From Actinopolyspora halophila DSM 43834 (GTDB lineage Bacteria; Actinomycetota; Actinomycetes; Mycobacteriales; Pseudonocardiaceae), in assembly GCF_000371785.1 (NCBI RefSeq), contig NZ_AQUI01000002.1, forward strand, positions 838,590 through 902,589: 64,000 nt of DNA, given 5' to 3'. Position 1 is the stretch's first letter, and every line of letters starts with the position of its first letter. The notes beneath the pieces were generated by a model, which worked only from the letters and a program-made list of their open reading frames with translations, was not told the DNA's origin and made no database searches. Both the position numbers and the translations under genes were made by a program. Of the stretch, positions 1-64,000 are shown piece by piece.

Positions 1-7
1 GTCCCCT

Positions 8-1243
8 GTGAACGCAGGTAGATCGATCGGGAAGATGATGCGCAAACATTTCGTTTTCGTGAGCATGCCCGCGTACGGGCACGTCAATCCGTCACTCGCG
101 CTCGTCGAGGAACTCGTTCGACGGGACCACCGGGTCAGCTACGCCACCGGCTCCGACATGGTTCCCGCCGTGCGAGCCGCCGGTGCCGAACCCGTTCCGG
201 TGCCGATGGAGCAACCCTCCGCGCCCGCGGGGAGCGGGGCGCTGACCCCGGAGGCGATGGCCCCGATGATGGAGAAGTTCCTGGAGGGGACGCGGGAGAC
301 GCTGCCGAGGTTGTCGGAGCACTTCGCCGACGAGCACGTCGACGCGGTCTGCGCGGACTCCGCCACCCCGGCGGGACGTGTGTTCGCGAAGAAGCTCGGA
401 GTCCCGAACGTGTCCCTGGTGCCGACCCACGCGGGCAACGAGGAGTTCTCGATGCGGGCGGAGTTCATGAAGCGGGCGCCGCAGGACTTCGACCGGAATC
501 ATCCGGTGCTGCGGGACTTCGCCGAACGGATGAGCGAACTCGCCGCGCAGCACGGTGTCGAGCTCGGGGTCGAGTCGATGATGGCCGAACCCGGGGGCGC
601 GTTGAACCTCGTGTTCATTCCGCGGGAGTTCCAGTTCCACGCGGACAGCTTCGACGACCGGTTCGTCTTCCTCGGGCCGTTGCTGGGTGGTCGGGCCGAG
701 CGTGAGCAGTGGAAGCCCCGGCGGACGGACCGACCGCTGCTGTTCGTCTCGCTGGGGACCATCTTCCACGGTCATCCGGAGTTCTATCGGACCTGCATCG
801 AGGCGTTCGCCGACACCGGTTGGCAGGTGGCGATGTCCATCGGTGACCGGGTGAGCCCGGAAGAGCTGGGAGAGGTTCCCGGGAACTTCGAGGTACGCCC
901 TCGCTTCCCCCAGACGGCCGTGCTCCGGCACGCCGACGTGTTCCTCTCGCACGCGGGGATGAACTCCACGATGGAGTCCCTCTCCTACGGGGTTCCGCTC
1001 GTCACGGCTCCCCGGATGGTGGAGCAGGAGATGAACGCCGAGCGGGTTCACGAGCTGAACTTCGGCGGGAAACTCGACGAGGCCGAGCTGACCGACTCAG
1101 CGCGACTGCGTGAGCGGATCGAGGAGGTGGCTGCGGACGGGGAGATCACCAAGGCCGTGGGCGAGATGTCCGAGGCCATCCGCGGCTACGGCGGGGCCGT
1201 CGCGGGTGTGGATGCTATTGAGGCTTACCTCGAGGCTGACTAG
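8..1243 (+). CDS. MGT-family macrolide-type glycosyltransferase
   Basis: A GT-B fold UDP-sugar glycosyltransferase of the MGT/OleD type, which moves a hexose from a nucleotide sugar onto a small lipophilic acceptor, often a macrolide or phenol. The N-terminal acceptor domain opens with FVFVSMPAYGHVNPSL. The C-terminal donor domain has SHAGMNSTMESLSYGVPLV near residue 315, the usual histidine-containing nucleotide-sugar motif. About 410 residues is normal length. The GTG at 8 is the longest start; ATG at 35 or 38 would begin at MRKHF, where many relatives start, and is just as likely. No deoxysugar genes are nearby, so this may be a stand-alone self-protection or detoxification enzyme rather than a decorating enzyme of the polyketide cluster 7 kb away. 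Confidence 0.88.
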   Translation: MNAGRSIGKMMRKHFVFVSMPAYGHVNPSLALVEELVRRDHRVSYATGSDMVPAVRAAGAEPVPVPMEQPSAPAGSGALTPEAMAPMMEKFLEGTRETLPRLSEHFADEHVDAVCADSATPAGRVFAKKLGVPNVSLVPTHAGNEEFSMRAEFMKRAPQDFDRNHPVLRDFAERMSELAAQHGVELGVESMMAEPGGALNLVFIPREFQFHADSFDDRFVFLGPLLGGRAEREQWKPRRTDRPLLFVSLGTIFHGHPEFYRTCIEAFADTGWQVAMSIGDRVSPEELGEVPGNFEVRPRFPQTAVLRHADVFLSHAGMNSTMESLSYGVPLVTAPRMVEQEMNAERVHELNFGGKLDEAELTDSARLRERIEEVAADGEITKAVGEMSEAIRGYGGAVAGVDAIEAYLEAD

Positions 1244-1279
1244 AGTCGGCGGCTCGGTTTGCTCGGATGGTTGCGTGGC

Positions 1280-1306
1280 GGAACCTCTCGCGGGCTCTCG
1301 CTCCGG
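1280..1306. repeat. Short dispersed repeat, copy 1
   Basis: The 27 bases starting GGAACCTCTCGCGGG recur with about three differences at 29470-29496. Both copies are intergenic. It resembles the small REP-like intergenic repeats of actinomycetes; no function is visible. Confidence 0.4.
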
Positions 1307-1470
1307 TCAGGACCGACATCGGGTAGCCACCTACACAACGTCGGGCCTTGCCTGCGAGAGCACCACGAGAGAACCCGCGGTCGGTCGGGCTGCTTAGGCT
1401 CGTAAGCGCCTGGGTTGAACGGAAGCCTTGCGCCGGAAGTTCCTGACCTCGCGGCAGTTCCGACTGCTCG

Positions 1471-1503
1471 GGTGGGGGAAGCGGCCGCGCCGCTTGCCCG
1501 GAC
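1471..1503. repeat. Short dispersed repeat with palindromic core, copy 1
   Basis: The core AGCGGCCGCGCCGCT, with its GGTGG flank and a following CCGG, recurs at 5548-5579 inside the insertion that splits the TSUP-gene remnant. Only a few bases differ. Confidence 0.4.
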
Positions 1504-1510
1504 GAGAGGG

Positions 1511-1534
1511 CGCCGGGCCCGGAGCGGCCCGGCG
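1511..1534 (-). terminator. Hairpin after the ABM gene
   Basis: Nine-base arms CGCCGGGCC (1511-1519) and GGCCCGGCG (1526-1534) with a six-base loop, about 28 bases past the stop codon at 1562. This is a GC-rich actinomycete-style terminator without a T-run. Confidence 0.5.
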
Positions 1535-1561
1535 CCGGGCGGTTCGTGAGAGCGGGTGCTG

Positions 1562-1894
1562 TCAGCTCTCCGAATCCACGGCCATCTCACCGAGCAGGGA
1601 CCAGTCGTCCTGCTGCACCGGCGTGTTGATCACTCGCGGCGTTTCCGCCAGGTGGGGCGGAAGGGTCTGCTGGGCGGTCTTGAAGTGCTCGGACTGCACG
1701 TGTGCGGCTCCGGCGTCCTCGTCGCGGAAGGCCTCGAGCAGAACGTACTCGTTCGGGTCCTCGACGCCGCGCGACCAGTCGAACCACAAGCAGCCCTCTT
1801 CCGAACGCGTCGCCTCGGTGAAATCGCGTGCGATCTCGGGCCAGCGGTCCGCGGACTCGGGAAGAACGCGGAACTTGACGGCGATGAAGATCAT
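1562..1894 (-). CDS. ABM-fold monooxygenase, small putative quinol monooxygenase
   Basis: A 110-residue single-domain protein of the antibiotic biosynthesis monooxygenase (dimeric alpha/beta barrel) family. Relatives are cofactor-free oxygenases such as YgiN quinol monooxygenase, or small heme-degrading or stress proteins. It opens with MIFIAVKFRVLPE and has the conserved EEGCLWFDW and PNEYVLLEAF segments, with a histidine in SEHFK. The chosen ATG at 1894 is preceded by GGGGAG, while the longer open frame upstream has no such signal. It faces away from the polyketide cluster and is probably a housekeeping or stress enzyme. Confidence 0.82.
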   Translation of the reverse strand: MIFIAVKFRVLPESADRWPEIARDFTEATRSEEGCLWFDWSRGVEDPNEYVLLEAFRDEDAGAAHVQSEHFKTAQQTLPPHLAETPRVINTPVQQDDWSLLGEMAVDSES

Positions 1895-2409
1895 CGAAAC
1901 TCCCCTGTGGTTGTTCGGTCCGAACTCTCGGCCGGACTCCTGCTCGGAAACCGGCTGTGGACGGTGAACCGGTTCCGGAGTCACGCTCCGGCCGCGTTGC
2001 GGTGTCACCGGGGCGGTCTTCCACGTGGTGGACGAGCCCGCCGTGCTACCGCCCGGGGCTACCCGTCCGCGTCGGGTTCGACGACCGGCCGAGAAACGGG
2101 TTCGGGAACAGGCTAGGAGATCGCTCCCCGACCGCGTTCCGGAGGGGAGGGAACTGTGACCCGGGCCGATCCGACCCACCGCTGCCCCGCACCGGTGGTC
2201 CGCAGCGCCCGCGCCCGTCTCCGGAGCTGGTGCGTCCGCGAACACGCGTGCCGGACGAGTGAGCACGTTCGTCCGCCGACTCGGATTCGCGTGCTGCTGC
2301 TGTTGCCGCGACCATCGGGACAGCGCACGACCTGTGCGACTCGCCGTGTGCCCCGGGAGGCCGGTGGTGGCCGAGGAGCCTCGGACGGGGACGGTCGGAA
2401 ACCGGCGCG
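1895..2409. other. Divergent intergenic region
   Basis: It separates the minus-strand ABM gene from the plus-strand NAD(P)-binding gene and so must hold promoters for both. I see no convincing gene, repeat or promoter consensus in these 515 bases; the open frames here look like composition artefacts. Confidence 0.4.
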
Positions 2410-3894
2410 ATGGGCGATGGTGACATGCTGTGTCTGGTGGCGGGTGCCAGCGGTTACATCGGGGGCAGGCTGGTGCCACGACTGCTGCGAGCCGGGCACC
2501 GGGTGCGTTGTGTCGCACGCGATCCCGGAAAGCTTCGTGACGTCCCCTGGCGTGACGCGGTCGAAGTCGTCGAGGGCGACGTGCTCGACCGGGACTCCAT
2601 GGCCGCCGCGTGCCGCGATGTGGACGTGCTGTACTACCTGGTGCACTCGATGTCGGAAACCGGCTTCGCGGCCAAGGACCGCCGCGCGGCGCTGTGCACC
2701 TCGCAGGCCGCTCGGGAGTCCGGTGTCGGCCGGATCGTCTACCTCGGTGGCATACACCCGGACGACGGTGACCTGTCCGAGCACCTGGGATCCCGGGCCG
2801 AGGTCGCGGAGATCTTCCTGCGCAGCGGAGTGCCGACGGTGACACTGCAGGCCGCGGTGATCATCGGTTCGGGATCGGCGAGCTTCGAGATGCTGCGTTA
2901 CCTGACCGAACGCCTGCCGGTCATGATCACTCCGAGCTGGGTGCGCAACCGGGTGCAGCCCATCGCAGTGCGCGACGTGCTGCACTACCTCGTCGCTGTG
3001 GCGCGGATCCCGGCCGGGGTCAACCGCGCTTTCGACATCGGCGGGCCGGGCGTGCTCACGTACGCGGAGATGATGCGGCGCTACGCCGCCGTCGCGGAAC
3101 TGCCCCGTCGTATCATGTTCCCGGTCGGGGTGTTGTCCCCGAGACTGAGCTCGCACTGGATCAACATCGTCACCCCGGTGCCGAAGAGCATCGGCGGTCC
3201 GCTCATCGAGTCGTTGGTGCACGAGGCGGTCCGCGGCGAGCACGACATCGACGACTACGTCGCGAAGCCGGAAGGCGGGCTCATCGACTACGACCGCGCG
3301 GTCGAGCTGGCCCTGCACAGGATTCGACACGCCCAGGTCGAGACCCGTTGGTCGGACGCCTCCCCCGCCGAGGCCCCCGCCGAACCGCTGCCCTCGGACC
3401 CGGACTGGGCGGGTGGCAGCGCCTACGCGGACACGCGTGTATGGCACAGCGAGGTTCCGGCCCCCAGCGTGTGGCGCGTGATCGAAAGTATCGGTGGCAG
3501 GAACGGCTGGTACTCGTTCCCGCTCGCCTGGGCCGCTCGCGGGTGGGCCGACCGACTGCTCGGTGGTGTCGGACTGCGCCGCGGGCGACGTGATCCGGTT
3601 CGCCTGCGAACCGGTGAAGCCCTGGACTGGTGGCGCGTCGAGGAGATCGACGAGGGGAGGCTGCTGCGCCTGCGCGCGGAGATGAAGGTCCCCGGTCAGG
3701 CGTGGCTGGAACTCGGCGTCACCCCGACGGACTCCGGCGGGGCGCTCTACCGGCAACGGGCCGTCTTCGTGCCGCACGGTTTGGCCGGGCACGTCTACTG
3801 GTGGTCGATCGCCCCGTTCCACTCCTTGGTCTTCGGCGGGATGGGGCGCAACGTTGTGCGCACCGCCGCCAGAGTGCGCCCTACCTCCGGGTAG
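2410..3894 (+). CDS. NAD(P)-binding NmrA-like protein with C-terminal DUF2867
   Basis: A 494-residue two-domain protein. The N-terminal half is an atypical SDR/NmrA fold with the nucleotide-binding glycines in LVAGASGYIGGRL (about residues 8-20) and the acidic EGDVLDRDS strand. The C-terminal 150 residues (from about YADTRVWHS) match DUF2867, a START-like domain often fused to such reductases. The architecture and length are standard for the actinobacterial family, whose substrate is unknown. ATG 2410 is taken; ATG 2425 (MLCLVAG) is a good alternative that starts at the Rossmann strand. It stands alone on this strand. Confidence 0.82.
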   Translation: MGDGDMLCLVAGASGYIGGRLVPRLLRAGHRVRCVARDPGKLRDVPWRDAVEVVEGDVLDRDSMAAACRDVDVLYYLVHSMSETGFAAKDRRAALCTSQAARESGVGRIVYLGGIHPDDGDLSEHLGSRAEVAEIFLRSGVPTVTLQAAVIIGSGSASFEMLRYLTERLPVMITPSWVRNRVQPIAVRDVLHYLVAVARIPAGVNRAFDIGGPGVLTYAEMMRRYAAVAELPRRIMFPVGVLSPRLSSHWINIVTPVPKSIGGPLIESLVHEAVRGEHDIDDYVAKPEGGLIDYDRAVELALHRIRHAQVETRWSDASPAEAPAEPLPSDPDWAGGSAYADTRVWHSEVPAPSVWRVIESIGGRNGWYSFPLAWAARGWADRLLGGVGLRRGRRDPVRLRTGEALDWWRVEEIDEGRLLRLRAEMKVPGQAWLELGVTPTDSGGALYRQRAVFVPHGLAGHVYWWSIAPFHSLVFGGMGRNVVRTAARVRPTSG

Positions 3895-4274
3895 TTCCCG
3901 ACGGGAGTCCTACGTCGACGGCGACGCGCGGGAACGGTGTCGCCGGTGCCGCCGCCCATCGGCCGTGGAAGGCGGCCGCTCCGTCGGTGCCGCGCTACTC
4001 GGTCACCGTCGTCGATCACGTGCACGTGTGCCAGGAGGCCTCGCCCCGATACGGGGAGATCGGAAAATCGTGATCGGCGCCGAGAGCGGACGGTGAGGTT
4101 TTCTCCGCGGCAGCAGCTGGTGACCGTGGCCCTCGGGGACGATCACCGCCCAGCAGGGACCGTCGATGTCGGCGTGGAGCGGGGCGTTCACCACGCGGGC
4201 GAGCCGCTCGGCGACCCGACCGGGCCGCCGAGCAGTGGTCCGGCACGAAACGTTTCGGTGCCTGGCACGGAGCT
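3895..4274. other. Convergent intergenic region, nothing recognised
   Basis: It lies between two genes that point at each other. I find no credible gene, and no hairpin strong enough to call as terminator. Confidence 0.4.
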
Positions 4275-5309
4275 TCAGCCGACCATGCGGCGAACCGAGT
4301 GGACGTCACCGATGTCCCGGTAGTTCTCCACTTTGACGTCCTGCCCCTCGGTCGGCGCGTGCACGAGCTTGCCGTTGCCGATGTACAACCCGTTGTGGCT
4401 GGCCGAGGAGTAGTAGAAGACCACGTCGCCCGGGCGGAGCTGGGAGGTGGAAACGGACCTTCCCTCGTTGATCTGGGTCCTGGTCGAGGCGGGCAGGGAA
4501 ATACCGGCCTGTTCGTAGGACCACTGCACCAGACCGGAGCAGTCGAACCGGTTCGGCCCCTTGGCGCCCCACACGTAGGGAGATCCCTGCTTGCCCAGCG
4601 CGGCGTTCACGGCCGCGGTGGCCGCGCCCGCGCCTCCGATGGAGCCGACGTCCTCGGAGCCGCCGCCCGCGAAATCCTCCTTCTCCTGTTGGGAGAGGCT
4701 CTCGTACTGTCTTTTGACCTCGGCGATCCGCTCGTCCATGGTCGCTTTGCGTTTGGCGATGTCGCTTTCGAGACGGGCGGCCTCGGCTTCGGCCTTCGTC
4801 GCGGCGGCACGTGCCTCACGAGCGCGTCGTTCGGCCTTCTCGGCCTTCTCGGTGGCCCGTGCCACGGTGTCGACCGTCGCGTCGTAATCCTCGGCCAGTT
4901 TCTGCAGAACCGAGACCCTGTCGAGGTACTCGTCGGGATTCTTGCTGGTCATCAGGGCGGAGAATTCGCTGCTGTCCGCCCCCCGGTAGGTGGCCTCCGT
5001 CAGCGCGTCGACCTCCGCGCGGAGTGAGCGCTCCTTGGAGCGCGCCTCGGACGCCCGGTCGGAGGCCTTCTTCGCAGCGGCTTCCGCCCGGGCGAGTTCG
5101 GCCTCGCGGGCCCTGTGCTTGTCCTTGGCCGACTTGTAGTCCTCGGTGAGCACCTCGGCCTCACGGGTGAGTTCGCGGAGTTGTTGCGCCGCCTCGGAGG
5201 AGGTGTCCGGATCGGGGGCCGCGCTCGCGGGAGTTGCACCGGCTCCGAACAGGACGGCGATCGCCAGTGCCGTGACGGCGTGTGAGCGCCTGGATCGATA
5301 GGGGGACAT
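4275..5309 (-). CDS. Secreted NlpC/P60 peptidoglycan endopeptidase with coiled coil (RipA/RipC-like)
   Basis: A 344-residue exported cell-wall hydrolase that cuts stem peptides of peptidoglycan, probably during septum splitting. A Sec signal peptide (basic start, hydrophobic ALAIAVLFGAGA, cleavage near ASA-AP) is followed by a long charged coiled coil (about residues 35-215), a Gly-rich hinge and the catalytic NlpC/P60 domain. The nucleophile is the Cys in FDCSGLVQWSY, with His in SHNGLYIG and a third polar His in KLVHAP. The coiled coil is typical of the FtsX-regulated or self-inhibited members. It is transcribed alone. Confidence 0.92.
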   Translation of the reverse strand: MSPYRSRRSHAVTALAIAVLFGAGATPASAAPDPDTSSEAAQQLRELTREAEVLTEDYKSAKDKHRAREAELARAEAAAKKASDRASEARSKERSLRAEVDALTEATYRGADSSEFSALMTSKNPDEYLDRVSVLQKLAEDYDATVDTVARATEKAEKAERRAREARAAATKAEAEAARLESDIAKRKATMDERIAEVKRQYESLSQQEKEDFAGGGSEDVGSIGGAGAATAAVNAALGKQGSPYVWGAKGPNRFDCSGLVQWSYEQAGISLPASTRTQINEGRSVSTSQLRPGDVVFYYSSASHNGLYIGNGKLVHAPTEGQDVKVENYRDIGDVHSVRRMVG

Positions 5310-5464
5310 TTAGGGGCTCCTGAGGCTCGGCTCGTCGTCGGGGGACTCGTACGGCACCGTATAAGGAAGCGTATGAGTTTCACGTGCCACCGGCCGCTGT
5401 GTGGTGGTCTCCGACCTTCGCGCCCCGTTCGGTCCGGCGACCGGTGAGCGTCTTCGGGGCAGGT

Positions 5465-5680
5465 GTTCACCCGCCGAGCGCGGAAGGGGCGAACACGCCC
5501 GCGAGTGCCACCCCGAAGGCAACGACCGGCCTTGCCGACCGCGCGTAGGTGGTGGAAAGCGGCCGCGCCGCTCGTCCGGCAACCGGGCCGGGCCGAGCGG
5601 GTGCTCGTCCAAGCCGCGAGCTCTTACGCGGGCGAACCACTCGCGCACGAGCCGCGCGGGTGGTCGCGCCGTCGATCAAC
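5465..5680 (-). pseudogene. Remnant of a TSUP (TauE/SafE) exporter gene split by a ~90-bp insertion
   Basis: Positions 5465-5525 match 37395-37455, the 3' end of the intact exporter gene including its stop, with about 7 differences in 60. Positions 5625-5670 match 37463-37508 almost perfectly. In the intact gene these blocks are 7 bases apart; here they are 99 bases apart. The intervening DNA carries a short dispersed repeat (5548-5579). The frame still ends VFAPSALGG, as in the intact protein, but nothing further upstream of the gene is present. It is therefore a decayed duplicate end, not a functional gene. Confidence 0.6.
5548..5579. repeat. Short dispersed repeat with palindromic core, copy 2
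   Basis: Second copy of the AGCGGCCGCGCCGCT-centred repeat seen at 1471-1503. It lies inside the segment that interrupts the TSUP remnant, so the interruption may be a small mobile or REP-like element. Confidence 0.4.
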
Positions 5681-5801
5681 TCTGGTGCGGCACCTCCGCT
5701 TCAACGTGTCATCGATGGTTCCGGTCCCGTCGCCCGTACACGGGGTGGGCGAGCGGAGCAGGGGGCATTCGCTGCGGTAAACACCTGCTCTGTACTCGCT
5801 G

Positions 5802-5830
5802 AAACATACTGTTCGCGCGGTATTTTATTT
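5802..5830 (+). promoter_or_regulatory. Weak butyrolactone-receptor box
   Basis: ATACTGTTCGCGCGGTATTT keeps the CTG/CCG-N7-GGT spacing and the A-rich and T-rich flanks of the stronger boxes, but one arm is degenerate. It lies about 150 bases before the strong box of the same regulator gene. Confidence 0.35.
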
Positions 5831-5950
5831 GTCCTGACTGGGCTTTGTCGGATGATTTCTCCGGGTGTTTTTCCTGGTATGTGTGGCCTTGTGCGATGTT
5901 TGGCGGCTGGCCGTTGGCCTGTTTGGGCGCACAAGTGCGACATGTGTCGT

Positions 5951-5982
5951 TTGAAAAACCGCTCAGTTGGTTTATAATATTT
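5951..5982 (+). promoter_or_regulatory. Promoter overlapped by a butyrolactone-receptor (ARE) box
   Basis: The box AAACCGCTCAGTTGGTTTAT lies between a TTGAAA -35 (5951-5956) and a TATAAT -10 (5973-5978) with a 16-base spacer. A bound TetR-type receptor would block RNA polymerase here. The sequence is nearly identical to the box at 33324-33356. The regulated gene starts 97 bases downstream. Confidence 0.7.
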
Positions 5983-6075
5983 TCGCGGGGACGCGGGGGC
6001 ACTCGCTGGGGGGATCCCTTGTTGGGTAAGAACCTGTGACGCCTAAGGAAGATACGGGCAACGTTCGGGGTAACC

Positions 6076-6762
6076 ATGCGCTTACTTGTGGTCGAGGACG
6101 AGGAAACCGTCGCAACTCCCCTGATAACGGGACTGCGCCAACGCGGGCACGAAACAGTCGGAGTGAGTACGGGGAGTCGAGCTCTCCAGACGCACCACGA
6201 GGCCGATCTGGTGCTGCTCGACTTGGAACTGCAGGACATGGACGGTCTGGAGGTCTGCCGCATCATCAGAGCCACCGGGGAGACACCGATCATCGCGTTC
6301 ACCGAGCGCAGCACCGAGTCCGATCGCGTTCTCGGGCTGCAGGCCGGGTCCGACGACTGTCTGGGCAAGCCCTACGGCTTCCGCGAGCTGATCGCGCGTA
6401 TCGAAGCCGTCATGCGCAGGGCGCGCAGGCAGACCGCGGAGGAGGACCTGGTTCGGGGGCCGTTGCACATCAGGCCCGCCGCCAGGGAGGTACGGCTCGA
6501 CGACGTGCTCATCGACACCACTCGCAAGGAGTTCGACCTGCTTCACCGACTCGCACGGGAACCGGGCGTGGTCGTCTCCCGGCAGCAGCTCATGAGTGAG
6601 ATCTGGGGGGATCCGATGCCGCAGACGGCCAGCACGAAGATCAGCAGGACCATAGACACGCACGTGAGTACCCTGCGCAACAAGCTCGGTTCCAGCGAAT
6701 GGATCCGAACCGTACGAGGGGTCGGTTTCTGCCTCGGCTCCGGTGAGGACGTCCGGGTGTAA
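6076..6762 (+). CDS. OmpR/PhoB-type response regulator, likely cluster activator (JadR1/LanI-like role)
   Basis: A 228-residue regulator with an N-terminal receiver (VVEDEE acidic pocket, phospho-acceptor Asp49 in LLDLEL, Thr76, Lys98 in LGKPYG) and a C-terminal winged helix (about residues 125-220, ending TVRGVGFCLG). No histidine kinase is adjacent, so it is an orphan. OmpR-type regulators without kinases sit at the edge of angucycline clusters (JadR1, LanI, Aur1P) and act as pathway activators, some with an altered phosphorylation site; here all classic receiver residues look intact. Its promoter carries a butyrolactone-receptor box, so it is the likely link between the signal system and the polyketide genes. 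Confidence 0.88.
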   Translation: MRLLVVEDEETVATPLITGLRQRGHETVGVSTGSRALQTHHEADLVLLDLELQDMDGLEVCRIIRATGETPIIAFTERSTESDRVLGLQAGSDDCLGKPYGFRELIARIEAVMRRARRQTAEEDLVRGPLHIRPAAREVRLDDVLIDTTRKEFDLLHRLAREPGVVVSRQQLMSEIWGDPMPQTASTKISRTIDTHVSTLRNKLGSSEWIRTVRGVGFCLGSGEDVRV

Positions 6763-6816
6763 GCGAACGTACCGAGAGGCTCGACGATCGAACCATACGA
6801 ACAGGCGAACGGAAGC

Positions 6817-6846
6817 CGTGTCGGGCGGTCATGACCGCCCGACACG
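6817..6846. terminator. Bidirectional terminator hairpin
   Basis: Perfect 14-base arms (6817-6830 and 6833-6846, CGTGTCGGGCGGTC and complement) around a two-base AT loop. It lies between the convergent response regulator and HTH genes and can end both transcripts. Confidence 0.75.
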
Positions 6847-6852
6847 ACCATC

Positions 6853-7698
6853 TCATTCGGACAGCGTCGTGGACTCCCGGCCGCGCAGGGTGGCAGTGAC
6901 GTCGTCCACGTGATAGTAGGTGCGTTTGCCCCGGCTACGGCGACGCCAGGACCTCTCGCTCGCCATCCGGTAGACACTGCCAGCGGAAACGCACCACATC
7001 CGGGCGATCTCGGAGGCGCCGAGCCATACGGGGCGGCGCGTTTCTCCGGGCTCCCCGGAGGCCATGCGCGCGCGCAGCCCCAGCCACTCGGATTCGGACC
7101 AGCGATGTGCTCGTTCCACCGTGCACCGCACGTCCGAACGTCCCCCCGGCTTGTCCGGGCGAACGACGGCCTCCAAAGCCCCTGCGCACCCCTCTTCCGG
7201 GCAAGTACCTACCGGCAGCTTCCGAACCCTTTCGGAGGAAGTCATCCGCCGTGCGCGCCGGGCGAGTTCGGCCGTTTCGGAAGCGAAGTCGTCCACTGCT
7301 TCGTGACCGGCCAGCCAGTCGAGGTGTCGCAGCAGGAACGCGGCCACCGCGGGGACCGTGCGTGCCGGCCGGCTCACCGAACGCTCGTCCACGACCAGCG
7401 AGGCCCAGGAGCACAGCACGTTCGAGATCGCGGAACGAAGCTCGAAGGCCGCGGTGTTGAACGGCATACCGCTTCGGCGGTCGTTGGAGCGGCGCTGCCC
7501 CGTTTCCGCTTGGCCGCTGCCACCGCCGAGTATCCGCTCGCACGCCGCGTACAGCCCCGGTAGGTCACCGAGATCGGATTCGACGCTTTTCCGGCAGGAC
7601 GGGCACAGTCGGCCGGTGTTCGTGGTCCTCCTGCGCCGCTCGCCCGTCTCGTCCCGGTGCAGGCAGTCCTCGCCCACGCACAATGAGTCACGTGTCAT
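6853..7698 (-). CDS. Cys-rich protein with C-terminal helix-turn-helix, function unknown
   Basis: A 281-residue protein. The N-terminus has two cysteine pairs (CVGEDC and CPSC) that could form a zinc ribbon, and a second Cys group lies at CPEEGC. The C-terminal 50 residues (LGASEIARMWCVSAGSVYRMAS, then a basic stretch) look like a MerR/excisionase-type winged helix. Such proteins are common in actinomycetes near mobile or accessory DNA and are annotated as hypothetical. ATG 7698 gives the full Cys motif. A role in regulating the adjacent cluster is possible but not shown. Confidence 0.75.
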   Translation of the reverse strand: MTRDSLCVGEDCLHRDETGERRRRTTNTGRLCPSCRKSVESDLGDLPGLYAACERILGGGSGQAETGQRRSNDRRSGMPFNTAAFELRSAISNVLCSWASLVVDERSVSRPARTVPAVAAFLLRHLDWLAGHEAVDDFASETAELARRARRMTSSERVRKLPVGTCPEEGCAGALEAVVRPDKPGGRSDVRCTVERAHRWSESEWLGLRARMASGEPGETRRPVWLGASEIARMWCVSAGSVYRMASERSWRRRSRGKRTYYHVDDVTATLRGRESTTLSE

Positions 7699-8322
7699 TC
7701 GGTCTCACTCCCAAGGGTGGTTCTCGAACGAACGTCCTGAACGTAGAAGAGCACGGCGCTGACTCCAAGCCGCTCGCGCAATTTTGTTTCTCCGTTGTGC
7801 GCGGTTTGATTCCCGCTGGAATGTTTTATTTTTCTTGACTCGGATTTTTTGGTTCCTTGGAGAGATTCGGTTGACACGAGGCCTCGCGGCGAAGAACATG
7901 TTCATTAGCTTCCGCCGAAGTGTGTCGGGAGGTGCGGGATCAGGGGGTTCCGCGTTTGTCCGCGCTGATTTGACATGATCTTTCAACTTCGTGTCGAGCT
8001 GAGGTGTTGACATTCACCGGGGGTACGAAGAAAACTGTCAGTAGATTCCGCTGAAATGTGTCCCCGGGTGTTCGGTGCTGCTCTAATCCGGGAGTTGTCC
8101 ACTGGTTTCGTTCAGGTGTACCGCCACGGGTGCGCCGTTTCCCGAAAACAGCCGGGTGGGTGTTTCCGGTGGTCGACACGTGGAAGACGAGAAGTCTGGC
8201 GGAGCGATGGAGACAGTCTTGAAGCATTGGTCAGACCGGATCGTCCGGTGTATTTTTGGTCATTTTTCGTGTCCTCCGGTGTGCTGACACCGTGTCTTTT
8301 CGGTTCCGGTGAGGAGAAATAA
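7699..8322. promoter_or_regulatory. AT-rich control region of the polyketide operon
   Basis: About 620 bases without a credible gene, noticeably AT-richer than the flanks. It separates the minus-strand HTH gene from the first polyketide gene, so the main promoter must be here. TTGACA occurs three times (7871, 7970, 8007), but none has a good -10 at the standard distance. A loose palindrome around GACCGG..CCGGTGT lies at 8234-8253. The region may be the target of the OmpR-type regulator; I cannot define its repeats. Confidence 0.45.
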
Positions 8323-9792
8323 ATGGACGCGCCAGTAATAGTGGTGGGAGCTGGTCCGGCGGGGCTCGTGCTCGCCGCGGAGCTGCGCCTGGCGGGAGTG
8401 GACGTAATCGTCGTCGAACGTTTGCACGAACGTACCGGCGAGTCCCGCGGGCTCGGTTTCACGGCTCGGACGATGGAGATTTTCGACCAGCGTGGCCTGC
8501 TTCCCCGGTTCGGCGAGATAGAAACCAGCAACCAGGGCCACTTCGGCGGGATCCCGGTGGACTTCGGCGTGCTCGAAGGGGCTCACCAGGCGGCCAAGAC
8601 CATACCGCAGTCCACCACCGAGGCCGTTCTCGAGGAGTGGGCGCGCGAACTGGGGGTGGACATTCGGCGCGGTCACGAGTTCCAGGAGGTGCGGGACGAC
8701 GCCAACGGTGTGGAGGTCACCGTTCGTTCGTCGGAGGGTGAACACGTGCTGCGGGCTGGGTGGCTCGTCGGGTGTGACGGTGGTCGCAGCGCGGTGCGCA
8801 AATCGGTCGGTTTCGATTTCCCCGGCACCGCGGCGACGATGGAGATGTTCCTCGCCGACATCCGCAACATCGAGCTGGACTCGCGCATGATCGGCCAGAC
8901 CTTGCCCGGTGGCATGGTGATGGTCGGCCAGCTGCCCGGCGATATCACGCGGATCATCGTCTGCGAGCGCGACAATCCTCCGCAGCGGCGCACCGAGAGC
9001 CCGGAGTTCTCCGAGGTGGCCGATGCGTGGAAACGCCTGACCGGAGTCGACATCTCGCACGCCGAGCCCGTGTGGGTCAGTGCCTTCGGGGACGCCACCC
9101 GCCAGGTCACCGAATACCGCCGCGGACGCGTGCTGCTGTCGGGCGACGCCGCGCACATTCACCTGCCCGCGGGCGGGCAGGGCATGAACGCCAGTATCCA
9201 GGACTCGGTGAATCTCGGCTGGAAGCTGGGAGCGGTGATTCGGGGGGAGGCCCCGGAGGCCCTGCTGGACACGTACCACGGCGAGCGCCACGAGGTGGGA
9301 CGTCGCCTGCTCATGAACACCCAGGCGCAGGGGCTGCTCTTCCTCAGCGGTGAGCACATGCAACCCCTGCGCGACGTCTTCTCCGAACTGGTCAGGTACG
9401 AGGAGGTCAGCCGCTACCTCGCGGCCATGGTCAGCGGTTTGGACATCCATTACGACGTCGGTTCCGGCAGTAATCCGCTGCTCGGGTACCGCATGCCGAA
9501 AACGGAACTGGTCAAGGACCAACGCAGGCGGGACAGCACGGAACTGCTGCATCGCGGACGCGGGGTACTGCTCGATCTGGAGGACAATCCCACTCTCCGC
9601 GGACGTGCCGGCCCCTGGACGGATCGGGTCGACGTCGTGACCGCGGAACGCGCGCGGGAGTCCGGGCCGCTCTCCGGAACGGCCGCGGTGCTCGTCCGTC
9701 CCGACGGTTATGTCGCTTGGGCGGCCCCGGGAAGCGACCACGACCTGCCCATGGCTCTGGAGCGGTGGTTCGGCCCCGCCCGGAACGACTAG
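8323..9792 (+). CDS. FAD-dependent aromatic hydroxylase, UrdE/PgaE-like angucycline oxygenase
   Basis: A 489-residue group A flavoprotein monooxygenase, predicted to hydroxylate the tetracyclic angucycline intermediate (C-12 in the PgaE/JadH family) using NADPH, FAD and O2. Motifs: dinucleotide-binding VVGAGPAGLVLAAEL at residues 6-20, DG motif GCDGGRSAVRK near residue 150, GD motif LLSGDAAHIHLPAGGQGMN near 275. Length equals PgaE. It is the first gene of the operon and is followed 26 bases later by the cyclase, matching the E-F-A-B-C order of urdamycin and gaudimycin clusters. GAGGAG precedes the ATG. Confidence 0.93.
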   Translation: MDAPVIVVGAGPAGLVLAAELRLAGVDVIVVERLHERTGESRGLGFTARTMEIFDQRGLLPRFGEIETSNQGHFGGIPVDFGVLEGAHQAAKTIPQSTTEAVLEEWARELGVDIRRGHEFQEVRDDANGVEVTVRSSEGEHVLRAGWLVGCDGGRSAVRKSVGFDFPGTAATMEMFLADIRNIELDSRMIGQTLPGGMVMVGQLPGDITRIIVCERDNPPQRRTESPEFSEVADAWKRLTGVDISHAEPVWVSAFGDATRQVTEYRRGRVLLSGDAAHIHLPAGGQGMNASIQDSVNLGWKLGAVIRGEAPEALLDTYHGERHEVGRRLLMNTQAQGLLFLSGEHMQPLRDVFSELVRYEEVSRYLAAMVSGLDIHYDVGSGSNPLLGYRMPKTELVKDQRRRDSTELLHRGRGVLLDLEDNPTLRGRAGPWTDRVDVVTAERARESGPLSGTAAVLVRPDGYVAWAAPGSDHDLPMALERWFGPARND

Positions 9793-9818
9793 AAGAAACG
9801 AGGATTGGAGAGGAAACC

Positions 9819-10145
9819 GTGCACAGTACGTTGATAGTGGCTCGTATGGAGCCCGAATCCGCCGGGAACGTGGCCGATATTTTCGCTGATTTCGACGATA
9901 CCGAGATGCCGCACAGGATGGGCACCCGCCGTCGTCAGCTGTTCTTCTACAGGGGGCTCTACTTCCATCTTCAGGAATTCGATTCCGATGACGGTGGTGA
10001 GCGCATCGAGGAGGCGAAGACCGATCCGAGGTTCGTTCGGATCAGTGCGGACCTCAAGCCGTACATCACGGCATACGACCCGTCCACCTGGCGTACGCCG
10101 TCGGACGCGATGGCCGAACGCTTCTACCACTGGAGTGCGTTGTGA
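9819..10145 (+). CDS. TcmI-family polyketide cyclase (UrdF/PgaF-like)
   Basis: A 108-residue SRPBCC-unrelated, ferredoxin-like-fold cyclase of the TcmI family, which guides closure of the later rings of the aromatic polyketide. It opens [16 protein letters not shown] and has the family features [19 protein letters not shown] and the C-terminal RFYHW. The GTG at 9819 is chosen because GGAGAGG lies just upstream and it aligns with relatives; the open frame extends further only as an artefact. Its stop overlaps the next start by four bases (GTGA), showing translational coupling to the ketosynthase. Confidence 0.9.
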
Positions 10146-11413
10146 CCGGAAGACAGGTAGCGATCACCGGGGTAGGTGTCACCGCACCTGGTGGAGTGGG
10201 GACGAAGAATTTCTGGAGCCTGCTGTCCGAGGGTCGTACGGCCACGCGACGCATCAGCTTCTTCGATCCGTCCCCGTACCGTTCGCAGGTGGCGGCCGAG
10301 GTCGACTTCGATCCCGAACTGGCCGGACTGTCCCCGCAGGAGATCCGGCGGATGGACCGTGCGGCCCAGCTCGCCGTGGTGACGGCACGCGAGGCCGCGT
10401 CCGATGGCGGGCTGGAACTGGCGGACATCGATCCCACCCGTCTGGGAGTGACCATCGGCAGCGCCGTGGGGGCCACCACGGGGCTGGACTGGGAGTACCG
10501 CACGGTCAGCGACGGTGGTCGCGCGGAACTCGTGGACCACGAGTACGCGGTCCCCCACCTGTACAACTACTTCGTGCCGAGCTCGTTCGCCGCCGAGGTG
10601 GCCAGGAGCGTGGGGGCCGAGGGGCCGAGCTCGGTCGTCTCCACCGGTTGTACCTCGGGGCTCGATTCCGTCGGTTACGCGACCGAGCTCATCAGGGAGG
10701 GCACGGCCGACATGATGATCGCCGGTGCCACGGACGCGCCGATATCACCGATCACCATGTCGTGCTTCGACGCGATCAAGGCGACTACGCCGCGCAACGA
10801 CGATCCCGAGCACGCCTCCCGCCCCTTCGACGGCACGCGCAACGGATTCGTGCTCGGTGAGGGGGCGGCGGTCTTCGTGCTGGAGGACCTGGACAGCGCG
10901 CGGCGGCGCGGGGCGCACATCTACGCCGAGATCGCCGGTTACGCCTCGCGCTGCAACGCGTACCACATGACCGGGTTGCGTTCGGACGGAAGGGAGATGG
11001 CCGAGGCGATTCGGGTTTCCCTCGACGAGGCGAGGCTGCCCGCGGAGAGCGTCGACTACGTGAACGCACACGGCTCGGGAACGAAGCAGAACGACAAGCA
11101 CGAGACCGCCGCGTTCAAACGCAGTCTCGGTGAGCACGCCTACCGGGTGCCGATCAGCTCGATCAAGTCGATGGTCGGTCACTCGCTCGGAGCCATCGGC
11201 TCGATCGAGGTCGCCGCCTCCGCGTTGGCCATGGAGCACGACGTGGTGCCCCCGACCGCGAATCTGCACACGGCCGACACCGAATGCGATCTGGACTACG
11301 TGCCGGTCGAGGCGCGTGAGCAGCGCACCGACGCGGTGCTGTCGGTGGGCAGTGGCTTCGGTGGTTTCCAGAGCGCCGTGGTGCTCGTCGCCCCGGAGAG
11401 GAGTGCCGCATGA
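10142..11413 (+). CDS. Type II PKS ketosynthase alpha subunit (UrdA-like)
   Basis: The 423-residue condensing subunit of the minimal PKS. With the chain-length factor and ACP it builds the poly-beta-ketone from malonyl units. The active-site Cys170 is in [11 protein letters not shown], with His310 in NAHGSGT and His347 in VGHSLGA, completing the Cys-His-His triad. It is coupled to the cyclase upstream (4-base overlap) and to the chain-length factor downstream (ATGA at 11410). All features are intact. Confidence 0.97.
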
Positions 11414-12633
11414 CCGAGGGAAACGGCGAGGTGGTCGTGACCGGCTTGGGTATCGCGGCCCCGACGGGACTGGGGGTGGAGCAGTACTGGTCCGCGACCC
11501 TCGAGGGAACTCGAGCGATCGACCGGATCACCCGTTTCGACCCTTCTCCCTACCCCGCCCGGCTCGCCGGGGAGATCGCGGGGTTCGTGGCCGAGGAGCA
11601 CCTGCCCAGCCGGTTGATACCCCAGACCGACCGGATGACGCAGCTGGCTCTGGTCGGGGCAGACTGCGCCTTCGCGGACGCGGAGGTGCAGCCCGCGGAG
11701 ATGTCCGAGTACGAGATGGGCGTGGTGACCGCGAGCTCCTCCGGGGGGTTCGAATTCGGCCAGAACGAGTTGCGGAACCTGTGGAGCAGCGGGACCCAGT
11801 ACGTGAGCGCTTACCAGTCCTTCGCGTGGTTCTACGCCGTCAACAGCGGACAGATATCCATCCGGAACGGGATGAGGGGCCCCAGCGGTGTTGTGGTCAG
11901 TGACCAGGCCGGAGGGCTCGATGCCCTGGCACAGGGTCGCAGGCAGATCCGCAAGGGCACGCGCCTGATCGTTTCGGGAAGTGTCGACGCATCGCTGTGC
12001 CCGTGGGGATGGACCGCACAGCTGACCAGCGGTCGGTTGAGCACCAGCACCGATCCGGAACGGGCCTACCTGCCCTTCGACGCGGAAGCGTGCGGGCACG
12101 TTCCCGGCGAGGGTGGAGCGCTGCTGATACTCGAGGACCTCGCCGGCGCACGGTCCCGTCGTTCGGCGCATGTCTACGGGTCCATCGCGGGTTACGGTGC
12201 GACGTTCGATCCCGACCCCGCCACGGGGCGTCCGCCGAATCTGCGTGGGGCGGTGGAGGCGGCGATCCGGGACGCGGGCACCACACCGTCGGAGATCGAC
12301 GTCGTGTTCGCCGACGCGGCCGCCGTTCCGGAACTGGACCTCGTCGAGAGCAGGGCCATAACCGAGGTGTTCGGGCCCCGTGGGGTACCGGTGACCGTGC
12401 CCAAGACCACGACCGGGCGGTTGTACTCCGGGGCGGGACCACTGGACGTCGCCACTGCCTGCCTCGCGATACGAGACGGTGTGATTCCGCCGACCCCAGG
12501 GGTCACGCTCGGTCGGGAGCACGCCCTCGATCTGGTGGACAGCCCGCGGGACGAGGGGATTCGACAGGCACTCGTGCTGGCCCGCGGGTACGGGGGATTC
12601 AATTCCGCGGTAATCGTCCGGGCCGTCGACTGA
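11410..12633 (+). CDS. Type II PKS chain-length factor (KSbeta, UrdB-like)
   Basis: The 407-residue partner of KSalpha that sets polyketide length and helps priming by decarboxylation. The nucleophile Cys is replaced by Gln166 (VSDQAGGLD), the hallmark of chain-length factors. The gate region reads [10 protein letters not shown], the form I associate with decaketide systems such as angucyclines rather than the FTHREF of octaketide Act, but residue-level chain-length prediction is uncertain. It starts inside the KSalpha stop codon (ATGA), giving equal expression of the heterodimer. Confidence 0.96.
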
Positions 12634-12683
12634 ATTTTCGGTTCGAAAGCCCGGGAAAATGATAATCCGATGATGGGAGAATA

Positions 12684-12959
12684 ATGTCCGAAAAAGAATT
12701 CACCGTGGAGGACCTGAAAAGGATTCTGCGTGAGGGTGCCGGGGAGGCGAGGGGTGTGAGCCTCGACGGGGACATCCTCGACACCGACTTCGAGGTGCTC
12801 AGCTACGACTCCCTGGCCCTGCTGGAGACCGGGGGCAGGATCGAGCGGGAGTACGGAATCTCCCTCGAGGAAACCTCGATCACCGAGGCGGTGACGCCGC
12901 GGGAGTTCATCGAGATCGTCAACGGCCAGCTGAGCGGGTCGGTCTCTCCGGTCGGTTGA
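12684..12959 (+). CDS. Type II PKS acyl carrier protein (UrdC-like)
   Basis: A 91-residue carrier protein that holds the growing chain on a phosphopantetheine arm. The attachment Ser43 is in YDSLALLE; helix I and helix III (EREYGISLEETSI) fit the family. GGGAG precedes the ATG. It is 50 bases behind the chain-length factor, completing the minimal PKS. Confidence 0.95.
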   Translation: MSEKEFTVEDLKRILREGAGEARGVSLDGDILDTDFEVLSYDSLALLETGGRIEREYGISLEETSITEAVTPREFIEIVNGQLSGSVSPVG

Positions 12960-13179
12960 CGGGTTCTCCGTTCGGGCCAGCCCGAACGCCCGGGCGGATT
13001 TTTCCGCGCCGCCGGATCCGAGGGAGAACCCGACTCCGCCGGCGACTCGACCGGAAGAGTTCGATGAAAAACACCGGTGAGGAACGGGTGACACGCGCCG
13101 CCGTCGCGTCGTGACGGATGCGCGACGGCGGCGTGGAACCAAGGAAATCATTTCGCACTGATTGGTAACGGAGACATTC

Positions 13180-13962
13180 ATGACGGAGCAGGGGCGTACG
13201 GCCATCGTCACCGGGGGAACCAGCGGAATCGGTCTGGAAGTGACCAGGATGCTGGCCGAGCGGGGACACCGTGTGTTCATCGGTGCCCGGACCGAGGACA
13301 AGGTGGCCGTCACGGTCAAGGAATTCCAGGACGCGGGCCTGGAGGTGGAAGGCGCTTCGTGCGACGTGCGTTCCGGCGCCGACATCGAACGTTTCGTCGG
13401 TCAGGCCGTCGACCGTTTCGGCACCGTCGACGTGCTGGTGAACAACGCGGGGCGCTCGGGTGGGGGCGTCACCGCCGACATCGCCGACGACCTCTGGTTC
13501 GACGTCGTCAACACGAACCTGAACAGCGTTTTCCTGATGAGTCGCGAGGTGCTCAACACGGGCGGCATGCGGGAAAAGCAATGGGGGCGGATCGTCAACA
13601 TCGCCTCGACCGCGGGCAAGCAGGGTGTGGTGCTGGGAGCTCCGTACTCCGCTTCCAAGCACGGAGTCGTCGGGCTGACCAAGGCGTTGGGCAACGAGCT
13701 GGCGCCGACCGGCATCACCGTCAACGCGGTGTGCCCCGGCTACGTCGAGACCCCGATGGCGGAGCGCGTTCGTCAGGGATACGCGGCGGCGTACCAGACC
13801 TCCGAGGAACAGGTCCTCGAGAAGTTCCGGGCGAAGATCCCGCTCGGTCGTTACTCGACCCCGCAGGAGGCGGCGGGCCTGGTCGGCTACCTGGTGAGCG
13901 ACACCGCCTCCTCGATCACCTCGCAGGCGCTCAACGTCTGCGGCGGCCTGGGCAACTTCTGA
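13180..13962 (+). CDS. Polyketide C-9 ketoreductase, SDR (ActIII/UrdD-like)
   Basis: A 260-residue short-chain reductase that reduces the C-9 carbonyl of the nascent chain with NADPH. Cofactor motif TGGTSGIG at residues 11-18; catalytic Ser143, Tyr156 and Lys160 in the YSASK block, almost the same numbering as ActIII; C-terminal QALNVCGGLGNF. The ATG at 13180 follows GGAG at good spacing; the TTG at 13162 that extends the frame is unlikely. A 220-base gap to the ACP leaves room for a second promoter. Confidence 0.95.
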   Translation: MTEQGRTAIVTGGTSGIGLEVTRMLAERGHRVFIGARTEDKVAVTVKEFQDAGLEVEGASCDVRSGADIERFVGQAVDRFGTVDVLVNNAGRSGGGVTADIADDLWFDVVNTNLNSVFLMSREVLNTGGMREKQWGRIVNIASTAGKQGVVLGAPYSASKHGVVGLTKALGNELAPTGITVNAVCPGYVETPMAERVRQGYAAAYQTSEEQVLEKFRAKIPLGRYSTPQEAAGLVGYLVSDTASSITSQALNVCGGLGNF

Positions 13963-13982
13963 TCGGTAGCTGAGAGGAAACC

Positions 13983-14921
13983 ATGAGCAAGCATCAAGTC
14001 GAGCACGAGATCACCATCGACGCCCCTGCCGAGGAGATCTACCAACTGCTCGCTGACGTGGAGAACTGGCCGCGGATCTTCCCGCCTTCCGTCTACGTCG
14101 ACCACGTCGAGCGGGGCGAGACCGAAGAACGCATCCGGATCTGGGCCACGGCCAACGGCGAGGCCAAGAGCTGGGTGTCCCGGCGCGTGTTGGATCCGGA
14201 AGGTCTGCGGATCTCCTTCCGGCAGGAGACCCCCGCCAGTCCCGTGGCCGAGATGGGCGGAACCTGGATCATCGAGCAGCTGGAACCACGCACCTCACGG
14301 GTGCGGCTGCTGCACGACTACCGGGCCATCGACGACGACCCCGACAGCACGGACTGGATCGACCGGGCGGTCGACCGCAACAGCCGTTCCGAACTCGCCT
14401 CCCTGAAGAACAACGTCGAGCTCGTCACGGGATCGCGGGACCTGACGCTGTCCTTCACGGACAGCTTGAGGATCCACGGTTCGGCCAAGGACCTGTACGA
14501 CTTCGTCAACGAGGCGCAGCTCTGGCAGGAACGGCTTCCCCACGTCGCTTCCGTGCACCTGCGTGAGGAAACCCCGGGGCTGCAACAGCTGCGCATGGAC
14601 ACCAGGACGCAGGACGGTTCGACGCACACCACGGAGTCGGTGCGTGTCTGCTTCCCGCATCACAGGATCGCCTACAAGCAGACCACTCTTCCCGCGCTGA
14701 TGACCGTGCACACCGGTCGCTGGGAGTTCGAGGAGGGCGACGACGGCGTAACCACCGTCACCTCACAGCACACCGTCGTCATCAACACGGACAACATCCC
14801 GGGGGTCCTCGGCGAGGATGCCGGGACAACCGAGGCGCGAACGTTCATCCGCAACGCGCTGGGCAACAACAGCAGGGCCACGCTCGGCCATGCCAAGGAA
14901 TACGCGGAAGCACGGCGCTGA
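13983..14921 (+). CDS. Didomain polyketide aromatase/cyclase (UrdL-like)
   Basis: A 312-residue protein with two START/Bet v1-like domains (about 1-145 and 150-312), the arrangement used on chains that were reduced at C-9. It closes and aromatises the first ring. The start MSKHQVEHEITIDAPAEEIY and the second-domain SFTDSLRIHGSAKDLYDFV are typical. GAGAGGA precedes the ATG, 20 bases after the ketoreductase. The gene order D-L-M matches angucycline clusters. Confidence 0.94.
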   Translation: MSKHQVEHEITIDAPAEEIYQLLADVENWPRIFPPSVYVDHVERGETEERIRIWATANGEAKSWVSRRVLDPEGLRISFRQETPASPVAEMGGTWIIEQLEPRTSRVRLLHDYRAIDDDPDSTDWIDRAVDRNSRSELASLKNNVELVTGSRDLTLSFTDSLRIHGSAKDLYDFVNEAQLWQERLPHVASVHLREETPGLQQLRMDTRTQDGSTHTTESVRVCFPHHRIAYKQTTLPALMTVHTGRWEFEEGDDGVTTVTSQHTVVINTDNIPGVLGEDAGTTEARTFIRNALGNNSRATLGHAKEYAEARR

Positions 14922-14924
14922 ACC

Positions 14925-16922
14925 ATGTCCACCCACATCACACGAGACGACACAGCGTGCAACACCGATGTCATCGTCGTGGGAGCCGGCCCCGTCGGAC
15001 TGCTGCTCGCGGACGAGCTGAGCACCGGCGGGGTTCGGGTGACCGTGCTGGAGCAGCGTGCGGAACCGAGCACCGAGTCCCGTGCCTCCACACTGCACGC
15101 CCGCACCATGGAACTGTTCGACGAGCGCGGGCTGCTGCCCGAACTCGGTCCTCCCCCGGAAGGGGGGAAGGGGCATTTCGGCGGCATTCCGCTCGACCTT
15201 ACGGCCGCGGATCCGGACAACCCCCACGTCGGTCAGTGGAAGGCTCCGCAGACCCGGATCGAAGCGGTGCTGCGGGAACGGGTCACGGAGCGGGGCGTCG
15301 ACCTGCGACGCGACCACAGAGTGGTGGGGATCGAGGACCGCGGAGGAGGAGTCCGGGTCGAGGTGATCGGACCGGGCGGGAGGTCCCTCGAGCTGAGCTC
15401 CGCCTACGTGGTCGGCTGTGACGGTGAGCGCAGCACCGTGCGCAGACTGATCGGTTTCGACTTCCCCGGCAGCGACGCGACCAAGGAACTGCTCCGGGCG
15501 GACGTCGAGGGAATCGAGATCCCGAACAGGCGCTTCGAGCGTCATCCGAACGGGCTCGCGATAGCTTCCCGCTCCCCGGACGGGATCACGCGGGTCATGG
15601 TCCACGAGTACGGGAGCCAGCCCCGGGACCGGGGTGGGGAACCGGATTTCGCGGAAGTGGCCGAGGTCTGGCGACGCGTCACGGGCGAGGACATCGGCGA
15701 CGGTACCCCGATCTGGGTCAACGCCTTCGACAACACCAGTCGGCAGGCGAGCAGCTACCGCCGAGGGCGCGTGCTGCTCGCCGGGGATGCCGCCCACGTG
15801 CAGCTTCCCGTCGGCGGGCAGGCCATGAACCTGGGGTTGCAGGACGCCGCCGATCTGGGAGCCAAGTTGGCGGCGCAGTTCGGTGATCGTCCGGACGAGG
15901 GGTTGCTGGACTCGTACCACGACGTTCGCCACCCCGTGGGGCGACGAGCCTTGACCAACATCGAGGCGCAGGCGCAGATCCTGCTCGGCGGTCCCGAGGT
16001 GAACGCGCTGCGCGACGTCGTGTCCGAGCTGCTGGAACTGGAACCGGTGCGCGGTCACCTGGCGGAAGCGATCAGTGGCCTGGACACCCCGTACCCGGTT
16101 CGGCCGACACCGAACCGGCGACGCACGAATCCCACACACACGCACAGGAGGACGGAGATGGGCAAGCTCGCGGGCAGGACCGCGCTGGTCACCGGGTCCA
16201 GCCGGGGAATAGGCAGGGCCACCGCGCTACGGCTGGCCGGTGAGGGCGCACTGGTGGCCGTGCACTACACGCAGAACCGGGAAGCCGCTGACGAGGTGGT
16301 AGCCACGATCGAGAAGGACGGCGGACGCGCGTTCACCGTGCGAGCCGACCTCGGTGTCACCGGTGACGTCCACGAGCTGTTCCTCGGTCTGGAACAGGGA
16401 CTCAAGGAGCGCACCGGCACCACCGATCTGAACATCCTGGTCAACAACGCGGGGGTGATGGGAGGAGTGGCTCCCGAGGAGATCACCCCGGAGCAGTTCG
16501 ACCGGCTCTACGCGGTCAACGCCAAGGCGCCCTTTTTCATCGTGCAGCGGGCGCTCGACAACCTCACGGACGGCGGACGCATCGTCAACATCTCCTCGGG
16601 GCTCACCCGTTTCGCCAACCCGCAGGAAGTCGCGTACGCGATGACCAAGGGGGCCGTCGACCAGCTCACACTGCACTACGCCAAGCACCTGGGCGCGCGC
16701 GGCATCACGGTCAACAGCGTCGGTCCGGGCATCACCAACAACGGCACGCCCGTGTTCGACAACCCCGAGGCCGTGCAGCAGATGGCGGCCATGTCCGTTT
16801 TCAACCGGGTCGGCGAGGGGGCCGACATCGCGGACGCCGTGGCGTTCCTGGCGTCCGAGGACGCTCGCTGGGTCACCGGCTCCTACCTGGACGCGAGCGG
16901 AGGGACTCTGCTCGGTGGTTGA
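14925..16922 (+). CDS. Oxygenase-reductase fusion (UrdM/PgaM-like): FAD monooxygenase plus SDR
   Basis: A 665-residue natural fusion. The N-terminal part (1-411) is an FAD hydroxylase with VVGAGPVGLLLADEL, GCDGERSTVRR and GDAAHVQLPVGGQAMN. The C-terminal part (412-665) is an SDR with TGSSRGIG and the SSG...YAMTK catalytic block. In PgaM the two parts act together on the angucycline core, and the SDR is also made separately from an internal start. The same arrangement is visible here: AGGAGGA at about 16146 precedes an in-frame ATG at 16158. It starts three bases after the aromatase stop. Confidence 0.94.
   Translation: MSTHITRDDTACNTDVIVVGAGPVGLLLADELSTGGVRVTVLEQRAEPSTESRASTLHARTMELFDERGLLPELGPPPEGGKGHFGGIPLDLTAADPDNPHVGQWKAPQTRIEAVLRERVTERGVDLRRDHRVVGIEDRGGGVRVEVIGPGGRSLELSSAYVVGCDGERSTVRRLIGFDFPGSDATKELLRADVEGIEIPNRRFERHPNGLAIASRSPDGITRVMVHEYGSQPRDRGGEPDFAEVAEVWRRVTGEDIGDGTPIWVNAFDNTSRQASSYRRGRVLLAGDAAHVQLPVGGQAMNLGLQDAADLGAKLAAQFGDRPDEGLLDSYHDVRHPVGRRALTNIEAQAQILLGGPEVNALRDVVSELLELEPVRGHLAEAISGLDTPYPVRPTPNRRRTNPTHTHRRTEMGKLAGRTALVTGSSRGIGRATALRLAGEGALVAVHYTQNREAADEVVATIEKDGGRAFTVRADLGVTGDVHELFLGLEQGLKERTGTTDLNILVNNAGVMGGVAPEEITPEQFDRLYAVNAKAPFFIVQRALDNLTDGGRIVNISSGLTRFANPQEVAYAMTKGAVDQLTLHYAKHLGARGITVNSVGPGITNNGTPVFDNPEAVQQMAAMSVFNRVGEGADIADAVAFLASEDARWVTGSYLDASGGTLLGG
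16158..16922 (+). CDS. Internal start: free SDR domain of the oxygenase-reductase
   Basis: A predicted second product of the fusion gene, 254 residues, MGKLAGRTALVTGSSRGIG onward. A strong Shine-Dalgarno AGGAGGA stands six to seven bases before the in-frame ATG and falls in a Thr/His-rich linker between domains. Extra free reductase subunits made this way are known for PgaM. This is inferred from sequence; it is the same reading frame as the parent gene. Confidence 0.6.
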   Translation: MGKLAGRTALVTGSSRGIGRATALRLAGEGALVAVHYTQNREAADEVVATIEKDGGRAFTVRADLGVTGDVHELFLGLEQGLKERTGTTDLNILVNNAGVMGGVAPEEITPEQFDRLYAVNAKAPFFIVQRALDNLTDGGRIVNISSGLTRFANPQEVAYAMTKGAVDQLTLHYAKHLGARGITVNSVGPGITNNGTPVFDNPEAVQQMAAMSVFNRVGEGADIADAVAFLASEDARWVTGSYLDASGGTLLGG

Positions 16923-16947
16923 AGCGTCCCGAGGGGTCCTTCCCCGA

Positions 16948-16980
16948 GCGGCCGGCCACGTGGAACACGGCCGGCCGCTC
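16948..16980 (+). terminator. Hairpin after the oxygenase-reductase gene
   Basis: Perfect 11-base arms AGCGGCCGGCC (16948-16958) and complement (16970-16980) with an 11-base loop, 26 bases after the stop. It could attenuate transcription between the core PKS genes and the exporter. Confidence 0.55.
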
Positions 16981-17069
16981 CGCGGGACGGACGAGACGCT
17001 CCGTCCGCCGGTACCTGCCGGGGTCCCGCCGGTCGGAGCCACCGCGCTGTCCGGAAACGGTGGAAGGAA

Positions 17070-18287
17070 ATGACGGGAACACTTGCTTCCGAGTCCTCCG
17101 CGGCCACCCGGCGACCGGCCGGTCGTTGGGTCCTGTTGTTCGTGCTCGCCGGGAACATGCTCATCGACGCGCTGGAAGTCTCCGTCGTGATCGTGGCTCT
17201 TCCCAGCATGGCCGGCGCGCTCGAGCTCTCGCCGTGGCAGGCGCACTGGACGATGAGCGGATTCGCACTGGGCTTCGGCGCGTTGCTCCTGCTCGGCTCG
17301 TCGGTCACCGCGCGATGGGGCAGACGTCGGGCCTACCTGGCGGCACTGCTGGTCTTCGCGGTCGCGTCCTTGATCGGAGGGGTGACGCACAGCGCTGTCC
17401 TGCTCGTGCTCACCCGGTTGGTCAAGGGGGCGTGCGCGGCGCTGACCGCTCCCACCGGGTTGACCATCATCAACACCACTTTTCCCGAGGGGGAGCAGCG
17501 ACGAAAAGCGGTTTCGGCCTACTCGTTGTTCGGCGCGGCGGGATTCACCGTGGGGATCCTGGTGTCCGGAGTGCTCACCGGTGTGGACTGGCACTGGGTT
17601 CTCGCCCTCCCCGGGCCGATCGCCCTGGTGCTGTTCGGGTTCGCGGTGCGACTGATTCCCGCGGAAACGTCCCGCCCCGCACGTTCTCGGATCGAGTTCG
17701 GTCCGCTCGCCAACGGTGCTCTGCGACGTTCCGCGCTCGGGGCCGCGACGTTGAACGGGACGTACCTGGGACTGCTGTTGCTGGTCACGTTCTCGTTGCA
17801 GCACGAGCACGGCTGGAGTCCGTGGCGGACCGCGTTGGCCTTCCTGCCCGCCTGTCTGCCGGTGGCCCTGTCCGCGCCCTTCTCCGGACGCATGGTCGCC
17901 CGCTTCGGCAGCGCCGCCCTGATCCTGCTCGGAGCGCTGGCGGCGATGTCCGGCTACGCGTACCAGCTGGTGCCGGTTCCGGACGAGTCCTACGCCGTCC
18001 GGTTGTTGCCGACGATGTTGCTGGTCGGTCTCGGATTCGTGCTCTCCTTCGGGGCGCTCAACATGCAGGCCACGTCCGAACTGCCCGCCGCGGAGCGCGA
18101 GTTCGCCGTGCCGCTCTACCAGTGCGCCGTGCAGTGCGGCGCCGTCGTGATGCTGACGACCACGGCCGGTCTGCTCAGCTTTCTCGACAGTGAACTACCG
18201 GCGCTGTTGCTGATCACAGCGGTCTCCCTGGTTGGCGTTCTGATCGCGCTTTCCGGACCGCGAGCGGCTCGGCGCACCTCGACGTGA
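17070..18287 (+). CDS. MFS drug exporter (UrdJ-like position)
   Basis: A 405-residue major facilitator of the drug:H+ antiporter type with many hydrophobic segments, opening near VLLFVLAGNMLIDALEVSVV. Motif C-like GAAGFTVGILVSGVL lies in helix 5. It takes the J position of the angucycline order and probably exports the product, giving self-resistance. AAGGAA precedes the ATG. Its stop overlaps a GTG of the following frame. Confidence 0.88.
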   Translation: MTGTLASESSAATRRPAGRWVLLFVLAGNMLIDALEVSVVIVALPSMAGALELSPWQAHWTMSGFALGFGALLLLGSSVTARWGRRRAYLAALLVFAVASLIGGVTHSAVLLVLTRLVKGACAALTAPTGLTIINTTFPEGEQRRKAVSAYSLFGAAGFTVGILVSGVLTGVDWHWVLALPGPIALVLFGFAVRLIPAETSRPARSRIEFGPLANGALRRSALGAATLNGTYLGLLLLVTFSLQHEHGWSPWRTALAFLPACLPVALSAPFSGRMVARFGSAALILLGALAAMSGYAYQLVPVPDESYAVRLLPTMLLVGLGFVLSFGALNMQATSELPAAEREFAVPLYQCAVQCGAVVMLTTTAGLLSFLDSELPALLLITAVSLVGVLIALSGPRAARRTST

Positions 18288-18301
18288 AGGGAAAACCGAT
18301 C

Positions 18302-18685
18302 ATGAAAGCATCGCCCGTTCGCCAGCGGCGAGAATCCCCCGCTCCCGATCTCGGCGAACTGCGCGCCGCCGACATCGACGAGCGCATACGGCGCATCGCC
18401 GAATTCGTCTGCGAGGAGTTGACCCGCACGCTGGAACTTCCGCCGGAACACGCCGTCGATCCCAAGCAACCACCGCACGCGCAGGGGGTCGGCTCCATCA
18501 TGGCCCTGCGACTCAAGCGTTTGTGCGAGTCGAACCTGCTGATCGATGTCGACGTCATGCTGATCCTGCAGGCGGAGAGCATCTCCGAGCTGGCCGCCAG
18601 GCTCGCGCTACGAATCGGGGACGGGCCGGCTACAGCGCTGGACCCCGAGTCCGTGCGGACTGATGACGATGAGCGTGTCGCGTGA
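18302..18685 (+). CDS. Atypical stand-alone acyl carrier protein
   Basis: A 127-residue carrier-like protein. The helix II region reads GVGSIMALRLKRL, with Ser65 as likely phosphopantetheine site; the Asp usually before this Ser is Gly. The rest (LLIDVDVMLILQAESISELAARL) matches modular-type carriers rather than type II ACPs. The ATG at 18302, preceded by AAGGGA, is preferred to the GTG at 18284. It sits directly before and overlaps the phosphopantetheinyl transferase gene, suggesting it is that enzyme's partner. What it carries (a starter, an amino acid, a late acyl group) cannot be read from sequence. Confidence 0.75.
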   Translation: MKASPVRQRRESPAPDLGELRAADIDERIRRIAEFVCEELTRTLELPPEHAVDPKQPPHAQGVGSIMALRLKRLCESNLLIDVDVMLILQAESISELAARLALRIGDGPATALDPESVRTDDDERVA

Positions 18686-19424
18686 CGTCTGGTCGGACCT
18701 GTGGTTGCTGCGCCAACCTTGGACGGAACCGCCGGGTGATCCGCTGGCGGTCTCCGAACTGTCCGAAGCGGAGCGATCACGGGCCGACGCGTTCCACAGA
18801 GCTCACGACCGGTTGCTGTACCTGACCGCTCACATCGCGCTGCGTCGGCTGCTCGCCTCCTACCTGGGAATCGCGCCGCGGGAAGTGGATCTGGTGCGGG
18901 AGCCATGCCCGGGATGCGGTGAGCCACACGGCAGGCCCGCGGTCGCGGGGGATCCGCCGCCACTGCACTACTCCCTGTCGCACAGCAGCGGATTGGCGCT
19001 CTTCGGCGTGGCCGCGGTGCCGATCGGCGTCGATGTGGAGAAGGTCCCCTCCGGGGAGACGGTGCAGCTGTGCCTGCCCGCGCTTCACCAGGCGGAGCAG
19101 AGCGAGCTGGAGGAGAGCGGTCCGGAAGAGCGCAGATCGGAGTTCGCGCGGCTGTGGACGCGCAAGGAGGCTTATCTCAAGGGAATCGGAACCGGACTCG
19201 CTCGTGATCTCGGGAAGGACTACCTGGGCGAATCCGGGGGTGCGGTCAATGATCCACCGGGGTGGACGGTACGCAACGTTCCGTGTGGTTCCAGTCATGT
19301 GAACCACGTAGCCGCCGCGGCGTTGAGCGTGGACGACGCGCGTCCGGCGAGAATCGGCTGGCTCCCGGCCGATTTCCTGTTCGCGGGCTCCGTACCCGAC
19401 CTCGAGCTCGTGCGGGGGGCGTGA
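18663..19424 (+). CDS. Sfp-type 4'-phosphopantetheinyl transferase
   Basis: A 253-residue enzyme that moves phosphopantetheine from CoA onto carrier proteins, activating the ACPs of this cluster. Diagnostic motifs: LHYSLSHSSG, the metal-binding GVDVEKV and WTRKEAYLKGIGTGL. Length is normal. The ATG at 18663 overlaps the preceding carrier gene by 23 bases; a second ATG at 18669 is possible. Jadomycin has an equivalent gene (jadM) in its cluster. Confidence 0.93.
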   Translation: MTMSVSRDVWSDLWLLRQPWTEPPGDPLAVSELSEAERSRADAFHRAHDRLLYLTAHIALRRLLASYLGIAPREVDLVREPCPGCGEPHGRPAVAGDPPPLHYSLSHSSGLALFGVAAVPIGVDVEKVPSGETVQLCLPALHQAEQSELEESGPEERRSEFARLWTRKEAYLKGIGTGLARDLGKDYLGESGGAVNDPPGWTVRNVPCGSSHVNHVAAAALSVDDARPARIGWLPADFLFAGSVPDLELVRGA

Positions 19425-19554
19425 CCCGCGAGCGGCGGCTTCGGGAGCTCTCCCCGTGCGACGAATTCGTCCGAGACGGCCGCGGGGCCGATCGGAAGAG
19501 GGACACATCGATACCCGAAGAGTTATCTCGGGGCGATCATCGAGGAGGTGCACT

Positions 19555-21105
19555 GTGCAGATGCAGGAGTGTATTGACGAGTTCGGAACCAATCGGGAAC
19601 TGGCCCAGGATCCCGCTGATCCGAAGGCGACCCAACGACAGCACGAAAAAGGCAAGTTCACGGCGCGGGAACGAATGGACCTCTTGCTGGACGAGGGGTC
19701 TTTCCGCGAATTGGAGCAGTTCAGGAGGCACCGTGCCACCGGATTCGGTTTGGAGGGAAACAGGCCCTACACCGACGGTGTCATCACGGGCTGGGGGACC
19801 GTGCACGGGAAAACCGTTTTCGTGTACGCGCACGATTTTCGCGTTTTCGGCGGGGCACTCGGTGAGGCGCACGCCGACAAGATCCACAAGTTGATGGACC
19901 GGGCGCTGGCGGCCGGGGCTCCGCTGGTGTCGCTCAACGACGGAGCGGGAGCTCGTATCCAGGAAGGGGTGACGGCGCTTTCCGGCTACGGGGGGATCTT
20001 CCGCCGCAACACGCGCGCTTCCGGAACCATTCCGCAGATCAGCGTCATGCTCGGCCCCTGCGCGGGCGGAGCGGCCTATTCACCCGCGTTGACCGACTTC
20101 GTCTTCATGGTCCGGGACACGGCGCAGATGTTCATCACGGGGCCCGACGTGGTCCGGTCGGTGACCGGGGAGGAGATCAGCCACAACGGACTGGGGGGAG
20201 CCGACGTGCACTCGGCCGTCTCCGGTGTCGCGCAGTTCGCCTACGACGACGAGGAGTCGTGTCTGGACGACGTCCGCTACCTGATCTCGATGTTGCCGTC
20301 CAACAACCGTGAGCTGCCCTCTCCCGAGGCGGTGGAGGACAGCGCCGATCGGCGCACCGACTCGCTCCGGGAGCTGGTTCCGGTGGACGGAAACCGGCCG
20401 TACGACATCCGCGAAGTACTGCGCGAGATCGCCGACGAGCACGACTTCTTCGAGGTCGGGGCGGCTTGGGCCACCAACGTGGTGTGCGCCTTCGCCCGGT
20501 TGGACGGGGAGACCGTCGGTGTCATCGCCAACCAACCGCAGTCCCTGGCCGGGGTGCTCGACATCAACGCCAGCGAGAAGGCCGCGCGTTTCGTGCAGTT
20601 CTGCGACGCGTTCAACATCTCGCTGGTGACCCTCGTGGACGTTCCCGGTTTCCTTCCCGGGGTGGACCAGGAACACGGTGGGATAATCAGGCACGGCGCC
20701 AAGCTGCTGTACTCCTACTGCAACGCCACGGTGCCGCGCGTCTCGGTCGTGCTGCGCAAGGCGTACGGCGGAGCTTACATCGTCATGGACTCCCATTCGA
20801 TCGGCGCGGACGTCACACTCGCCTGGCCCACGAACGAGATCGCCGTCATGGGGGCCGAGGGCGCGGCCAACGTCATCTTCCGCAAGGAGATCGCCGCCGC
20901 CGACGATCCCGAGTCGGTCCGGCAGCAGCGCATCAAGGAGTACCGCGCCGAACTGATGCACCCCTACTACGCGGCGGAACGCGGACTGGTCGACGACGTG
21001 ATCGACCCCGGTGAAACCCGCCTGGCGCTCATCCGGTCGCTGGCGATGTTGCGTGCCAAGGACACCGACCTGCCGAGCCGCAAGCACGGAAACCAACCGC
21101 AGTGA
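19555..21105 (+). CDS. Acyl-CoA carboxylase beta (carboxyltransferase) subunit
   Basis: A 516-residue carboxyltransferase of the PccB/AccB type, transferring CO2 from biotin to acetyl- or propionyl-CoA, here probably supplying malonyl-CoA for the PKS. The N-terminal half has LNDGAGARIQEGV and GPCAGGAAYSPAL; the C-terminal half has VPGFLPGVDQEHGGIIRHGAK and the KAYGGAY oxyanion segment. GTG 19555 is chosen because GAGGAGG stands six bases before it; ATG 19561 is an alternative. It overlaps the epsilon-subunit frame. Confidence 0.93.
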   Translation: MQMQECIDEFGTNRELAQDPADPKATQRQHEKGKFTARERMDLLLDEGSFRELEQFRRHRATGFGLEGNRPYTDGVITGWGTVHGKTVFVYAHDFRVFGGALGEAHADKIHKLMDRALAAGAPLVSLNDGAGARIQEGVTALSGYGGIFRRNTRASGTIPQISVMLGPCAGGAAYSPALTDFVFMVRDTAQMFITGPDVVRSVTGEEISHNGLGGADVHSAVSGVAQFAYDDEESCLDDVRYLISMLPSNNRELPSPEAVEDSADRRTDSLRELVPVDGNRPYDIREVLREIADEHDFFEVGAAWATNVVCAFARLDGETVGVIANQPQSLAGVLDINASEKAARFVQFCDAFNISLVTLVDVPGFLPGVDQEHGGIIRHGAKLLYSYCNATVPRVSVVLRKAYGGAYIVMDSHSIGADVTLAWPTNEIAVMGAEGAANVIFRKEIAAADDPESVRQQRIKEYRAELMHPYYAAERGLVDDVIDPGETRLALIRSLAMLRAKDTDLPSRKHGNQPQ

Positions 21106-21119
21106 ATCGGGAGGGGAAC

Positions 21120-21335
21120 GTGTCGGAGGAGCGATCTGAGGACGTCGTCCGGGTGGAGCGGGGAAGCCCGGATTCGGCGGAGCTCGCCGCGCTCGTCGCG
21201 GTACTCGGTAGGATCACGTCGGCGGATCGGAAGTGCGACTCCCCCGAACGCGCGCGGCCGACGGCCCCGTGGGTGGCAGCGGAGAAAGGGACGGAATTCG
21301 CCGTGCCGCGTTCCTGGAAACGTCAGAGAAACTGA
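21120..21335 (+). CDS. Acyl-CoA carboxylase epsilon subunit
   Basis: A 71-residue protein with VVRVERGSPDSAELAALVAV near its start, the signature of the small AccE/PccE subunit that holds actinobacterial carboxylase complexes together. The C-terminal part is short and ends WKRQRN. GTG 21120 follows GGGAGGGG; GTG 21102, overlapping the beta-subunit stop, is the longer alternative. Position right behind the beta subunit supports the call. Confidence 0.82.
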   Translation: MSEERSEDVVRVERGSPDSAELAALVAVLGRITSADRKCDSPERARPTAPWVAAEKGTEFAVPRSWKRQRN

Positions 21336-21341
21336 ATGCGC

Positions 21342-21357
21342 GATACAGATCTGTGTC
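21342..21357. promoter_or_regulatory. Palindromic operator-like site
   Basis: GATACAGATCTGTGTC is a 16-base palindrome with one mismatch, in the 130-base gap between the carboxylase genes and the flavin reductase. Its size fits a dimeric repressor. No regulator can be assigned. Confidence 0.4.
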
Positions 21358-21465
21358 AAGATCCTTGTCCGCGCTCACCTGGGACGAAGACAATCGTTCA
21401 CGTGCTGGTCCGAACGCGCTCGCACGGCGCGTCACGATTGTCGTCCATTCGCCGAGGAGAAATCG

Positions 21466-22056
21466 ATGTCGGAAGATCCTGTCAAACTCGCCGTGCTCAT
21501 CGGCAGTGTCCGGAACGGTCGTTTCGGGCCGACCATCGCCACGTGGTTCGCCGAGCGGGCTCGGCAGCACGGAGGTGTGGACGTCGAGCTGATCGACCTG
21601 GCCGAATACCAGCTCCCGCTGGAGATGCCCCCGCCCGACGAGCTGGACACCGCGACGGGGACGCGGTACCGCGTCCTGCGGGAGAAGATCGTCGACGCGG
21701 ACGCGTTCGCCGTGGTGACTCCGGAGTACAACCACACCGTTCCCCCGGCGTTGTCGAACACGATCAACTGGTACTTGAACGAGTGGAAGACCAAACCGAT
21801 CGGTTTGATCTCCTACGGGGGAATGGGGGGTGGCCTTCGTGCCGCGGAACACCTGCGTCAGGTGTTCGCGGAGGTGCACGCCACCACGGTCCGCGACATG
21901 ATGAGTTTCCACAATCCTTGGGGCAGGTTCGGTGACGGGGAACCCGTGACGGCTCCCGAGGGGAGTGAAGGCGCGGCCAAGTCCCTGCTCGACCAGCTCG
22001 TCTGGTGGGGCAGCACGCTGCGTGCCGGAAGGTCCACCAAGCCGTACATCGCCTGA
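21466..22056 (+). CDS. NADPH-dependent FMN reductase (flavodoxin-like)
   Basis: A 196-residue flavin reductase that makes reduced FMN from NADPH. The phosphate-binding start is LIGSVRNGRFGPTIA and the flavin-facing loop is TPEYNHTVPPALSNTINW, both diagnostic. GAGGAG precedes the ATG. In this cluster it may feed reduced flavin to an oxygenase such as the didomain ABM protein 1.2 kb downstream, or reduce a quinone directly. Confidence 0.88.
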   Translation: MSEDPVKLAVLIGSVRNGRFGPTIATWFAERARQHGGVDVELIDLAEYQLPLEMPPPDELDTATGTRYRVLREKIVDADAFAVVTPEYNHTVPPALSNTINWYLNEWKTKPIGLISYGGMGGGLRAAEHLRQVFAEVHATTVRDMMSFHNPWGRFGDGEPVTAPEGSEGAAKSLLDQLVWWGSTLRAGRSTKPYIA

Positions 22057-22151
22057 TGCCGTCGACGGGAAAGGCGTGCGCGGAGCCCGCGCCTTTCCCG
22101 CGGATTCGGGCGTCGAACGGCTCCGCGCCGTGCTGGAATCGGGGTATCAAC

Positions 22152-23018
22152 ATGAATGACGAGAAAACGGTCCTGGTGTTCGGTCCCACGGGAAACATCG
22201 GTCCGCACGCTGTTTCGCGTCTCATCGGAGAAGGTGTCGACACTCGGGTGCTGGCCCTGGAGGACGACCCGAAACTCGGAAGGGTTCCGGAAGGAGCGAC
22301 GGTTTTCCACGGGGATCTCGCGGATCCCGACAGCCTGGACGAGTGCCTGGAAGGAGTTACCGGCGTATTCCTGATGTGGCCGTTCTTCACGCTCGGCGTG
22401 GAAACGGTTCCGGCGGTGTTGAAGAAGATAAAGCAACACACGAACAGGGTCGTGTTCGTGTCCTCGATCGGGGTCCACATCGGGCTGGAACCGGTGGACA
22501 ACAACTGCCACGCCTATCTCGAGGAGATGATCGAGGGGGAGGGGATGGACTGGACCTTCCTGCAGACCACCGGATTCTGCTGCAACGCGATCACCGCGTG
22601 GGGGGACCAGATTCGCGCCGGAGGCGAGCTGAGGTTCCCCTACGGCTCGGCGGCGCGCTCCCCGATCCACGAGGAGGACCTCGCCGAGGTGGCGGTGCGT
22701 GCGCTCACCGAGGACGGACACGACGGGAAGAGGTACGTCGTCACGGGTCCCGAAGCGCTCACCCAGCTCGAACAGATGCGCATCATCGGGGATGCGCTGG
22801 GACGTGACCTGGAATGGATCGATGTTCCTCACGAGTCCGCTCGCGATGCCATGGTCACCGGCGGTTGGCCGGAGGCTTACGCCGACGGTGCTCTGGAGTA
22901 CTTCGCCATGTTGGTGAACGAACCGGAGAAGGTCACCGGCACCGTGGAGGAGGTCCTGGGCAAGCCCCCGCGCGGTTTCCGCGACTGGGCCTCGGAGCAC
23001 GTCGCCGAGTTCCGATGA
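22152..23018 (+). CDS. NmrA/atypical SDR NAD(P)-binding reductase
   Basis: A 288-residue protein with a Rossmann start VLVFGPTGNIGPHAVSRL and downstream FVSSIGVH and ARSPIHEEDLAEVAVRAL, as in NmrA-like and azoreductase-like members. Several aromatic polyketide clusters use such proteins as quinone or enone reductases. No catalytic YxxxK is obvious at the classical place, common in this group. ATG 22152 aligns with relatives; the open frame upstream lacks a ribosome site. Confidence 0.83.
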   Translation: MNDEKTVLVFGPTGNIGPHAVSRLIGEGVDTRVLALEDDPKLGRVPEGATVFHGDLADPDSLDECLEGVTGVFLMWPFFTLGVETVPAVLKKIKQHTNRVVFVSSIGVHIGLEPVDNNCHAYLEEMIEGEGMDWTFLQTTGFCCNAITAWGDQIRAGGELRFPYGSAARSPIHEEDLAEVAVRALTEDGHDGKRYVVTGPEALTQLEQMRIIGDALGRDLEWIDVPHESARDAMVTGGWPEAYADGALEYFAMLVNEPEKVTGTVEEVLGKPPRGFRDWASEHVAEFR

Positions 23019-23275
23019 GCGGGGATGCAGGCGTTTTTTCGTCGTGGTTGTCGGGATGTCCGGTCAGCGGAACCTTCCGAGGTTCCCGGGGATTGGGCGC
23101 CCCGATGCCGACTGGCGGTCCCGCACGACGTCGGGACCGTCCGCACGAGGGGTGAGCCGCGGGGAACCCGTGGAAAGCCGTGACGGCTCCGTGCGCGTCT
23201 CGGGACTTTCACGTCGAAGTACGCATCGCCCCAGCCGCCGATTCGACCGGAAAAACTCAGTCAGTGGAGTGAGCC

Positions 23276-23938
23276 GTGCCGGGAGATAGTCTTTCACCAG
23301 GATTTGTCACTTTCTGTTCGCTGCGGACCGGGCGAAGCGATGTCGCGCGTGAGCTGTCCGAGACGATCGTGTACGGGCTGAAATCGGGGATCAGTGGTTC
23401 GGAGGGTTTCCGTGGTGCCCTGCTCCACCTGAGTCACGACGAATCGACGGTGGTGGTGCGTGCCGACTGGCGTGACGAATCGGCACGCAGCAGAGCCCTT
23501 GACGACACTCCAGGGGGGCGTGTGCTGACCGGCCTGCCCGAACGCCCCGGCGTACTGGCCGCGGACAGCTTCGGCGGTGTGCCGGAAGCGGGCATAGCGG
23601 GACCGGACGCGGGGCGCGAGCCGGGTGTGGTGGTCGTGGCGAAGCGGCACGTCGGCGGCAGGCGCAACGCGCGTGCGCTGGTTTCCCTGCTGCACGAGAG
23701 CGGGGCGTGGAAGAGTGGTTTCCCGGGGTTCGTCTCGGCAAACGCCTACATCAGCCCGGACGGCGGGACGTATGTCAACTATCCGCGATGGGTCGACGAG
23801 AGCGCCTATCGAGCTTACATGGCGGACCCCCGCAACTCCGCGGGGCAGAAGAAGGTGGCGCGCCTGGAGGTGGCCGAACCCGAATTCGTGCTGTGCACTC
23901 CACGCGAATTCGTCGGTCCGGACGCTTCGACCGCTTGA
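23276..23938 (+). CDS. Didomain ABM-family oxygenase
   Basis: A 220-residue protein with two antibiotic-biosynthesis-monooxygenase folds: first about 8-95 (FRGALLHLSHDESTVVVRADW), second about 117-210 (GFPGFVSANAYISPDG, NYPRWVDESAYRAYM). Two-domain ABM proteins in angucycline clusters (JadG, GilOII, AlpJ) use reduced flavin to break or rearrange ring B. The neighbouring FMN reductase would suit that role, but anthrone-type oxygenation is equally possible. GTG 23276 has GGAG nine bases upstream. Confidence 0.78.
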   Translation: MPGDSLSPGFVTFCSLRTGRSDVARELSETIVYGLKSGISGSEGFRGALLHLSHDESTVVVRADWRDESARSRALDDTPGGRVLTGLPERPGVLAADSFGGVPEAGIAGPDAGREPGVVVVAKRHVGGRRNARALVSLLHESGAWKSGFPGFVSANAYISPDGGTYVNYPRWVDESAYRAYMADPRNSAGQKKVARLEVAEPEFVLCTPREFVGPDASTA

Positions 23939-23981
23939 CATTCGGAACGGCGGGGGGTCCCGAACAGAAGGAGATGGATTT

Positions 23982-25268
23982 GTGAGCTCAGTGGACTCTA
24001 CTCTGGAAGAGAAGAAGGCGGGGAGGCGCGGAGAGGCAGGCAGGTCCATCACTCTGGTGTTGACCGGAGTGCTGACGATCATGGCGGGCGCGACGGTTTC
24101 ACCGGCCGTCCCCGGAATTCGCGAGGCCTTCGCCGGGACGCCGAACGTCGATCTGTTGTCCCGCATGATCAACACGATGCACGCGTTGGCCATCGTGGTG
24201 TTCTCCCCGGTGGCAGGACGGGTCGTCGAACGACTGGGGCGGAAGTGGACCCTCGTCCTCGGAATGTGCGCGTTCGGTGCGGGCGGTAGTTCGGGAGCGT
24301 ACTTACCGGGACTGGTCAGCATTCTCGCGGGGCGCATCGTGCTCGGGGTCGGAGTCGCCCTCGTCATGACCAGTGCGCTCACCATGATCACCGATCTGTA
24401 CGAGGGCGAGCAGCGGCGACGTCTCATGGGACGCCAGGCCGCGGCCAGTTCGCTCGGCGGCGTGGTCCTGCTGTTGAGCGGGGGCGCCCTGGCCGATCTG
24501 GAATGGCGCGTGGTCTTTCTGCTGTACCTGTTCGGTATGGCCCTTGTGATCCCGACCTTGCTGTTCCTGCCCGGCGGGCGTTCGAGCGGGGAAACGGCCG
24601 CGGGCGACGAGAGGGAGGCTTCCTCCCGTTCGAAGGGCAGGATTCCCGGCGTGATCCTCGCCGCGCTCCTCGCGATGTTGTTGGGGCAGGTGACTTTCTA
24701 CGCGATTCCGGTGCAGATTCCGTTCCTCGCCGAATCCGATTTCGGCGCCGGTTCGGTGCTGTCCGGAGCGCTGATCGCCGTTCAGACGTTCACCACCGGA
24801 GTGGTGGGGATGCGCTACGACCTGTTCCGCCGCTTGGCGGGGGAATGGACGCTCACCGCTTCGGCGTTCCTGGCGATCGGGGCCGGATACGCCGCTCTCG
24901 CGCTCGCTTCCGGGATGGCGTTGTTGCTCGGCGGGCTGTTGGTGGTCGGCCTCGGGCTGGGAGTCCTGATCCCGAACCTGAACAACTGGGTCATGACCGA
25001 GTCCGCTGCGGACGCACGCAGTCGGCACGCCGGCTTTCTCACCATGTTCCTCTTCTCCGGCCAGTTCCTGGCGCCGCTGGTTACTCAGCCGGTCGTGGAG
25101 AACGTGGGGATTCAGGGCACTTTCGGCGTCATCGGCGTCGTGGCCCTGGCGATCGGCGTCGTCTACTACCTCGCGGGGCGCGGTGTCACCCGGCGAGCCG
25201 AGGTTTCCGAGGAGCGTTCGTCCGCGTCAGACGGAACCGAGCGGAGGTCGGCGGTGAACGAGCGATGA
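23982..25268 (+). CDS. MFS transporter, second of the cluster
   Basis: A 428-residue 12-helix exporter. Typical MFS features: GRVVERLGRKWTLVLGM between helices 2 and 3 (motif A-like), and a hydrophilic central loop around GGRSSGETAAGDEREASS. The GTG at 23982 follows AAGGAG; the longer open frame runs into the oxygenase gene in another frame and is rejected. It shares ATGA with the hydrolase downstream, so the two are co-translated. Confidence 0.88.
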   Translation: MSSVDSTLEEKKAGRRGEAGRSITLVLTGVLTIMAGATVSPAVPGIREAFAGTPNVDLLSRMINTMHALAIVVFSPVAGRVVERLGRKWTLVLGMCAFGAGGSSGAYLPGLVSILAGRIVLGVGVALVMTSALTMITDLYEGEQRRRLMGRQAAASSLGGVVLLLSGGALADLEWRVVFLLYLFGMALVIPTLLFLPGGRSSGETAAGDEREASSRSKGRIPGVILAALLAMLLGQVTFYAIPVQIPFLAESDFGAGSVLSGALIAVQTFTTGVVGMRYDLFRRLAGEWTLTASAFLAIGAGYAALALASGMALLLGGLLVVGLGLGVLIPNLNNWVMTESAADARSRHAGFLTMFLFSGQFLAPLVTQPVVENVGIQGTFGVIGVVALAIGVVYYLAGRGVTRRAEVSEERSSASDGTERRSAVNER

Positions 25269-26125
25269 TAACCGAGATCACTCTGGACGGGGGCGGTGCG
25301 CCGCTGTCCGCGTTGTTGGCCGTCCCGGAGCATTCGTGGGGACGGGGTGTGGTGGTGGCGCTGCACGGCAGCGGCATGCGAGCGGGCTACTTCGACTGCA
25401 GGACGTGCCCGGGGCAGTCCCTGCTGGAACTGGGCACCGAGTTGGGCTGGACGGTGCTCGCCGTGGATCGTCCGGGGTACGGCGAGTCGGCTCACAGCTT
25501 TCCGGCCGGACTGAGTTTGGCGGATCAGGCGGTTTCGCTGCGTACGGGACTGCGGGACTTCGCGGAACGTTACCCGGTCGGGGCAGGCTTCTTCCTGCTC
25601 GGTCATTCCTTCGGGGGCAAGTTGGCGCTGACTTCGGCCGCCGAGTGCGAGTGGGACGACGAACTGATCGGTGTGGGGGTGTCCGGCTGCGGACATCGCT
25701 ATGCCGTTTCCCCGGCGGAACTGTCCGAGTTGGGCGGACACGAGCACTGGCGGTTGAACTGGGGGAAACTCGGACTTTATCCGCCGGGATCTTTCCGGCT
25801 CAGCGGCACGGTCGTGGCACCCGTTCCTCGTCGAGAGGTCGAGGAGGCGCGTAACTGGCAGGAGCGCTTTCCCGGGATCGCCGCGCGAATCAGCGTGCCG
25901 GTGCGGTTCACCTTCGCCGAGTACGAGCGCTGGTGGCGGCACGAGGAACGCGCCGTCGAGGACCTGCCGGACCTGCTGAGTTCCGCCAGGGTGACCGTCG
26001 ACCGGCAGCCCCACGCCGGGCACAACATCAGCCTGGGCTGGGCGGCCCGCTCCTACCACCTGCGGGTGCTCTCGTTCTTCGAGGAGTGCCTGCTGGAACG
26101 CGACATGGTTCCCGTGCACGCCTGA
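25265..26125 (+). CDS. Alpha/beta hydrolase
   Basis: A 286-residue serine hydrolase: oxyanion segment ALHGSGMRAG, nucleophile elbow GHSFGG (Ser near residue 119), acidic residue likely in the RFTFAEYERWW region and His in HAGHNISLG. The family covers esterases, lactonases and thioesterases, so the substrate is open. It starts inside the stop codon of the exporter gene (ATGA), suggesting a shared task such as releasing or unmasking the exported compound. Confidence 0.85.
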   Translation: MITEITLDGGGAPLSALLAVPEHSWGRGVVVALHGSGMRAGYFDCRTCPGQSLLELGTELGWTVLAVDRPGYGESAHSFPAGLSLADQAVSLRTGLRDFAERYPVGAGFFLLGHSFGGKLALTSAAECEWDDELIGVGVSGCGHRYAVSPAELSELGGHEHWRLNWGKLGLYPPGSFRLSGTVVAPVPRREVEEARNWQERFPGIAARISVPVRFTFAEYERWWRHEERAVEDLPDLLSSARVTVDRQPHAGHNISLGWAARSYHLRVLSFFEECLLERDMVPVHA

Positions 26126-26323
26126 TCGGAGTTCTCTGTTCGGTTCGCTCGGCGACGCCCGCGGACGCGACGCGGTCGTTCCGGCGCCGCCGACTCGGTG
26201 AGCACCCGCCTCGGCCGTCGATTCGGACGGAGAACCTCCGTGAGCGATTCCCCGGACGCGGAGCGGGGAGAGTGGATTCGATTCCCGGAACCCGGGAATC
26301 CTGTGATGATCGAGGAGGAGAAA

Positions 26324-26647
26324 ATGTTCGGAAAATTGTCCGTGACGATCATAGACTGCGCAGACGTGCAACGGATGACCCGTTTCTACCGGGACCGTCT
26401 CGGTTTGAAGGTGATCGACCAGGGGGAGAACCACACCGTTTTCGACACCGGCAACGAGGGCGAGCTGGTTCTGGAGTCGCACGGTGTGGAACGCCCCGTG
26501 AGCATCGCCTTCACGGATGCGGACATCCCGCGGGCGCACCGGGAACTGACCGATGAGGAGCCCACCGAACTCGCACCGCACAAAGGTGGTCAACGTTTCT
26601 CCGTGCTCGACCCCGAGGGGAACACGATCACGTTCGTCAACGCCTGA
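26324..26647 (+). CDS. VOC/glyoxalase-superfamily protein
   Basis: A 107-residue single VOC domain: MTRFYRDRLGLKV at the first repeat and FSVLDPEGNTITFVNA at the end. The family includes dioxygenases, epimerases and metabolite-binding resistance proteins. GAGGAGG directly precedes ATG 26324, deciding the start. It is 18 bases ahead of the P450 and likely in its operon. Binding of the finished drug (resistance) and a catalytic role are both possible. Confidence 0.82.
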   Translation: MFGKLSVTIIDCADVQRMTRFYRDRLGLKVIDQGENHTVFDTGNEGELVLESHGVERPVSIAFTDADIPRAHRELTDEEPTELAPHKGGQRFSVLDPEGNTITFVNA

Positions 26648-26665
26648 ACTCGGAAAGGCAGCGCG

Positions 26666-27898
26666 ATGAGTACATCAGCACCCCCGGCCCCGCTGTTCGG
26701 TTCGCCCTACTACCAGGACCCCTATCCTACTTTCGCGTGGCTCCGGGAGAACTCCCCGGTGCACGAATTCGAATTTCCCGTCGGTGGAGTTCGCACCTGG
26801 ATCGTGACTCGTTACGACGACGTCCGGGCGTTGCTCGCGGATTCCCGTTTCAGCTCGGAGGGCGGAACCTGGGGAAACACCGAATTCCGGGAAGCGGGCC
26901 TGGTGAGCGGTGCGGGAAGCGTACTGGAGAAGGCCATCACCGTGGTCGACCCCCCCGCGCACACCAGGCTGCGGAAACTGGCGATGAGCGCTTTCACGCC
27001 GCGCAGGATCGAGCAGTGGAGGGAGTCCATCTCCCGGCTGGTGGACGAGACGTTGGAGGAGTGCGCCGCACGTGGCTCGTTCGACGTCATGGACGACTAC
27101 GCGGGGGTGGTTTCCTCCGGTGTCCTCGGGCGGATCCTCGGGTTCCGCATCGAGCGGCACCGGGAGCTGGTCGATGCGCTCACCCAGGCGTTCCCCTCGG
27201 ATCCGAACCTCATGGACCAGGTGGCCGAGGGCTTCTCGCGGATCTGCGAGTACGCGGCCGAGCTCGTGGCGGACAAACGACGCGACCCGGGCGACGATCT
27301 GACCTCGGCACTGGTGCAGGCAGGCGAGGACGGTGATCGGCTCGACGACGAGGAGCTGGTCGCCATGGTCGCCTCGATGATCATGGCGGGTAGCGACACG
27401 GTCCGCGCGTTCGTGGGCAACGCCGCGCTCGCGCTGCTCGACCACCCCGATCAACGTCGTTTGCTGTGCGAGTCACCGGACCACGTCGGCAACGCGGTCG
27501 AGGAGTTGTTGCGCTACGAGGGAGCGCTCAGCACGGCGTTGTTCCGGGTTACCACCGAGGAACTCGAATTCGCCGGAACCACGCTGCCCGCGGGGGCGCC
27601 GGTAATCGCCGCTCTGCTGTCGGCCAACCGTGATCCGGAACGGTTCCACGAACCGGACCGGCTCGACATCACCAGGCAGCGGAGCAGGCACGTCGGGTTC
27701 GGCCACGGTCTGCACAACTGTTTGGGGGCTGCGCTGGCCCGCATGGAGGGTGAGATCGCCATCCCCGCGTTGTTCCGGCGTTTCCCCGAACTCGACACGG
27801 CGATACCGCGTCGGGACGTGCGCTACATCGAGAACTGGGCCATGCGTCGTTTGGTGCGACTGCCCGTCGCGACCTCCGCGAACGACACTCACAGCTAG
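26666..27898 (+). CDS. Cytochrome P450
   Basis: A 410-residue class I bacterial P450. Heme-ligand Cys352 in FGHGLHNCLGAALARM, I-helix MIMAGSDTVRAF (acid-alcohol pair Asp-Thr near 244-245), K-helix EELLRY. It needs a ferredoxin, and one is encoded 16 bases downstream. A regiospecific oxidation of the aromatic polyketide is the likely job. The high Glu/Asp content would fit a halophile. Confidence 0.95.
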   Translation: MSTSAPPAPLFGSPYYQDPYPTFAWLRENSPVHEFEFPVGGVRTWIVTRYDDVRALLADSRFSSEGGTWGNTEFREAGLVSGAGSVLEKAITVVDPPAHTRLRKLAMSAFTPRRIEQWRESISRLVDETLEECAARGSFDVMDDYAGVVSSGVLGRILGFRIERHRELVDALTQAFPSDPNLMDQVAEGFSRICEYAAELVADKRRDPGDDLTSALVQAGEDGDRLDDEELVAMVASMIMAGSDTVRAFVGNAALALLDHPDQRRLLCESPDHVGNAVEELLRYEGALSTALFRVTTEELEFAGTTLPAGAPVIAALLSANRDPERFHEPDRLDITRQRSRHVGFGHGLHNCLGAALARMEGEIAIPALFRRFPELDTAIPRRDVRYIENWAMRRLVRLPVATSANDTHS

Positions 27899-27914
27899 TC
27901 AGGAGAACGAGGGG

Positions 27915-28163
27915 ATGCGCGCCACAGTGCTGGTCGACCGCACGTTGTGCCGTGGTTCGGGGTTGTGCGAGGCGATGGACCCGGAGACGTTCCGCGTCAC
28001 CGATGAAGGCAGTTCCGTGGTGCTGCGACCGCGGGTGGCCGATGAGGGCCACCTCGAGCTCGCCGCGGAAATAGCGGAGTGCTGCCCCGCCGGAGCGATA
28101 ACGGTGCAGGGGCCCGTCGACGGGCCCGCACCACGAAACGAGGAGAACGAGGAGACGTCATGA
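27915..28163 (+). CDS. 3Fe-4S-type ferredoxin, P450 partner
   Basis: An 82-residue ferredoxin. The cluster ligands are in CRGSGLC near the start and CCPAGAI near residue 60, the spacing of P450-associated single-cluster ferredoxins. GAGGGG precedes the ATG. It sits right behind the P450 and its stop overlaps the methyltransferase start (ATGA). Confidence 0.92.
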   Translation: MRATVLVDRTLCRGSGLCEAMDPETFRVTDEGSSVVLRPRVADEGHLELAAEIAECCPAGAITVQGPVDGPAPRNEENEETS

Positions 28164-28930
28164 CCGAGAACGCCGCGGAGCCCGTGCTCGACACCGAGGC
28201 CGTGCTGGGGAGGTTGTGGGAGCGGAACTACGACCCGGCGACCCAGGGGATCATCGAGGACCTGCCGCTGGAACCGCATTGGCGCTGCCTGGACGTGGGA
28301 GCGGGGCTCGGGTCGATGTCCTACTGGATGTCCGAGCGTGCGCACCGTGGCTCGGTGCTCGCGTTGGACGTCGAAACGCACAACATCGACGAACGGCGAG
28401 CACCGAACCTGAGCGTGCGTCGAGCGGACGTGACCGAGGCCGACTTCGAGCCGCGCTCGTTCGACCTCGTGCTCTTCCGGGCGGTCCTTTCGTACCTGAG
28501 TGATCCGGAGGAACTGGTCGCGCGTGCCGCACGCTGGCTCTCCCCGGGTGGGTGGATGGTCGCGGAGGACTTCTACTTCATGCCGAGCGAGGACGGACCG
28601 AGCGCGCTCGGCAGGAAAGTGGTGGACGCTTACACCAAGGGGGCGTCCGAAGGCGGAATGGACATGCGCATGGCGCGCAGGCTTCCCGCGATGTTGTCCG
28701 GGGCCGGGTTGGATTCGGTGGATCTGCGGTTGCGCCCGCTGGGGCCGGGGCAGGGCGCCGAGGAGAACGAGCTGATGCGGCGTCGCATGGAACTGCAGGG
28801 ACAGCCGCTGGTCGACGACGGCCTGTTGACCTCCGAGGAGATCTCCGAGTTCAACGCGATGCTGGAACGGCCGGAAGTACGTGACGTGACGACACTGCAG
28901 TTCTCCGCGTGGGGACAGCGCACTGCATGA
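28160..28930 (+). CDS. SAM-dependent class I methyltransferase
   Basis: A 256-residue methyltransferase: motif I LDVGAGLGSMSYW near residue 45, acidic end of strand 2 ALDVETHN, motif post-I SFDLVLFRAVLSYL. Likely an O- or C-methyl transfer onto the polyketide. Coupled to the ferredoxin by a 4-base overlap, so made with the P450 pair. Confidence 0.88.
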   Translation: MTENAAEPVLDTEAVLGRLWERNYDPATQGIIEDLPLEPHWRCLDVGAGLGSMSYWMSERAHRGSVLALDVETHNIDERRAPNLSVRRADVTEADFEPRSFDLVLFRAVLSYLSDPEELVARAARWLSPGGWMVAEDFYFMPSEDGPSALGRKVVDAYTKGASEGGMDMRMARRLPAMLSGAGLDSVDLRLRPLGPGQGAEENELMRRRMELQGQPLVDDGLLTSEEISEFNAMLERPEVRDVTTLQFSAWGQRTA

Positions 28931-28934
28931 GGTG

Positions 28935-29426
28935 ATGATGAGCTTCCCCGACGAGCGAAACGACGCCAAGCTGCGGGACCTCGTGGATCGGATCGAGATC
29001 TCCGAACTCGTGAGCCGTTACGTCATTCTGCTGGACACTCAGGATGAGAACGGGTTCGACGACTCCTGGCCGGGGTCGATCTTCACCGAGGACATCCGGA
29101 TGGAACTGCCCATCGGAACGTACGAGGGGCTGGACGGGCTGGCGGAGTTCCATTACCGGGCCAAGTCCAAGTTCGCGCGCACTCATCACCTTTCCTCCAA
29201 CCACTCGATCGCCGTCGACGGTGACTCGGCGACCGTGCGGTGCCAGATGATCACCACTCATGTCCATCCGCTTTCCCGGCCGGACAGGAACAGTCGCCGC
29301 GCGTTGTTCCGCATCGGTGGGCACTACGAGGCGGAGGCGGTCCGCACGGACCTGGGATGGCGTTTCCGGCGCTGGGTGTGCCGGGTCACTTGGCACGAGG
29401 GCAGCGGTTCCGTGGAAGTCTACTGA
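28935..29426 (+). CDS. SnoaL/NTF2-like protein
   Basis: A 163-residue cone-shaped NTF2-fold protein. Signs: N-terminal helices with ISELVSRYVILLD, then FTEDIRMELPIGTYEGLDGL and a C-terminal sheet with WRFRRWVCRVTWHEG. The family includes SnoaL-type cyclases and hydroxylases of aromatic polyketide pathways, plus ring-hydroxylating accessory proteins. It begins five bases after the methyltransferase stop; ATG 28935 or 28938 are equivalent choices. Confidence 0.78.
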   Translation: MMSFPDERNDAKLRDLVDRIEISELVSRYVILLDTQDENGFDDSWPGSIFTEDIRMELPIGTYEGLDGLAEFHYRAKSKFARTHHLSSNHSIAVDGDSATVRCQMITTHVHPLSRPDRNSRRALFRIGGHYEAEAVRTDLGWRFRRWVCRVTWHEGSGSVEVY

Positions 29427-29469
29427 AGCGAGGTCGTCCGCTCTCCCCCGTCGTGGGTGATCGTCGATC

Positions 29470-29496
29470 GGAACCTCCCGCGGGCGCTCGCTGCGG
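29470..29496. repeat. Short dispersed repeat, copy 2
   Basis: Matches 1280-1306 with about three differences (GGAACCTCCCGCGGGCGCTC...). It lies in the gap before the carboxylase alpha gene. Confidence 0.4.
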
Positions 29497-29721
29497 ACCC
29501 GCCCCCGGCCGGCGGTCCGCACAAGCTAGGGCGTCCGCGCGGGTGCGGAAACGGGAGCCCCGTGGCGGCGCGAGCGTCTCGGACGGATTCCTCGGCGCCG
29601 CCCGCGCCGAAAGCACCACGCCGGTCGTCAACACGATCGGGAGACATCAGTGAGCTCGGCTCCCCCTCGTATTCGACGTGAGCGTTGTCTGCGTGCACAT
29701 GCGAAGGATGTGATTACCGAA

Positions 29722-31494
29722 ATGCAGAAGGTACTCGTGGCCAACCGCGGGGAGATCGCGGTGCGGCTCGTCCGGGCCTGCGCCGACGCGGGGCTGACCA
29801 GCGTCGCCGTCTACGCCGAACCGGACCGGGACGCGCCGCACGTCCGGCTGGCGGACGAGGCGTTCGCCCTCGGGGGGCAGACCCCCGCCGAGAGTTACCT
29901 GGACATCGGGAGGGTGCTCGAGGCGGCGGACAAGGCCGGAGCGGAAGCCGTGCATCCCGGTTACGGTTTCCTGTCGGAGAATCCGGCCTTCGCCGAGGCG
30001 GTGATCGGAGCGGGGCTGATCTGGATAGGCCCTTCACCTGACGCGATTCGCGCCTTGGGGGACAAGGTTTCCGCCCGGGAAATAGCCCAGCGCGCGGGCG
30101 CGCCGCTGGTTCCGGGCACGGAGCGTCCGGTCGCCGGTGCCGATGAGGTACTCGCCTTTGCCGAGCAGCACGGCCTGCCGCTGGCGATCAAGGCAGCGCA
30201 CGGAGGTGGCGGGCGTGGGCTGAAGGTCGCGCGCACCCTCGAGGAGATCCCCGAGCTGTACGAGTCGGCGGCACGCGAGGCCCTCGCGGCTTTCGGAAGC
30301 GGGGAGTGCTTCGTGGAGAGGTACCTCGATCGGCCGCGTCACGTGGAAACGCAGTGCTTGGCCGACCGACACGGCAATGTGGCCGTGGTGTCCACCAGGG
30401 ACTGCTCGTTGCAGCGGCGGCACCAGAAGCTGGTCGAGGAGGCACCGGCCCCGTTCCTCGCCCCGGAGCAGGAGGCCGAGCTGTCGCGCGCCTCCGAAGC
30501 GATCCTGCGTGAGGCGGGGTACGTGGGTGCGGGCACCTGTGAGTTCCTGATCGGGCAGGACGGGACGATCTCCTTCCTCGAGGTCAATACCCGACTGCAG
30601 GTCGAGCATCCGGTCACCGAGGAGATCACCGGTATCGATCTGGCTCGTGAGATGTTCCGCGTGGCCGCGGGGGAGGAGCTGGGCTGTCCCCCCGAGCCAC
30701 CCTCACGTGGTCACTCCATCGAGTTCCGGATCAACGGTGAGGACGCCGGACGGAACTTCCTGCCCGCTCCGGGGAGGATCACTCGCTTCGATCCTCCGGC
30801 CGGGCCGGGAGTACGACTGGATGCCGGTGTGGAGTCCGGCAGCGTCATAGGCCCCGAATGGGACTCGTTGCTCGCCAAGCTCGTGGTCACCGGTGCCACC
30901 AGGCAACAGGCCCTCCAGCGGGCGATTCGGGCGCTCGCCGACTTCCGGGTGGAGGGGTTGCCCACTGTGCTGCCGTTCCACCGCGCGGTGCTGCGCGATC
31001 CCGCGTTCGCCCCGGAGGTCAACGGATACGAGCAGGCTACGCCTTTCGCCGTGTACACGCGTTGGATCGAGACCGAGTTCCACAACACCGTCGAGCCGCA
31101 CGGCACGGCCGCTGATGCCGATGCCGTCGGTGACGACCGGGAGACGCTGGTGGTCGAGGTGGACGGCAGGCGTGTCGACGTCTCGTTGCCCGCCCCGGTC
31201 GGTGCGGTCGCACCCTCCGCCGGTTCGCGGAAAAAGCCGGAGCGCAAGGCGACGCGTCAGGCCTCGACCACGGTCTCGGACGAGGCCCTGACCGCCCCGA
31301 TGCAGGGAACGGCGGTGAAGATCGCCGTCGAGGAGGGGCAGCACGTGGAAGAGGGCGAGCTCGTGCTCGTGATGGAGGCGATGAAGATGGAGCAGCCCAT
31401 AACCGCTCATCGCGCCGGGGCGGTGGAGGAGCTGGCCGTCGAGGTCGGTGCTTCGATCAGTGCCGGTGTGCCCGTCTGCGCGATTCGGAGCTGA
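29722..31494 (+). CDS. Acyl-CoA carboxylase alpha subunit (biotin carboxylase plus biotin carrier)
   Basis: A 590-residue protein that carboxylates its own biotin with ATP and bicarbonate and passes it to the beta subunit. N-terminal [19 protein letters not shown]-grasp loop [12 protein letters not shown], catalytic [15 protein letters not shown], and biotinyl Lys555 in EAMKMEQP near the end. ATG 29722 aligns with relatives; GTG 29650 and GTG 29710 would add an odd leader. With the beta and epsilon genes 8 kb upstream it forms a full complex, so the cluster brings its own malonyl-CoA supply. Confidence 0.94.
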
Positions 31495-31629
31495 CCCGAC
31501 CGAACTTTTCCGTTCGGGGCCTCGTGGTGCTCGCTCGGGCGGTCGCCGCGGCGGCGCCGTTCCGGAGGAACACTTCGAACCGGTCGTCGGCACGACAGGA
31601 AAATATCGGTGTTTGGGAGGAGAATCGTC

Positions 31630-31791
31630 ATGGAAACACATCCGTCCGTGCGTGTGTGGCAGGAGGACCCCGCTTCGCCCCCGATCTCCCGGGCCGGTGT
31701 CGTCCGCGTGGTCTCCGGTCCCCGGGATCACCGGAACGCGCTGGAGAGCTGGGAGCAGGACGAGCCCAACGTCGTCCGCGGCTATGACTAG
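31630..31791 (+). CDS. Small protein of 53 residues, unknown
   Basis: The frame METHPSVRVWQEDP... to EPNVVRGYD is preceded by GGGAGGAG at ideal distance, and codon third positions are GC-rich. It is polar, without signal peptide or cysteine, and acidic at its end (SWEQDEPNVV). I do not recognise a family. It is between the carboxylase and an exporter gene. It could be a small subunit, a regulator or a precursor peptide; nothing decides among these. Confidence 0.5.
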   Translation: METHPSVRVWQEDPASPPISRAGVVRVVSGPRDHRNALESWEQDEPNVVRGYD

Positions 31792-31878
31792 ATCCGTCCC
31801 CGTCCGAGCGGGGGACGTGGTCGACCCGTTTTCCGGAAAAAGGAACAAACCAACAGCGTACGAGGACCGGCCGTCGTG

Positions 31879-31905
31879 GAAACGATTTGGTCGGTCGATT
31901 TTTTT
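31879..31905 (+). promoter_or_regulatory. Weak butyrolactone-receptor box before the MFS gene
   Basis: AACGATTTGGTCGGTCGATT keeps the N7-GGT spacing and the T-rich right flank, but the left arm reads AACGA rather than AACCG. It lies in an AT-rich promoter region about 50 bases before the exporter start. Confidence 0.3.
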
Positions 31906-31952
31906 GTGGTGTGTATTTTGACTGTTTTTCTGGATTATTTTGGTCGGGTGAA

Positions 31953-33233
31953 ATGAGCGCGCCTGCGCTGGAACGGTCCGTTTCCGGAGGAGGACGGCGG
32001 GCGGGGATGTTCTCCTCGTTGCGCGTGCGCAACTTTCGGCTGTACGCCTCCGGGCAGGTGGTGTCCCTGCTGGGGACGTGGATTCAGCGCGTCGCGCAGG
32101 ACTGGCTGGTGCTGGAGATCTCGGGCGGCAGCGCGCTCGCTCTCGGCGTGGCGGTGAGTCTGCAGTTCCTGCCGATGCCGTTGCTGACCCTGTGGGCCGG
32201 GGTGTTGGCCGATCGCCTGGACAAGCGCCACCTGCTGATCTCGCTGCAGTACGGGACCGGGGCCTGCGCGTTGTCGCTGGGACTGCTCGAACTGAGTGGT
32301 TTCGTCCAGCTCTGGCAGGTTTACGCGCTGTGCCTGGCACTGGGGTGCTGCAGCGCCCTGGAGATGCCCGTTCGGCAGTCGTTCGTCATGGAGATGGTGG
32401 GCAGGGAGCAGGTCGGCAACGCGGTCGCGTTGAACGCGGTGATCTTCAACTCCTGCAGGACGGCCGGGCCCGCGTTGGCGGGATACCTGATCGGCCTGTT
32501 CGGAACGGGCTGGTTGTTCCTGCTCAACGCGGGCAGCCTCGTCGCCGTCGTGGTCACTCTGACAGCGATGAACGGTTCCGAGCTGGTCCGCGGTGACAGG
32601 GCTCCGCGGCAGCGCCGGCAACTCCGCGAGGGACTGCGCTACGTTCGCGGGCGTCCGGATCTGGTGCTGGTGCTCGCGCTCGTCTTCGTGGTGGGAACGT
32701 TCGGCAACACTTTCAACACGACGCTGGCCGTGTTGGCGCGGAACGCCTTCCGGCTCGAGGCGGACGGTTTCGGACTGCTGCACTCCATGCTGGCGGTCGG
32801 TACGTTCACGGGAGCGGTGATCAGCGCTTGGCGCACGCGGCACCGGCCGCGGCGGGATCCCCGCCTGCTCGTCGTCAGCGCGTTGGCCTTCGGGCTCTTC
32901 GAGATGGTCGTGGCGCTGTCTCCCGTGGTCGTCGTCTGCGGGGCGGTGTTGGTGCTGGTCGGCACGGCGCAGATGACGTTCACCCTGTTGGCGAACGGGA
33001 CCGTGCAGCTCTCGGTGGACGAGACGCTGCGCGGTCGGGTGATGGCCTTGTACATGCTCCTGCTGTTGGGGGGGAGTCCCGTGGGCAGCATGTTGTCCGG
33101 GTGGCTGGCCGAGACCGTCTCACCCAGGGCCCCGCTGTTGGTCGGCGGAGCCGTGTGCGTTCTCGCCGCGGTCTGTGGTGGGGCGGTGATGTTCGTGAGG
33201 TCCCGGCGGGGCTCTGCCCGGATGAGCTCCTGA
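31953..33233 (+). CDS. MFS transporter, EntS/MFS_3 type, third of the cluster
   Basis: A 426-residue exporter with the MFS_3 start FSSLRVRNFRLYASGQVVSLLGTWIQ and ADRLDKRHLL after helix 2. This group exports siderophores, macrolides and other natural products. The ATG at 31953 follows a TCGGGTGA stretch; the open frame upstream includes the promoter and is discounted. It has its own AT-rich promoter region with a weak receptor box, so it may be induced together with production. Confidence 0.87.
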   Translation: MSAPALERSVSGGGRRAGMFSSLRVRNFRLYASGQVVSLLGTWIQRVAQDWLVLEISGGSALALGVAVSLQFLPMPLLTLWAGVLADRLDKRHLLISLQYGTGACALSLGLLELSGFVQLWQVYALCLALGCCSALEMPVRQSFVMEMVGREQVGNAVALNAVIFNSCRTAGPALAGYLIGLFGTGWLFLLNAGSLVAVVVTLTAMNGSELVRGDRAPRQRRQLREGLRYVRGRPDLVLVLALVFVVGTFGNTFNTTLAVLARNAFRLEADGFGLLHSMLAVGTFTGAVISAWRTRHRPRRDPRLLVVSALAFGLFEMVVALSPVVVVCGAVLVLVGTAQMTFTLLANGTVQLSVDETLRGRVMALYMLLLLGGSPVGSMLSGWLAETVSPRAPLLVGGAVCVLAAVCGGAVMFVRSRRGSARMSS

Positions 33234-33323
33234 CGCCCGGTCGTGTGGTGTGCGCCGGAATGGACCGGGCGAACCCCGTACCGGCGGTTGCCCCGGAGTA
33301 ACGAGTTGCAGCGGATGTCCGAA

Positions 33324-33356
33324 TTAACAAAACCGCTTGGTTGGTTTATTATATTG
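33324..33356 (+). promoter_or_regulatory. Promoter overlapped by a butyrolactone-receptor (ARE) box
   Basis: AAACCGCTTGGTTGGTTTAT lies between TTAACA (33324-33329) and TATTAT (33347-33352), spacer 17. It differs from the box at 5951-5982 at only a few positions. It precedes the first TetR gene, indicating auto- or cross-repression. Confidence 0.7.
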
Positions 33357-33383
33357 TACGGCGTGCTGTAACGAGTCGGGGAA

Positions 33384-33971
33384 ATGATGTCGAAGAGGCA
33401 GGAACGAGCCGTGCGGACGCGGGAAGTGGTCCTGCGGGCCGCCGCGGAGACGTTCGAGCGGGACGGGGTCAACGCGACGAGTCTGGCCTGGATCTCCGAA
33501 GTGGCCGAGGTTTCGAAGGGAGCGTTGTACTTCCACTTCGATTCGAAGGACGAGCTGGCCGAGGCCGTGTGCGCGGAAGGGCACGGTCGGATGAGCTCCC
33601 TGGTCAGGGACTGTTGCCGGACCGGCGCTCCCGCGCTCGAGAAGTTGGCGAAGCTGTGTCGCGATCTGGTTCGCGCGGTGCGCGGCGATGTGGTGGTTCG
33701 TGCGGCGCTCAGTCTGGTCCGGGAGCGAGGTGTTCCCCGTGCGCTGCACGTGGATCCCTATCGGAACTGGTGCCGGTTGGTGCACCGGCTGCTCTCCCGG
33801 GCCAGGGCGGAGGGAGGTCTGGGTGGAGGTGTCGACGTGGACACCTCCACGGCCCTGCTGGTCTCGGCGGCCATGGGAGTGGAGGTGCTTTCCCGCAGGG
33901 ATCCTTCCTGGCTGGACGAGGAGCTGTTGGGGCGCGTGTGGGAGACGGTGTTCCCCGCGCCGCTGTCGTGA
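33384..33971 (+). CDS. TetR-family gamma-butyrolactone receptor-like regulator 1
   Basis: A 195-residue repressor. The HTH region KRQERAVRTREVVLRAAAETF...VSKGALYFHFDSKDELA is that of the ArpA/ScbR/BarA receptors. Trp129 (PYRNWCRL) sits close to the ligand-pocket Trp of ArpA, although other parts are divergent; it might be a pseudo-receptor that binds other ligands, such as the end product. It carries a receptor box on its own promoter. Confidence 0.85.
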   Translation: MMSKRQERAVRTREVVLRAAAETFERDGVNATSLAWISEVAEVSKGALYFHFDSKDELAEAVCAEGHGRMSSLVRDCCRTGAPALEKLAKLCRDLVRAVRGDVVVRAALSLVRERGVPRALHVDPYRNWCRLVHRLLSRARAEGGLGGGVDVDTSTALLVSAAMGVEVLSRRDPSWLDEELLGRVWETVFPAPLS

Positions 33972-34086
33972 GACGGGCAGAGGTGGTCAGCCGTGGGGCC
34001 GAGCGTGCCGAGAACGCCCGCCCCCGATCGGTCGGTTCCCTCGCGTCCCAACGGGAGGACGTGCGGGAGCGGGGGCGGCGCTTGTG

Positions 34087-34108
34087 ACCGGTTCGTTCAC
34101 GAACCGGT
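34087..34108. promoter_or_regulatory. Perfect 22-bp palindrome between the two receptor genes
   Basis: Ten-base arms ACCGGTTCGT and ACGAACCGGT around TC. No T-run follows, and the arm ACCGGTT resembles the core of the receptor boxes, so an operator is at least as likely as a terminator of the first receptor gene. Confidence 0.45.
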
Positions 34109-34140
34109 GCTTTCGACGCGTAGCTGCGCAGGGTGGGATA

Positions 34141-34166
34141 TCGAACCGTCCGGTTGGGTTTTTAAT
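34141..34166 (+). promoter_or_regulatory. Butyrolactone-receptor (ARE) box before the second receptor
   Basis: GAACCGTCCGGTTGGGTTTT shows AACCG-N7-GG with the T-rich right flank that ends in a TTTAAT -10-like sequence (34161-34166). It lies about 80 bases before the TTG start of receptor 2. Confidence 0.55.
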
Positions 34167-34244
34167 GGCTGCGGTTTACGCTGATCGATGTTCTCTCGGC
34201 CTAGTCCACGCGGCGGTTGTGGACCTGACATCAACGGAGGAGAG

Positions 34245-34871
34245 TTGGTCAAGCAGGAGCGTGCGGCACGAACCCGAGCCTCCGTGTTGCGTGCGGGAGC
34301 CGAGGTCATCGCCGCGCGTGGTTACGAGGGCGCGACCATCGCCGAGATACTCGAGCACGCGGGTGTCACCAAGGGCGCGATGTACTTCCACTTCCCCTCC
34401 AAGCAGGCCCTCGCGCAGGCGGTGATCGAGGAACAGACAAATGTCCGGGTCGAACAGGGTGGTGTCTCGCGCCTGCAGGACGCCGTCGACTTCTCGCACA
34501 AGGTCGGTGTGGCCCTGCGGGACGACCCCCTGTTCCAGGCGGGCACCCGGATCGCGGTGGAGACCGGCTTCGGGCAGGACCCCATGGTGCCCTACCAGGA
34601 CTGGAGTGAGCTGTTCCGCGGCGTTTTCAGCGAGGCGCAGCACGCCGGTGAGCTGTTGCCGACGATCGATCCCGGTGAGACCGCGGAGCTGTTCGTCGCC
34701 TCCTACCTCGGTACGCAGCTGTTCTCCCAGGCGTCCACCAACCGTGCGGACATTTCCGGGTGGGTGGCGAGGCTGTGGCAACATCTGTTGCCCGGCATGG
34801 CCGCTCCCGGTGTGCTCGCACGGATCGATCCGCACGGCAGGGCCGTGTCGGCCTCGGTGGAGGCGGTCTGA
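34245..34871 (+). CDS. Gamma-butyrolactone receptor, ArpA/ScbR family (receptor 2)
   Basis: A 208-residue TetR-type repressor that releases DNA on binding a gamma-butyrolactone. VKQERAARTRASVL and ILEHAGVTKGAMYFHFPSKQ are the classic DNA-binding part; Trp120 (PYQDWSELF) matches the ligand-binding Trp119 of ArpA; the C-terminus ELLPTIDPGETAELFVASYLG is typical. TTG 34245 with GGAGGAG just before it reproduces the usual MxKQERA start; ATG 34188 would add 19 unrelated residues. A receptor box lies upstream. It is more canonical than receptor 1. Confidence 0.9.
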   Translation: MVKQERAARTRASVLRAGAEVIAARGYEGATIAEILEHAGVTKGAMYFHFPSKQALAQAVIEEQTNVRVEQGGVSRLQDAVDFSHKVGVALRDDPLFQAGTRIAVETGFGQDPMVPYQDWSELFRGVFSEAQHAGELLPTIDPGETAELFVASYLGTQLFSQASTNRADISGWVARLWQHLLPGMAAPGVLARIDPHGRAVSASVEAV

Positions 34872-35026
34872 AACGGGATCCCGCGCGGCCCGGTTCGCTC
34901 GGCGGCCCGGTCGAGGGACCACGGGGTGGACCCGGCGGGGATGGTGGCGTGTCCCCCGGGACGGCGGGCCTGCGGTGGCCCCGCGGCCCGGCCGGAACCG
35001 TGGTCCGGCGGCCCGGGAGTCCGTCG

Positions 35027-36055
35027 TCAGAGGTCCACGAGGACCGTTCCGGTGTGTCGTCCTTCCGCCAGCTCGCACAGGGCGCCGGGGGCGCGGTCCA
35101 ACCCGTGCAGCCGCGTGTGCGGGAAGATCAGGGTTCCGTCACGTAGTCCGGTGCCGAACCGGTGGTTCCACTCCTCCTCGGCGTCGGGGTGGTCGACCAG
35201 CGAGAAGCCGTGCACGGTGATCCTTCGTGTGATCAGCACGGAGGAGTCCAGTTCCACGGGGGAACTGAGCCCGTCACCGCCCAGCTGACCGGACAGGGCG
35301 CCGACCAGGACCACCCGAGCGCCGCTTCGAGCCGTGGTGATCGCGGCACGCAGCTGCTCGCCGCCGACGGTGTCGAAGACGACGTCCACACCCTCCGGAG
35401 CGGCTCGCCGCAGCTGTTGTTCGAAATTCCCGGCCGAGCGGGACACGACACCGTCGTGACCCAGTTTTTCGCGCAGGTACCGCCCTTTGCCGTCGGAACC
35501 GGTGCTGCCGATGACGCGGCCGGCTCCGAGCAGACGGGCGATCTGCCCGGCCATGCTCCCCACTCCCCCGGCGGCTCCCGTCACGAACACGGTCTCACCG
35601 GGACGGATTCCCACGGTGCGCGTGAGCGCGGCCCAGGCGGTGGCTCCCCGGGACAGGAACGTGGCCGGTTCGGGCAGCACGTTCGGGTCGAGCCACCGCG
35701 CTCGGGCGGTGTCCACCACCGCGTACTCGCGCCAGCCGTGGGAGTGGCGCACGAGGTCGCCGACTGCGAGGTCGGTATCGGCCGGGGCGATGACGACTTC
35801 CCCGATCGCGGGGCCCCACAGCGGTTCTCCCGGAACGTAGGTGGACACGGGCAGTTCCGTGGTGGTCGCCCTCGTGCGCATCGCGGTGGAAACGGCCATT
35901 GTCCGGTTGCGCACCAGCACCTGGTCCGGCCCCGGTTCGGGGACGGGCGATTCGGTCAGGTCGAAGTGCTCGGTGGTGAGTGTTCCCTCCGCGTGCGCCA
36001 CGAGCCGGATCTCGTTGTGGGTGGCGGGCGGGGCGGAGCTTTGAAGGCTGTTCAC
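35027..36055 (-). CDS. MDR-superfamily NADP-dependent oxidoreductase (alkenal/enone reductase type)
   Basis: A 342-residue zinc-free medium-chain reductase. Cofactor motif VFVTGAAGGVGSMAGQIARLLGA; no structural-zinc Cys cluster; DTVGGEQLRAAI follows. These enzymes reduce C=C bonds conjugated to carbonyls. Placed head-to-head with the AfsA-type gene, it may reduce the butenolide intermediate of gamma-butyrolactone synthesis, the step done by BprA beside afsA in Streptomyces griseus; this is inferred. The GTG start at 36055 is approximate because no clear ribosome site is seen. Confidence 0.8.
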   Translation of the reverse strand: MNSLQSSAPPATHNEIRLVAHAEGTLTTEHFDLTESPVPEPGPDQVLVRNRTMAVSTAMRTRATTTELPVSTYVPGEPLWGPAIGEVVIAPADTDLAVGDLVRHSHGWREYAVVDTARARWLDPNVLPEPATFLSRGATAWAALTRTVGIRPGETVFVTGAAGGVGSMAGQIARLLGAGRVIGSTGSDGKGRYLREKLGHDGVVSRSAGNFEQQLRRAAPEGVDVVFDTVGGEQLRAAITTARSGARVVLVGALSGQLGGDGLSSPVELDSSVLITRRITVHGFSLVDHPDAEEEWNHRFGTGLRDGTLIFPHTRLHGLDRAPGALCELAEGRHTGTVLVDL

Positions 36056-36168
36056 GTGGGCAGGAAACCATGGGGGAAACGGCCGGGGGACCGCCGTCCG
36101 GAGGCGGAGTCCGACTGCTCCGACCGCAGGAACGTGGGTGAAAACTCGGTTTCGGAAGCGCCTGCCCC

Positions 36169-36198
36169 TTGAAAAACCGGTCAACCGGTCTTTATCTT
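36169..36198. promoter_or_regulatory. Promoter overlapped by a butyrolactone-receptor (ARE) box, distal afsA site
   Basis: AAACCGGTCAACCGGTCTTT lies between TTGAAA (36169-36174) and TTATCT (36192-36197), spacer 17. Its centre contains the palindrome ACCGGTCAACCGGT. It can serve the synthase gene and, from the other side, the reductase. Confidence 0.65.
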
Positions 36199-36210
36199 CA
36201 TGTCGCCAGC

Positions 36211-36240
36211 TTAAAAAACCGCGCGGTAGGTATCTTAGTT
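36211..36240. promoter_or_regulatory. Butyrolactone-receptor (ARE) box, proximal afsA site
   Basis: AAAACCGCGCGGTAGGTATC again shows AACCG-N7-GGT, 30 bases before the GTG of the synthase and 42 bases (four helical turns) from the distal box, an arrangement suited to cooperative repression. Confidence 0.6.
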
Positions 36241-36269
36241 GCCGGGGAAACCTGGGGAGGAGTTCCATC

Positions 36270-37235
36270 GTGACTCTGAGTATTGAATCCAACAACTCGA
36301 TTGATTCCCACGCCGCTGTCGACGACGTTCCTCACGAGGAGCCGGAGGTATCGTTCGAACGGACTCTGCCGCGCCATCTCGTTCATCGAGCGGCGAACGC
36401 GGAGGTATTGCTCACCAGCTTCCGGCAACGCGGCGAATCGAGCTTCGTCGTCGGAGCACAACTTCCACGCACTCACGGACTGTATCGACCGATCGGTGGC
36501 ACGTACGATTCCATGCTGTTCGCGGAGGCCGTTCGGCAATCGGGGTTGGTGCTCGGGCACGCCGGATTCGGTGTTCCGCGTGGATACCAGTACGTCATGT
36601 GGACGCTGTCCTACGAAATGGTTCCCCTGGGGTTGCGACTCGCGGAAACACCCGCGAATCTCACGCTGGAGATCGAATGCAGCGATGTGAAGTGGCGCGG
36701 TAAGAATTTCTCCGGGGCGCGCATGCGCGTGCTCGCCTACCGTGAGCGGAACTTCGTCGGTCGGGCGGATGTGGAGTTCAGCTGTCTGTCTCCCGCGGTG
36801 TTCGCCCGCCTGCGCACGAACGGTGCCGACTGGGATTTCGCGCTCGAGGAGGAGCTTCCGGAGCCGGTCCGGCCCGAAACCGCCGGTCGTGCGCGTTCCT
36901 TCGACGTCGTCCTGTCCCCCACTGAGCACGAGAACAGCTGGCAGCTGCGCGTGGAACGTGACCACCCGGTTCTGTTCGACCATCCCGTCGAGCACGTTCC
37001 GGGAATGGCGATTCTGGAGGGGTTCCGGCAGGCGGCGCAGTGCCGCTTCTATCCGGACGCGGTGATGCCGGTGGGAATGGACGCGCGGTTCCACCGCTAC
37101 GTGGAACTCGGTCGGCCGTGCCGAATTCGCGTGGTCGAGCCCGACGCGGGGGGCGAAGAACGCATCTCCATGGTGGCCGAGCAGTCCGGGGAGACCATGG
37201 TGGAAGCCGCGCTCGACGTCCGGGTATTCGAGTGA
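36270..37235 (+). CDS. AfsA/ScbA-family gamma-butyrolactone synthase
   Basis: A 321-residue enzyme that condenses a beta-ketoacyl-ACP with dihydroxyacetone phosphate, the first committed step of A-factor-type signals. Two tandem AfsA repeats with hot-dog-like fold: first from RTLPRHLVHRAANAEVLLT, second from HPVLFDHPVEHVPGMAILEGFRQA, both with the family HxxxV and PGM features. GTG 36270 is preceded by GGGGAGGAG. Two receptor boxes stand in its promoter. Length is standard. Confidence 0.93.
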   Translation: MTLSIESNNSIDSHAAVDDVPHEEPEVSFERTLPRHLVHRAANAEVLLTSFRQRGESSFVVGAQLPRTHGLYRPIGGTYDSMLFAEAVRQSGLVLGHAGFGVPRGYQYVMWTLSYEMVPLGLRLAETPANLTLEIECSDVKWRGKNFSGARMRVLAYRERNFVGRADVEFSCLSPAVFARLRTNGADWDFALEEELPEPVRPETAGRARSFDVVLSPTEHENSWQLRVERDHPVLFDHPVEHVPGMAILEGFRQAAQCRFYPDAVMPVGMDARFHRYVELGRPCRIRVVEPDAGGEERISMVAEQSGETMVEAALDVRVFE

Positions 37236-37271
37236 GCGTTCTGTTCCGCGAATCCGATCAGGAATGAAACC

Positions 37272-37298
37272 CCGGTGAACCGGCCCCCGGTTCACCGG
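37272..37298. terminator. Terminator between synthase and exporter
   Basis: Perfect 12-base arms CCGGTGAACCGG and CCGGTTCACCGG with a three-base loop, between convergent genes; probably works in both directions and closes the cluster. Confidence 0.75.
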
Positions 37299-37396
37299 TC
37301 CGGGCGAGAAACGTTTCCGGGGGTTTCTCGCCCTCCGAATATTTTTCCGGAGTGTTCTCTCGAGGACGTTCGTCCGCTGATCGCTCCGGAGGCCGT

Positions 37397-38182
37397 TCAC
37401 CCCCCGAGCGCTGAAGGGGCGAACACGGCCGCGAGCGCCACCCCGGCGGCCACGGTCAACACTACGCGGGCGAACCACTCGCGCACGAGCCGCGCGGGTA
37501 GTCGCGCGGTGAGAGTACCCGCCAGCACCGAAACCACCAGTGCCGTTCCGGCGAAGACGCCCAGCAGTCCGTAGTCGAGCTGCACCGCCCCCGCGTGCGC
37601 GACCAGCCCCACCGTCGAGTTGGCGGAGACCACCACGAGCGAGGTCGCCACGGCGGCTTGGGAACCGACCCCGAGCAGTGTCGTCAGCGCGGGGACCACG
37701 ACGAATCCGCCCCCGACTCCGAAGAGTCCGGTCAGCACCCCGACCAGGGCCCCGGCTCCGATCGACTTCGGCAGGCAGCTGCGCCAGTCGATCCCGCCCT
37801 CGACGGTTCGACACGCCCCGCCCCGCTCTTCGCCGCTGCGCAGCATCCGCAGGGCCACGACGGCCATGAGCGCCGCGAACGCGAGCAGCAGCCATCGCTG
37901 GGGGAGCAGCTGTCCCAGGGCGGTGCCGCCGAAAGCCGCCGGTGCGCCCGCCACGGCGAACACCGCTGCGATCGGCCACCGCACTCGGGCGCGTCGAGCG
38001 CGGGGAAGCAGGCCACCCAGCGCCGAGACCGCCACCACGGCGAGCGAGGTGGGGATCGCGATCCGCAGCGGCAGTCCTACGCCGTAGACAAGCGCCGGGA
38101 CGGCCAGCACGGCCCCTCCGGCTCCGAGCGAACCGAGCGCCAAGCCGATGACCGCCCCGAAGACGGCTGCCAGGATCATCAC
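37397..38182 (-). CDS. TSUP-family (TauE/SafE) sulfite/organosulfonate exporter
   Basis: A 261-residue membrane protein with about eight helices; repeated GAVIGLALGSLGAGGAVLAVPAL and GVLTGLFGVGGGFVVVPAL segments are the two family signatures. AAGGAG precedes the ATG. It is followed on the same strand by rhodanese and persulfide dioxygenase genes upstream, so it likely exports sulfite or thiosulfate produced by them. The 3' end of this gene is duplicated in the remnant at 5.5 kb. Confidence 0.9.
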   Translation of the reverse strand: MMILAAVFGAVIGLALGSLGAGGAVLAVPALVYGVGLPLRIAIPTSLAVVAVSALGGLLPRARRARVRWPIAAVFAVAGAPAAFGGTALGQLLPQRWLLLAFAALMAVVALRMLRSGEERGGACRTVEGGIDWRSCLPKSIGAGALVGVLTGLFGVGGGFVVVPALTTLLGVGSQAAVATSLVVVSANSTVGLVAHAGAVQLDYGLLGVFAGTALVVSVLAGTLTARLPARLVREWFARVVLTVAAGVALAAVFAPSALGG

Positions 38183-38368
38183 TCATCTCCTTCGGAGAGC
38201 GCACCGGTCGGACACCGCGGGCGTGCTCGGGTGGCGGAACCCGCCGGGCCTTCCCCACTCGAGGAGGAAGCCCGCTCCCGGGGCGCGCGGAGGGGTCCGC
38301 TCGAAGCGGTTTCACGAACCGTTCCGAACCGGGCGATGCCGAGACAACACCTGTCCGGAGCGCTTCGT

Positions 38369-38944
38369 TCAGCGACCGGGTTCCGTCGGAGGGTGCCGAT
38401 CCGTCAGGACTCCGAGCAGTTCGGAGGCCTTGTGCTGGGGGCCGCGGTTGTGCGGAAGCAGCTCGAGCAGTCGTGCCATGGCGCAGGTGTTGCTGACGGC
38501 CGCGAAGGTCAGACCGGCGCCGACGAACCCGGCCAGCCACTTCAGTGGGCGGAGGAAGACGCTTCCCACCACGCCGAGCAGCACCAGCGAGCCTGCCGCC
38601 AACCGGACCTGCCTCTCCATGGACCAGGTACCGGAACCGTGCTCGACGGGCGCACCGTGTTCCCGCCAGCCCGACAATCCGTCGCGCAGCACTCCGGCCC
38701 GATCGGTCCCCGCTGATTCCAGCAGCTCGCGTGCCTGCTCGGCCCGGTTGCCGGAAGCGCACACGAGCACCACCGGGTCCTCGTGAGCGGGGGTCAGCTC
38801 TGAGCTGCGCTCGCGTAACAGGTCCAGCGGTACGTTGTGGGAGCCGGGGATGTGCTCCGCGGTGAACTCGCCCGGGGTGCGCACGTCGATGAGGCGCGTG
38901 CGCGGGTTCGCCCCGGTCAGCTCGCGAACCTCTGGTGTGTCCAT
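38369..38944 (-). CDS. Rhodanese domain protein with DUF2892 membrane tail
   Basis: A 191-residue protein: rhodanese domain (about 1-100, active Cys in VLVCASGNRAEQA) that carries persulfide sulfur, followed by a two-helix DUF2892 part (LVLLGVVGSVFL, VGAGLTFAAVSNTCAM) that anchors it in the membrane. GAGGAG precedes ATG 38944, favouring it over the longer frame. Typical partner of persulfide dioxygenases. Confidence 0.9.
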   Translation of the reverse strand: MDTPEVRELTGANPRTRLIDVRTPGEFTAEHIPGSHNVPLDLLRERSSELTPAHEDPVVLVCASGNRAEQARELLESAGTDRAGVLRDGLSGWREHGAPVEHGSGTWSMERQVRLAAGSLVLLGVVGSVFLRPLKWLAGFVGAGLTFAAVSNTCAMARLLELLPHNRGPQHKASELLGVLTDRHPPTEPGR

Positions 38945-39086
38945 CGTGGTCTCCTCTTTTCCGGGCACCGGTGCCGCCTTTCGTCTCCGTCGCCGGGTGG
39001 GTGGTCCATCCGGCCCTTCTGCCACGTCGTGCCGGCTCTGGGCACGACGTTTCGTTCCCCGTCCGACTCTCGGCGGTACCGGGGCC

Positions 39087-40511
39087 TCACGAGGGGGTGA
39101 GCGTGACTCCGGCCGCTTCCGCGTTGTCGAACAGGTCGTCGATCAGCACCGGGGTGCGTCCGGACCGCTCCAGCAGCGCTGCGGCGGCCGCGGCGCGGTA
39201 TCCGCTCCCGCAGTGCACCCACACGACTCCCTTCGGCAGCTGTTCGGTGCGCTCACCGAGCTCGTACAGCGGGATGTGGGTGGCTCCCTCGACGTGGGAG
39301 GCGTGCCACTCGTTGTTCGTGCGCACGTCGAGCACGGTCTCCGCGCGGGGAAGCCGCTCGTGCTCTCCGGTGCGTGCCGACGCCAGGTCCACGAAGGTGG
39401 CAGTCCTGGTGCTGCGCAGCCTGTCCGCGTCCTCGGCCAGCTCCTCGGGCCTGCCTGTGGCGGAGGCGGCGAAGCGGTCGATCCCGATGCGGGCCAGTTC
39501 CCGCTGGGCTTCGGTGATTCGCGCGGGATCCTCGGCGAGCAGGGTGATCGGCGTTCCCCAGTCGATCATCCAGCCGAGCCAGGTGGCCATCGGACCGTCC
39601 AGCCCCAGGCTGATCGTGCCTGCCAGATGGGAGTCCACATAGGCCTTGCGGGTGCGCAGGTCGACGACCCACTCGCCCGCGTCCAGGCGCCGGGCGAGTT
39701 CCGCGGGAGTGGCGCGCGCGGGGATGCGCAGGTCGATCGGTTCGGGGCCCTGGGCGTTGCGCACTCCCATGTGGGCGTAGTAGGCCGGGTAGGCGTCGAG
39801 TCCGGACAGCGTCTTCTCGACGAACTCCTCCCGCGCGAGCGTCAGGGCCGGGTTGGTCTCCTTCTGCTCGCCGATGGTGGCGGAGTCCCCGGAAGCCCGC
39901 GTGGCCGAGCAGAAGCTTCCGAACCCGTGGGTGGGCCAGATGCGCGCTCCGTCCGGCAGTGACTCGGCGAGCCTGCGCGCCGATGCGTGCTGGTGCTCGG
40001 CCAGCTGGTGGGTGTGCTCCCGTCCGACCAGGTCGGTGCGCCCGGTGGTGCCGAACAGCAGCGACCCCCCGGTGAACACTCCCACGGGGCCGCGTTCGCC
40101 TTCCAGCACGTAGGAGAGGTGGTGATAGGTGTGTCCCGGGGTGGACACCGCGCGTACCCGCATCCCCGGGGCGAGTTCGACGGTCTCGCCGTGGTGCAGC
40201 GGACGGTGTTCGAAGGCGACCTCCTCGTCGGCGGCTATGCCGTACTCCGCGCCGGTCAGTCGGGCCAGCTCGAGTCCGCCCGAGACGTAGTCGTTGTGCA
40301 CGTGCGTTTCCAGCACGAGAGTGATTCGTACGTCCAGGCGTCCGGCCGCGGCCAGGAAGCGGTCCACGTCCCGCTGGGGGTCGACCACCACGGCGATCGC
40401 TCCGTCGGTGGCGAGGTAGCTGCGGTCACCCAGCGAGGAGGTGGCGATGACTTGCGTGGTCAGTCCGCCGGGAAGCTCAGTCGTGTCGTTCTCCTGTGTG
40501 GTCCCGCTCAT
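39087..40511 (-). CDS. Persulfide dioxygenase-rhodanese fusion (MBL-fold)
   Basis: A 474-residue protein. N-terminal metallo-beta-lactamase fold of the ETHE1/persulfide dioxygenase type with THVHNDYVSG and STPGHTYHHL as iron ligands, then two rhodanese-like domains, the first without Cys and the last with active Cys in VWVHCGSGYRAA. It oxidises glutathione- or similar persulfides to sulfite. AGGAGC precedes the ATG. A TACCCC...GGGGTA operator lies 48 bases upstream. Confidence 0.9.
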   Translation of the reverse strand: MSGTTQENDTTELPGGLTTQVIATSSLGDRSYLATDGAIAVVVDPQRDVDRFLAAAGRLDVRITLVLETHVHNDYVSGGLELARLTGAEYGIAADEEVAFEHRPLHHGETVELAPGMRVRAVSTPGHTYHHLSYVLEGERGPVGVFTGGSLLFGTTGRTDLVGREHTHQLAEHQHASARRLAESLPDGARIWPTHGFGSFCSATRASGDSATIGEQKETNPALTLAREEFVEKTLSGLDAYPAYYAHMGVRNAQGPEPIDLRIPARATPAELARRLDAGEWVVDLRTRKAYVDSHLAGTISLGLDGPMATWLGWMIDWGTPITLLAEDPARITEAQRELARIGIDRFAASATGRPEELAEDADRLRSTRTATFVDLASARTGEHERLPRAETVLDVRTNNEWHASHVEGATHIPLYELGERTEQLPKGVVWVHCGSGYRAAAAAALLERSGRTPVLIDDLFDNAEAAGVTLTPS

Positions 40512-40558
40512 GCCTGCTCCTGGAATCGGGGAGTGTTCGTTTCGGGAGGAACGATTAT

Positions 40559-40572
40559 TACCCCGGGGGGTA
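40559..40572. promoter_or_regulatory. CsoR/CstR-type operator 1
   Basis: TACCCCGGGGGGTA, a near-perfect palindrome of the G-tract type bound by CsoR-family repressors, before the dioxygenase gene. Confidence 0.7.
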
Positions 40573-40615
40573 TGAGAGTGTTTTGGGTGTGCGGAGTCTC
40601 GCTGGGATCGGCCGC

Positions 40616-41011
<396 letters not shown>

Positions 41012-41470
41012 TCACCGGTCGATCTCGGTGGACACGAGCGGTTCGCCGTCGCCGCACTCGACGGTGATCTCCACTTCCGCGTCCGCGGACTCGAAGGTGA
41101 GCTCGGCCTCTTCGGCGGGACCGTCCTGCACGTCCTGGGCCTGGAACCCCTGCGCCGGGCTCCAGGAGAGCAGCGCGGCACGCCCGTCGGAGCAGCTGAC
41201 GACCACCGTTCCTCCGGGGGTGCGTCGCAGGTCGCGCTGCCCGGAAGCGGGAGGTCGGCTCTCCGCGGTGCTCTCGTCGTTCACGGTCGGCGCGGGCTCG
41301 GCCAGCTCGCGTCTCACCTCGTCCTGGCCGGTCATCGGAGGTCCCCCGTCGAGGATGCCGCGTCCGAGGGCGGACACGGCCGCGAGTCCCACCGCGACCG
41401 CCACCGCGGCGGCGGCGAACCATCCCAGCGCCGCGAGCGCCGTGCGGGTCCTTCCGCTGGGGCCTGCCAT
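41012..41470 (-). CDS. Membrane-anchored hypothetical protein
   Basis: A 152-residue protein with one N-terminal transmembrane segment (ALAALGWFAAAAVAVAVGLA) and an acidic extracytoplasmic part with two cysteines (VVSCSDG and TVECGDG) that may form a disulfide. No family recognised. It is divergent from the two-component system at 41.5 kb and could be its target or sensor partner. ATG 41470 is used; GTG 41479 is possible. Confidence 0.7.
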   Translation of the reverse strand: MAGPSGRTRTALAALGWFAAAAVAVAVGLAAVSALGRGILDGGPPMTGQDEVRRELAEPAPTVNDESTAESRPPASGQRDLRRTPGGTVVVSCSDGRAALLSWSPAQGFQAQDVQDGPAEEAELTFESADAEVEITVECGDGEPLVSTEIDR

Positions 41471-41524
41471 GGCCCCCACTATGCCAATCCGCGCGGCTCG
41501 CCGGGCGCCGGTTACCGTGCGACT

Positions 41525-42226
41525 GTGGCTCAGGTGCTGCTCGTCGAGGACGACTCGGCTCTTCGCACGTCGTTGAGCAGGGGTTTGAGTGAGCGCGGAC
41601 ACGCGGTCACCTCCGCGGGGACCGCGATGGACGGGTTGAACCTGATCGTCTCGTGCAAGCCCGATCTCGTGGTGTTGGACATCGGCCTCCCCGATCTGGA
41701 CGGGCGGGAGATGCTGCGGATGCTGCGCGCGGCGAGCCGGGTTCCCGTGATCGTGGGCACCGCGCGCGGCGGCGAGGACGAGATCGTGACCGTGCTGGAC
41801 GCGGGCGCGGACGACTACGTGGTCAAACCGTTCAGCGTGGGCCAGCTGGATGCCCGGATCAGGGCGGTGCTGCGCCGGGGCGGTGAGGAGCAGCCGCGTC
41901 CGGAGGTCCTCGTGGTGGGAGGCCTGCGGATCGATCCGGCGGCCCGTTCGGCCACTTTGGACGGTTCGCGGCTGGACCTCAATCCGAAGGAGTTCGACAT
42001 GCTGCACCACCTCGCCGTGCGCGCGGGGCAGGTGGTGAGCAAGCGCGAGCTGCTCACCGAGGTGTGGCAGCTGCCCTACGGAGGGGCGGACAAGACCGTG
42101 GACGTGCACGTCTCCTGGCTGCGGCGCAAGCTCGGCGAGACGGCGCGCGAGGCGCGCTACCTGCACACGGTGCGCGGTGTGGGGGTGCGTCTGGCCGCCC
42201 CGGACGAATTCGGTGCGGACCGATGA
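41525..42226 (+). CDS. OmpR-family response regulator
   Basis: A 233-residue regulator: receiver with VEDD acidic pocket, Asp52 (VVLDIGLPDLDG) and Lys in VVKPFSV, then winged-helix domain ending TVRGVGVRLA. GTG 41525 aligns with relatives. It shares ATGA with the kinase gene behind it, so it is a normal two-component pair. Confidence 0.92.
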   Translation: MAQVLLVEDDSALRTSLSRGLSERGHAVTSAGTAMDGLNLIVSCKPDLVVLDIGLPDLDGREMLRMLRAASRVPVIVGTARGGEDEIVTVLDAGADDYVVKPFSVGQLDARIRAVLRRGGEEQPRPEVLVVGGLRIDPAARSATLDGSRLDLNPKEFDMLHHLAVRAGQVVSKRELLTEVWQLPYGGADKTVDVHVSWLRRKLGETAREARYLHTVRGVGVRLAAPDEFGADR

Positions 42227-43515
42227 GGAGGCGTATCGCGCTGCTGGTGGCTGCCACCACGACCCTGGTGCTGGTGGCGTTCCTCATCCCGCTGGCCGTG
42301 CTGGTCCGCACCGTGGCCTTCGACCGGGCCGTGAACACCGCGACCACCGAGGCGCAGGCGCTGACCTCCGTGGTCAGCACGGCGGACAGGTCCACTCTGG
42401 AGCTCAGCGTTCAGCGGGCCAACGCGGAGGGCAGGTTCCCCGTCACCGTCTTCCTCGCCGACGGCGACCGGCTCGGCGCGCGGGCCGAGCGCACCCCGGC
42501 GGTGCGCCTGGCCGCCAGGGGGCGCAGCCTCACCGTGGACACCGATAACGGGGTGGCCGTGCTGGTCTCGGTGGGTGACGCCTCGGGAGGGCAGGCGGTC
42601 ATCCGGAGCGTCGTCGCCGAGCAGGAGCTCATGCGCGGGGTGCACCGCGCGTGGCTGCTGCTCGCCGGGCTCGGTCTGGTGCTGCTCGTGCTGAGCGTGC
42701 TGGTCGCCGACCGGATGGCCCGTTCGCTGGTGCGGCCGACCAGGGAGCTCTCCGCGGTGTCCCACCGGCTGGCGGGCGGGGAGCTGGACGCCAGGGCGCG
42801 GGTGGACGCTCCCGCCGAGATGGGCGAGGTGGCCACCGCGCTGAACCACCTGGCGGGCCGGATCCGGGAGTTGCTGGCGGAGGAGCGCGAGTACGTGGCC
42901 GACCTCTCGCACCGGCTGCGGACCCCGCTGATGTCGCTGCGGCTGGACGCGGAGTCGTTGCGGGACGAGGAGGAGTCCCGGCGGATCACCGAGCACGTGG
43001 ACGCGTTGCAGCGCGCGGTGACGCGGATAATCGAGCAGGCGGGCAGGCGCAGTTCGCAGACCCCGGTGCCGGACAGCTGCGACGCGGCGGCCGTGGTCTC
43101 CGAGCGGCTCGAGTTCTGGTCGGTGCTGGCCGAGGACACCGAGCGCGAGATGCGCTCCGACATCGCGCCGGGGCCGCTGCGCGTGGCCGTGGGGGATTCG
43201 GAGCTGTCCGACTGCGTGGACGCGCTGCTGGGCAACGTCTTCGCGCACACCGAGGAAGGAGTCGGCTTCGAGGTGCGGCTGTTCGACCGCGACGGTTTCG
43301 TGCGGCTGGTGGTCACCGACGACGGGCCCGGGTTCGGCGGGGTGGAGTCCGGGAGCGGGCCCATGAGCCGAGGGGCCAGCGGCAGCGGTTCCAGCGGGCT
43401 CGGCCTGGACATCGCACGTCGCGCCGCCGGGGAGTCCGGTGGTTCGGTGACGCTGGACGCGGGCGAGGACGGTGGTGCGCGCGTGGTCGTGGACTTCGGC
43501 GTCCCCGCGGAGTGA
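42223..43515 (+). CDS. Two-component sensor histidine kinase
   Basis: A 430-residue kinase with two membrane helices (about 5-27 and 140-163) around a short extracytoplasmic part, a HAMP linker, the dimer helix with His230 (DLSHRLRTPL) and an ATP-binding domain with DDGPGFGG and GSSGLGLDIARR. It overlaps the regulator by four bases. The PepSY protein downstream may be its output or ligand. Confidence 0.92.
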   Translation: MRRRIALLVAATTTLVLVAFLIPLAVLVRTVAFDRAVNTATTEAQALTSVVSTADRSTLELSVQRANAEGRFPVTVFLADGDRLGARAERTPAVRLAARGRSLTVDTDNGVAVLVSVGDASGGQAVIRSVVAEQELMRGVHRAWLLLAGLGLVLLVLSVLVADRMARSLVRPTRELSAVSHRLAGGELDARARVDAPAEMGEVATALNHLAGRIRELLAEEREYVADLSHRLRTPLMSLRLDAESLRDEEESRRITEHVDALQRAVTRIIEQAGRRSSQTPVPDSCDAAAVVSERLEFWSVLAEDTEREMRSDIAPGPLRVAVGDSELSDCVDALLGNVFAHTEEGVGFEVRLFDRDGFVRLVVTDDGPGFGGVESGSGPMSRGASGSGSSGLGLDIARRAAGESGGSVTLDAGEDGGARVVVDFGVPAE

Positions 43516-43665
43516 CTGCTCACGCGGGAGTGGTTTCGGCTCGTCCGGTTTTAACCTCGTCTTAGCGTTCGAGTAGCGCCGGTTTAGTTCCCGCGCTGCC
43601 ACCTTGGTTCCCGTCAACGACAGCGAGCCGGGAGGTTCTCCCGCGCGAAGTCAGGAGGCAGCAGG

Positions 43666-44100
43666 TTGCCGGGAAACAGGAAACTGGTCGGAGCGCTCGC
43701 GATCGCCGGCGGGGTGCTCGCCCTGGGCAGCACAGCCGTGGCTTTCGGAAGCGGCGGGGGTTCCGCCGCGGAGGCTGCCGGGGACGCGCCCGCCGAGGTG
43801 CGCTCGGTTTCCGAGGGGCACTACACGGGCCCGGACGAGGTCTACACCGGGCCGGGCGAGGGGTATCGCGGTCCGTGGCCGGAGCACTGCACGAAGGAGG
43901 AACCGGCGGTCAACGGTGACCGGGCACGCGACATCGCGCTGGATCGGGTGCCGCAGGCGAAGGTGACCGAGGTCGAGCTCGACCGCTGCTACGGGCTCGA
44001 GTGGGAGCTCGAGCTGCGCGAGGGGCAGACGGAGTACGACGTCACCGTTGACGCGCGCAGCGGGGAGGTCGTCGGTTACGAGCAGGACCGGGACGACTGA
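43666..44100 (+). CDS. Secreted PepSY-domain protein
   Basis: A 144-residue exported protein. Signal peptide KLVGALAIAGGVLALGSTAVAFG, a Gly/Tyr-rich spacer with repeated YTGPxE units, then a PepSY domain (AVNGDRARDIALDRVP...YDVTVDARSGEVVGYEQ). PepSY proteins inhibit peptidases or tune envelope stress. TTG start with AGGAGG nine bases upstream. It directly follows the kinase gene. Confidence 0.82.
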   Translation: MPGNRKLVGALAIAGGVLALGSTAVAFGSGGGSAAEAAGDAPAEVRSVSEGHYTGPDEVYTGPGEGYRGPWPEHCTKEEPAVNGDRARDIALDRVPQAKVTEVELDRCYGLEWELELREGQTEYDVTVDARSGEVVGYEQDRDD

Positions 44101-44388
44101 GCGAGCGGTGCGGAAGGGGCATCCGCGTGGGGGCGCGGGTGTCCCGCCGGTGCGCGGGATCCGGTGTGGATTCCCGCGTGCTCGGGGCCCGGTGGGGCGC
44201 CGAATATCCACGTTTTTGCCGTTTTTCGCGGAAGAATGCGTTTCTCCGTTCCGGATGTTGGAACCGGTCTCGATTTTTCCGGTGAGGTTCGTTTTCCTGT
44301 TCGAATTCACAGTGTTTATGGACTGTCACCCATCGAAGCTGTTAGCGTCCGCCCTTCGGAAGATCATTTTCCGGTGGAGGGGGTCTGG

Positions 44389-44726
44389 ATGAACACGCCT
44401 TCCGATGGGGGCAGCGGCTACACCGTCCGACCTGAGGAAGTGACGAAGCTCGGCAAGAAGGCGGAAGAATTGGGCAGCAGGTTGGTGAACCTGGTGCGGG
44501 CCACGGCGGAGGAGTCGAGCGCAGCGGCGCAGGCGCATCGGCGCAGGCGCATCGGGACTGGGCGTTCGCGGGGCCGCTGGAGAGCCTGCAGCGCAGCTGC
44601 GAGCACAACATCGAGGGGTTCGGGCGCTGGGCCGACGACATGGGGGACCGGTTGGCTGCGGCGGCCAGGAACTACGAGAAGACCGACGAGTGGGCGCTGG
44701 AGAAACTGCGGGGATTCGGAGTCTGA
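44389..44726 (+). pseudogene. WXG100/ESX-like helical protein gene, frameshifted by a 14-bp tandem duplication
   Basis: The frame starts ATG 44389 (MNTPSDGGSGYTVRPEEV) and reads KAEELGSRLVNLVRATAEE, then loses sense after AAAQAH. The 14 bases at 44527-44540 are repeated exactly at 44541-44554. Removing one copy restores a 107-residue protein continuing RDWAFAGPLESL and ending at TGA 44724 with WALEKLRGFGV, seven bases before the next gene. The restored protein is a helical hairpin of ESX-substrate size. Either the gene is inactive in this strain, or it can switch by slippage, or the read is wrong. Confidence 0.75.
44527..44554 (+). repeat. 14-bp perfect tandem duplication
   Basis: Two adjacent copies of GCGCAGGCGCATCG. 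As 14 is not a multiple of three, it shifts the reading frame of the WXG-like gene. Confidence 0.9.
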
Positions 44727-44732
44727 CGGGAC

Positions 44733-47120
44733 ATGGATTACCGGAAGCTGAAGAACGCCGCTCCCGCGAAGCTCGTCAAGGCGGGTGAGGCGTGGAAATC
44801 GTTGCTCGATGAGTTCGACAAGGTGATCTCCGATTTCCGCGCCCAGCTGTGCGACCAGTTGGACAACGGGGACTTCTGGCGCGGTGAGGCCAAGGAGCTC
44901 GCCACCGCGCACGGGAAGCGGATCCACAAGAGGATGCGGGAGTACCGCGACCGGATCGCCCCGGTGAGCAAGGCGTTGAACACGGCGGCCGAGGAGATCA
45001 CCACTTGTCAGCGCCAGGTCCGCGGGGTGGCCGATGAGGTAAACGGCAGGGACAGGGAAGGGTGGAGCTTCGACTCCGACGGGGAGATCACCTATCCGGA
45101 GGGGCAGCGCAGCGAGTACGAGTCCTACGTCGCCGAGGTCGAGGGGATCCTGTCCAGGGCAGCCGAGGCGGATCGGGAGGCGGATCGGGAGGCGGCCCGT
45201 GCGCTGTCCGAGGCCGACGACACGCTCGAGTACCTGAACGAGGTGCTGACCGAGGAACGCCGGGAGGAGGAGCAGGCGGCCAAGGAGGCCGCCGAGCTGG
45301 CTTCCCAGCCCCCGGACGAGCTCAGCTTCGCGGAGGGCGAGAGGCTCGCGCGGCTGTTGCGCGAGAACGGCAAGGACCCGGCCTTCGCCGGGGAGTTCCT
45401 GGAACGGGTGCAGCCGAAGCAGCTGCTCGAGCTGACCGAGCACCTGCAGTCCGATCTCCTGGGCGATTGGGCTGCGAACAGCCAGGGGAACCGTCTCGAG
45501 CTGATCGGCAGTCTGCAGCGTCGGTTGGGTGAGACGCTGGCCACCGGAACCGGCGAGGAGGGGCGCGAGTACCTGGGGGAGGACCTGCACGGTCCGGAGG
45601 AGGAAGACAGCACGGACCAGCGGGCCGCGAACTACGGCAAGCGGATGCTGAAGGCGGCGGAGAACTGGAATCCCGGCCCGCTCTGGTTCGGTGACGAGGA
45701 AGCCGGGCATCGTGCACTCGGCATGTTGCTGCACAGCGGTGAGTACTCGAGCGGGTTCCTGAACCCGGTCGGGGACGGGCTCGTCGAGGCCGACAAGAAG
45801 CACTCCTTCGGCCCGTTGCACAGCGAAGACCGCAACCACGTCGACGACCGCGGTCGTGGCGGGGATCCGCTGGTGGGGCTGATGACGGCTCTGGAGCACA
45901 GCCCGGACACCGCGGGCTCGTTCTTCGACCCCGCTCGCGACGACGAGAACCTGGGGCATCTGGTCCAGCGGGACTGGCCGGTGGACAGGTACGACCACGC
46001 CGAGGGGCCGCGACACGATTCGAGCACAACCGAGCAGGAGGAGAACCTCGGGCACAACCTGCTCGGCAAAGCCCTGGAATCGGCGACTCTGGGTGAGCAG
46101 CACGGCAGCGCGGAGGCCGCCAGGACCGTGTCGGGAATGGTGCACACGCTGGCCAATACGGACGACTCGATGCAGGACCCCGGGAAAGGGACGATTCCAC
46201 CTCCGTTGCGCGACAACGTCGGGCACATGCTGTCCAACTACATGGGCGCTGTGCACGAGGCCGGGGACGGGGATCCGGCATCGAACAGCAGCGGGTCGCT
46301 TCATCTGGGCGAGGAGAACGCGGACTGGGCACGAGGTGAAGCGGGGTACATGAACCCGCGATTCAGCCAGAGCGAGGTGTACAAGGTGATGGGATCGGCT
46401 GCCTACGATCCCAACACGTACGCGGAGATGCGCGACGCGAACATGGCCTACACCGGTCTGAAGCTCGAGGCGATCGCCGATAGCGAAGGTGGCTCCCTGG
46501 AAGACCGCCGGTCCGATATGAAGAAGGAGGCGAACCAGGCCTCAGCTGTGTTCGGCGCGCTGGACGAGGCCCGGTCCTACGCCGTGGACGAGTTCTACGA
46601 CGGCAAGGACGCCGCCTTCAACGCCAAGATCGAAGCTGGAGGAAATCTGGCCTCGTGGGGGTTGATCGGATCCGGTGCTATGAAGAGCGTTACAGAAACC
46701 GCGACAAATCTTTTGGCCTCGGGGAGCAGCGTGGCGCTTGCGGACGGAGCCACTGCGGTGATGGATCAGCTCAGGCAGGACAGTTCGAACATCGTGACCC
46801 GGGAGACCGCCGATATTCAGGAGGAAGGGAAGCGGGACGCGAACAATCTGCTGAACCAGGCTCTGTGGAACAACCGGATGTGGCGGGAAGAGACGCCGCC
46901 TCCTCCGGAATTGCTTCCTACCGAGCCCGAGCCAGGGGGGCCTCCGGGGCGGATTACCGATTCGGACGGGCAGCCACTGAATACGCATCAGGAGTGGGTT
47001 AACCGGAAAGACCCTTACAATCTCGGCAGACAGACGGTGCAGAACACTTATCATACCGGGGCCGATACGTACGCTGATGCCACGGGCAACCGTCCGGTGC
47101 GGGTGAGTGAGACCGAGTGA
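44733..47120 (+). CDS. Large helical protein, probable ESX/T7SS-associated partner, unknown function
   Basis: A 795-residue acidic protein. Residues 1-110 are helical with a WRG turn (DFWRGEAKEL) as in WXG-type modules; 125-200 is a coiled coil with short EADR repeats; the middle contains many helices and the C-terminal 60 residues are Pro-rich (PPPPELLPTEPEPGG). No signal peptide and no nuclease or ADP-ribosylation motif that I can see. It begins seven bases after the frameshifted small gene and touches the lipoprotein gene, so the three form a unit. Confidence 0.8.
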   Translation: MDYRKLKNAAPAKLVKAGEAWKSLLDEFDKVISDFRAQLCDQLDNGDFWRGEAKELATAHGKRIHKRMREYRDRIAPVSKALNTAAEEITTCQRQVRGVADEVNGRDREGWSFDSDGEITYPEGQRSEYESYVAEVEGILSRAAEADREADREAARALSEADDTLEYLNEVLTEERREEEQAAKEAAELASQPPDELSFAEGERLARLLRENGKDPAFAGEFLERVQPKQLLELTEHLQSDLLGDWAANSQGNRLELIGSLQRRLGETLATGTGEEGREYLGEDLHGPEEEDSTDQRAANYGKRMLKAAENWNPGPLWFGDEEAGHRALGMLLHSGEYSSGFLNPVGDGLVEADKKHSFGPLHSEDRNHVDDRGRGGDPLVGLMTALEHSPDTAGSFFDPARDDENLGHLVQRDWPVDRYDHAEGPRHDSSTTEQEENLGHNLLGKALESATLGEQHGSAEAARTVSGMVHTLANTDDSMQDPGKGTIPPPLRDNVGHMLSNYMGAVHEAGDGDPASNSSGSLHLGEENADWARGEAGYMNPRFSQSEVYKVMGSAAYDPNTYAEMRDANMAYTGLKLEAIADSEGGSLEDRRSDMKKEANQASAVFGALDEARSYAVDEFYDGKDAAFNAKIEAGGNLASWGLIGSGAMKSVTETATNLLASGSSVALADGATAVMDQLRQDSSNIVTRETADIQEEGKRDANNLLNQALWNNRMWREETPPPPELLPTEPEPGGPPGRITDSDGQPLNTHQEWVNRKDPYNLGRQTVQNTYHTGADTYADATGNRPVRVSETE

Positions 47121-48184
47121 TGACTGGGCGGATGTGTCGGGTTCGGTCTGTGGTCGGGTTCGTGGTTGGTGTTCTGGTGTTGGCGGGGTGTTCGGGTTCC
47201 GGCTCGGAGGGTCCTCCGGGGTGGGTGAGTTCGCCGCCGGAGTACTTGTCGTGTGATGGTTTTGCTGATCCGAAGCTGGTGGTGGGTCTGGTCCGGGCGG
47301 GGGATTTGGCCGAGCCCGATCCCGAGGACGCTGATGCCGTCGAGGTGAAGGCCGAGGAGCCTTCGGTCGACTGTGATCCTCTCTTGGGAGGACAACTTTC
47401 GGTTAGCAGTTCTCCGGCCAAGGAAGTTTCCCTAGCTAGCGGTTTTTGGCCGCCTGATCCATTGATGGTGCCGATCCGTGGGTTGCCCGGCTTCGTGATG
47501 CACGACAGCGGGTGGCTGTACGTGCCGTGCACGCGTGGTTCGGAGACGATCACGTTGAACAGCTACATCAGTGCCGATACGTCCGAGTTGCGGAATCCGC
47601 GGACGCGGTTGGCGATGGCGCGGTTGCTGGTGGACACGACGAACAGGGCGCGTGCCCGTTTCGGGTGCGCGGAGTCGGCGTTGTCCTTGCCGACGGAGTT
47701 GCCGAAGATTCCGGACACCGATCAGGCTGGGTTCCCGGAGCGGCGGGAGCACACCGGCGGTGAGGTGTGCACCATCGCTGCGTTGTCGTGGTTGCCCGGT
47801 TACGAGCGTCCCGGGCCCGGGGCCGGTTACGACGAGTCGCGGCCGTGGGCGATGGAGACGCCGCGTCCGAGCCGTTTGCTCAGCACGTGCGAGATCCGGG
47901 AGGGCTCGGGTGGTGTGCGGGGGACCGTGCCGGGGACGCCGGAGGTCGCGTTCGTGACGTACCGGGGTGTGCTGGCGCGGGCGCGGCACGACTCGGAGAA
48001 GTACTCGTGGCCGGAGTACGACATCTCCTGCCACGGTGAGCCGGTGTCGTACCGGATGTATGTCACTGACCCGGACAACTCCGGTTCGTGGTTGACCGAG
48101 CTGCCGGATGATCCGGCCTACGAGGAGATGCTGGACAACTTCGCCGGCAAGGCCGCCGACCGCGCGGGCTGCCCGATGCCGTGA
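47120..48184 (+). CDS. Lipoprotein, hypothetical
   Basis: A 354-residue lipoprotein: basic start, hydrophobic stretch VVGFVVGVLVLAGCSGSGSE with lipobox LAGC. The mature part has several Cys (LSCDG, VDCDP, VPCTRG, FGCAES, STCEIRE, CPMP) suggesting disulfides. It starts at the TGATG junction with the large helical gene. Codon use in its first part is less GC-biased than neighbours. Function unknown; perhaps the surface anchor of the triad. Confidence 0.83.
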   Translation: MTGRMCRVRSVVGFVVGVLVLAGCSGSGSEGPPGWVSSPPEYLSCDGFADPKLVVGLVRAGDLAEPDPEDADAVEVKAEEPSVDCDPLLGGQLSVSSSPAKEVSLASGFWPPDPLMVPIRGLPGFVMHDSGWLYVPCTRGSETITLNSYISADTSELRNPRTRLAMARLLVDTTNRARARFGCAESALSLPTELPKIPDTDQAGFPERREHTGGEVCTIAALSWLPGYERPGPGAGYDESRPWAMETPRPSRLLSTCEIREGSGGVRGTVPGTPEVAFVTYRGVLARARHDSEKYSWPEYDISCHGEPVSYRMYVTDPDNSGSWLTELPDDPAYEEMLDNFAGKAADRAGCPMP

Positions 48185-48189
48185 GTAGC

Positions 48190-48231
48190 GGGCCCCGGCG
48201 AGGCCGTCTCCGACACGGCCCGCCGGGGCGG
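48190..48231 (+). terminator. Hairpin after the lipoprotein gene
   Basis: CCCCGGCG..GGCCGT and ACGGCC..CGCCGGGG can pair in an interrupted stem just after the stop codon; it lies between convergent genes. Confidence 0.5.
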
Positions 48232-48235
48232 GACG

Positions 48236-48454
48236 CTAGTGCTCCTGCCGACCGGGCCCACGGCGTGCTCCGCGTCTGAGCAGTTCGCCGGCGCTGACGA
48301 GCAGCAGCGCCGCGGCCAGCACGAGCAGGATCCACCTGACGGGGTCCGGGAGCATCGAGTCGTGCTCCGAGACGATGCCGTTGACGAACGTCAGAACGAC
48401 GAGGCAGAGCAACGCCGAGTTCGCCACGAGGAGCTTGGACGGTATCCGGGTCAT
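48236..48454 (-). CDS. Small two-helix membrane protein
   Basis: A 72-residue protein with two hydrophobic segments (ALLCLVVLTFVNGIV and WILLVLAAALLLVSAG) and a basic tail. GAGGTG precedes the ATG. No family recognised. Confidence 0.55.
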   Translation of the reverse strand: MTRIPSKLLVANSALLCLVVLTFVNGIVSEHDSMLPDPVRWILLVLAAALLLVSAGELLRRGARRGPGRQEH

Positions 48455-48479
48455 GTCGGCACCTCGGTGGGTGGTCGGT

Positions 48480-48668
48480 TCACGCGAAGCGGTCGGTCTT
48501 GACCGCCTGGATGAACGCCCGCCACTGCGCGCGGCCGGTGGTGAAGTAGCCGCCCGTACGATCCTTGGTGTCCCGCACGGCGGCGCCGCTGCCTAATCGT
48601 CCGATCTCGACACAGGCGGTCTCCTGCTGGGTGTAAGTGGACTTGCGCCATGCGCTCGGCTCGGTCAT
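48480..48668 (-). CDS. DUF397 domain protein
   Basis: A 62-residue protein of the DUF397 family (SAWRKSTYTQQETACVEI...VRDTKDRTGGYF), found in many copies in actinomycetes beside XRE/DUF5753 regulators, as here with a five-base gap. The pair forms a BldB-/AbaA-like or toxin-antitoxin-like partner set with poorly known role in development. ATG 48668 is chosen from family alignment. Confidence 0.88.
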   Translation of the reverse strand: MTEPSAWRKSTYTQQETACVEIGRLGSGAAVRDTKDRTGGYFTTGRAQWRAFIQAVKTDRFA

Positions 48669-48673
48669 GGGTA

Positions 48674-49525
48674 TCAGCTCTCGCGTTCGATCGATTCCAG
48701 TCGACGTGCGATGGTCGCCTTCGACTCGTCGGGCGACATCGCACGTTGCCGTAGAGTATCCGCCGCCGTGCGGTAGTCGGCCACGTCTTTGATCTTCCGC
48801 AGGAAAGCCGACGTGCGGTAGTGCTCCAAATGCACGATCGGCTGCTGGTCCGCGAACTCGAAGAGGATGAACGGCCCCGCGTGAGCCGGGTGCCACGTCG
48901 TCGCTCCGGCGGCCAGCACCTGGATGGTCACGTTGTCGCGGTCCGCCATCTTCAGCAGGTGGCGCAGTTGCTCGGCCATCACCTCGTCACCACCGATCCG
49001 CTCCTGGAGAGCTGCCTCGGCGATGATCGCGACGAAGTGCGGGCAGTCCCTCCGGTCGAGGATGTCGCGCCTGCTGAGTCGGAAGGCCAACCTGGCTTCG
49101 GCGTGCTCGGAGGGAACCGTGGCCATCACCGCGCGGGCGTAGTCGCTGGTCTGCAACAGCCCGGAGACCACAAGGGTGCACATCTCGGTGATGTGACTGG
49201 CCGAGCGTTCGAAGTCGATCAGAGTTGCGAGTTCCTCGCGCATTCCCGGAACTCCGGAGGAGAGCCAGTTCGGTTCGCGCACGTTGCGCGCCGTGTCGAT
49301 GATGCGCTCACGTTCCGCTCCGGTGATCCCGAGAGCTGTGAGCAAACTGGCCGTGTCCTCGGGGGACGGTGACTTCGTTCCCGATTCGTAGCGCCAGATC
49401 GTGGTGTGCCCGATTCCCAGCCTCCGTCCCAACTCGCGAACACCGAGATCGGCTTCCTCTCGTAGTTGACGCAGTTCAGCGCCGAGCGCACGAGCGCGTG
49501 GGTTCACCTGAGTGGTTCGGGCCAT
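48674..49525 (-). CDS. XRE-family regulator with DUF5753 domain
   Basis: A 283-residue protein: N-terminal HTH (LGAELRQLREEADLGVRELGRRLGIGHTTIWRYE split across residues 14-48) and a DUF5753 domain (from about 95). Partner of the DUF397 protein. The twin palindromes upstream (49607-49640) are its probable operators and also cover the promoter of the divergent genes. Confidence 0.92.
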   Translation of the reverse strand: MARTTQVNPRARALGAELRQLREEADLGVRELGRRLGIGHTTIWRYESGTKSPSPEDTASLLTALGITGAERERIIDTARNVREPNWLSSGVPGMREELATLIDFERSASHITEMCTLVVSGLLQTSDYARAVMATVPSEHAEARLAFRLSRRDILDRRDCPHFVAIIAEAALQERIGGDEVMAEQLRHLLKMADRDNVTIQVLAAGATTWHPAHAGPFILFEFADQQPIVHLEHYRTSAFLRKIKDVADYRTAADTLRQRAMSPDESKATIARRLESIERES

Positions 49526-49606
49526 GAACCGGATCGTATCCAGTGGTCGCTGTGCTGGGCATTCCCTCGAAAGTGGAATTGCCGCCGGGCGTGCGCCGAG
49601 TCATAG

Positions 49607-49640
49607 TGGTTCTAGAACCATTTTTTGGTTCTTGGAACCA
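49607..49640. promoter_or_regulatory. Twin XRE operators
   Basis: TGGTTCTAGAACCA (49607-49620, perfect palindrome) and TGGTTCTTGGAACCA (49626-49640), centres about 20 bases apart, in the divergent promoter between the XRE gene and the small CxxC protein gene. Two turns of spacing fits two dimers on one face. Confidence 0.75.
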
Positions 49641-49673
49641 CTAACCTTCGTCGACTCCGCGAGAAGGAGGATC

Positions 49674-49925
49674 ATGCCTCATCCGTTCACCTGGGTTCCC
49701 GCGGCGTGGCAGCGGCACGCGAGCAGGGATCCGGTCCCACCTCCGGCTTCGGAGTTCCCGCAGGGAGTGGTCGTCGCGACGTTGTGCGGGCAGGAGGTGA
49801 CCTCGGCCAGCGGCGAGTTGGCGTGGCTGTGGGGCACCTGCCCGGACTGCGACGACGCGGCGCGGGAGATCGTGGGGGTTCCGTCGCGGGCGGAGGCCGC
49901 TGCCGAGGGGAGGGAGCGGTCGTGA
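49674..49925 (+). CDS. Small CxxC protein
   Basis: An 83-residue protein with cysteines in TLCGQE and TCPDCDD, likely a zinc-binding knuckle; such proteins accompany XRE/DUF397 genes. AAGGAGG precedes the ATG. Overlaps the next gene by four bases. Confidence 0.75.
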   Translation: MPHPFTWVPAAWQRHASRDPVPPPASEFPQGVVVATLCGQEVTSASGELAWLWGTCPDCDDAAREIVGVPSRAEAAAEGRERS

Positions 49926-50158
49926 GCACGCGGCACGGAGAACTGGCCACGTTCCTGGTGCACGAGCAGTGGCGGTTGGAGCAGTTGGCCTACGACATAG
50001 CGGGGCACCGGTGCACGCTGCGGCAGTGCGCCGAGACGGCGGCGGCCGTGGAGCGGGTCTCGGTGGTGCTGCGGGACTACGCGGCGTCGCTGCCGTTCGA
50101 GCGGTTCGGGGAGGATCCCGGTTCGTCCACCGCGGTGGAAGGAGATCCCGATGACTGA
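49922..50158 (+). CDS. Hypothetical small helical protein
   Basis: A 78-residue, mainly helical protein (FLVHEQWRLEQLAYDIAGH; AETAAAVERVSVVLRDYA). GTG 49922 overlaps the previous stop. No family recognised; co-translated with both neighbours. Confidence 0.65.
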   Translation: MSTRHGELATFLVHEQWRLEQLAYDIAGHRCTLRQCAETAAAVERVSVVLRDYAASLPFERFGEDPGSSTAVEGDPDD

Positions 50159-50477
50159 GCCGTTCGCCGTGGTGTCCACGGCGCTGGTACTGGCCGTGAC
50201 GGCGATCGTGCTGGGGGTTTCCGGTCAGCGGGCCGAGCGTCGCCCCGGACACGCGGGTGGTTCCGGGGCCGCGGCCCGCCGGGCGGCGGTGCTGCGGATG
50301 GAACGGTTGGCCGGGGCGGACCCGCCCACGGTCGAGCTGATCGCCTGGCCCACCGTGGACCCGGACCGGTACTGGCGCTGCGGACCGCACTCCCGGAGTG
50401 CGGTTTCCCCGACCGCCGAGGAGGATCCGACCCTGGCGCTGCTGCGCCGGGTCCGCGACGGCCTCCGCGAGTTGTGA
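50151..50477 (+). CDS. Hypothetical membrane-anchored protein
   Basis: A 108-residue protein with one N-terminal helix (VVSTALVLAVTAIVLGVSG) and a basic cytoplasmic part. AAGGAG precedes the ATG, and the start lies inside the preceding gene (8-base overlap). Last gene of the small three-gene operon. Confidence 0.65.
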   Translation: MTEPFAVVSTALVLAVTAIVLGVSGQRAERRPGHAGGSGAAARRAAVLRMERLAGADPPTVELIAWPTVDPDRYWRCGPHSRSAVSPTAEEDPTLALLRRVRDGLREL

Positions 50478-50582
50478 GCGGCGGGGCCTCCTGGGGCGCG
50501 CTGCCGCGTCTCGACTCGCTCGGCCCGCCTCTCGTGGAGGAGGCACGCTTCGGGGAACAACGTGGCTCCGCGCGGAAGCCGA

Positions 50583-51452
50583 TCACCGCGCCGCCGGACG
50601 GATGGGGCGACCGTTCGCCCGCCACGCCGGCAGTACCGCGTTGCGAACTTCCGCGAGCAGTTCGCGCATGTGGTCCTCGGCTTCGTCCGAGCGTGCTTCC
50701 GCGATCGCCACAGCGACTCGCTCGTGCAGCTCCAGCGCTTCGGACACCGGTTGGTCGGGCATCAGCCCGAGGTGCGTGCGTCCCCGCAACACCACCGAGA
50801 CCACGTCCGCCAACGCCTCGAACATCTCGTTGCCGCTCGTCAGCAGCAGCGTTGTGTGGAACTCGATGTCCAGATCGAGGAAATCGTTCAGCTCACCGGC
50901 CTCGCCCTTGGCGCGCATCATCGTCGACAGCTCGACCAGCCTGGCTCTGACCTCCCCCGAAGCGTTCTGGGCCGCTGTCGCGGCGGCCAAGGGCTCGACC
51001 GCTATACGCAACTCGATCAGGGAGCGGAGCTGGCTGTCCCGTCCCTCCCCGGCGAGACGCCACCAGATTACGCGCGGGTCGAAGACGTTCCACGATTGGC
51101 GCGGCTGAACGGTGATCCCCACTCGGCGTCGTGAGGTCACCAGCCCCATGGACTGCAGGATCCGCATGCTCTCCCGGGCCACCGTCCGGGAAACGCCGAA
51201 TCGCTCTTCGAGGACATCGAGGGTGAGAACGTGACCGGTGGGCAGCTCCCCGCTGGCGATCTCCCGGCCTACCGTGTCCAACACGTTGCTGTGCAGCGCC
51301 CCCACGCCCGATTCCGTGTCCCGGTGCTCACCCGCGGCGGCCGAAGCGCGTGTCGAGTCGGTGGCCGAGGACGAACGGGGCGCCGTGCTCTCCTCCTCTG
51401 CGGTCCCGGAGTTGGTCAACTTGTCCCCTTGATCGACTCCTCCTGGGCTCAC
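50583..51452 (-). CDS. GntR/FadR-family repressor of the gluconate genes
   Basis: A 289-residue repressor: winged helix at about 62-118 (LDVLEERFGVSRTVARESMRILQSMGLV) and an FCD ligand domain with metal/ligand histidines (EFHTTLL, LHERVAVAI). A disordered, Ser/Thr-rich N-terminal 55 residues precedes the HTH; the start may be shorter. It is divergent from gluconokinase, and twin AAAGGT-type operators lie between. Confidence 0.88.
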   Translation of the reverse strand: MSPGGVDQGDKLTNSGTAEEESTAPRSSSATDSTRASAAAGEHRDTESGVGALHSNVLDTVGREIASGELPTGHVLTLDVLEERFGVSRTVARESMRILQSMGLVTSRRRVGITVQPRQSWNVFDPRVIWWRLAGEGRDSQLRSLIELRIAVEPLAAATAAQNASGEVRARLVELSTMMRAKGEAGELNDFLDLDIEFHTTLLLTSGNEMFEALADVVSVVLRGRTHLGLMPDQPVSEALELHERVAVAIAEARSDEAEDHMRELLAEVRNAVLPAWRANGRPIRPAAR

Positions 51453-51495
51453 CTACTCAGATTACCTGACCAGAGCGTATTCCTTGTCACACAAA

Positions 51496-51532
51496 AAGGT
51501 GATACCTTTCACGGCCAAAGGTAATACTTTTC
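51496..51532. promoter_or_regulatory. Twin operators of the gluconate repressor
   Basis: AAAGGTGATACCTTT (51496-51510) and AAAGGTAATACTTTT (51518-51532), 22 bases centre to centre, in the divergent promoter region; the first is a near-perfect palindrome. Confidence 0.7.
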
Positions 51533-51583
51533 GAGTTGTGGCTGGTCAGCGGATCAGAGCCGTTCGGTTGGAGCGTGGGGTAC

Positions 51584-52108
51584 ATGACATCCACCTGCGT
51601 GGTGGTGATGGGAGTCTCGGGTGCCGGTAAGAGCACCGTCGCCGACCTGCTCGGGCAGCGGCTCGAGTGGACGGTGGCCGAAGCCGACGAATTCCACCCG
51701 GAGAGCAACGTCGAGAAGATGGCGAGCGGTGTTCCGCTCACGGACTCCGATCGCTTGCCGTGGCTGTCGGCCATGCGGGACTGGATCACGCGGCACTCGG
51801 CCGACGAGACGAACACGATCGTGACCTGTTCCGCGCTGAAGCGGAGCTACAGGGATCACCTGAGGGACACCCCGGCACTGGTTCGTTTTCTCTGCCTGTC
51901 CGGCACCTCGGACGTGATCGGAAGCAGGCTCGGTGAGCGCTCGGGGCACTTCATGCCGGCCTCGCTGCTGGATTCCCAGCTCAGTGCCTTCGAACCACTT
52001 CTGCCGGACGAGAACGGCGTGACCGTTGATGTCACTCGTCCGCCGGAAGAGATCACGCGAACGGCCGTCACAGCTCTCGGGCTCGACGCCCGTACCGCCG
52101 CGTGTTGA
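51584..52108 (+). CDS. gntK: Gluconokinase
   Basis: A 174-residue P-loop kinase that makes 6-phosphogluconate from gluconate and ATP. Walker A GVSGAGKST at residues 10-18, then EADEFHPESNVEKMASGVPLTD and TCSALKRSYRDHLR, all diagnostic. ATG 51584 gives the family start (MTSTCVVVMGVSG). First gene of the operon gntK-permease-dehydrogenase. Confidence 0.95.
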   Translation: MTSTCVVVMGVSGAGKSTVADLLGQRLEWTVAEADEFHPESNVEKMASGVPLTDSDRLPWLSAMRDWITRHSADETNTIVTCSALKRSYRDHLRDTPALVRFLCLSGTSDVIGSRLGERSGHFMPASLLDSQLSAFEPLLPDENGVTVDVTRPPEEITRTAVTALGLDARTAAC

Positions 52109-52145
52109 TCGCGACTTCTACTCGTAAAGCAACGGAGCTTTTCGC

Positions 52146-53531
52146 ATGAACATCGATGGATGGACCCCGACACTGGGTTCAGGACCCTTGCTGGGTATAG
52201 CGGCCGGAGCCATATTCGTCCTGCTGTTTTTGATCATAAAGTTGCGCGTGCACGCTTTCCTGGCGCTGGTCGTGGTCAGCATCGGCACGGCGTTCGCTTC
52301 CGGGATCCCGGCGGACAGCATCGTCGACACGCTGACCGAAGGGTTCGGTTCGACGCTGGCCAGCGTAGCCCTGCTGGTAGGGCTCGGGGCGATGCTCGGC
52401 AGACTCCTCGAAGTCAGCGGCGGGGCGCAGGCGCTCACCGACGCGCTTCTGAACAGATTCGGGGAGAAGCGCGCACCGATGGCGCTCGGAATCGCCTCGT
52501 TGGTCTTCGGCTTTCCGATCTTCTTCGACGCCGGGCTCGTGGTGATGTTGCCGATCGTGTTCGCGGTCGCGCGCAGGCTCGGTGGTGGTGTGCTGCGCTA
52601 CGGACTGCCGACAGCGGGTGCGTTCTCGGTGATGCACATCTTCGTGCCACCGCACCCCGGTCCGGTCGCGGCCAGCGGCCTGCTGGGAGCCGATGTCGGG
52701 CTGGTCATCGCCCTGGCGCTCGTCACTGCCATCCCCACCTGGTACGTGACCAGCTACCTCTACGGTCTCTGGGCGGGGAAGCGGATCGTCCTGCCGGTAC
52801 CGGACCTGTTGAGCGGCGGTGCTCCGGTGGAGCAGGACAAGACCCCGCCGCCCGCGCGGACGGTGGTGGCGCTGCTGCTGCTTCCGCTCGTGCTGATCTT
52901 CGCCAACACGGGATTGAACACCGCGGGCGAAGCGGGCTGGGTCGATTCCGAGGCCGGTTGGTTCCAGGTCGCCCGGGCGCTGGGCGCCACACCGGTAGCG
53001 CTTCTGATCACCGTTTTCGTCGCGACCTACGTGCTCGGCACGCGCCGTGGCCGTGGTCAGGACGTCGTCGAGAAGTTGCTCGACTCGGCGCTGGGCCCGG
53101 TGTGCTCGATCATCCTGATCACCGGCGCCGGCGGGATGTTCGGTGGCGTTCTGCAGGCGAGCGGGATCGGCGACGCCCTCTCCGGAGTGCTCTCCGGCTG
53201 GGGCATGCCGGTGATCGTCGCGGCCTACGTCGTCGCCGCGGTACTGCGGATCGCCCAGGGATCGGCGACCGTGGCGCTGACCACCGCGGCCGGGTTGGTG
53301 CAACCCGTGGTGCTCGGCAACGACTTCAACGCCGTCCAGCTCGCGGCGCTCGTACTGGCGTTGGCCGCGGGATCCGTCACCGCGGGACACGTCAACGACT
53401 CCGGATTCTGGTTGGTGGGCCGTTTCTTCGGGATGGACGTGAAGACGACTCTGAAGACTTGGACGGTCATGCAGACGACCATCGGGCTGATGGGATTCGC
53501 CATCTCCTCGTTGGTGTTCGTGATCGCTTGA
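52146..53531 (+). CDS. gntP: Gluconate:H+ symporter
   Basis: A 461-residue GntP-family permease with about 12-14 helices; GFGSTLASVALLVGLGAMLG, FGFPIFFDAGLVVMLPI and the C-terminal AGSVTAGHVNDSGFW are family marks. 37 bases after the kinase, same operon. Confidence 0.94.
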   Translation: MNIDGWTPTLGSGPLLGIAAGAIFVLLFLIIKLRVHAFLALVVVSIGTAFASGIPADSIVDTLTEGFGSTLASVALLVGLGAMLGRLLEVSGGAQALTDALLNRFGEKRAPMALGIASLVFGFPIFFDAGLVVMLPIVFAVARRLGGGVLRYGLPTAGAFSVMHIFVPPHPGPVAASGLLGADVGLVIALALVTAIPTWYVTSYLYGLWAGKRIVLPVPDLLSGGAPVEQDKTPPPARTVVALLLLPLVLIFANTGLNTAGEAGWVDSEAGWFQVARALGATPVALLITVFVATYVLGTRRGRGQDVVEKLLDSALGPVCSIILITGAGGMFGGVLQASGIGDALSGVLSGWGMPVIVAAYVVAAVLRIAQGSATVALTTAAGLVQPVVLGNDFNAVQLAALVLALAAGSVTAGHVNDSGFWLVGRFFGMDVKTTLKTWTVMQTTIGLMGFAISSLVFVIA

Positions 53532-53543
53532 CGGGAGGATTCC

Positions 53544-54311
53544 TTGAGCTCGAAGCTGTTCGATCTCACCGGGCGCGTCGCCCTGGTGACGGGAAGCAGT
53601 CGTGGCATCGGCAACGCCATCGCGCACGGGTTGGCGGAAGCGGGAGCGACCGTGGTGCTCAACGGGCGCGACCAGCAACGGCTCACAGCTGCGCGGGACG
53701 AGCTGCGCAACACCGGGGCCGCCTGCGACATCGCACCCTTCGACGTCACTGACGAAACCGAGGTGAAGGCGGGCGTGGCCGATACGGTCGAGCGACACGG
53801 CGGTATCGACATACTGGTCAACAACGCGGGATTCCAGCACCGCGAGCCGATGCTCGAGCTCTCGCTCGAGGAGTGGGAGAGCGTGCTGCGTACCGATCTC
53901 ACGAGCGCGTTCCTCGTGGGCAGGACGGTGGCGAGCGGGATGGTCGAACGTGGCCGGGGCAAGATCGTCAACATCTGCTCGGTGCAGGCGGAGCTGGCGC
54001 GGCCCTCGATCGCCCCGTACACGGCGGCCAAAGGCGGACTGCGGAACCTGACCCGTGCGATGACGGCCGAATGGGCCGGGCACGGGGTGCAGGTCAACGC
54101 GATAGCGCCCGGTTACTTCGCCACGGAGCTGACTTCGGGGCTGGTGGCCGATCCCGAGTTCAGCGGCTGGGTGACCGGACGTACTCCGGCAGGACGTTGG
54201 GGCAGCACCGATGATCTCGTCGGGCCCGCCGTCTTCCTGTCCTCCGACGCGTCCGCCTTCGTCAACGGCCAGCTCCTCTTCGTCGACGGTGGAATGACCA
54301 CTGTGGTCTGA
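53544..54311 (+). CDS. SDR oxidoreductase, gluconate 5-dehydrogenase-like
   Basis: A 255-residue SDR with TGSSRGIG and NNAG, SVQAELA...YTAAKGG catalytic block and C-terminal FVDGGMTTVV. It resembles IdnO/Gno enzymes that interconvert 5-ketogluconate and gluconate, in keeping with the operon. TTG start with GGGAGGA in front. Confidence 0.9.
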   Translation: MSSKLFDLTGRVALVTGSSRGIGNAIAHGLAEAGATVVLNGRDQQRLTAARDELRNTGAACDIAPFDVTDETEVKAGVADTVERHGGIDILVNNAGFQHREPMLELSLEEWESVLRTDLTSAFLVGRTVASGMVERGRGKIVNICSVQAELARPSIAPYTAAKGGLRNLTRAMTAEWAGHGVQVNAIAPGYFATELTSGLVADPEFSGWVTGRTPAGRWGSTDDLVGPAVFLSSDASAFVNGQLLFVDGGMTTVV

Positions 54312-54341
54312 CAGCGGTCGGTGCGCCGGTGAACCGGAGCA

Positions 54342-54373
54342 GGCGGGGTGGTTTCTCGTTGAGCCACCCCGCC
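54342..54373 (+). terminator. Terminator of the gluconate operon
   Basis: Ten-base arms GGCGGGGTGG and CCACCCCGCC with a 12-base loop, 30 bases after the last stop. Confidence 0.7.
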
Positions 54374-54587
54374 CACCCGGGAGTGGCGAGCCAGCGCGGC
54401 TCCCGGGAAGAAGGCCTTCTACCGCCACCGCTGTGGACCCGGATCGGTGCGAATTTCCCGGCCGACGATCCGCGGGGACGGAGTGCTGAGCGCGGTTCCC
54501 GTCGGTCGGGAGACGTCGTCGGAGATCGAACAACCGGCGGACACGGACGTGGTGACCGGCGACGTCACGAGCACTTGCGCTCGGGGC

Positions 54588-54869
54588 TCAGCTTTGGGCG
54601 GCTCCGCGCTCGCGCAGCTCCTCGGCGAGCTGGAGGTTGTGGTCCCGGATCCAACCGGGGATGAGGAAGGCGTCGACGATTATCCAGACGACGGTGATGA
54701 TGCTTCCGATTACGGTCACCGTGCACACCAGTTGCGCCACCGCGGTTCCCACGCGCTTTCCGTAGAACCGGTGACCGCCGAACATGCCGAGGAATAACCA
54801 CAGTATGTAACTCACGACCAGGGATTTCTGCCTGGCCTGGTATTCCATTAAGTCGTAGTCGGAGCTCAT
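54588..54869 (-). CDS. TM2-domain membrane protein
   Basis: A 93-residue protein with two helices separated by the TM2 signature GMFGGHRFYGKRVGTA, then a charged tail. Role unknown in the family. ATG 54869 (MSSDYD) fits relatives; the longer frame is less likely. Confidence 0.88.
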   Translation of the reverse strand: MSSDYDLMEYQARQKSLVVSYILWLFLGMFGGHRFYGKRVGTAVAQLVCTVTVIGSIITVVWIIVDAFLIPGWIRDHNLQLAEELRERGAAQS

Positions 54870-55297
54870 CGGGAAGAGTCCTTTCGGAGTAGCTTGTGTT
54901 GAGCCGATCCATCGTAAGCGCTGCTCCGGGAGGAGCTCCACCTCGGATGGTGAGCCCGATCCCTCGGAAGTGATGGGGCAGTTGCCAGCGGTGCCACAGT
55001 GGGTGATCGGACAATTTCACAGTGTTCACACGTTGTGGTAGTGATCATCGGCGGCACGATGCCCCTCGCCGTCGACGACCGCGAGGGGCATCGTCTGCTG
55101 CGCCTGTTCCGGGGAATGCGAGTGATCACGAAGAGGACAACGGTTCGGGGTTGATAGTTCCCGACCGGAGCCAATGGATGCCGGATTCGGAGAACCTCCC
55201 GCGACGATCAGGAGTCGGGTTTCGGACCAGGAAGGCCGGGACCGAATATCCGCTCGGTGCCGAACAGCCTGCTGGTGGTGCCCCGTAGCCGGCCGAT
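54870..55297. other. Intergenic region with strong hairpin
   Basis: No gene seen. At 55057-55093 there are perfect 13-base arms CGATGCCCCTCGC / GCGAGGGGCATCG with an 11-base loop, a likely terminator for the epimerase gene transcribed leftwards, although about 205 bases past its stop. Confidence 0.5.
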
Positions 55298-56284
55298 TCA
55301 GCGGACGGTGTAAATCCCCGTGGGCACGGAGTGGTACCCCTTGGCGCCCACCGTGCGGGCGAGCGGGCTGCGGGGATCGGCATCGGCGGCGATGCTGTCG
55401 AGGACGTGGCGGAAGTCGTAACGGGGTGTCCAGCCGAGCTCGACGCGGGCGCGTTCGTTGACGTAGACGCGGTCCATCCGGGGGAACAACGTCCAGTCCC
55501 GGCGGGAGTACTCCCGGTCGACCTCCGGGAACAGGCGGCGCACCACCGCGGTGGCGTCCCGCCCGAGCTCGGCGAGGTCGTTCGGGCCGAACGGGGCGGT
55601 GGCGCTGATGATGTAGCGCCCGAAGCCGAGCCGCGGCGCCCGCTCCGCCGCCAGCAGCTGCGCGTCGACGACGTCCTGGATGTCGACGCGGCGGTGGAGG
55701 TATTCGTTGGCCTTGACGTTCGCGTCGGTGTAGTGGGCGCGGACGTCGGCGTCGTCGTCGGGCTCGGGGAAGAACCGTGAGGTCCGCAGCACGGCGACGG
55801 GCAGGCCCCGCTCGCGGTGGACGAGTTCGCACAGATCCTCGGCCGCGGTCTTGGTCACGCCGTAGATGTTCTTGGGGATCGGGGTGACGTCCTCGGTGAT
55901 CCAGGCGGCCGGTTGGCCCGGACCGGGGGTGAGCGCACGCCCGAAGGCGCTGGTGGTGCTGGTGAACACGAAGCTCTCGACGTCGGCCGCGACGGCCTCC
56001 TCGAGCAAGACCAGCGTGCCGGTGATGTTCGTGTCGACGAACGCCTGCCGGTCGTGCGAGCCGACGTGCGGTTTGTGCAGCGTCGCGGTGTGGAGAACCG
56101 TACCGACACCGCGCAGACACTCCCGGAGCGTCTCGCGATCCGTGATCGATCCGACCACGTCGGTGAAGGACGAGTCCTCGACGTCGACGCCCACGACCTC
56201 GCGCCCCTGGTCGCGCAGGACCCGGACCAGGGCTTCGCCGAGGTGGCCCGCACTGCCGGTGACAAGAACCCTCCCGTTGGTCAC
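55298..56284 (-). CDS. NAD-dependent epimerase/dehydratase (extended SDR)
   Basis: A 328-residue extended SDR: VLVTGSAGHLGEALVRVL at the start, FTSTTSAFG and NIYGVTKTAAEDL with the YxxxK pair, ending in a substrate domain. Substrate is probably a nucleotide sugar but not assignable. GTG 56284 matches relatives. Stands alone. Confidence 0.87.
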   Translation of the reverse strand: MTNGRVLVTGSAGHLGEALVRVLRDQGREVVGVDVEDSSFTDVVGSITDRETLRECLRGVGTVLHTATLHKPHVGSHDRQAFVDTNITGTLVLLEEAVAADVESFVFTSTTSAFGRALTPGPGQPAAWITEDVTPIPKNIYGVTKTAAEDLCELVHRERGLPVAVLRTSRFFPEPDDDADVRAHYTDANVKANEYLHRRVDIQDVVDAQLLAAERAPRLGFGRYIISATAPFGPNDLAELGRDATAVVRRLFPEVDREYSRRDWTLFPRMDRVYVNERARVELGWTPRYDFRHVLDSIAADADPRSPLARTVGAKGYHSVPTGIYTVR

Positions 56285-56519
56285 GGCGTGATCGTAACCG
56301 CGTACCGGGGGACGATTCGATGGTCGATCCACCGGAGGCGCCGGCGGGGCCGGGAACGCCCTTCGGCTCCCGCAGTGGAGGGGAGCGGCACCCACGGTCG
56401 TCGATGCGGCTGCGCCGGCGCCAGTGCCGCGTGGTGCCGGTCGGTTGGTCGTTCCCGTCCGCTGCCGGAATGCGCTCCAGAGGTACTCGGCGTCGGAGTG
56501 CCGGGAGGGTTCCGGGCCA

Positions 56520-57752
56520 CTACTGGAAGCGGGTGGGCTTACGCGCGTACATATCGCGGTCGGCGCTGGCCAGCAGGGAATGCGAGGTGATCGACGGATC
56601 GCGCGTGGTGGTCAGTCCCACGCTGGCACCCAACTTGCCCCCTCGGTCGGGGGCGGGGGCCTCGGCGTTCAGCTGCTGGGAGATCCGGCTGCGCAGCTCC
56701 TCGGCCTGGGCGTGGTCGGCCAGGCCCGCGAGCACGACGAACTCGTCGCCACCGATGCGGGCCACGGTGTCGCTGGAACGCACGACGCCCGACACTTCTT
56801 GCGCGGCGGCCCGCAGAACCCGGTCACCGGTATCGTGCCCGTAGCGGTCGTTGATCGGTTTGAACCCGTCGAGGTCGATCATGAGCACGGCGAGCACGCC
56901 GCCCTGCTCCGGGAGCTTCGTGAGTTCCTGCTGGAACCGGTCGAGGAGCAGGGAACGGTTGGCCAAACCGGTCAGCGGGTCGTGCAACGCCATACGGGTC
57001 AGCTCGGCCAGCCTCCCCTCGTCCACCTGTGCGTCGTCCCCGAGCGCCTCGTACTGGCTGACCACGTAGGCCGGCCGGTCGTCCAGTCCCTGGACCACGC
57101 CGATGCGGGTCAGGGTCCAGAACGGGTGTCCGTCCCGGTGTCGGAGGCAGAGCTCCAGGCTGGCCGAATCGGTGCGGCCCTCCCTGAACTGGGCGTACAG
57201 CGACTCCACTTGCGCCTTGTCGCCGTCGTAGACCAGGTCGCTGCCACGTCGCCCCAGCAGTTCGTCCCGGCGGTAACCGACCAGCTCGCACAACCTGGCG
57301 TTGACCTCGGTGCAGCGACCATCCAAGTCCATCAGGGCCATGCCGATCGGGGCATCGCCCAGCGTCCGGCGCCAGAGCAGTTCGGATCCGTACCGGTCGG
57401 TGATGTCGTGGAACTGGGAGACGATCAGGTACGGGGTGCCGTCCGACGTTCTGAGCAGCGAGCTGGTGACCAGCACCAGGATGACGTTGCCGTCCGAGCG
57501 CAGGAGCCGCTTCTCCGACGAGAAGCTGTCGATCCTTCCCGTCACCAGGTCCTGGATCGTTTCCTTGGCCAGGGCGTAGTCATCCGGATGGGTGACTTCC
57601 GTGGGCAGCAGTTCGAGCAGCCGCTCCCGTTCGTAACCGAGCAGGCGACACATGGCCGGGTTGATGTCCACGTGCCGCCCGTGCATGTCGATCAGCGCGA
57701 TGGGACCGGCGAGCTGTTTCCACAGCGTCTCCCACGTCACCGTGTCGCTCAT
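56520..57752 (-). CDS. PAS-PAS-GGDEF diguanylate cyclase
   Basis: A 410-residue cytoplasmic protein making c-di-GMP. Two PAS domains (about 10-130 and 135-255) followed by GGDEF with the intact RIGGDEF active loop; an RxxD inhibitory site upstream (RSSD). Start ATG 57752 follows GGGAGCGG. It is next to a GGDEF-EAL protein on the same strand. Confidence 0.92.
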   Translation of the reverse strand: MSDTVTWETLWKQLAGPIALIDMHGRHVDINPAMCRLLGYERERLLELLPTEVTHPDDYALAKETIQDLVTGRIDSFSSEKRLLRSDGNVILVLVTSSLLRTSDGTPYLIVSQFHDITDRYGSELLWRRTLGDAPIGMALMDLDGRCTEVNARLCELVGYRRDELLGRRGSDLVYDGDKAQVESLYAQFREGRTDSASLELCLRHRDGHPFWTLTRIGVVQGLDDRPAYVVSQYEALGDDAQVDEGRLAELTRMALHDPLTGLANRSLLLDRFQQELTKLPEQGGVLAVLMIDLDGFKPINDRYGHDTGDRVLRAAAQEVSGVVRSSDTVARIGGDEFVVLAGLADHAQAEELRSRISQQLNAEAPAPDRGGKLGASVGLTTTRDPSITSHSLLASADRDMYARKPTRFQ

Positions 57753-57904
57753 GTTCCGCTCCCCGGATTGCACGACTCCCACGCTAGCTGTCCCGGGAAC
57801 ACATCACGACCGGGTGAGGTGCGCGTGCGAACACCGATCGTCCGCGAGCGGCCCCGAACTTCTCGAAGGACTCGGAGTCCCCGGATCCGCGAGGAGGTCG
57901 GGGG

Positions 57905-60016
57905 TCAGCTCTCGGGAAGGGGCACGGCTCCGGACGAGGCGAGCATGCTCCGGAAAGCGGTGGCCGTCTGGGGGTGGGAGAACAGGAAACCCTGAAAGGT
58001 GTCCACGCCGAGATCGACCAGGCGCCGGAGCTGGGGTACGGTCTCCACGCCTTCGGCCACGCAGCCGCAGTCCAGCCCCCTGGCCATGTCCACGATCGCT
58101 CGCACGATCGCGAGGTCGGCGGGGTCGTCCTCGGTCCCCGTGACGAACCCGCGGTCGATCTTGATGAGTTGTACGGGCAATTCCTTCAACCGCTTGAGCG
58201 AGGAGTACGCGGTGCCGAAATCGTCGATGGCGAACCGCACCCCTCCGCGGGCGAGCTCGACCATGTCCTCCCGACCCCGGTCCGGGAGATCGCTCAACGA
58301 AGTCTCGACGACCTCGAGGACGACCCGCTCGCGGTCGATCCCGCTCTCCGCGATGATCCGGGAGACGATCTCGGCGAAGTACGGATCGTCCGGAAGCAGA
58401 CCACCGAAGTTGACCGCGATCCGGATCGGACGTCCCCGCACCAGCGGCCATGTCGCCGCTTCCCGCAGCGCCATCCGCAACACGGAGCGGTCGAGCTCGC
58501 GCAGGAGGTTTCCCTGCTCGGCGACCGAAAGGATCACGCTCGGACCGACCAGCCCCAGCTCGGGGTGCGACCAGCGCAGCAACGCCTCGGCCATGGTGAT
58601 CGTCCCGTCCTCGGCCACGATCGGCTGGTAGTGGAGGGTGAGCCGGTCGTTGCCGATGGCCTCGCGCAGCTCGCCCTCCGCCTGGACCTGTCGATTCGTC
58701 GAGACGATCACCTCCTCGCTCGCCTTCTCGATCCCCCCGGGGCTGCGCGCCTTGGCTTCGAACATCGCCGCGTCGGCGAACCGCACGAGATCGTGGCTGG
58801 TGGTGTCCGCGCGTTCGACGACGGCTGCGCCGATCGAGGCCGTCAACCACACGGTCTGCTCCCGCACCACGAGCGGTGTGTCCATCAGCTCCGAGACGTT
58901 CGTCGCGAGTTGCTCCAACCCGCCCGCGGTGTCCAGGTTCGAGCAAACCACCAGGAACTCGTCACCGAACAGGCGGCCGACCGTGCACGAGTCCGGCAGG
59001 CCGGACTTCAACCGGCGGGCCAGCGCCACGAGCAACTCGTCGCCCGCTTCGTGGCCGAGTGAGTCGTTGATCCGCTTGAAGTTGTCCAGATCGCAGAACA
59101 GGACCGCGATCTGCCCCTCGGCGCGGACTCCGAGCTCCCCCTCGAGGTGCTCGTGGATACCGGATCGATTGGGCAAGCCGGTCAACTCGTCGTGGGTCGC
59201 CTGGTGATGCAGCTCCGCGGCTCGGCGGTGCTCCTCGGTCACGTCCTGGAAGACCACTTGCCAGAAGCGAGCCCCGCTGTCCTCCATCGACACCGCGCTG
59301 TGCACGTTGCACGTCACCGGTTCACCGTCGGAACGGGCGAGAACGCGTTGCCGCCCCAGCGAACCGTTCCCGGGCGAGTCCGGTGCGGGCGGTGTCGGAA
59401 CGACGGCCCCCTCGTTGTCATCCGGGTGCAACAGTTTGACGCCTGCCGTTCCGTGCAGTTCCTCCAGCCGGTAGCCGAGCAGCTCGCAGAGGGCACCATT
59501 GGCGTGAAGGATGCGGTCGGACTCGTCGAACAAACCGATGCCCACCGGAGCGAGATCGAACAGGTCGGTGAACCGCCGGGTGGAACGCTGGTGGCGGGCA
59601 CGGGCCTCCGTGTCGTCCCGGGTGAGCGCGATGAAACCGACCAGGCCGCCGTCGTTCGAGCGCTGTGCGGTGATGGCCACGCTCGCCCAGAACCGGGAGC
59701 CGTCGTTGCGCACCCGCCAGCTCTGATCCATGTAGAGCCCGGCACGTGCGGCCTGGCTCAGCTCCCACTCGGGGTAGTGCGCGGCCACTCGTTCACGCGG
59801 GTACAGGACCGAGCAGTGCCGCCCGATGATCTCGTCGCCCGTGAAACCGTTGATGTCCTCGGCGCGGTCGTTCCAACTGGTCACGAACCCGTCCTGGTCC
59901 ATCGCGAAGATCGCGTGGCCGCGCATGCTCGGAAGCTGGTCCTGGTCGGCGGTCGGGGGGTGGTGGCCGTGGCCGCCTTCGGGCGGAGGGTCTTCATCGG
60001 CTCGTTGGTCGGACAT
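57905..60016 (-). CDS. PAS-PAS-GGDEF-EAL protein, likely phosphodiesterase
   Basis: A 703-residue protein: two PAS domains, a GGDEF domain whose active loop reads RLFGDEF (degenerate first Gly), and a full EAL domain with EALLRW, the metal ligands in FGTAYSSLKRL region (DDFG) and EGVET. The EAL part looks active, the cyclase part doubtful, so net hydrolysis of c-di-GMP is expected. ATG 60016 is preferred; ATG 60034 adds six residues. Confidence 0.9.
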   Translation of the reverse strand: MSDQRADEDPPPEGGHGHHPPTADQDQLPSMRGHAIFAMDQDGFVTSWNDRAEDINGFTGDEIIGRHCSVLYPRERVAAHYPEWELSQAARAGLYMDQSWRVRNDGSRFWASVAITAQRSNDGGLVGFIALTRDDTEARARHQRSTRRFTDLFDLAPVGIGLFDESDRILHANGALCELLGYRLEELHGTAGVKLLHPDDNEGAVVPTPPAPDSPGNGSLGRQRVLARSDGEPVTCNVHSAVSMEDSGARFWQVVFQDVTEEHRRAAELHHQATHDELTGLPNRSGIHEHLEGELGVRAEGQIAVLFCDLDNFKRINDSLGHEAGDELLVALARRLKSGLPDSCTVGRLFGDEFLVVCSNLDTAGGLEQLATNVSELMDTPLVVREQTVWLTASIGAAVVERADTTSHDLVRFADAAMFEAKARSPGGIEKASEEVIVSTNRQVQAEGELREAIGNDRLTLHYQPIVAEDGTITMAEALLRWSHPELGLVGPSVILSVAEQGNLLRELDRSVLRMALREAATWPLVRGRPIRIAVNFGGLLPDDPYFAEIVSRIIAESGIDRERVVLEVVETSLSDLPDRGREDMVELARGGVRFAIDDFGTAYSSLKRLKELPVQLIKIDRGFVTGTEDDPADLAIVRAIVDMARGLDCGCVAEGVETVPQLRRLVDLGVDTFQGFLFSHPQTATAFRSMLASSGAVPLPES

Positions 60017-60381
60017 TCCCTGAACCCCGTACATCTCGCGGGCGGTGCGGATATGACTCACGGATCCTTGCCGGATCGGGTGAGCCGGACTCGGGGGGAG
60101 GGCTCGCAACACGGGTGCGGCCCACCCGGAGTGTGCGAGCGGCTCGCCGACGAATGGGGTGGTTCCCTGGCTCGCTCCCATTGTGCACGCCGAGGCACGA
60201 CCGCGCGATTCAACGTGCGGACGCGGCGACCTGCTGACCTGCTGCTCGATCGTCCCCGAACGCTGTGCTGGGGGGCCGCGCGAGTCGTACGGTGACGGTG
60301 TGAGCCGCCCGGGAGGATGAGCAGCGCTTTCGGGAAGAGCAGCCCGGAACGGGCGGACGCGGCGAGCTTCGGGGGAGGGCC
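60017..60381. other. Divergent intergenic region
   Basis: Between the minus-strand GGDEF-EAL gene and the plus-strand receiver gene. No gene, clear promoter or repeat recognised. Confidence 0.4.
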
Positions 60382-60759
60382 GTGGGCGCAGCAGTGATCC
60401 TTTTGGTGGAGCGCGATCCCTACGCGGCGGAAATGACCGAGCACTTCCTACGCACCGAGGGATACGAAGTCGGCCTCGTGTTCAGTGCGGACGAGGCCCT
60501 GGCCGCGGCGGCCGAGCGCGCTCCCGCGTTGGCCATCGTGGACCTGCTCGTCTCCGGTGCCGACGGTCAGCGACTCTGCTCCGAGCTGCTGCTGCGCACC
60601 CACACGCCGGTGATCGCCATCTCCTCGCTCACCTCGGCCGAGGCCGCGTACTCCGTCGGCGCCTCGGCCTTCCTGCAGAAGCCCATCGAACCGCTGGAGC
60701 TCGTCACCGCGGTCCAGAAGCTGCTGGCGCCCAGTACCCCCACCTCGGAGGCAGAGTAG
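60382..60759 (+). CDS. Stand-alone receiver-domain protein
   Basis: A 125-residue single receiver domain. Asp in AIVDLLVSG is the phospho-acceptor, Ser in IAISSL the switch residue and Lys in LQKPIEP the conserved Lys. The acidic pocket is VERDPY. GTG start. Two bases before the KaiC-like gene, so it probably controls or reports to that ATPase. Confidence 0.88.
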   Translation: MGAAVILLVERDPYAAEMTEHFLRTEGYEVGLVFSADEALAAAAERAPALAIVDLLVSGADGQRLCSELLLRTHTPVIAISSLTSAEAAYSVGASAFLQKPIEPLELVTAVQKLLAPSTPTSEAE

Positions 60760-60761
60760 CT

Positions 60762-62141
60762 ATGAACGAGCGGATCTCCACGGGAAGCACCCGCTTGGAC
60801 CAGGTTACCGGCGGTGGATTGCCCGCCAACGCCATCAACGTCATCATGGGGCTGCCCGGAACCGGAAAGACGCTCATGGCCCAGCAGTGCGTCTTCCACA
60901 ACGCCGATCCCGAACGACCGGTGGTCTACCTGTCGACGGCTTCCGAACCGTTCGAGAAGATCCTGCGCTACGTGCAGTCGCTGACGTTTTTCGACCCGGC
61001 GCTGATCGGCAACGGCATCGTGTACGACGAGCTGGGATCGACACTGGTCAAACGGGGTTTGCCCGGCGTGAACGAGCGCGTCAACGAGATCATCCGTGAG
61101 TACCGCCCCGGAATACTGGTCATCGACAGCTTCAAAGCACTGGGGCCCTATGCCGAGACCAACACGGAGTTCCGCAATTTCCTGCACGACCTCGCCGCGA
61201 CGCAGAGCGTCTTTCCGGTCACCTCGCTCTGGCTCGGCGAGTACGAGTCCGAGGAGATGGCGACCGCACCCGAGTTCGCGGTCGCGGACACCATCATCGA
61301 GCTCAGCAGCCAGCGCGACTTCGCTCGTTCCTCCCGAACCCTGCAGGTGCACAAGTTGCGCGGTGGCGACTTCCTCTCGGGCAGTCACGCCTACCGGCTG
61401 TCCAGCGACGGGGTGGAGACGTACCCGCGGCTCGCCGATTCCGCGGTCCAAGGCTCGTACCGTCGTGCTCAGCAGCGGGCCTCGTCCGGCATCCAGGCAC
61501 TCGACGACATGCTCGACCAGGGATATCGAGTGGGCTCGTCCACCCTGATGGCGGGTCCCACCGGCATCGGCAAGACCCTCATGGGGCTGCACTTCCTGTT
61601 CGGCGGTCTCGGACCGGACGAACGCGGTATGATCGCCACCTTCCAGGAGGACCCGACCCAGCTCGAACAGATCCTCAACGGATTCGGTTGGTCGCTCGAC
61701 ACGGAGCAGGTGGCCCTCAAGTACCAGGCACCGGTGGACCTGTACCTGGACAAGTGGGTGTACGAGCTGCTCGACACGATCGAACAGACCCAGGCGAAAC
61801 GCGTCTTCATCGATTCACTCACGGACCTGGAAAGCGCGGCATCCGACTCGAGCCGGTTCGACGAGTTCCTCTACTCGTTGTTGCACCGGTGCTCCCGCAA
61901 CAACGTCAGCGTCATGATGAGCTACGAGGTCCGGGACCTCTTCGGGGTGACGCGCCTGTCGGACAAGGCCGCGTCGAACATCGCGGACAACGTGGTGCTG
62001 CTGCAGTACACGCCCGTCGAATCGGCCGTGTACCGCAGCCTGACCGTCCTCAAGACCCGGGGCAGCACCCACGACCCCGCCATCCGTCCGTTCGACATCA
62101 CCCAGCACGGGATCGTGCTCAGCGATCCGAAACAACACTGA
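60762..62141 (+). CDS. KaiC-like double-domain RecA-superfamily ATPase
   Basis: A 459-residue protein with two KaiC domains: first Walker A GLPGTGKT near residue 31, second AGPTGIGKT near residue 265; Walker B ILVIDSFKAL and RVFIDSLTDL. Related to the clock protein KaiC but no KaiA/B nearby. In actinomycetes such genes sit with receiver, PAS and c-di-GMP genes, as here, and are thought to relay signals. Length is near that of cyanobacterial KaiC. Confidence 0.92.
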   Translation: MNERISTGSTRLDQVTGGGLPANAINVIMGLPGTGKTLMAQQCVFHNADPERPVVYLSTASEPFEKILRYVQSLTFFDPALIGNGIVYDELGSTLVKRGLPGVNERVNEIIREYRPGILVIDSFKALGPYAETNTEFRNFLHDLAATQSVFPVTSLWLGEYESEEMATAPEFAVADTIIELSSQRDFARSSRTLQVHKLRGGDFLSGSHAYRLSSDGVETYPRLADSAVQGSYRRAQQRASSGIQALDDMLDQGYRVGSSTLMAGPTGIGKTLMGLHFLFGGLGPDERGMIATFQEDPTQLEQILNGFGWSLDTEQVALKYQAPVDLYLDKWVYELLDTIEQTQAKRVFIDSLTDLESAASDSSRFDEFLYSLLHRCSRNNVSVMMSYEVRDLFGVTRLSDKAASNIADNVVLLQYTPVESAVYRSLTVLKTRGSTHDPAIRPFDITQHGIVLSDPKQH

Positions 62142-62586
62142 GCACGCGCAGGGGGTGTCGCATGGGGGTCGCGCGCTGAGAAACCTGGCCAGTGAGGAGC
62201 GGTGGCCGCGGCGCTGAGCGGGGCAATCGTGGGAAAAGTGGAAAATCCGCCCCACGTCTGCCCCCGCCGACGACAACGGCGATCCCGGATCGGGTTCGGC
62301 TCGGTTTCCCGCCGCGGCTCGACCGGGTGATTGTCTGTGTGCCCTCGGCAGGATTCGAACCTGCGACACCCGCTTTAGGAAGTTATTTCAGGTGAGGTCC
62401 TGACCTGCGGACGCGCTTGCATCGCCCATGACCTGGTCGTGCGCTTGTGGGGGGTTGTCATCATCGATGATCGCTGGTCGGAGTCGTGTGCCCCAGATGT
62501 GCCCCCGGGGCACGCCGTATGTACAAGATGGCCTCGCCCGACCGTCTGCAATGGGGCTGACTAGGATTCAGCTACCATACGCATCT
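62142..62586. other. Junction region to a probable genomic island
   Basis: No gene recognised. It contains the tRNA 3' fragment (62340-62381) and marks the change from high-GC chromosome to the lower-GC DNA on the right. Confidence 0.5.
62340..62381 (-). other. 3' half of a tRNA-Arg(CCU)-like gene; probable attachment site
   Basis: Read on the minus strand it gives the anticodon loop (TTCCTAA), the 3' anticodon stem, variable loop, T arm (GCAGG-TTCGAAT-CCTGC) and acceptor 3' strand GAGGGCA. The 5' half (D arm, first acceptor strand) is missing: the sequence to the right cannot pair with AGCGG of the anticodon stem. Tyrosine integrases use exactly this part of tRNA genes as att core, so this is likely the attL or attR of an integrated element. 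Confidence 0.75.
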
Positions 62587-62904
62587 ATGACGGCGAAGCT
62601 CGACCCTGACCTTGCGCAGCTGCTCGCCGATGCTTCGGCCGACGATCGCACGACTGTCGCTTCCTGGCTTAGGGATCGCGCGCATGGCCGTGCTGCCACG
62701 GACGAGGCGCCGTCGAGCTCAGTGGGTACGTCCAGCCTTCGGGCGACGATGTCGCGTGACGAGGGGAAACAACTACTCAAGTTCAGGCTGCCTATGAACG
62801 AGTACGTCCAGTTCCAAACGTGGTGTCAGCGGAACGGCTTCACCATGGCGCAAGCCTTGCGGGAACTCGTCATGACCGTGACCGACCGGACTAGGAACAA
62901 GTGA
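62587..62904 (+). CDS. Small hypothetical protein, possible ribbon-helix-helix type
   Basis: A 105-residue protein. The C-terminal 45 residues (LKFRLPMNEYVQFQTWCQRNGFTMAQALRELVMT) are shaped like a ribbon-helix-helix or plasmid-partition DNA-binding unit. Codon usage is less GC-biased than left of the att site. ATG 62587 is chosen; the longer frame has no support. It is the first gene of the putative island. Confidence 0.6.
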   Translation: MTAKLDPDLAQLLADASADDRTTVASWLRDRAHGRAATDEAPSSSVGTSSLRATMSRDEGKQLLKFRLPMNEYVQFQTWCQRNGFTMAQALRELVMTVTDRTRNK

Positions 62905-63110
62905 ACCGTATTCGCCTGCTAACGCTACGGGTTCTGCAGACACGCCGGGGACGCTTCACAGGCTGCTAGCATTACAGTGAACCCTGTGCTTCTCCACTTG
63001 CCTGATGATCCACGCCAGAGGGCTGACCCAATCAGCCGCCGGTATGATACTTGTCACTATCCTGGCCGCGGTTTCAGAGTGCTGTCAGTGCGTCCTCACG
63101 GAGTCCGATC

Positions 63111-64000
63111 ATGACGAGGGATGTAGCCACGGAGCCGGAGATGATCGAGACAGAACGGCATTCCTCCGCACGCCGCCTAGAGGCGCGCTTCGAGCCGACC
63201 TTTGTGGCAAGGCTCGCGTTGCGCGAGAAGCAGGTGCAGCAGTCATACCGTCCGATCATCTCGATCCACAAGTGGTTCGCTCGCCGTCCGGGATCGGTTT
63301 TTCGCTCGCTGCTGTTGTCGGAGTTCGGGCAAGAATCGCTTTCGTCGGACTACTTTAAGGGTCACTCCATACGTGGAGTGGTGGCGGACCCTTTTATGGG
63401 TGGTGGCACGACCGTTTTCGAGGCCGCACGCCTGGGCCTGAGTCTCGTCGGTGGGGACGTGAATCCGATGGCTTACTGGACGGTCCGTCAAGGAGTCTCG
63501 CCACTCGATCTCGATCTTTTCCAGAGCGAGGCAAAACATGTGATAGCCAACGTCCACGAACATATCGGTAACCTTTACCAGACGCGGTGCACTAATTGCT
63601 TCGATATGGCGGAAGTCAAATACTTCCACCACGTTAAGATTTGTGATTGCCCATCATGTGGCGAGAAGGTCGATCTTTTTCCTGGCTTACGTCTTGCCGA
63701 GGCCGTCCGGCACCCGCGTGAGGTTTACCACTGTCCAGACTGTGACGTGCTGCGCGAGGTCGAACGGTCGAGCCACCCGCATTGTCCGGAGTGTGGATTC
63801 GACTTGAAAACGCGTTCTGCGAGTCGAAGCAAGGCAACTTGTCAGAATTGTGCTGAGCAGTTTAAGTTCACTCCTCTGCTGGCTAGTCCGCCTAAGCATC
63901 GACCATTCGGTATCGAGTATCACTGCAGAACTTGTTACGAAAAAGTGGGTGGTCGTCAGTTCAAGACCCCAGATACCGAGGACTTGGCGCGAATCGCGCA
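63111..64000 (+). CDS. Zn-ribbon-containing DNA adenine/cytosine methyltransferase (COG1743, DUF1156-like), truncated by window end
   Basis: An open frame of 296 codons that runs off the window. The N-terminal part has IHKWFARRPGSVFRSLLL, the DUF1156-like start, then the SAM-binding motif VADPFMGGGTTVFEAA and GGDVNPMAYW. Next come at least four CxxC pairs (CTNC, CPSC, CPDC/CPEC, CQNC, CRTC), giving tandem zinc ribbons. Relatives are large (around 900 residues) methyltransferases found beside DUF499-type ATPases and helicases in defence loci. Its neighbours are outside the window. ATG 63111 has CGGAG seven bases upstream; ATG 63141 is an alternative. Base composition is markedly less GC-rich than the chromosome to the left. 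Confidence 0.82.
   Translation, partial: MTRDVATEPEMIETERHSSARRLEARFEPTFVARLALREKQVQQSYRPIISIHKWFARRPGSVFRSLLLSEFGQESLSSDYFKGHSIRGVVADPFMGGGTTVFEAARLGLSLVGGDVNPMAYWTVRQGVSPLDLDLFQSEAKHVIANVHEHIGNLYQTRCTNCFDMAEVKYFHHVKICDCPSCGEKVDLFPGLRLAEAVRHPREVYHCPDCDVLREVERSSHPHCPECGFDLKTRSASRSKATCQNCAEQFKFTPLLASPPKHRPFGIEYHCRTCYEKVGGRQFKTPDTEDLARIA

Follow-up and report, generated by a model that had tools for sequence, protein, structure and literature searches.

Do five short boxes scattered over a 64,000-nucleotide stretch of the Actinopolyspora halophila DSM 43834 genome (hereafter the window) serve as operators, and if so, of which circuit? A sequence-only reading had described them as sharing AACCG, seven bases and GG(T), and had proposed them as targets of a butyrolactone receptor. 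Our analysis leads to the conclusion, with a probability of about 0.85, that the boxes B1–B5 are autoregulatory element (ARE) operators of a gamma-butyrolactone (GBL) quorum-sensing circuit, B3 being diverged and the other four typical.

Five boxes precede regulatory genes and a synthase gene

All five boxes were found at the positions first reported for them:

5951..5982 (core 5956-5973), + strand: B1, predicted ARE-type operator upstream of the OmpR-type regulator gene
33324..33356 (core 33330-33347), + strand: B2, predicted ARE-type operator upstream of TetR1
34141..34166 (core 34143-34160), + strand: B3, diverged ARE-like element upstream of TetR2
36169..36198 (core 36174-36191), + strand: B4, predicted ARE-type operator in the divergent reductase/afsA intergenic region
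36211..36240 (core 36216-36233), + strand: B5, predicted ARE-type operator nearest afsA

As had been claimed, the boxes precede the OmpR regulator, both TetR genes and the AfsA-type gene. None lies inside any of 38 gene models, whose start codons were trimmed by eye to those common to relatives; untrimmed open frames do cross some boxes. The shared pattern is exact through GGT in B1, B2, B4 and B5 and reads AACCG-N7-GGG in B3, while the A-rich left flank attributed to all five is present in four but not in B3 (ATATCG). The near identity reported for two distant boxes holds for B1 and B2, which share 16 of their 18 core positions and lie 27.4 kb apart.

Three of the five boxes overlap a predicted promoter, as called by consensus scan only. 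B1 is located between TTGAAA and TATAAT (16-base spacer, promoter scan 11/12), B2 between TTAACA and TATTAT (17-base spacer, 10/12) and B4 between TTGAAA and TATCTT (18-base spacer, 9/12), so that the placement between -35 and -10 elements stood but the spacers of 16–17 bases became 16, 17 and 18. The same scan called no -35/-10 pair around B3 or B5.

The fuller operator exceeds chance expectation

The ARE consensus footprinted in Streptomyces filipinensis is AAACVGNNBVNNCSGTTT (PMC7480387). B1, B2 and B4 each depart from it at one position, B5 at two and B3 at three, four of the five boxes thus fitting at two mismatches or fewer, and shuffled windows gave 0.85 matches at one mismatch and 9.9 at two. 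Across the whole genome, matches with up to two mismatches numbered 577 on the forward and 579 on the reverse strand (control 188 and 201), and the consensus was set aside as useless at that stringency. Position 22402, inside a gene, also lies one mismatch from the consensus.

The bare pattern AACCG-N7-GGT occurs seven times in the window against a shuffle mean of 2.89, with 4 of 100 shuffles reaching seven; with one more T added, the genome contains 57 copies, compared with six of the same pattern read backwards. It was dropped as evidence, being too frequent and not diagnostic. The diagnostic form is an 18-base dyad, AAACCG-N6-NGGTTT. An exact pattern derived from the boxes of relatives, AAACCR-N7-GGTNT, is found at 18 distinct places in the genome, four of which are boxes and 14 of which lie outside the window. 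The latter give an expectation of 0.17 per 64 kb and, by hand arithmetic, a Poisson P of about 3e-5. Taken alone, the bare form is too loose to prove much; the fuller operator is significant.

Four boxes lead a genome-wide matrix scan

A matrix was trained exclusively on boxes from other genomes of Actinopolyspora and applied to the 5.35 Mb genome, 150 of 1572 first-look candidates being scored. Among these, B5 (17.9 bits), B1 (17.5 bits), B2 (16.3 bits) and B4 (16.2 bits) took the first four ranks in that order, and the fifth place, at 10.4 bits, was far weaker. B3 failed at 6.6 bits. The scan singles out four of the five boxes, of which only B1 is a fully independent match, because the training set includes orthologues of B2, B4 and B5.

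Within the genus, matrix matches were found in all eight genomes with an AfsA protein over the cut-off and in neither of the two without. Relatives carried ten further matches outside the cassettes, the OmpR-type genes and the 3' end of afsA. A box-like match just 3' of afsA in four relatives first seemed to be a further target; in A. mzabensis it forms a long hairpin's stem where two genes converge, and in that genome it was read as a terminator.

The boxes are conserved with the receptor-synthase cassette

The genes concerned are the following:

6076..6762, + strand: OmpR/PhoB-type response regulator gene (Response_reg PF00072, Trans_reg_C PF00486)
8323..31494, + strand: type II polyketide cluster (KS-alpha, KS-beta, ACP, ketoreductase, cyclases, FAD oxygenases, carboxylase parts)
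33384..33971, + strand: TetR1, basic, pseudo-receptor-like member of the ScbR family (NF041196, 167.1 bits, cut-off 150; pI 8.35)
34245..34871, + strand: TetR2, acidic, receptor-like member of the ScbR family (NF041196, 204.6 bits for a longer frame from 34188; pI 5.36)
35027..36055, - strand: medium-chain (ADH_N_2 type) reductase, divergent from afsA (PF16884, PF00107)
36270..37235, + strand: afsA/scbA-type butyrolactone synthase gene (NF041195, 313.8 bits, cut-off 200; PF03756)

The cassette TetR1-TetR2-reductase-afsA was found in seven relatives, in one of them without TetR1, with proteins 46-75% identical to those of the window and with elements matching B2–B5 at corresponding places. A box precedes TetR1 in all six relatives whose cassette has this gene; in the seventh, it lies 255 bases before TetR2. 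The aligned promoters share CTTGAAAAACCG...ACCGGTC at B4 (8/8), AAACCGC.CGGTAGGTATCTT at B5 (8/8) and ACCG[CT]CCGGTTGG[AG]TT at B3 (8/8). The B3 counterparts fit the published consensus poorly, with about four mismatches in the B3 register (hand count), and scanning with the consensus picked them up in four relatives, with the register shifted in each case, found none in G038 and G177, and gave none among the matches listed for G097. Judged by its sequence, B3 is a conserved but diverged, weak element.

The counterpart of B1 in A. mzabensis, which is outside the matrix training set, scores 17.8 bits and precedes the homologous OmpR-type gene of a homologous polyketide cluster; cluster and box lie on a different contig from the cassette. 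The regulator box thus accompanies the polyketide cluster even when the receptor cassette is on another contig. In A. alba, the only box at the homologous OmpR-type gene is degenerate (three mismatches), and the frame of this gene contains a stop.

An operator common to the whole receptor family was also considered; beyond Actinopolyspora it could be recognised only in part. In other genera, the intergenic region between receptor and afsA contained a site with at most two mismatches in 9 of 19 cases, with three in eight and with five in two, a count in which controls varied widely and which omits 4 of the 23 other-genus loci, these having a different gene order. The matrix matched at 7 of the 23 loci, in five of these before the receptor or afsA. 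At the second AfsA locus of G177 and at the AfsA locus of G002, from another genus, the best sites before afsA or receptor genes had three mismatches.

The two TetR proteins are probably unequal

Both TetR proteins exceed the NCBIfam ScbR-family cut-off. TetR2 is read from a TTG start after GGAGG, on the basis of an alignment with relatives. Its ligand-pocket tryptophan aligns with that of AvaR1, and the tryptophan of TetR1 was located by eye in PYRNW. The pI ranges from 4.79 to 5.36 for TetR2 (8/8) and from 7.25 to 9.44 for TetR1 in the cassettes that have it (7/7). A midpoint-rooted tree of 32 loci, from which hits shorter than 400 bases and proteins of fewer than 150 residues were removed and which includes no named pseudo-receptor, places TetR2 with AvaR1 and TetR1 with second-copy receptors in separate halves (99/95). 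The halves of the tree are not sorted by pI: the majority of the other second-copy proteins lie on the acidic side (pI 5.4-6.7), and the first clade includes a few basic members (up to 10.3). The rule that receptors are acidic to neutral and pseudo-receptors basic has exceptions according to its own source paper. The pI and tree suggest that the two proteins are unequal, TetR2 probably being the GBL receptor and TetR1 the pseudo-receptor. Where both had been called receptors, the label would suit TetR2, and TetR1 looks pseudo-receptor-like by pI and tree. The view of the boxes as butyrolactone-receptor targets gains support from the footprinted ARE consensus, the NCBIfam scores and matrix matches that track AfsA.

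Synthase, reductase and presumed activator

The synthase exceeds the NCBIfam ScbA/BarX cut-off, and 1.4 kb lie between the end of TetR2 and the start of its gene. The reductase is kept in the cassette of all seven relatives at 54-57% identity. The OmpR-type gene has a TTA at codon 3 and encodes both a receiver and a C-terminal DNA-binding domain. Atypical response regulators of the JadR1 type have a receiver without the residues needed for phosphorylation. The Actinopolyspora receiver retains, by eye, E7/D8, D49, T76 and K98, and the protein is therefore not classed as atypical but only set in the place of JadR1, by analogy with which it is presumed to activate the polyketide cluster. This cluster, which we take to be angucycline-type, is its presumed target; the best matrix match inside it reaches 5.9 bits.

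Alternative explanations and a working model

A possible but less favoured alternative accepts the boxes as operators and assigns the main repression of the OmpR-type gene to TetR1, which would answer an end product or intermediate of the polyketide pathway as JadR2 does, with TetR2 and the butyrolactone governing only the afsA and tetR promoters. On this view, B1 and B2 would be nearly identical because TetR1 acts on both. The 16 positions in common fit this, as does the jadomycin system of S. venezuelae, in which JadR3 is the receptor and JadR2 directly represses jadR1 in a jadomycin-sensitive manner (PMC6930871). In S. filipinensis, however, receptor and pseudo-receptor share binding sites (PMC7480387), so that likeness between boxes need not sort the proteins that bind them.

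That the A-rich and T-rich boxes are mainly strong promoter sequence, with AACCG...GGT arising by chance or as a sigma-factor feature, is very improbable. Three boxes do overlap good -35/-10 pairs and the bare pattern is common, but conservation in the alignments extends to the dyad that lies between the hexamers, and matrix matches are absent from the two genomes without a full AfsA. We likewise give very little weight to a different binder, either an unrelated TetR protein or a third ScbR-family protein in the genome (G000:C2:4982036). The latter, at 151.8 bits, is just above the family cut-off, but it has a long branch and a pI of 10.3, no matrix match lies near its gene, and the matches follow AfsA across the genus.

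The preferred reading remains a GBL circuit, for which the boxes were computed to be present, conserved and specific genome-wide, and the gene families were assigned. What we infer from these is receptor binding, ligand release, which way control runs, and the chemical nature of the signal and of the product. In a manner resembling the jadomycin network, TetR1 and TetR2 most likely both repress the OmpR-type activator as well as the synthase and the receptors. In the absence of signal, TetR2 dimers, and in part TetR1, would occupy the boxes within promoters and block polymerase at afsA, tetR1, tetR2 and the activator gene. As the butyrolactone made by the AfsA-type synthase built up, TetR2 would leave the DNA, boosting the synthase, allowing TetR1 to be produced and damp the response, and letting the OmpR-type activator turn on the polyketide genes. 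If right, this shows which repressor genes could be removed to raise expression of the cluster. The result is a compact proposed GBL regulon whose operators are specific across the genome and can be named exactly.

More speculative, and rather unlikely in our estimation, is an extension in which the medium-chain enone reductase, divergent from afsA and under the same tandem operators, finishes the signal in place of the usual butenolide reductase, and a genus-wide Actinopolyspora circuit takes in the polyketide cluster by way of the box upstream of the OmpR-type activator gene, also where the cluster is far from the receptors. A signal finished in this way would differ in structure from Streptomyces butyrolactones.

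Comparison with known systems

A search at the level of titles and abstracts found no report of a GBL circuit in Actinopolyspora. The best solved relative of TetR2 is the avenolide receptor AvaR1 (PDB 6wp7; 155 bits), in the same half of the tree; avenolide itself is made by Aco and Cyp17 and not by an AfsA-type enzyme (PMC6930871). In the SabR1/SabR2/SabA system of S. ansochromogenes, the receptor represses three genes, those for the synthase, the pseudo-receptor and the receptor itself (PMC6930871), as is proposed here, and the route runs via CprC and AdpA. For SfbR/SfbR2 of S. filipinensis, the antibiotic-gene promoters are described as lacking an ARE and control as indirect, whereas in A. 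halophila the gene for the presumed polyketide activator has a box upstream of it. The jadomycin network (JadR1, JadR2, JadR3 and JadW1) likewise combines an OmpR-type activator of an antibiotic cluster, a receptor and a pseudo-receptor from the same TetR group and an AfsA homologue, JadW1, and its pseudo-receptor represses the activator gene (PMC6930871, PMC5735094), as is proposed here. JadR1 is called atypical, in contrast to the Actinopolyspora regulator with its normal receiver residues (by eye), and, unlike the jadomycin network, the present cassette carries a divergent medium-chain reductase and resides in Actinopolyspora. The type of circuit is already known from Streptomyces, and Actinopolyspora very probably provides a new, well conserved example of it.

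Predicted operators and their match to a published consensus

The window (G000:C2:838590-902589, in a genome of 5.35 Mb) carries a type II polyketide cluster between an OmpR-type regulator gene and the gene for TetR1, one of two ScbR-family proteins. We take the polyketide gene set to be angucycline-type. The nearest named relatives in a TetR2 scan were Actinopolyspora species (72-74% identity; L071-L075).

Predicted genes and box cores of the window
5956-5973, box B1
6076-6762, OmpR/PhoB-type regulator
9717 and 13983, cyclases
10142, KS-alpha
11410, KS-beta
12684, ACP
13162, ketoreductase
14925, FAD-oxygenase/short-chain reductase fusion
19456 and 29650, carboxylase parts
33330-33347, box B2
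33384-33971, TetR1
34143-34160, box B3
34245-34871, TetR2
35027-36055, minus strand, medium-chain reductase (ADH_N_2)
36174-36191 and 36216-36233, boxes B4 and B5
36270-37235, AfsA-type gene (afsA)

The AACCG-N7-GGT pattern noted in the sequence-only reading corresponds to the inner part of a consensus for the autoregulatory element (ARE) of S. filipinensis, AAACVGNNBVNNCSGTTT, which has dyad symmetry and is described in a passage of PMC7480387 as derived from ten protected regions. B1, B2 and B4 each have one mismatch to this consensus, B5 two and B3 three. Shuffled windows gave means of 0.85, 9.9 and 102 strand-wise matches at one, two and three mismatches, so B3 is unsupported by this test. 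The window itself contains eight strand-wise matches at one mismatch, six being B1, B2 and B4 on both strands and the other two a single place within a gene (22402).

Genome-wide specificity of the boxes

The sequence-only reading had proposed a genome scan with a matrix made from the five boxes. We scanned the genome with a matrix that excluded these and was trained on 16 boxes from the other genomes of this genus. Among the 150 of 1572 candidates fully scored, the top four places were B5 (17.9 bits), B1 (17.5), B2 (16.3) and B4 (16.2), followed by the opposite-strand matches of B1 and B2, and the next place scored 10.4 bits. B1 is the clean independent match, since orthologues of B2, B4 and B5 are present in the training set. 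The exact pattern AAACCR-N7-GGTNT, taken from the box alignment, occurs at 18 distinct places in this genome, and 14 of these are not in the window.

On a strand-wise count, this pattern gave 18-23 matches in the eight genomes with an AfsA protein over the family cut-off, against 9 and 12 in the pair lacking one. With 150 of 1174-1669 candidates scored per genome, the model found matches at E up to 1 in 8/10 genus genomes; the two without (G150 and G188) also lack AfsA over the cut-off. The picture is untidy: five relatives have between them ten more match places away from any cassette, OmpR-type gene or 3' end of afsA. Some are near genes for transporters, TetR proteins, HPr, an ATP-grasp protein, an MmyB-like regulator and a transposase-like protein, and some of the ten may be true targets and others chance. 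The 18-base core of B1 recurs unchanged at G097:C1:1919079-1919096 (L188), where a predicted transposase-like gene (DDE_5) starts. No box with fewer than three mismatches to the consensus was present at the AfsA locus of G002 or at the second such locus of G177. A box-like match 3' of afsA (L073, 13030-13075) was rejected: it forms the stem of a long hairpin that separates convergent genes and is probably a terminator.

Conservation of the cassette and its boxes

The TetR1-TetR2-reductase-afsA cassette is present in six other genus genomes and, lacking TetR1, in a seventh (inferred A. mortivallis), with identities to the window proteins of 46-51% (TetR1), 72-75% (TetR2), 54-57% (reductase) and 52-57% (afsA). 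A box with 1 or 2 mismatches precedes TetR1 in 6/6 relatives having it, and in the seventh a 2-mismatch box lies 255 bases before TetR2. In the reductase/afsA intergenic alignment (8 sequences), CTTGAAAAACCG...ACCGGTC and AAACCGC.CGGTAGGTATCTT are kept while much of the remainder drifts. B3 is a conserved element, because ACCG[CT]CCGGTTGG[AG]TT is kept in 8/8 TetR2 promoters; its ARE label is less secure, as the relatives' copies have about four mismatches to the published consensus in the same register.

The reductase is divergent from afsA in 8/8 genus cassettes (the window and 7/7 relatives), and no tblastn match to it (E 1e-8) was found in 23 afsA loci of other genera, with ~1.5 kb covered on each side. 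This least ordinary part of the system is a candidate butyrolactone biosynthesis enzyme that could serve the butenolide reduction step. Elsewhere, L190 (1-20000) contains a copy with 63% identity to TetR1 and its own box, away from that genome's afsA cassette and adjoining genes related to the window's right flank (38369-48184). That flank encodes a 795-residue protein (44733-47120) with a counterpart in G097 (69% identity) and no Pfam match at E 1e-5.

A homologous polyketide cluster occurs in inferred A. mzabensis (identities of 75-86% for six proteins and 69% for a transporter), where the OmpR-type gene (66% identity) has a box 92 bases upstream, outside the training set, with a second box adjoining it. 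The boxes are kept even though this cluster (contig C6; L186, G117:C6:402000-421999) and the receptor cassette (C9) lie on different contigs. A further OmpR-type gene there (68% identity) has two boxes, both in the training set, and in A. xinjiangensis and G177 boxes precede a more distant OmpR-type gene adjoining another receptor pair. The A. alba (G134) homologue (L063; L187, 9114-9839) has only a degenerate box, and one in-frame stop is reported. Codon 3 of the window's OmpR-type gene is the leucine codon TTA, through which bldA-type control would be possible.

Receptor assignment and proposed mechanism

TetR2 orthologues are acidic (pI 4.79-5.36, 8/8), and those of TetR1 range from neutral to basic (7.25-9.44, 7/7); an acidic receptor and a basic pseudo-receptor are usual, with known exceptions, according to a passage of PMC7480387. 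In a midpoint-rooted tree of 53 proteins, a branch with 99/95 support separates TetR2, which groups with afsA-linked receptors and AvaR1, from TetR1, which groups with second-copy receptors. TetR2 is thus likely the receptor and TetR1 the pseudo-receptor, an assignment that stays short of proof because the tree contains no characterised pseudo-receptor and pI fails to sort its two halves. Both proteins keep the ligand-pocket tryptophan. A third ScbR-family protein (G000:C2:4982036-4982596; L003, L059) is barely above the cut-off, with a pI of about 10.3, and the 150 of 1572 candidates scored included no matrix match near it.

The sequence-only reading had placed three boxes between -35 and -10 elements with 16-17 base spacers. 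B1, B2 and B4 do lie within consensus promoters, but the spacers are 16, 17 and 18 bases, respectively. A dimer bound at any of these boxes would exclude polymerase. The best box in the window's polyketide operons scored 5.9 bits in the matrix scan, none being comparable, and control of these genes would therefore pass via the OmpR-type activator.

The box finding is sound. Consensus fit, genome ranking and conservation suggest that the boxes are butyrolactone-receptor operators before the expected targets, as had been proposed from the sequence, and we judge this most likely right. Repression of the synthase, receptor and activator genes without signal, and relief by butyrolactone, would be the simplest reading, by analogy with the JadR2/JadR3/JadR1 and SabR1 systems as outlined in part of PMC6930871. 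The circuit is a new, well conserved example of an already known type of system.
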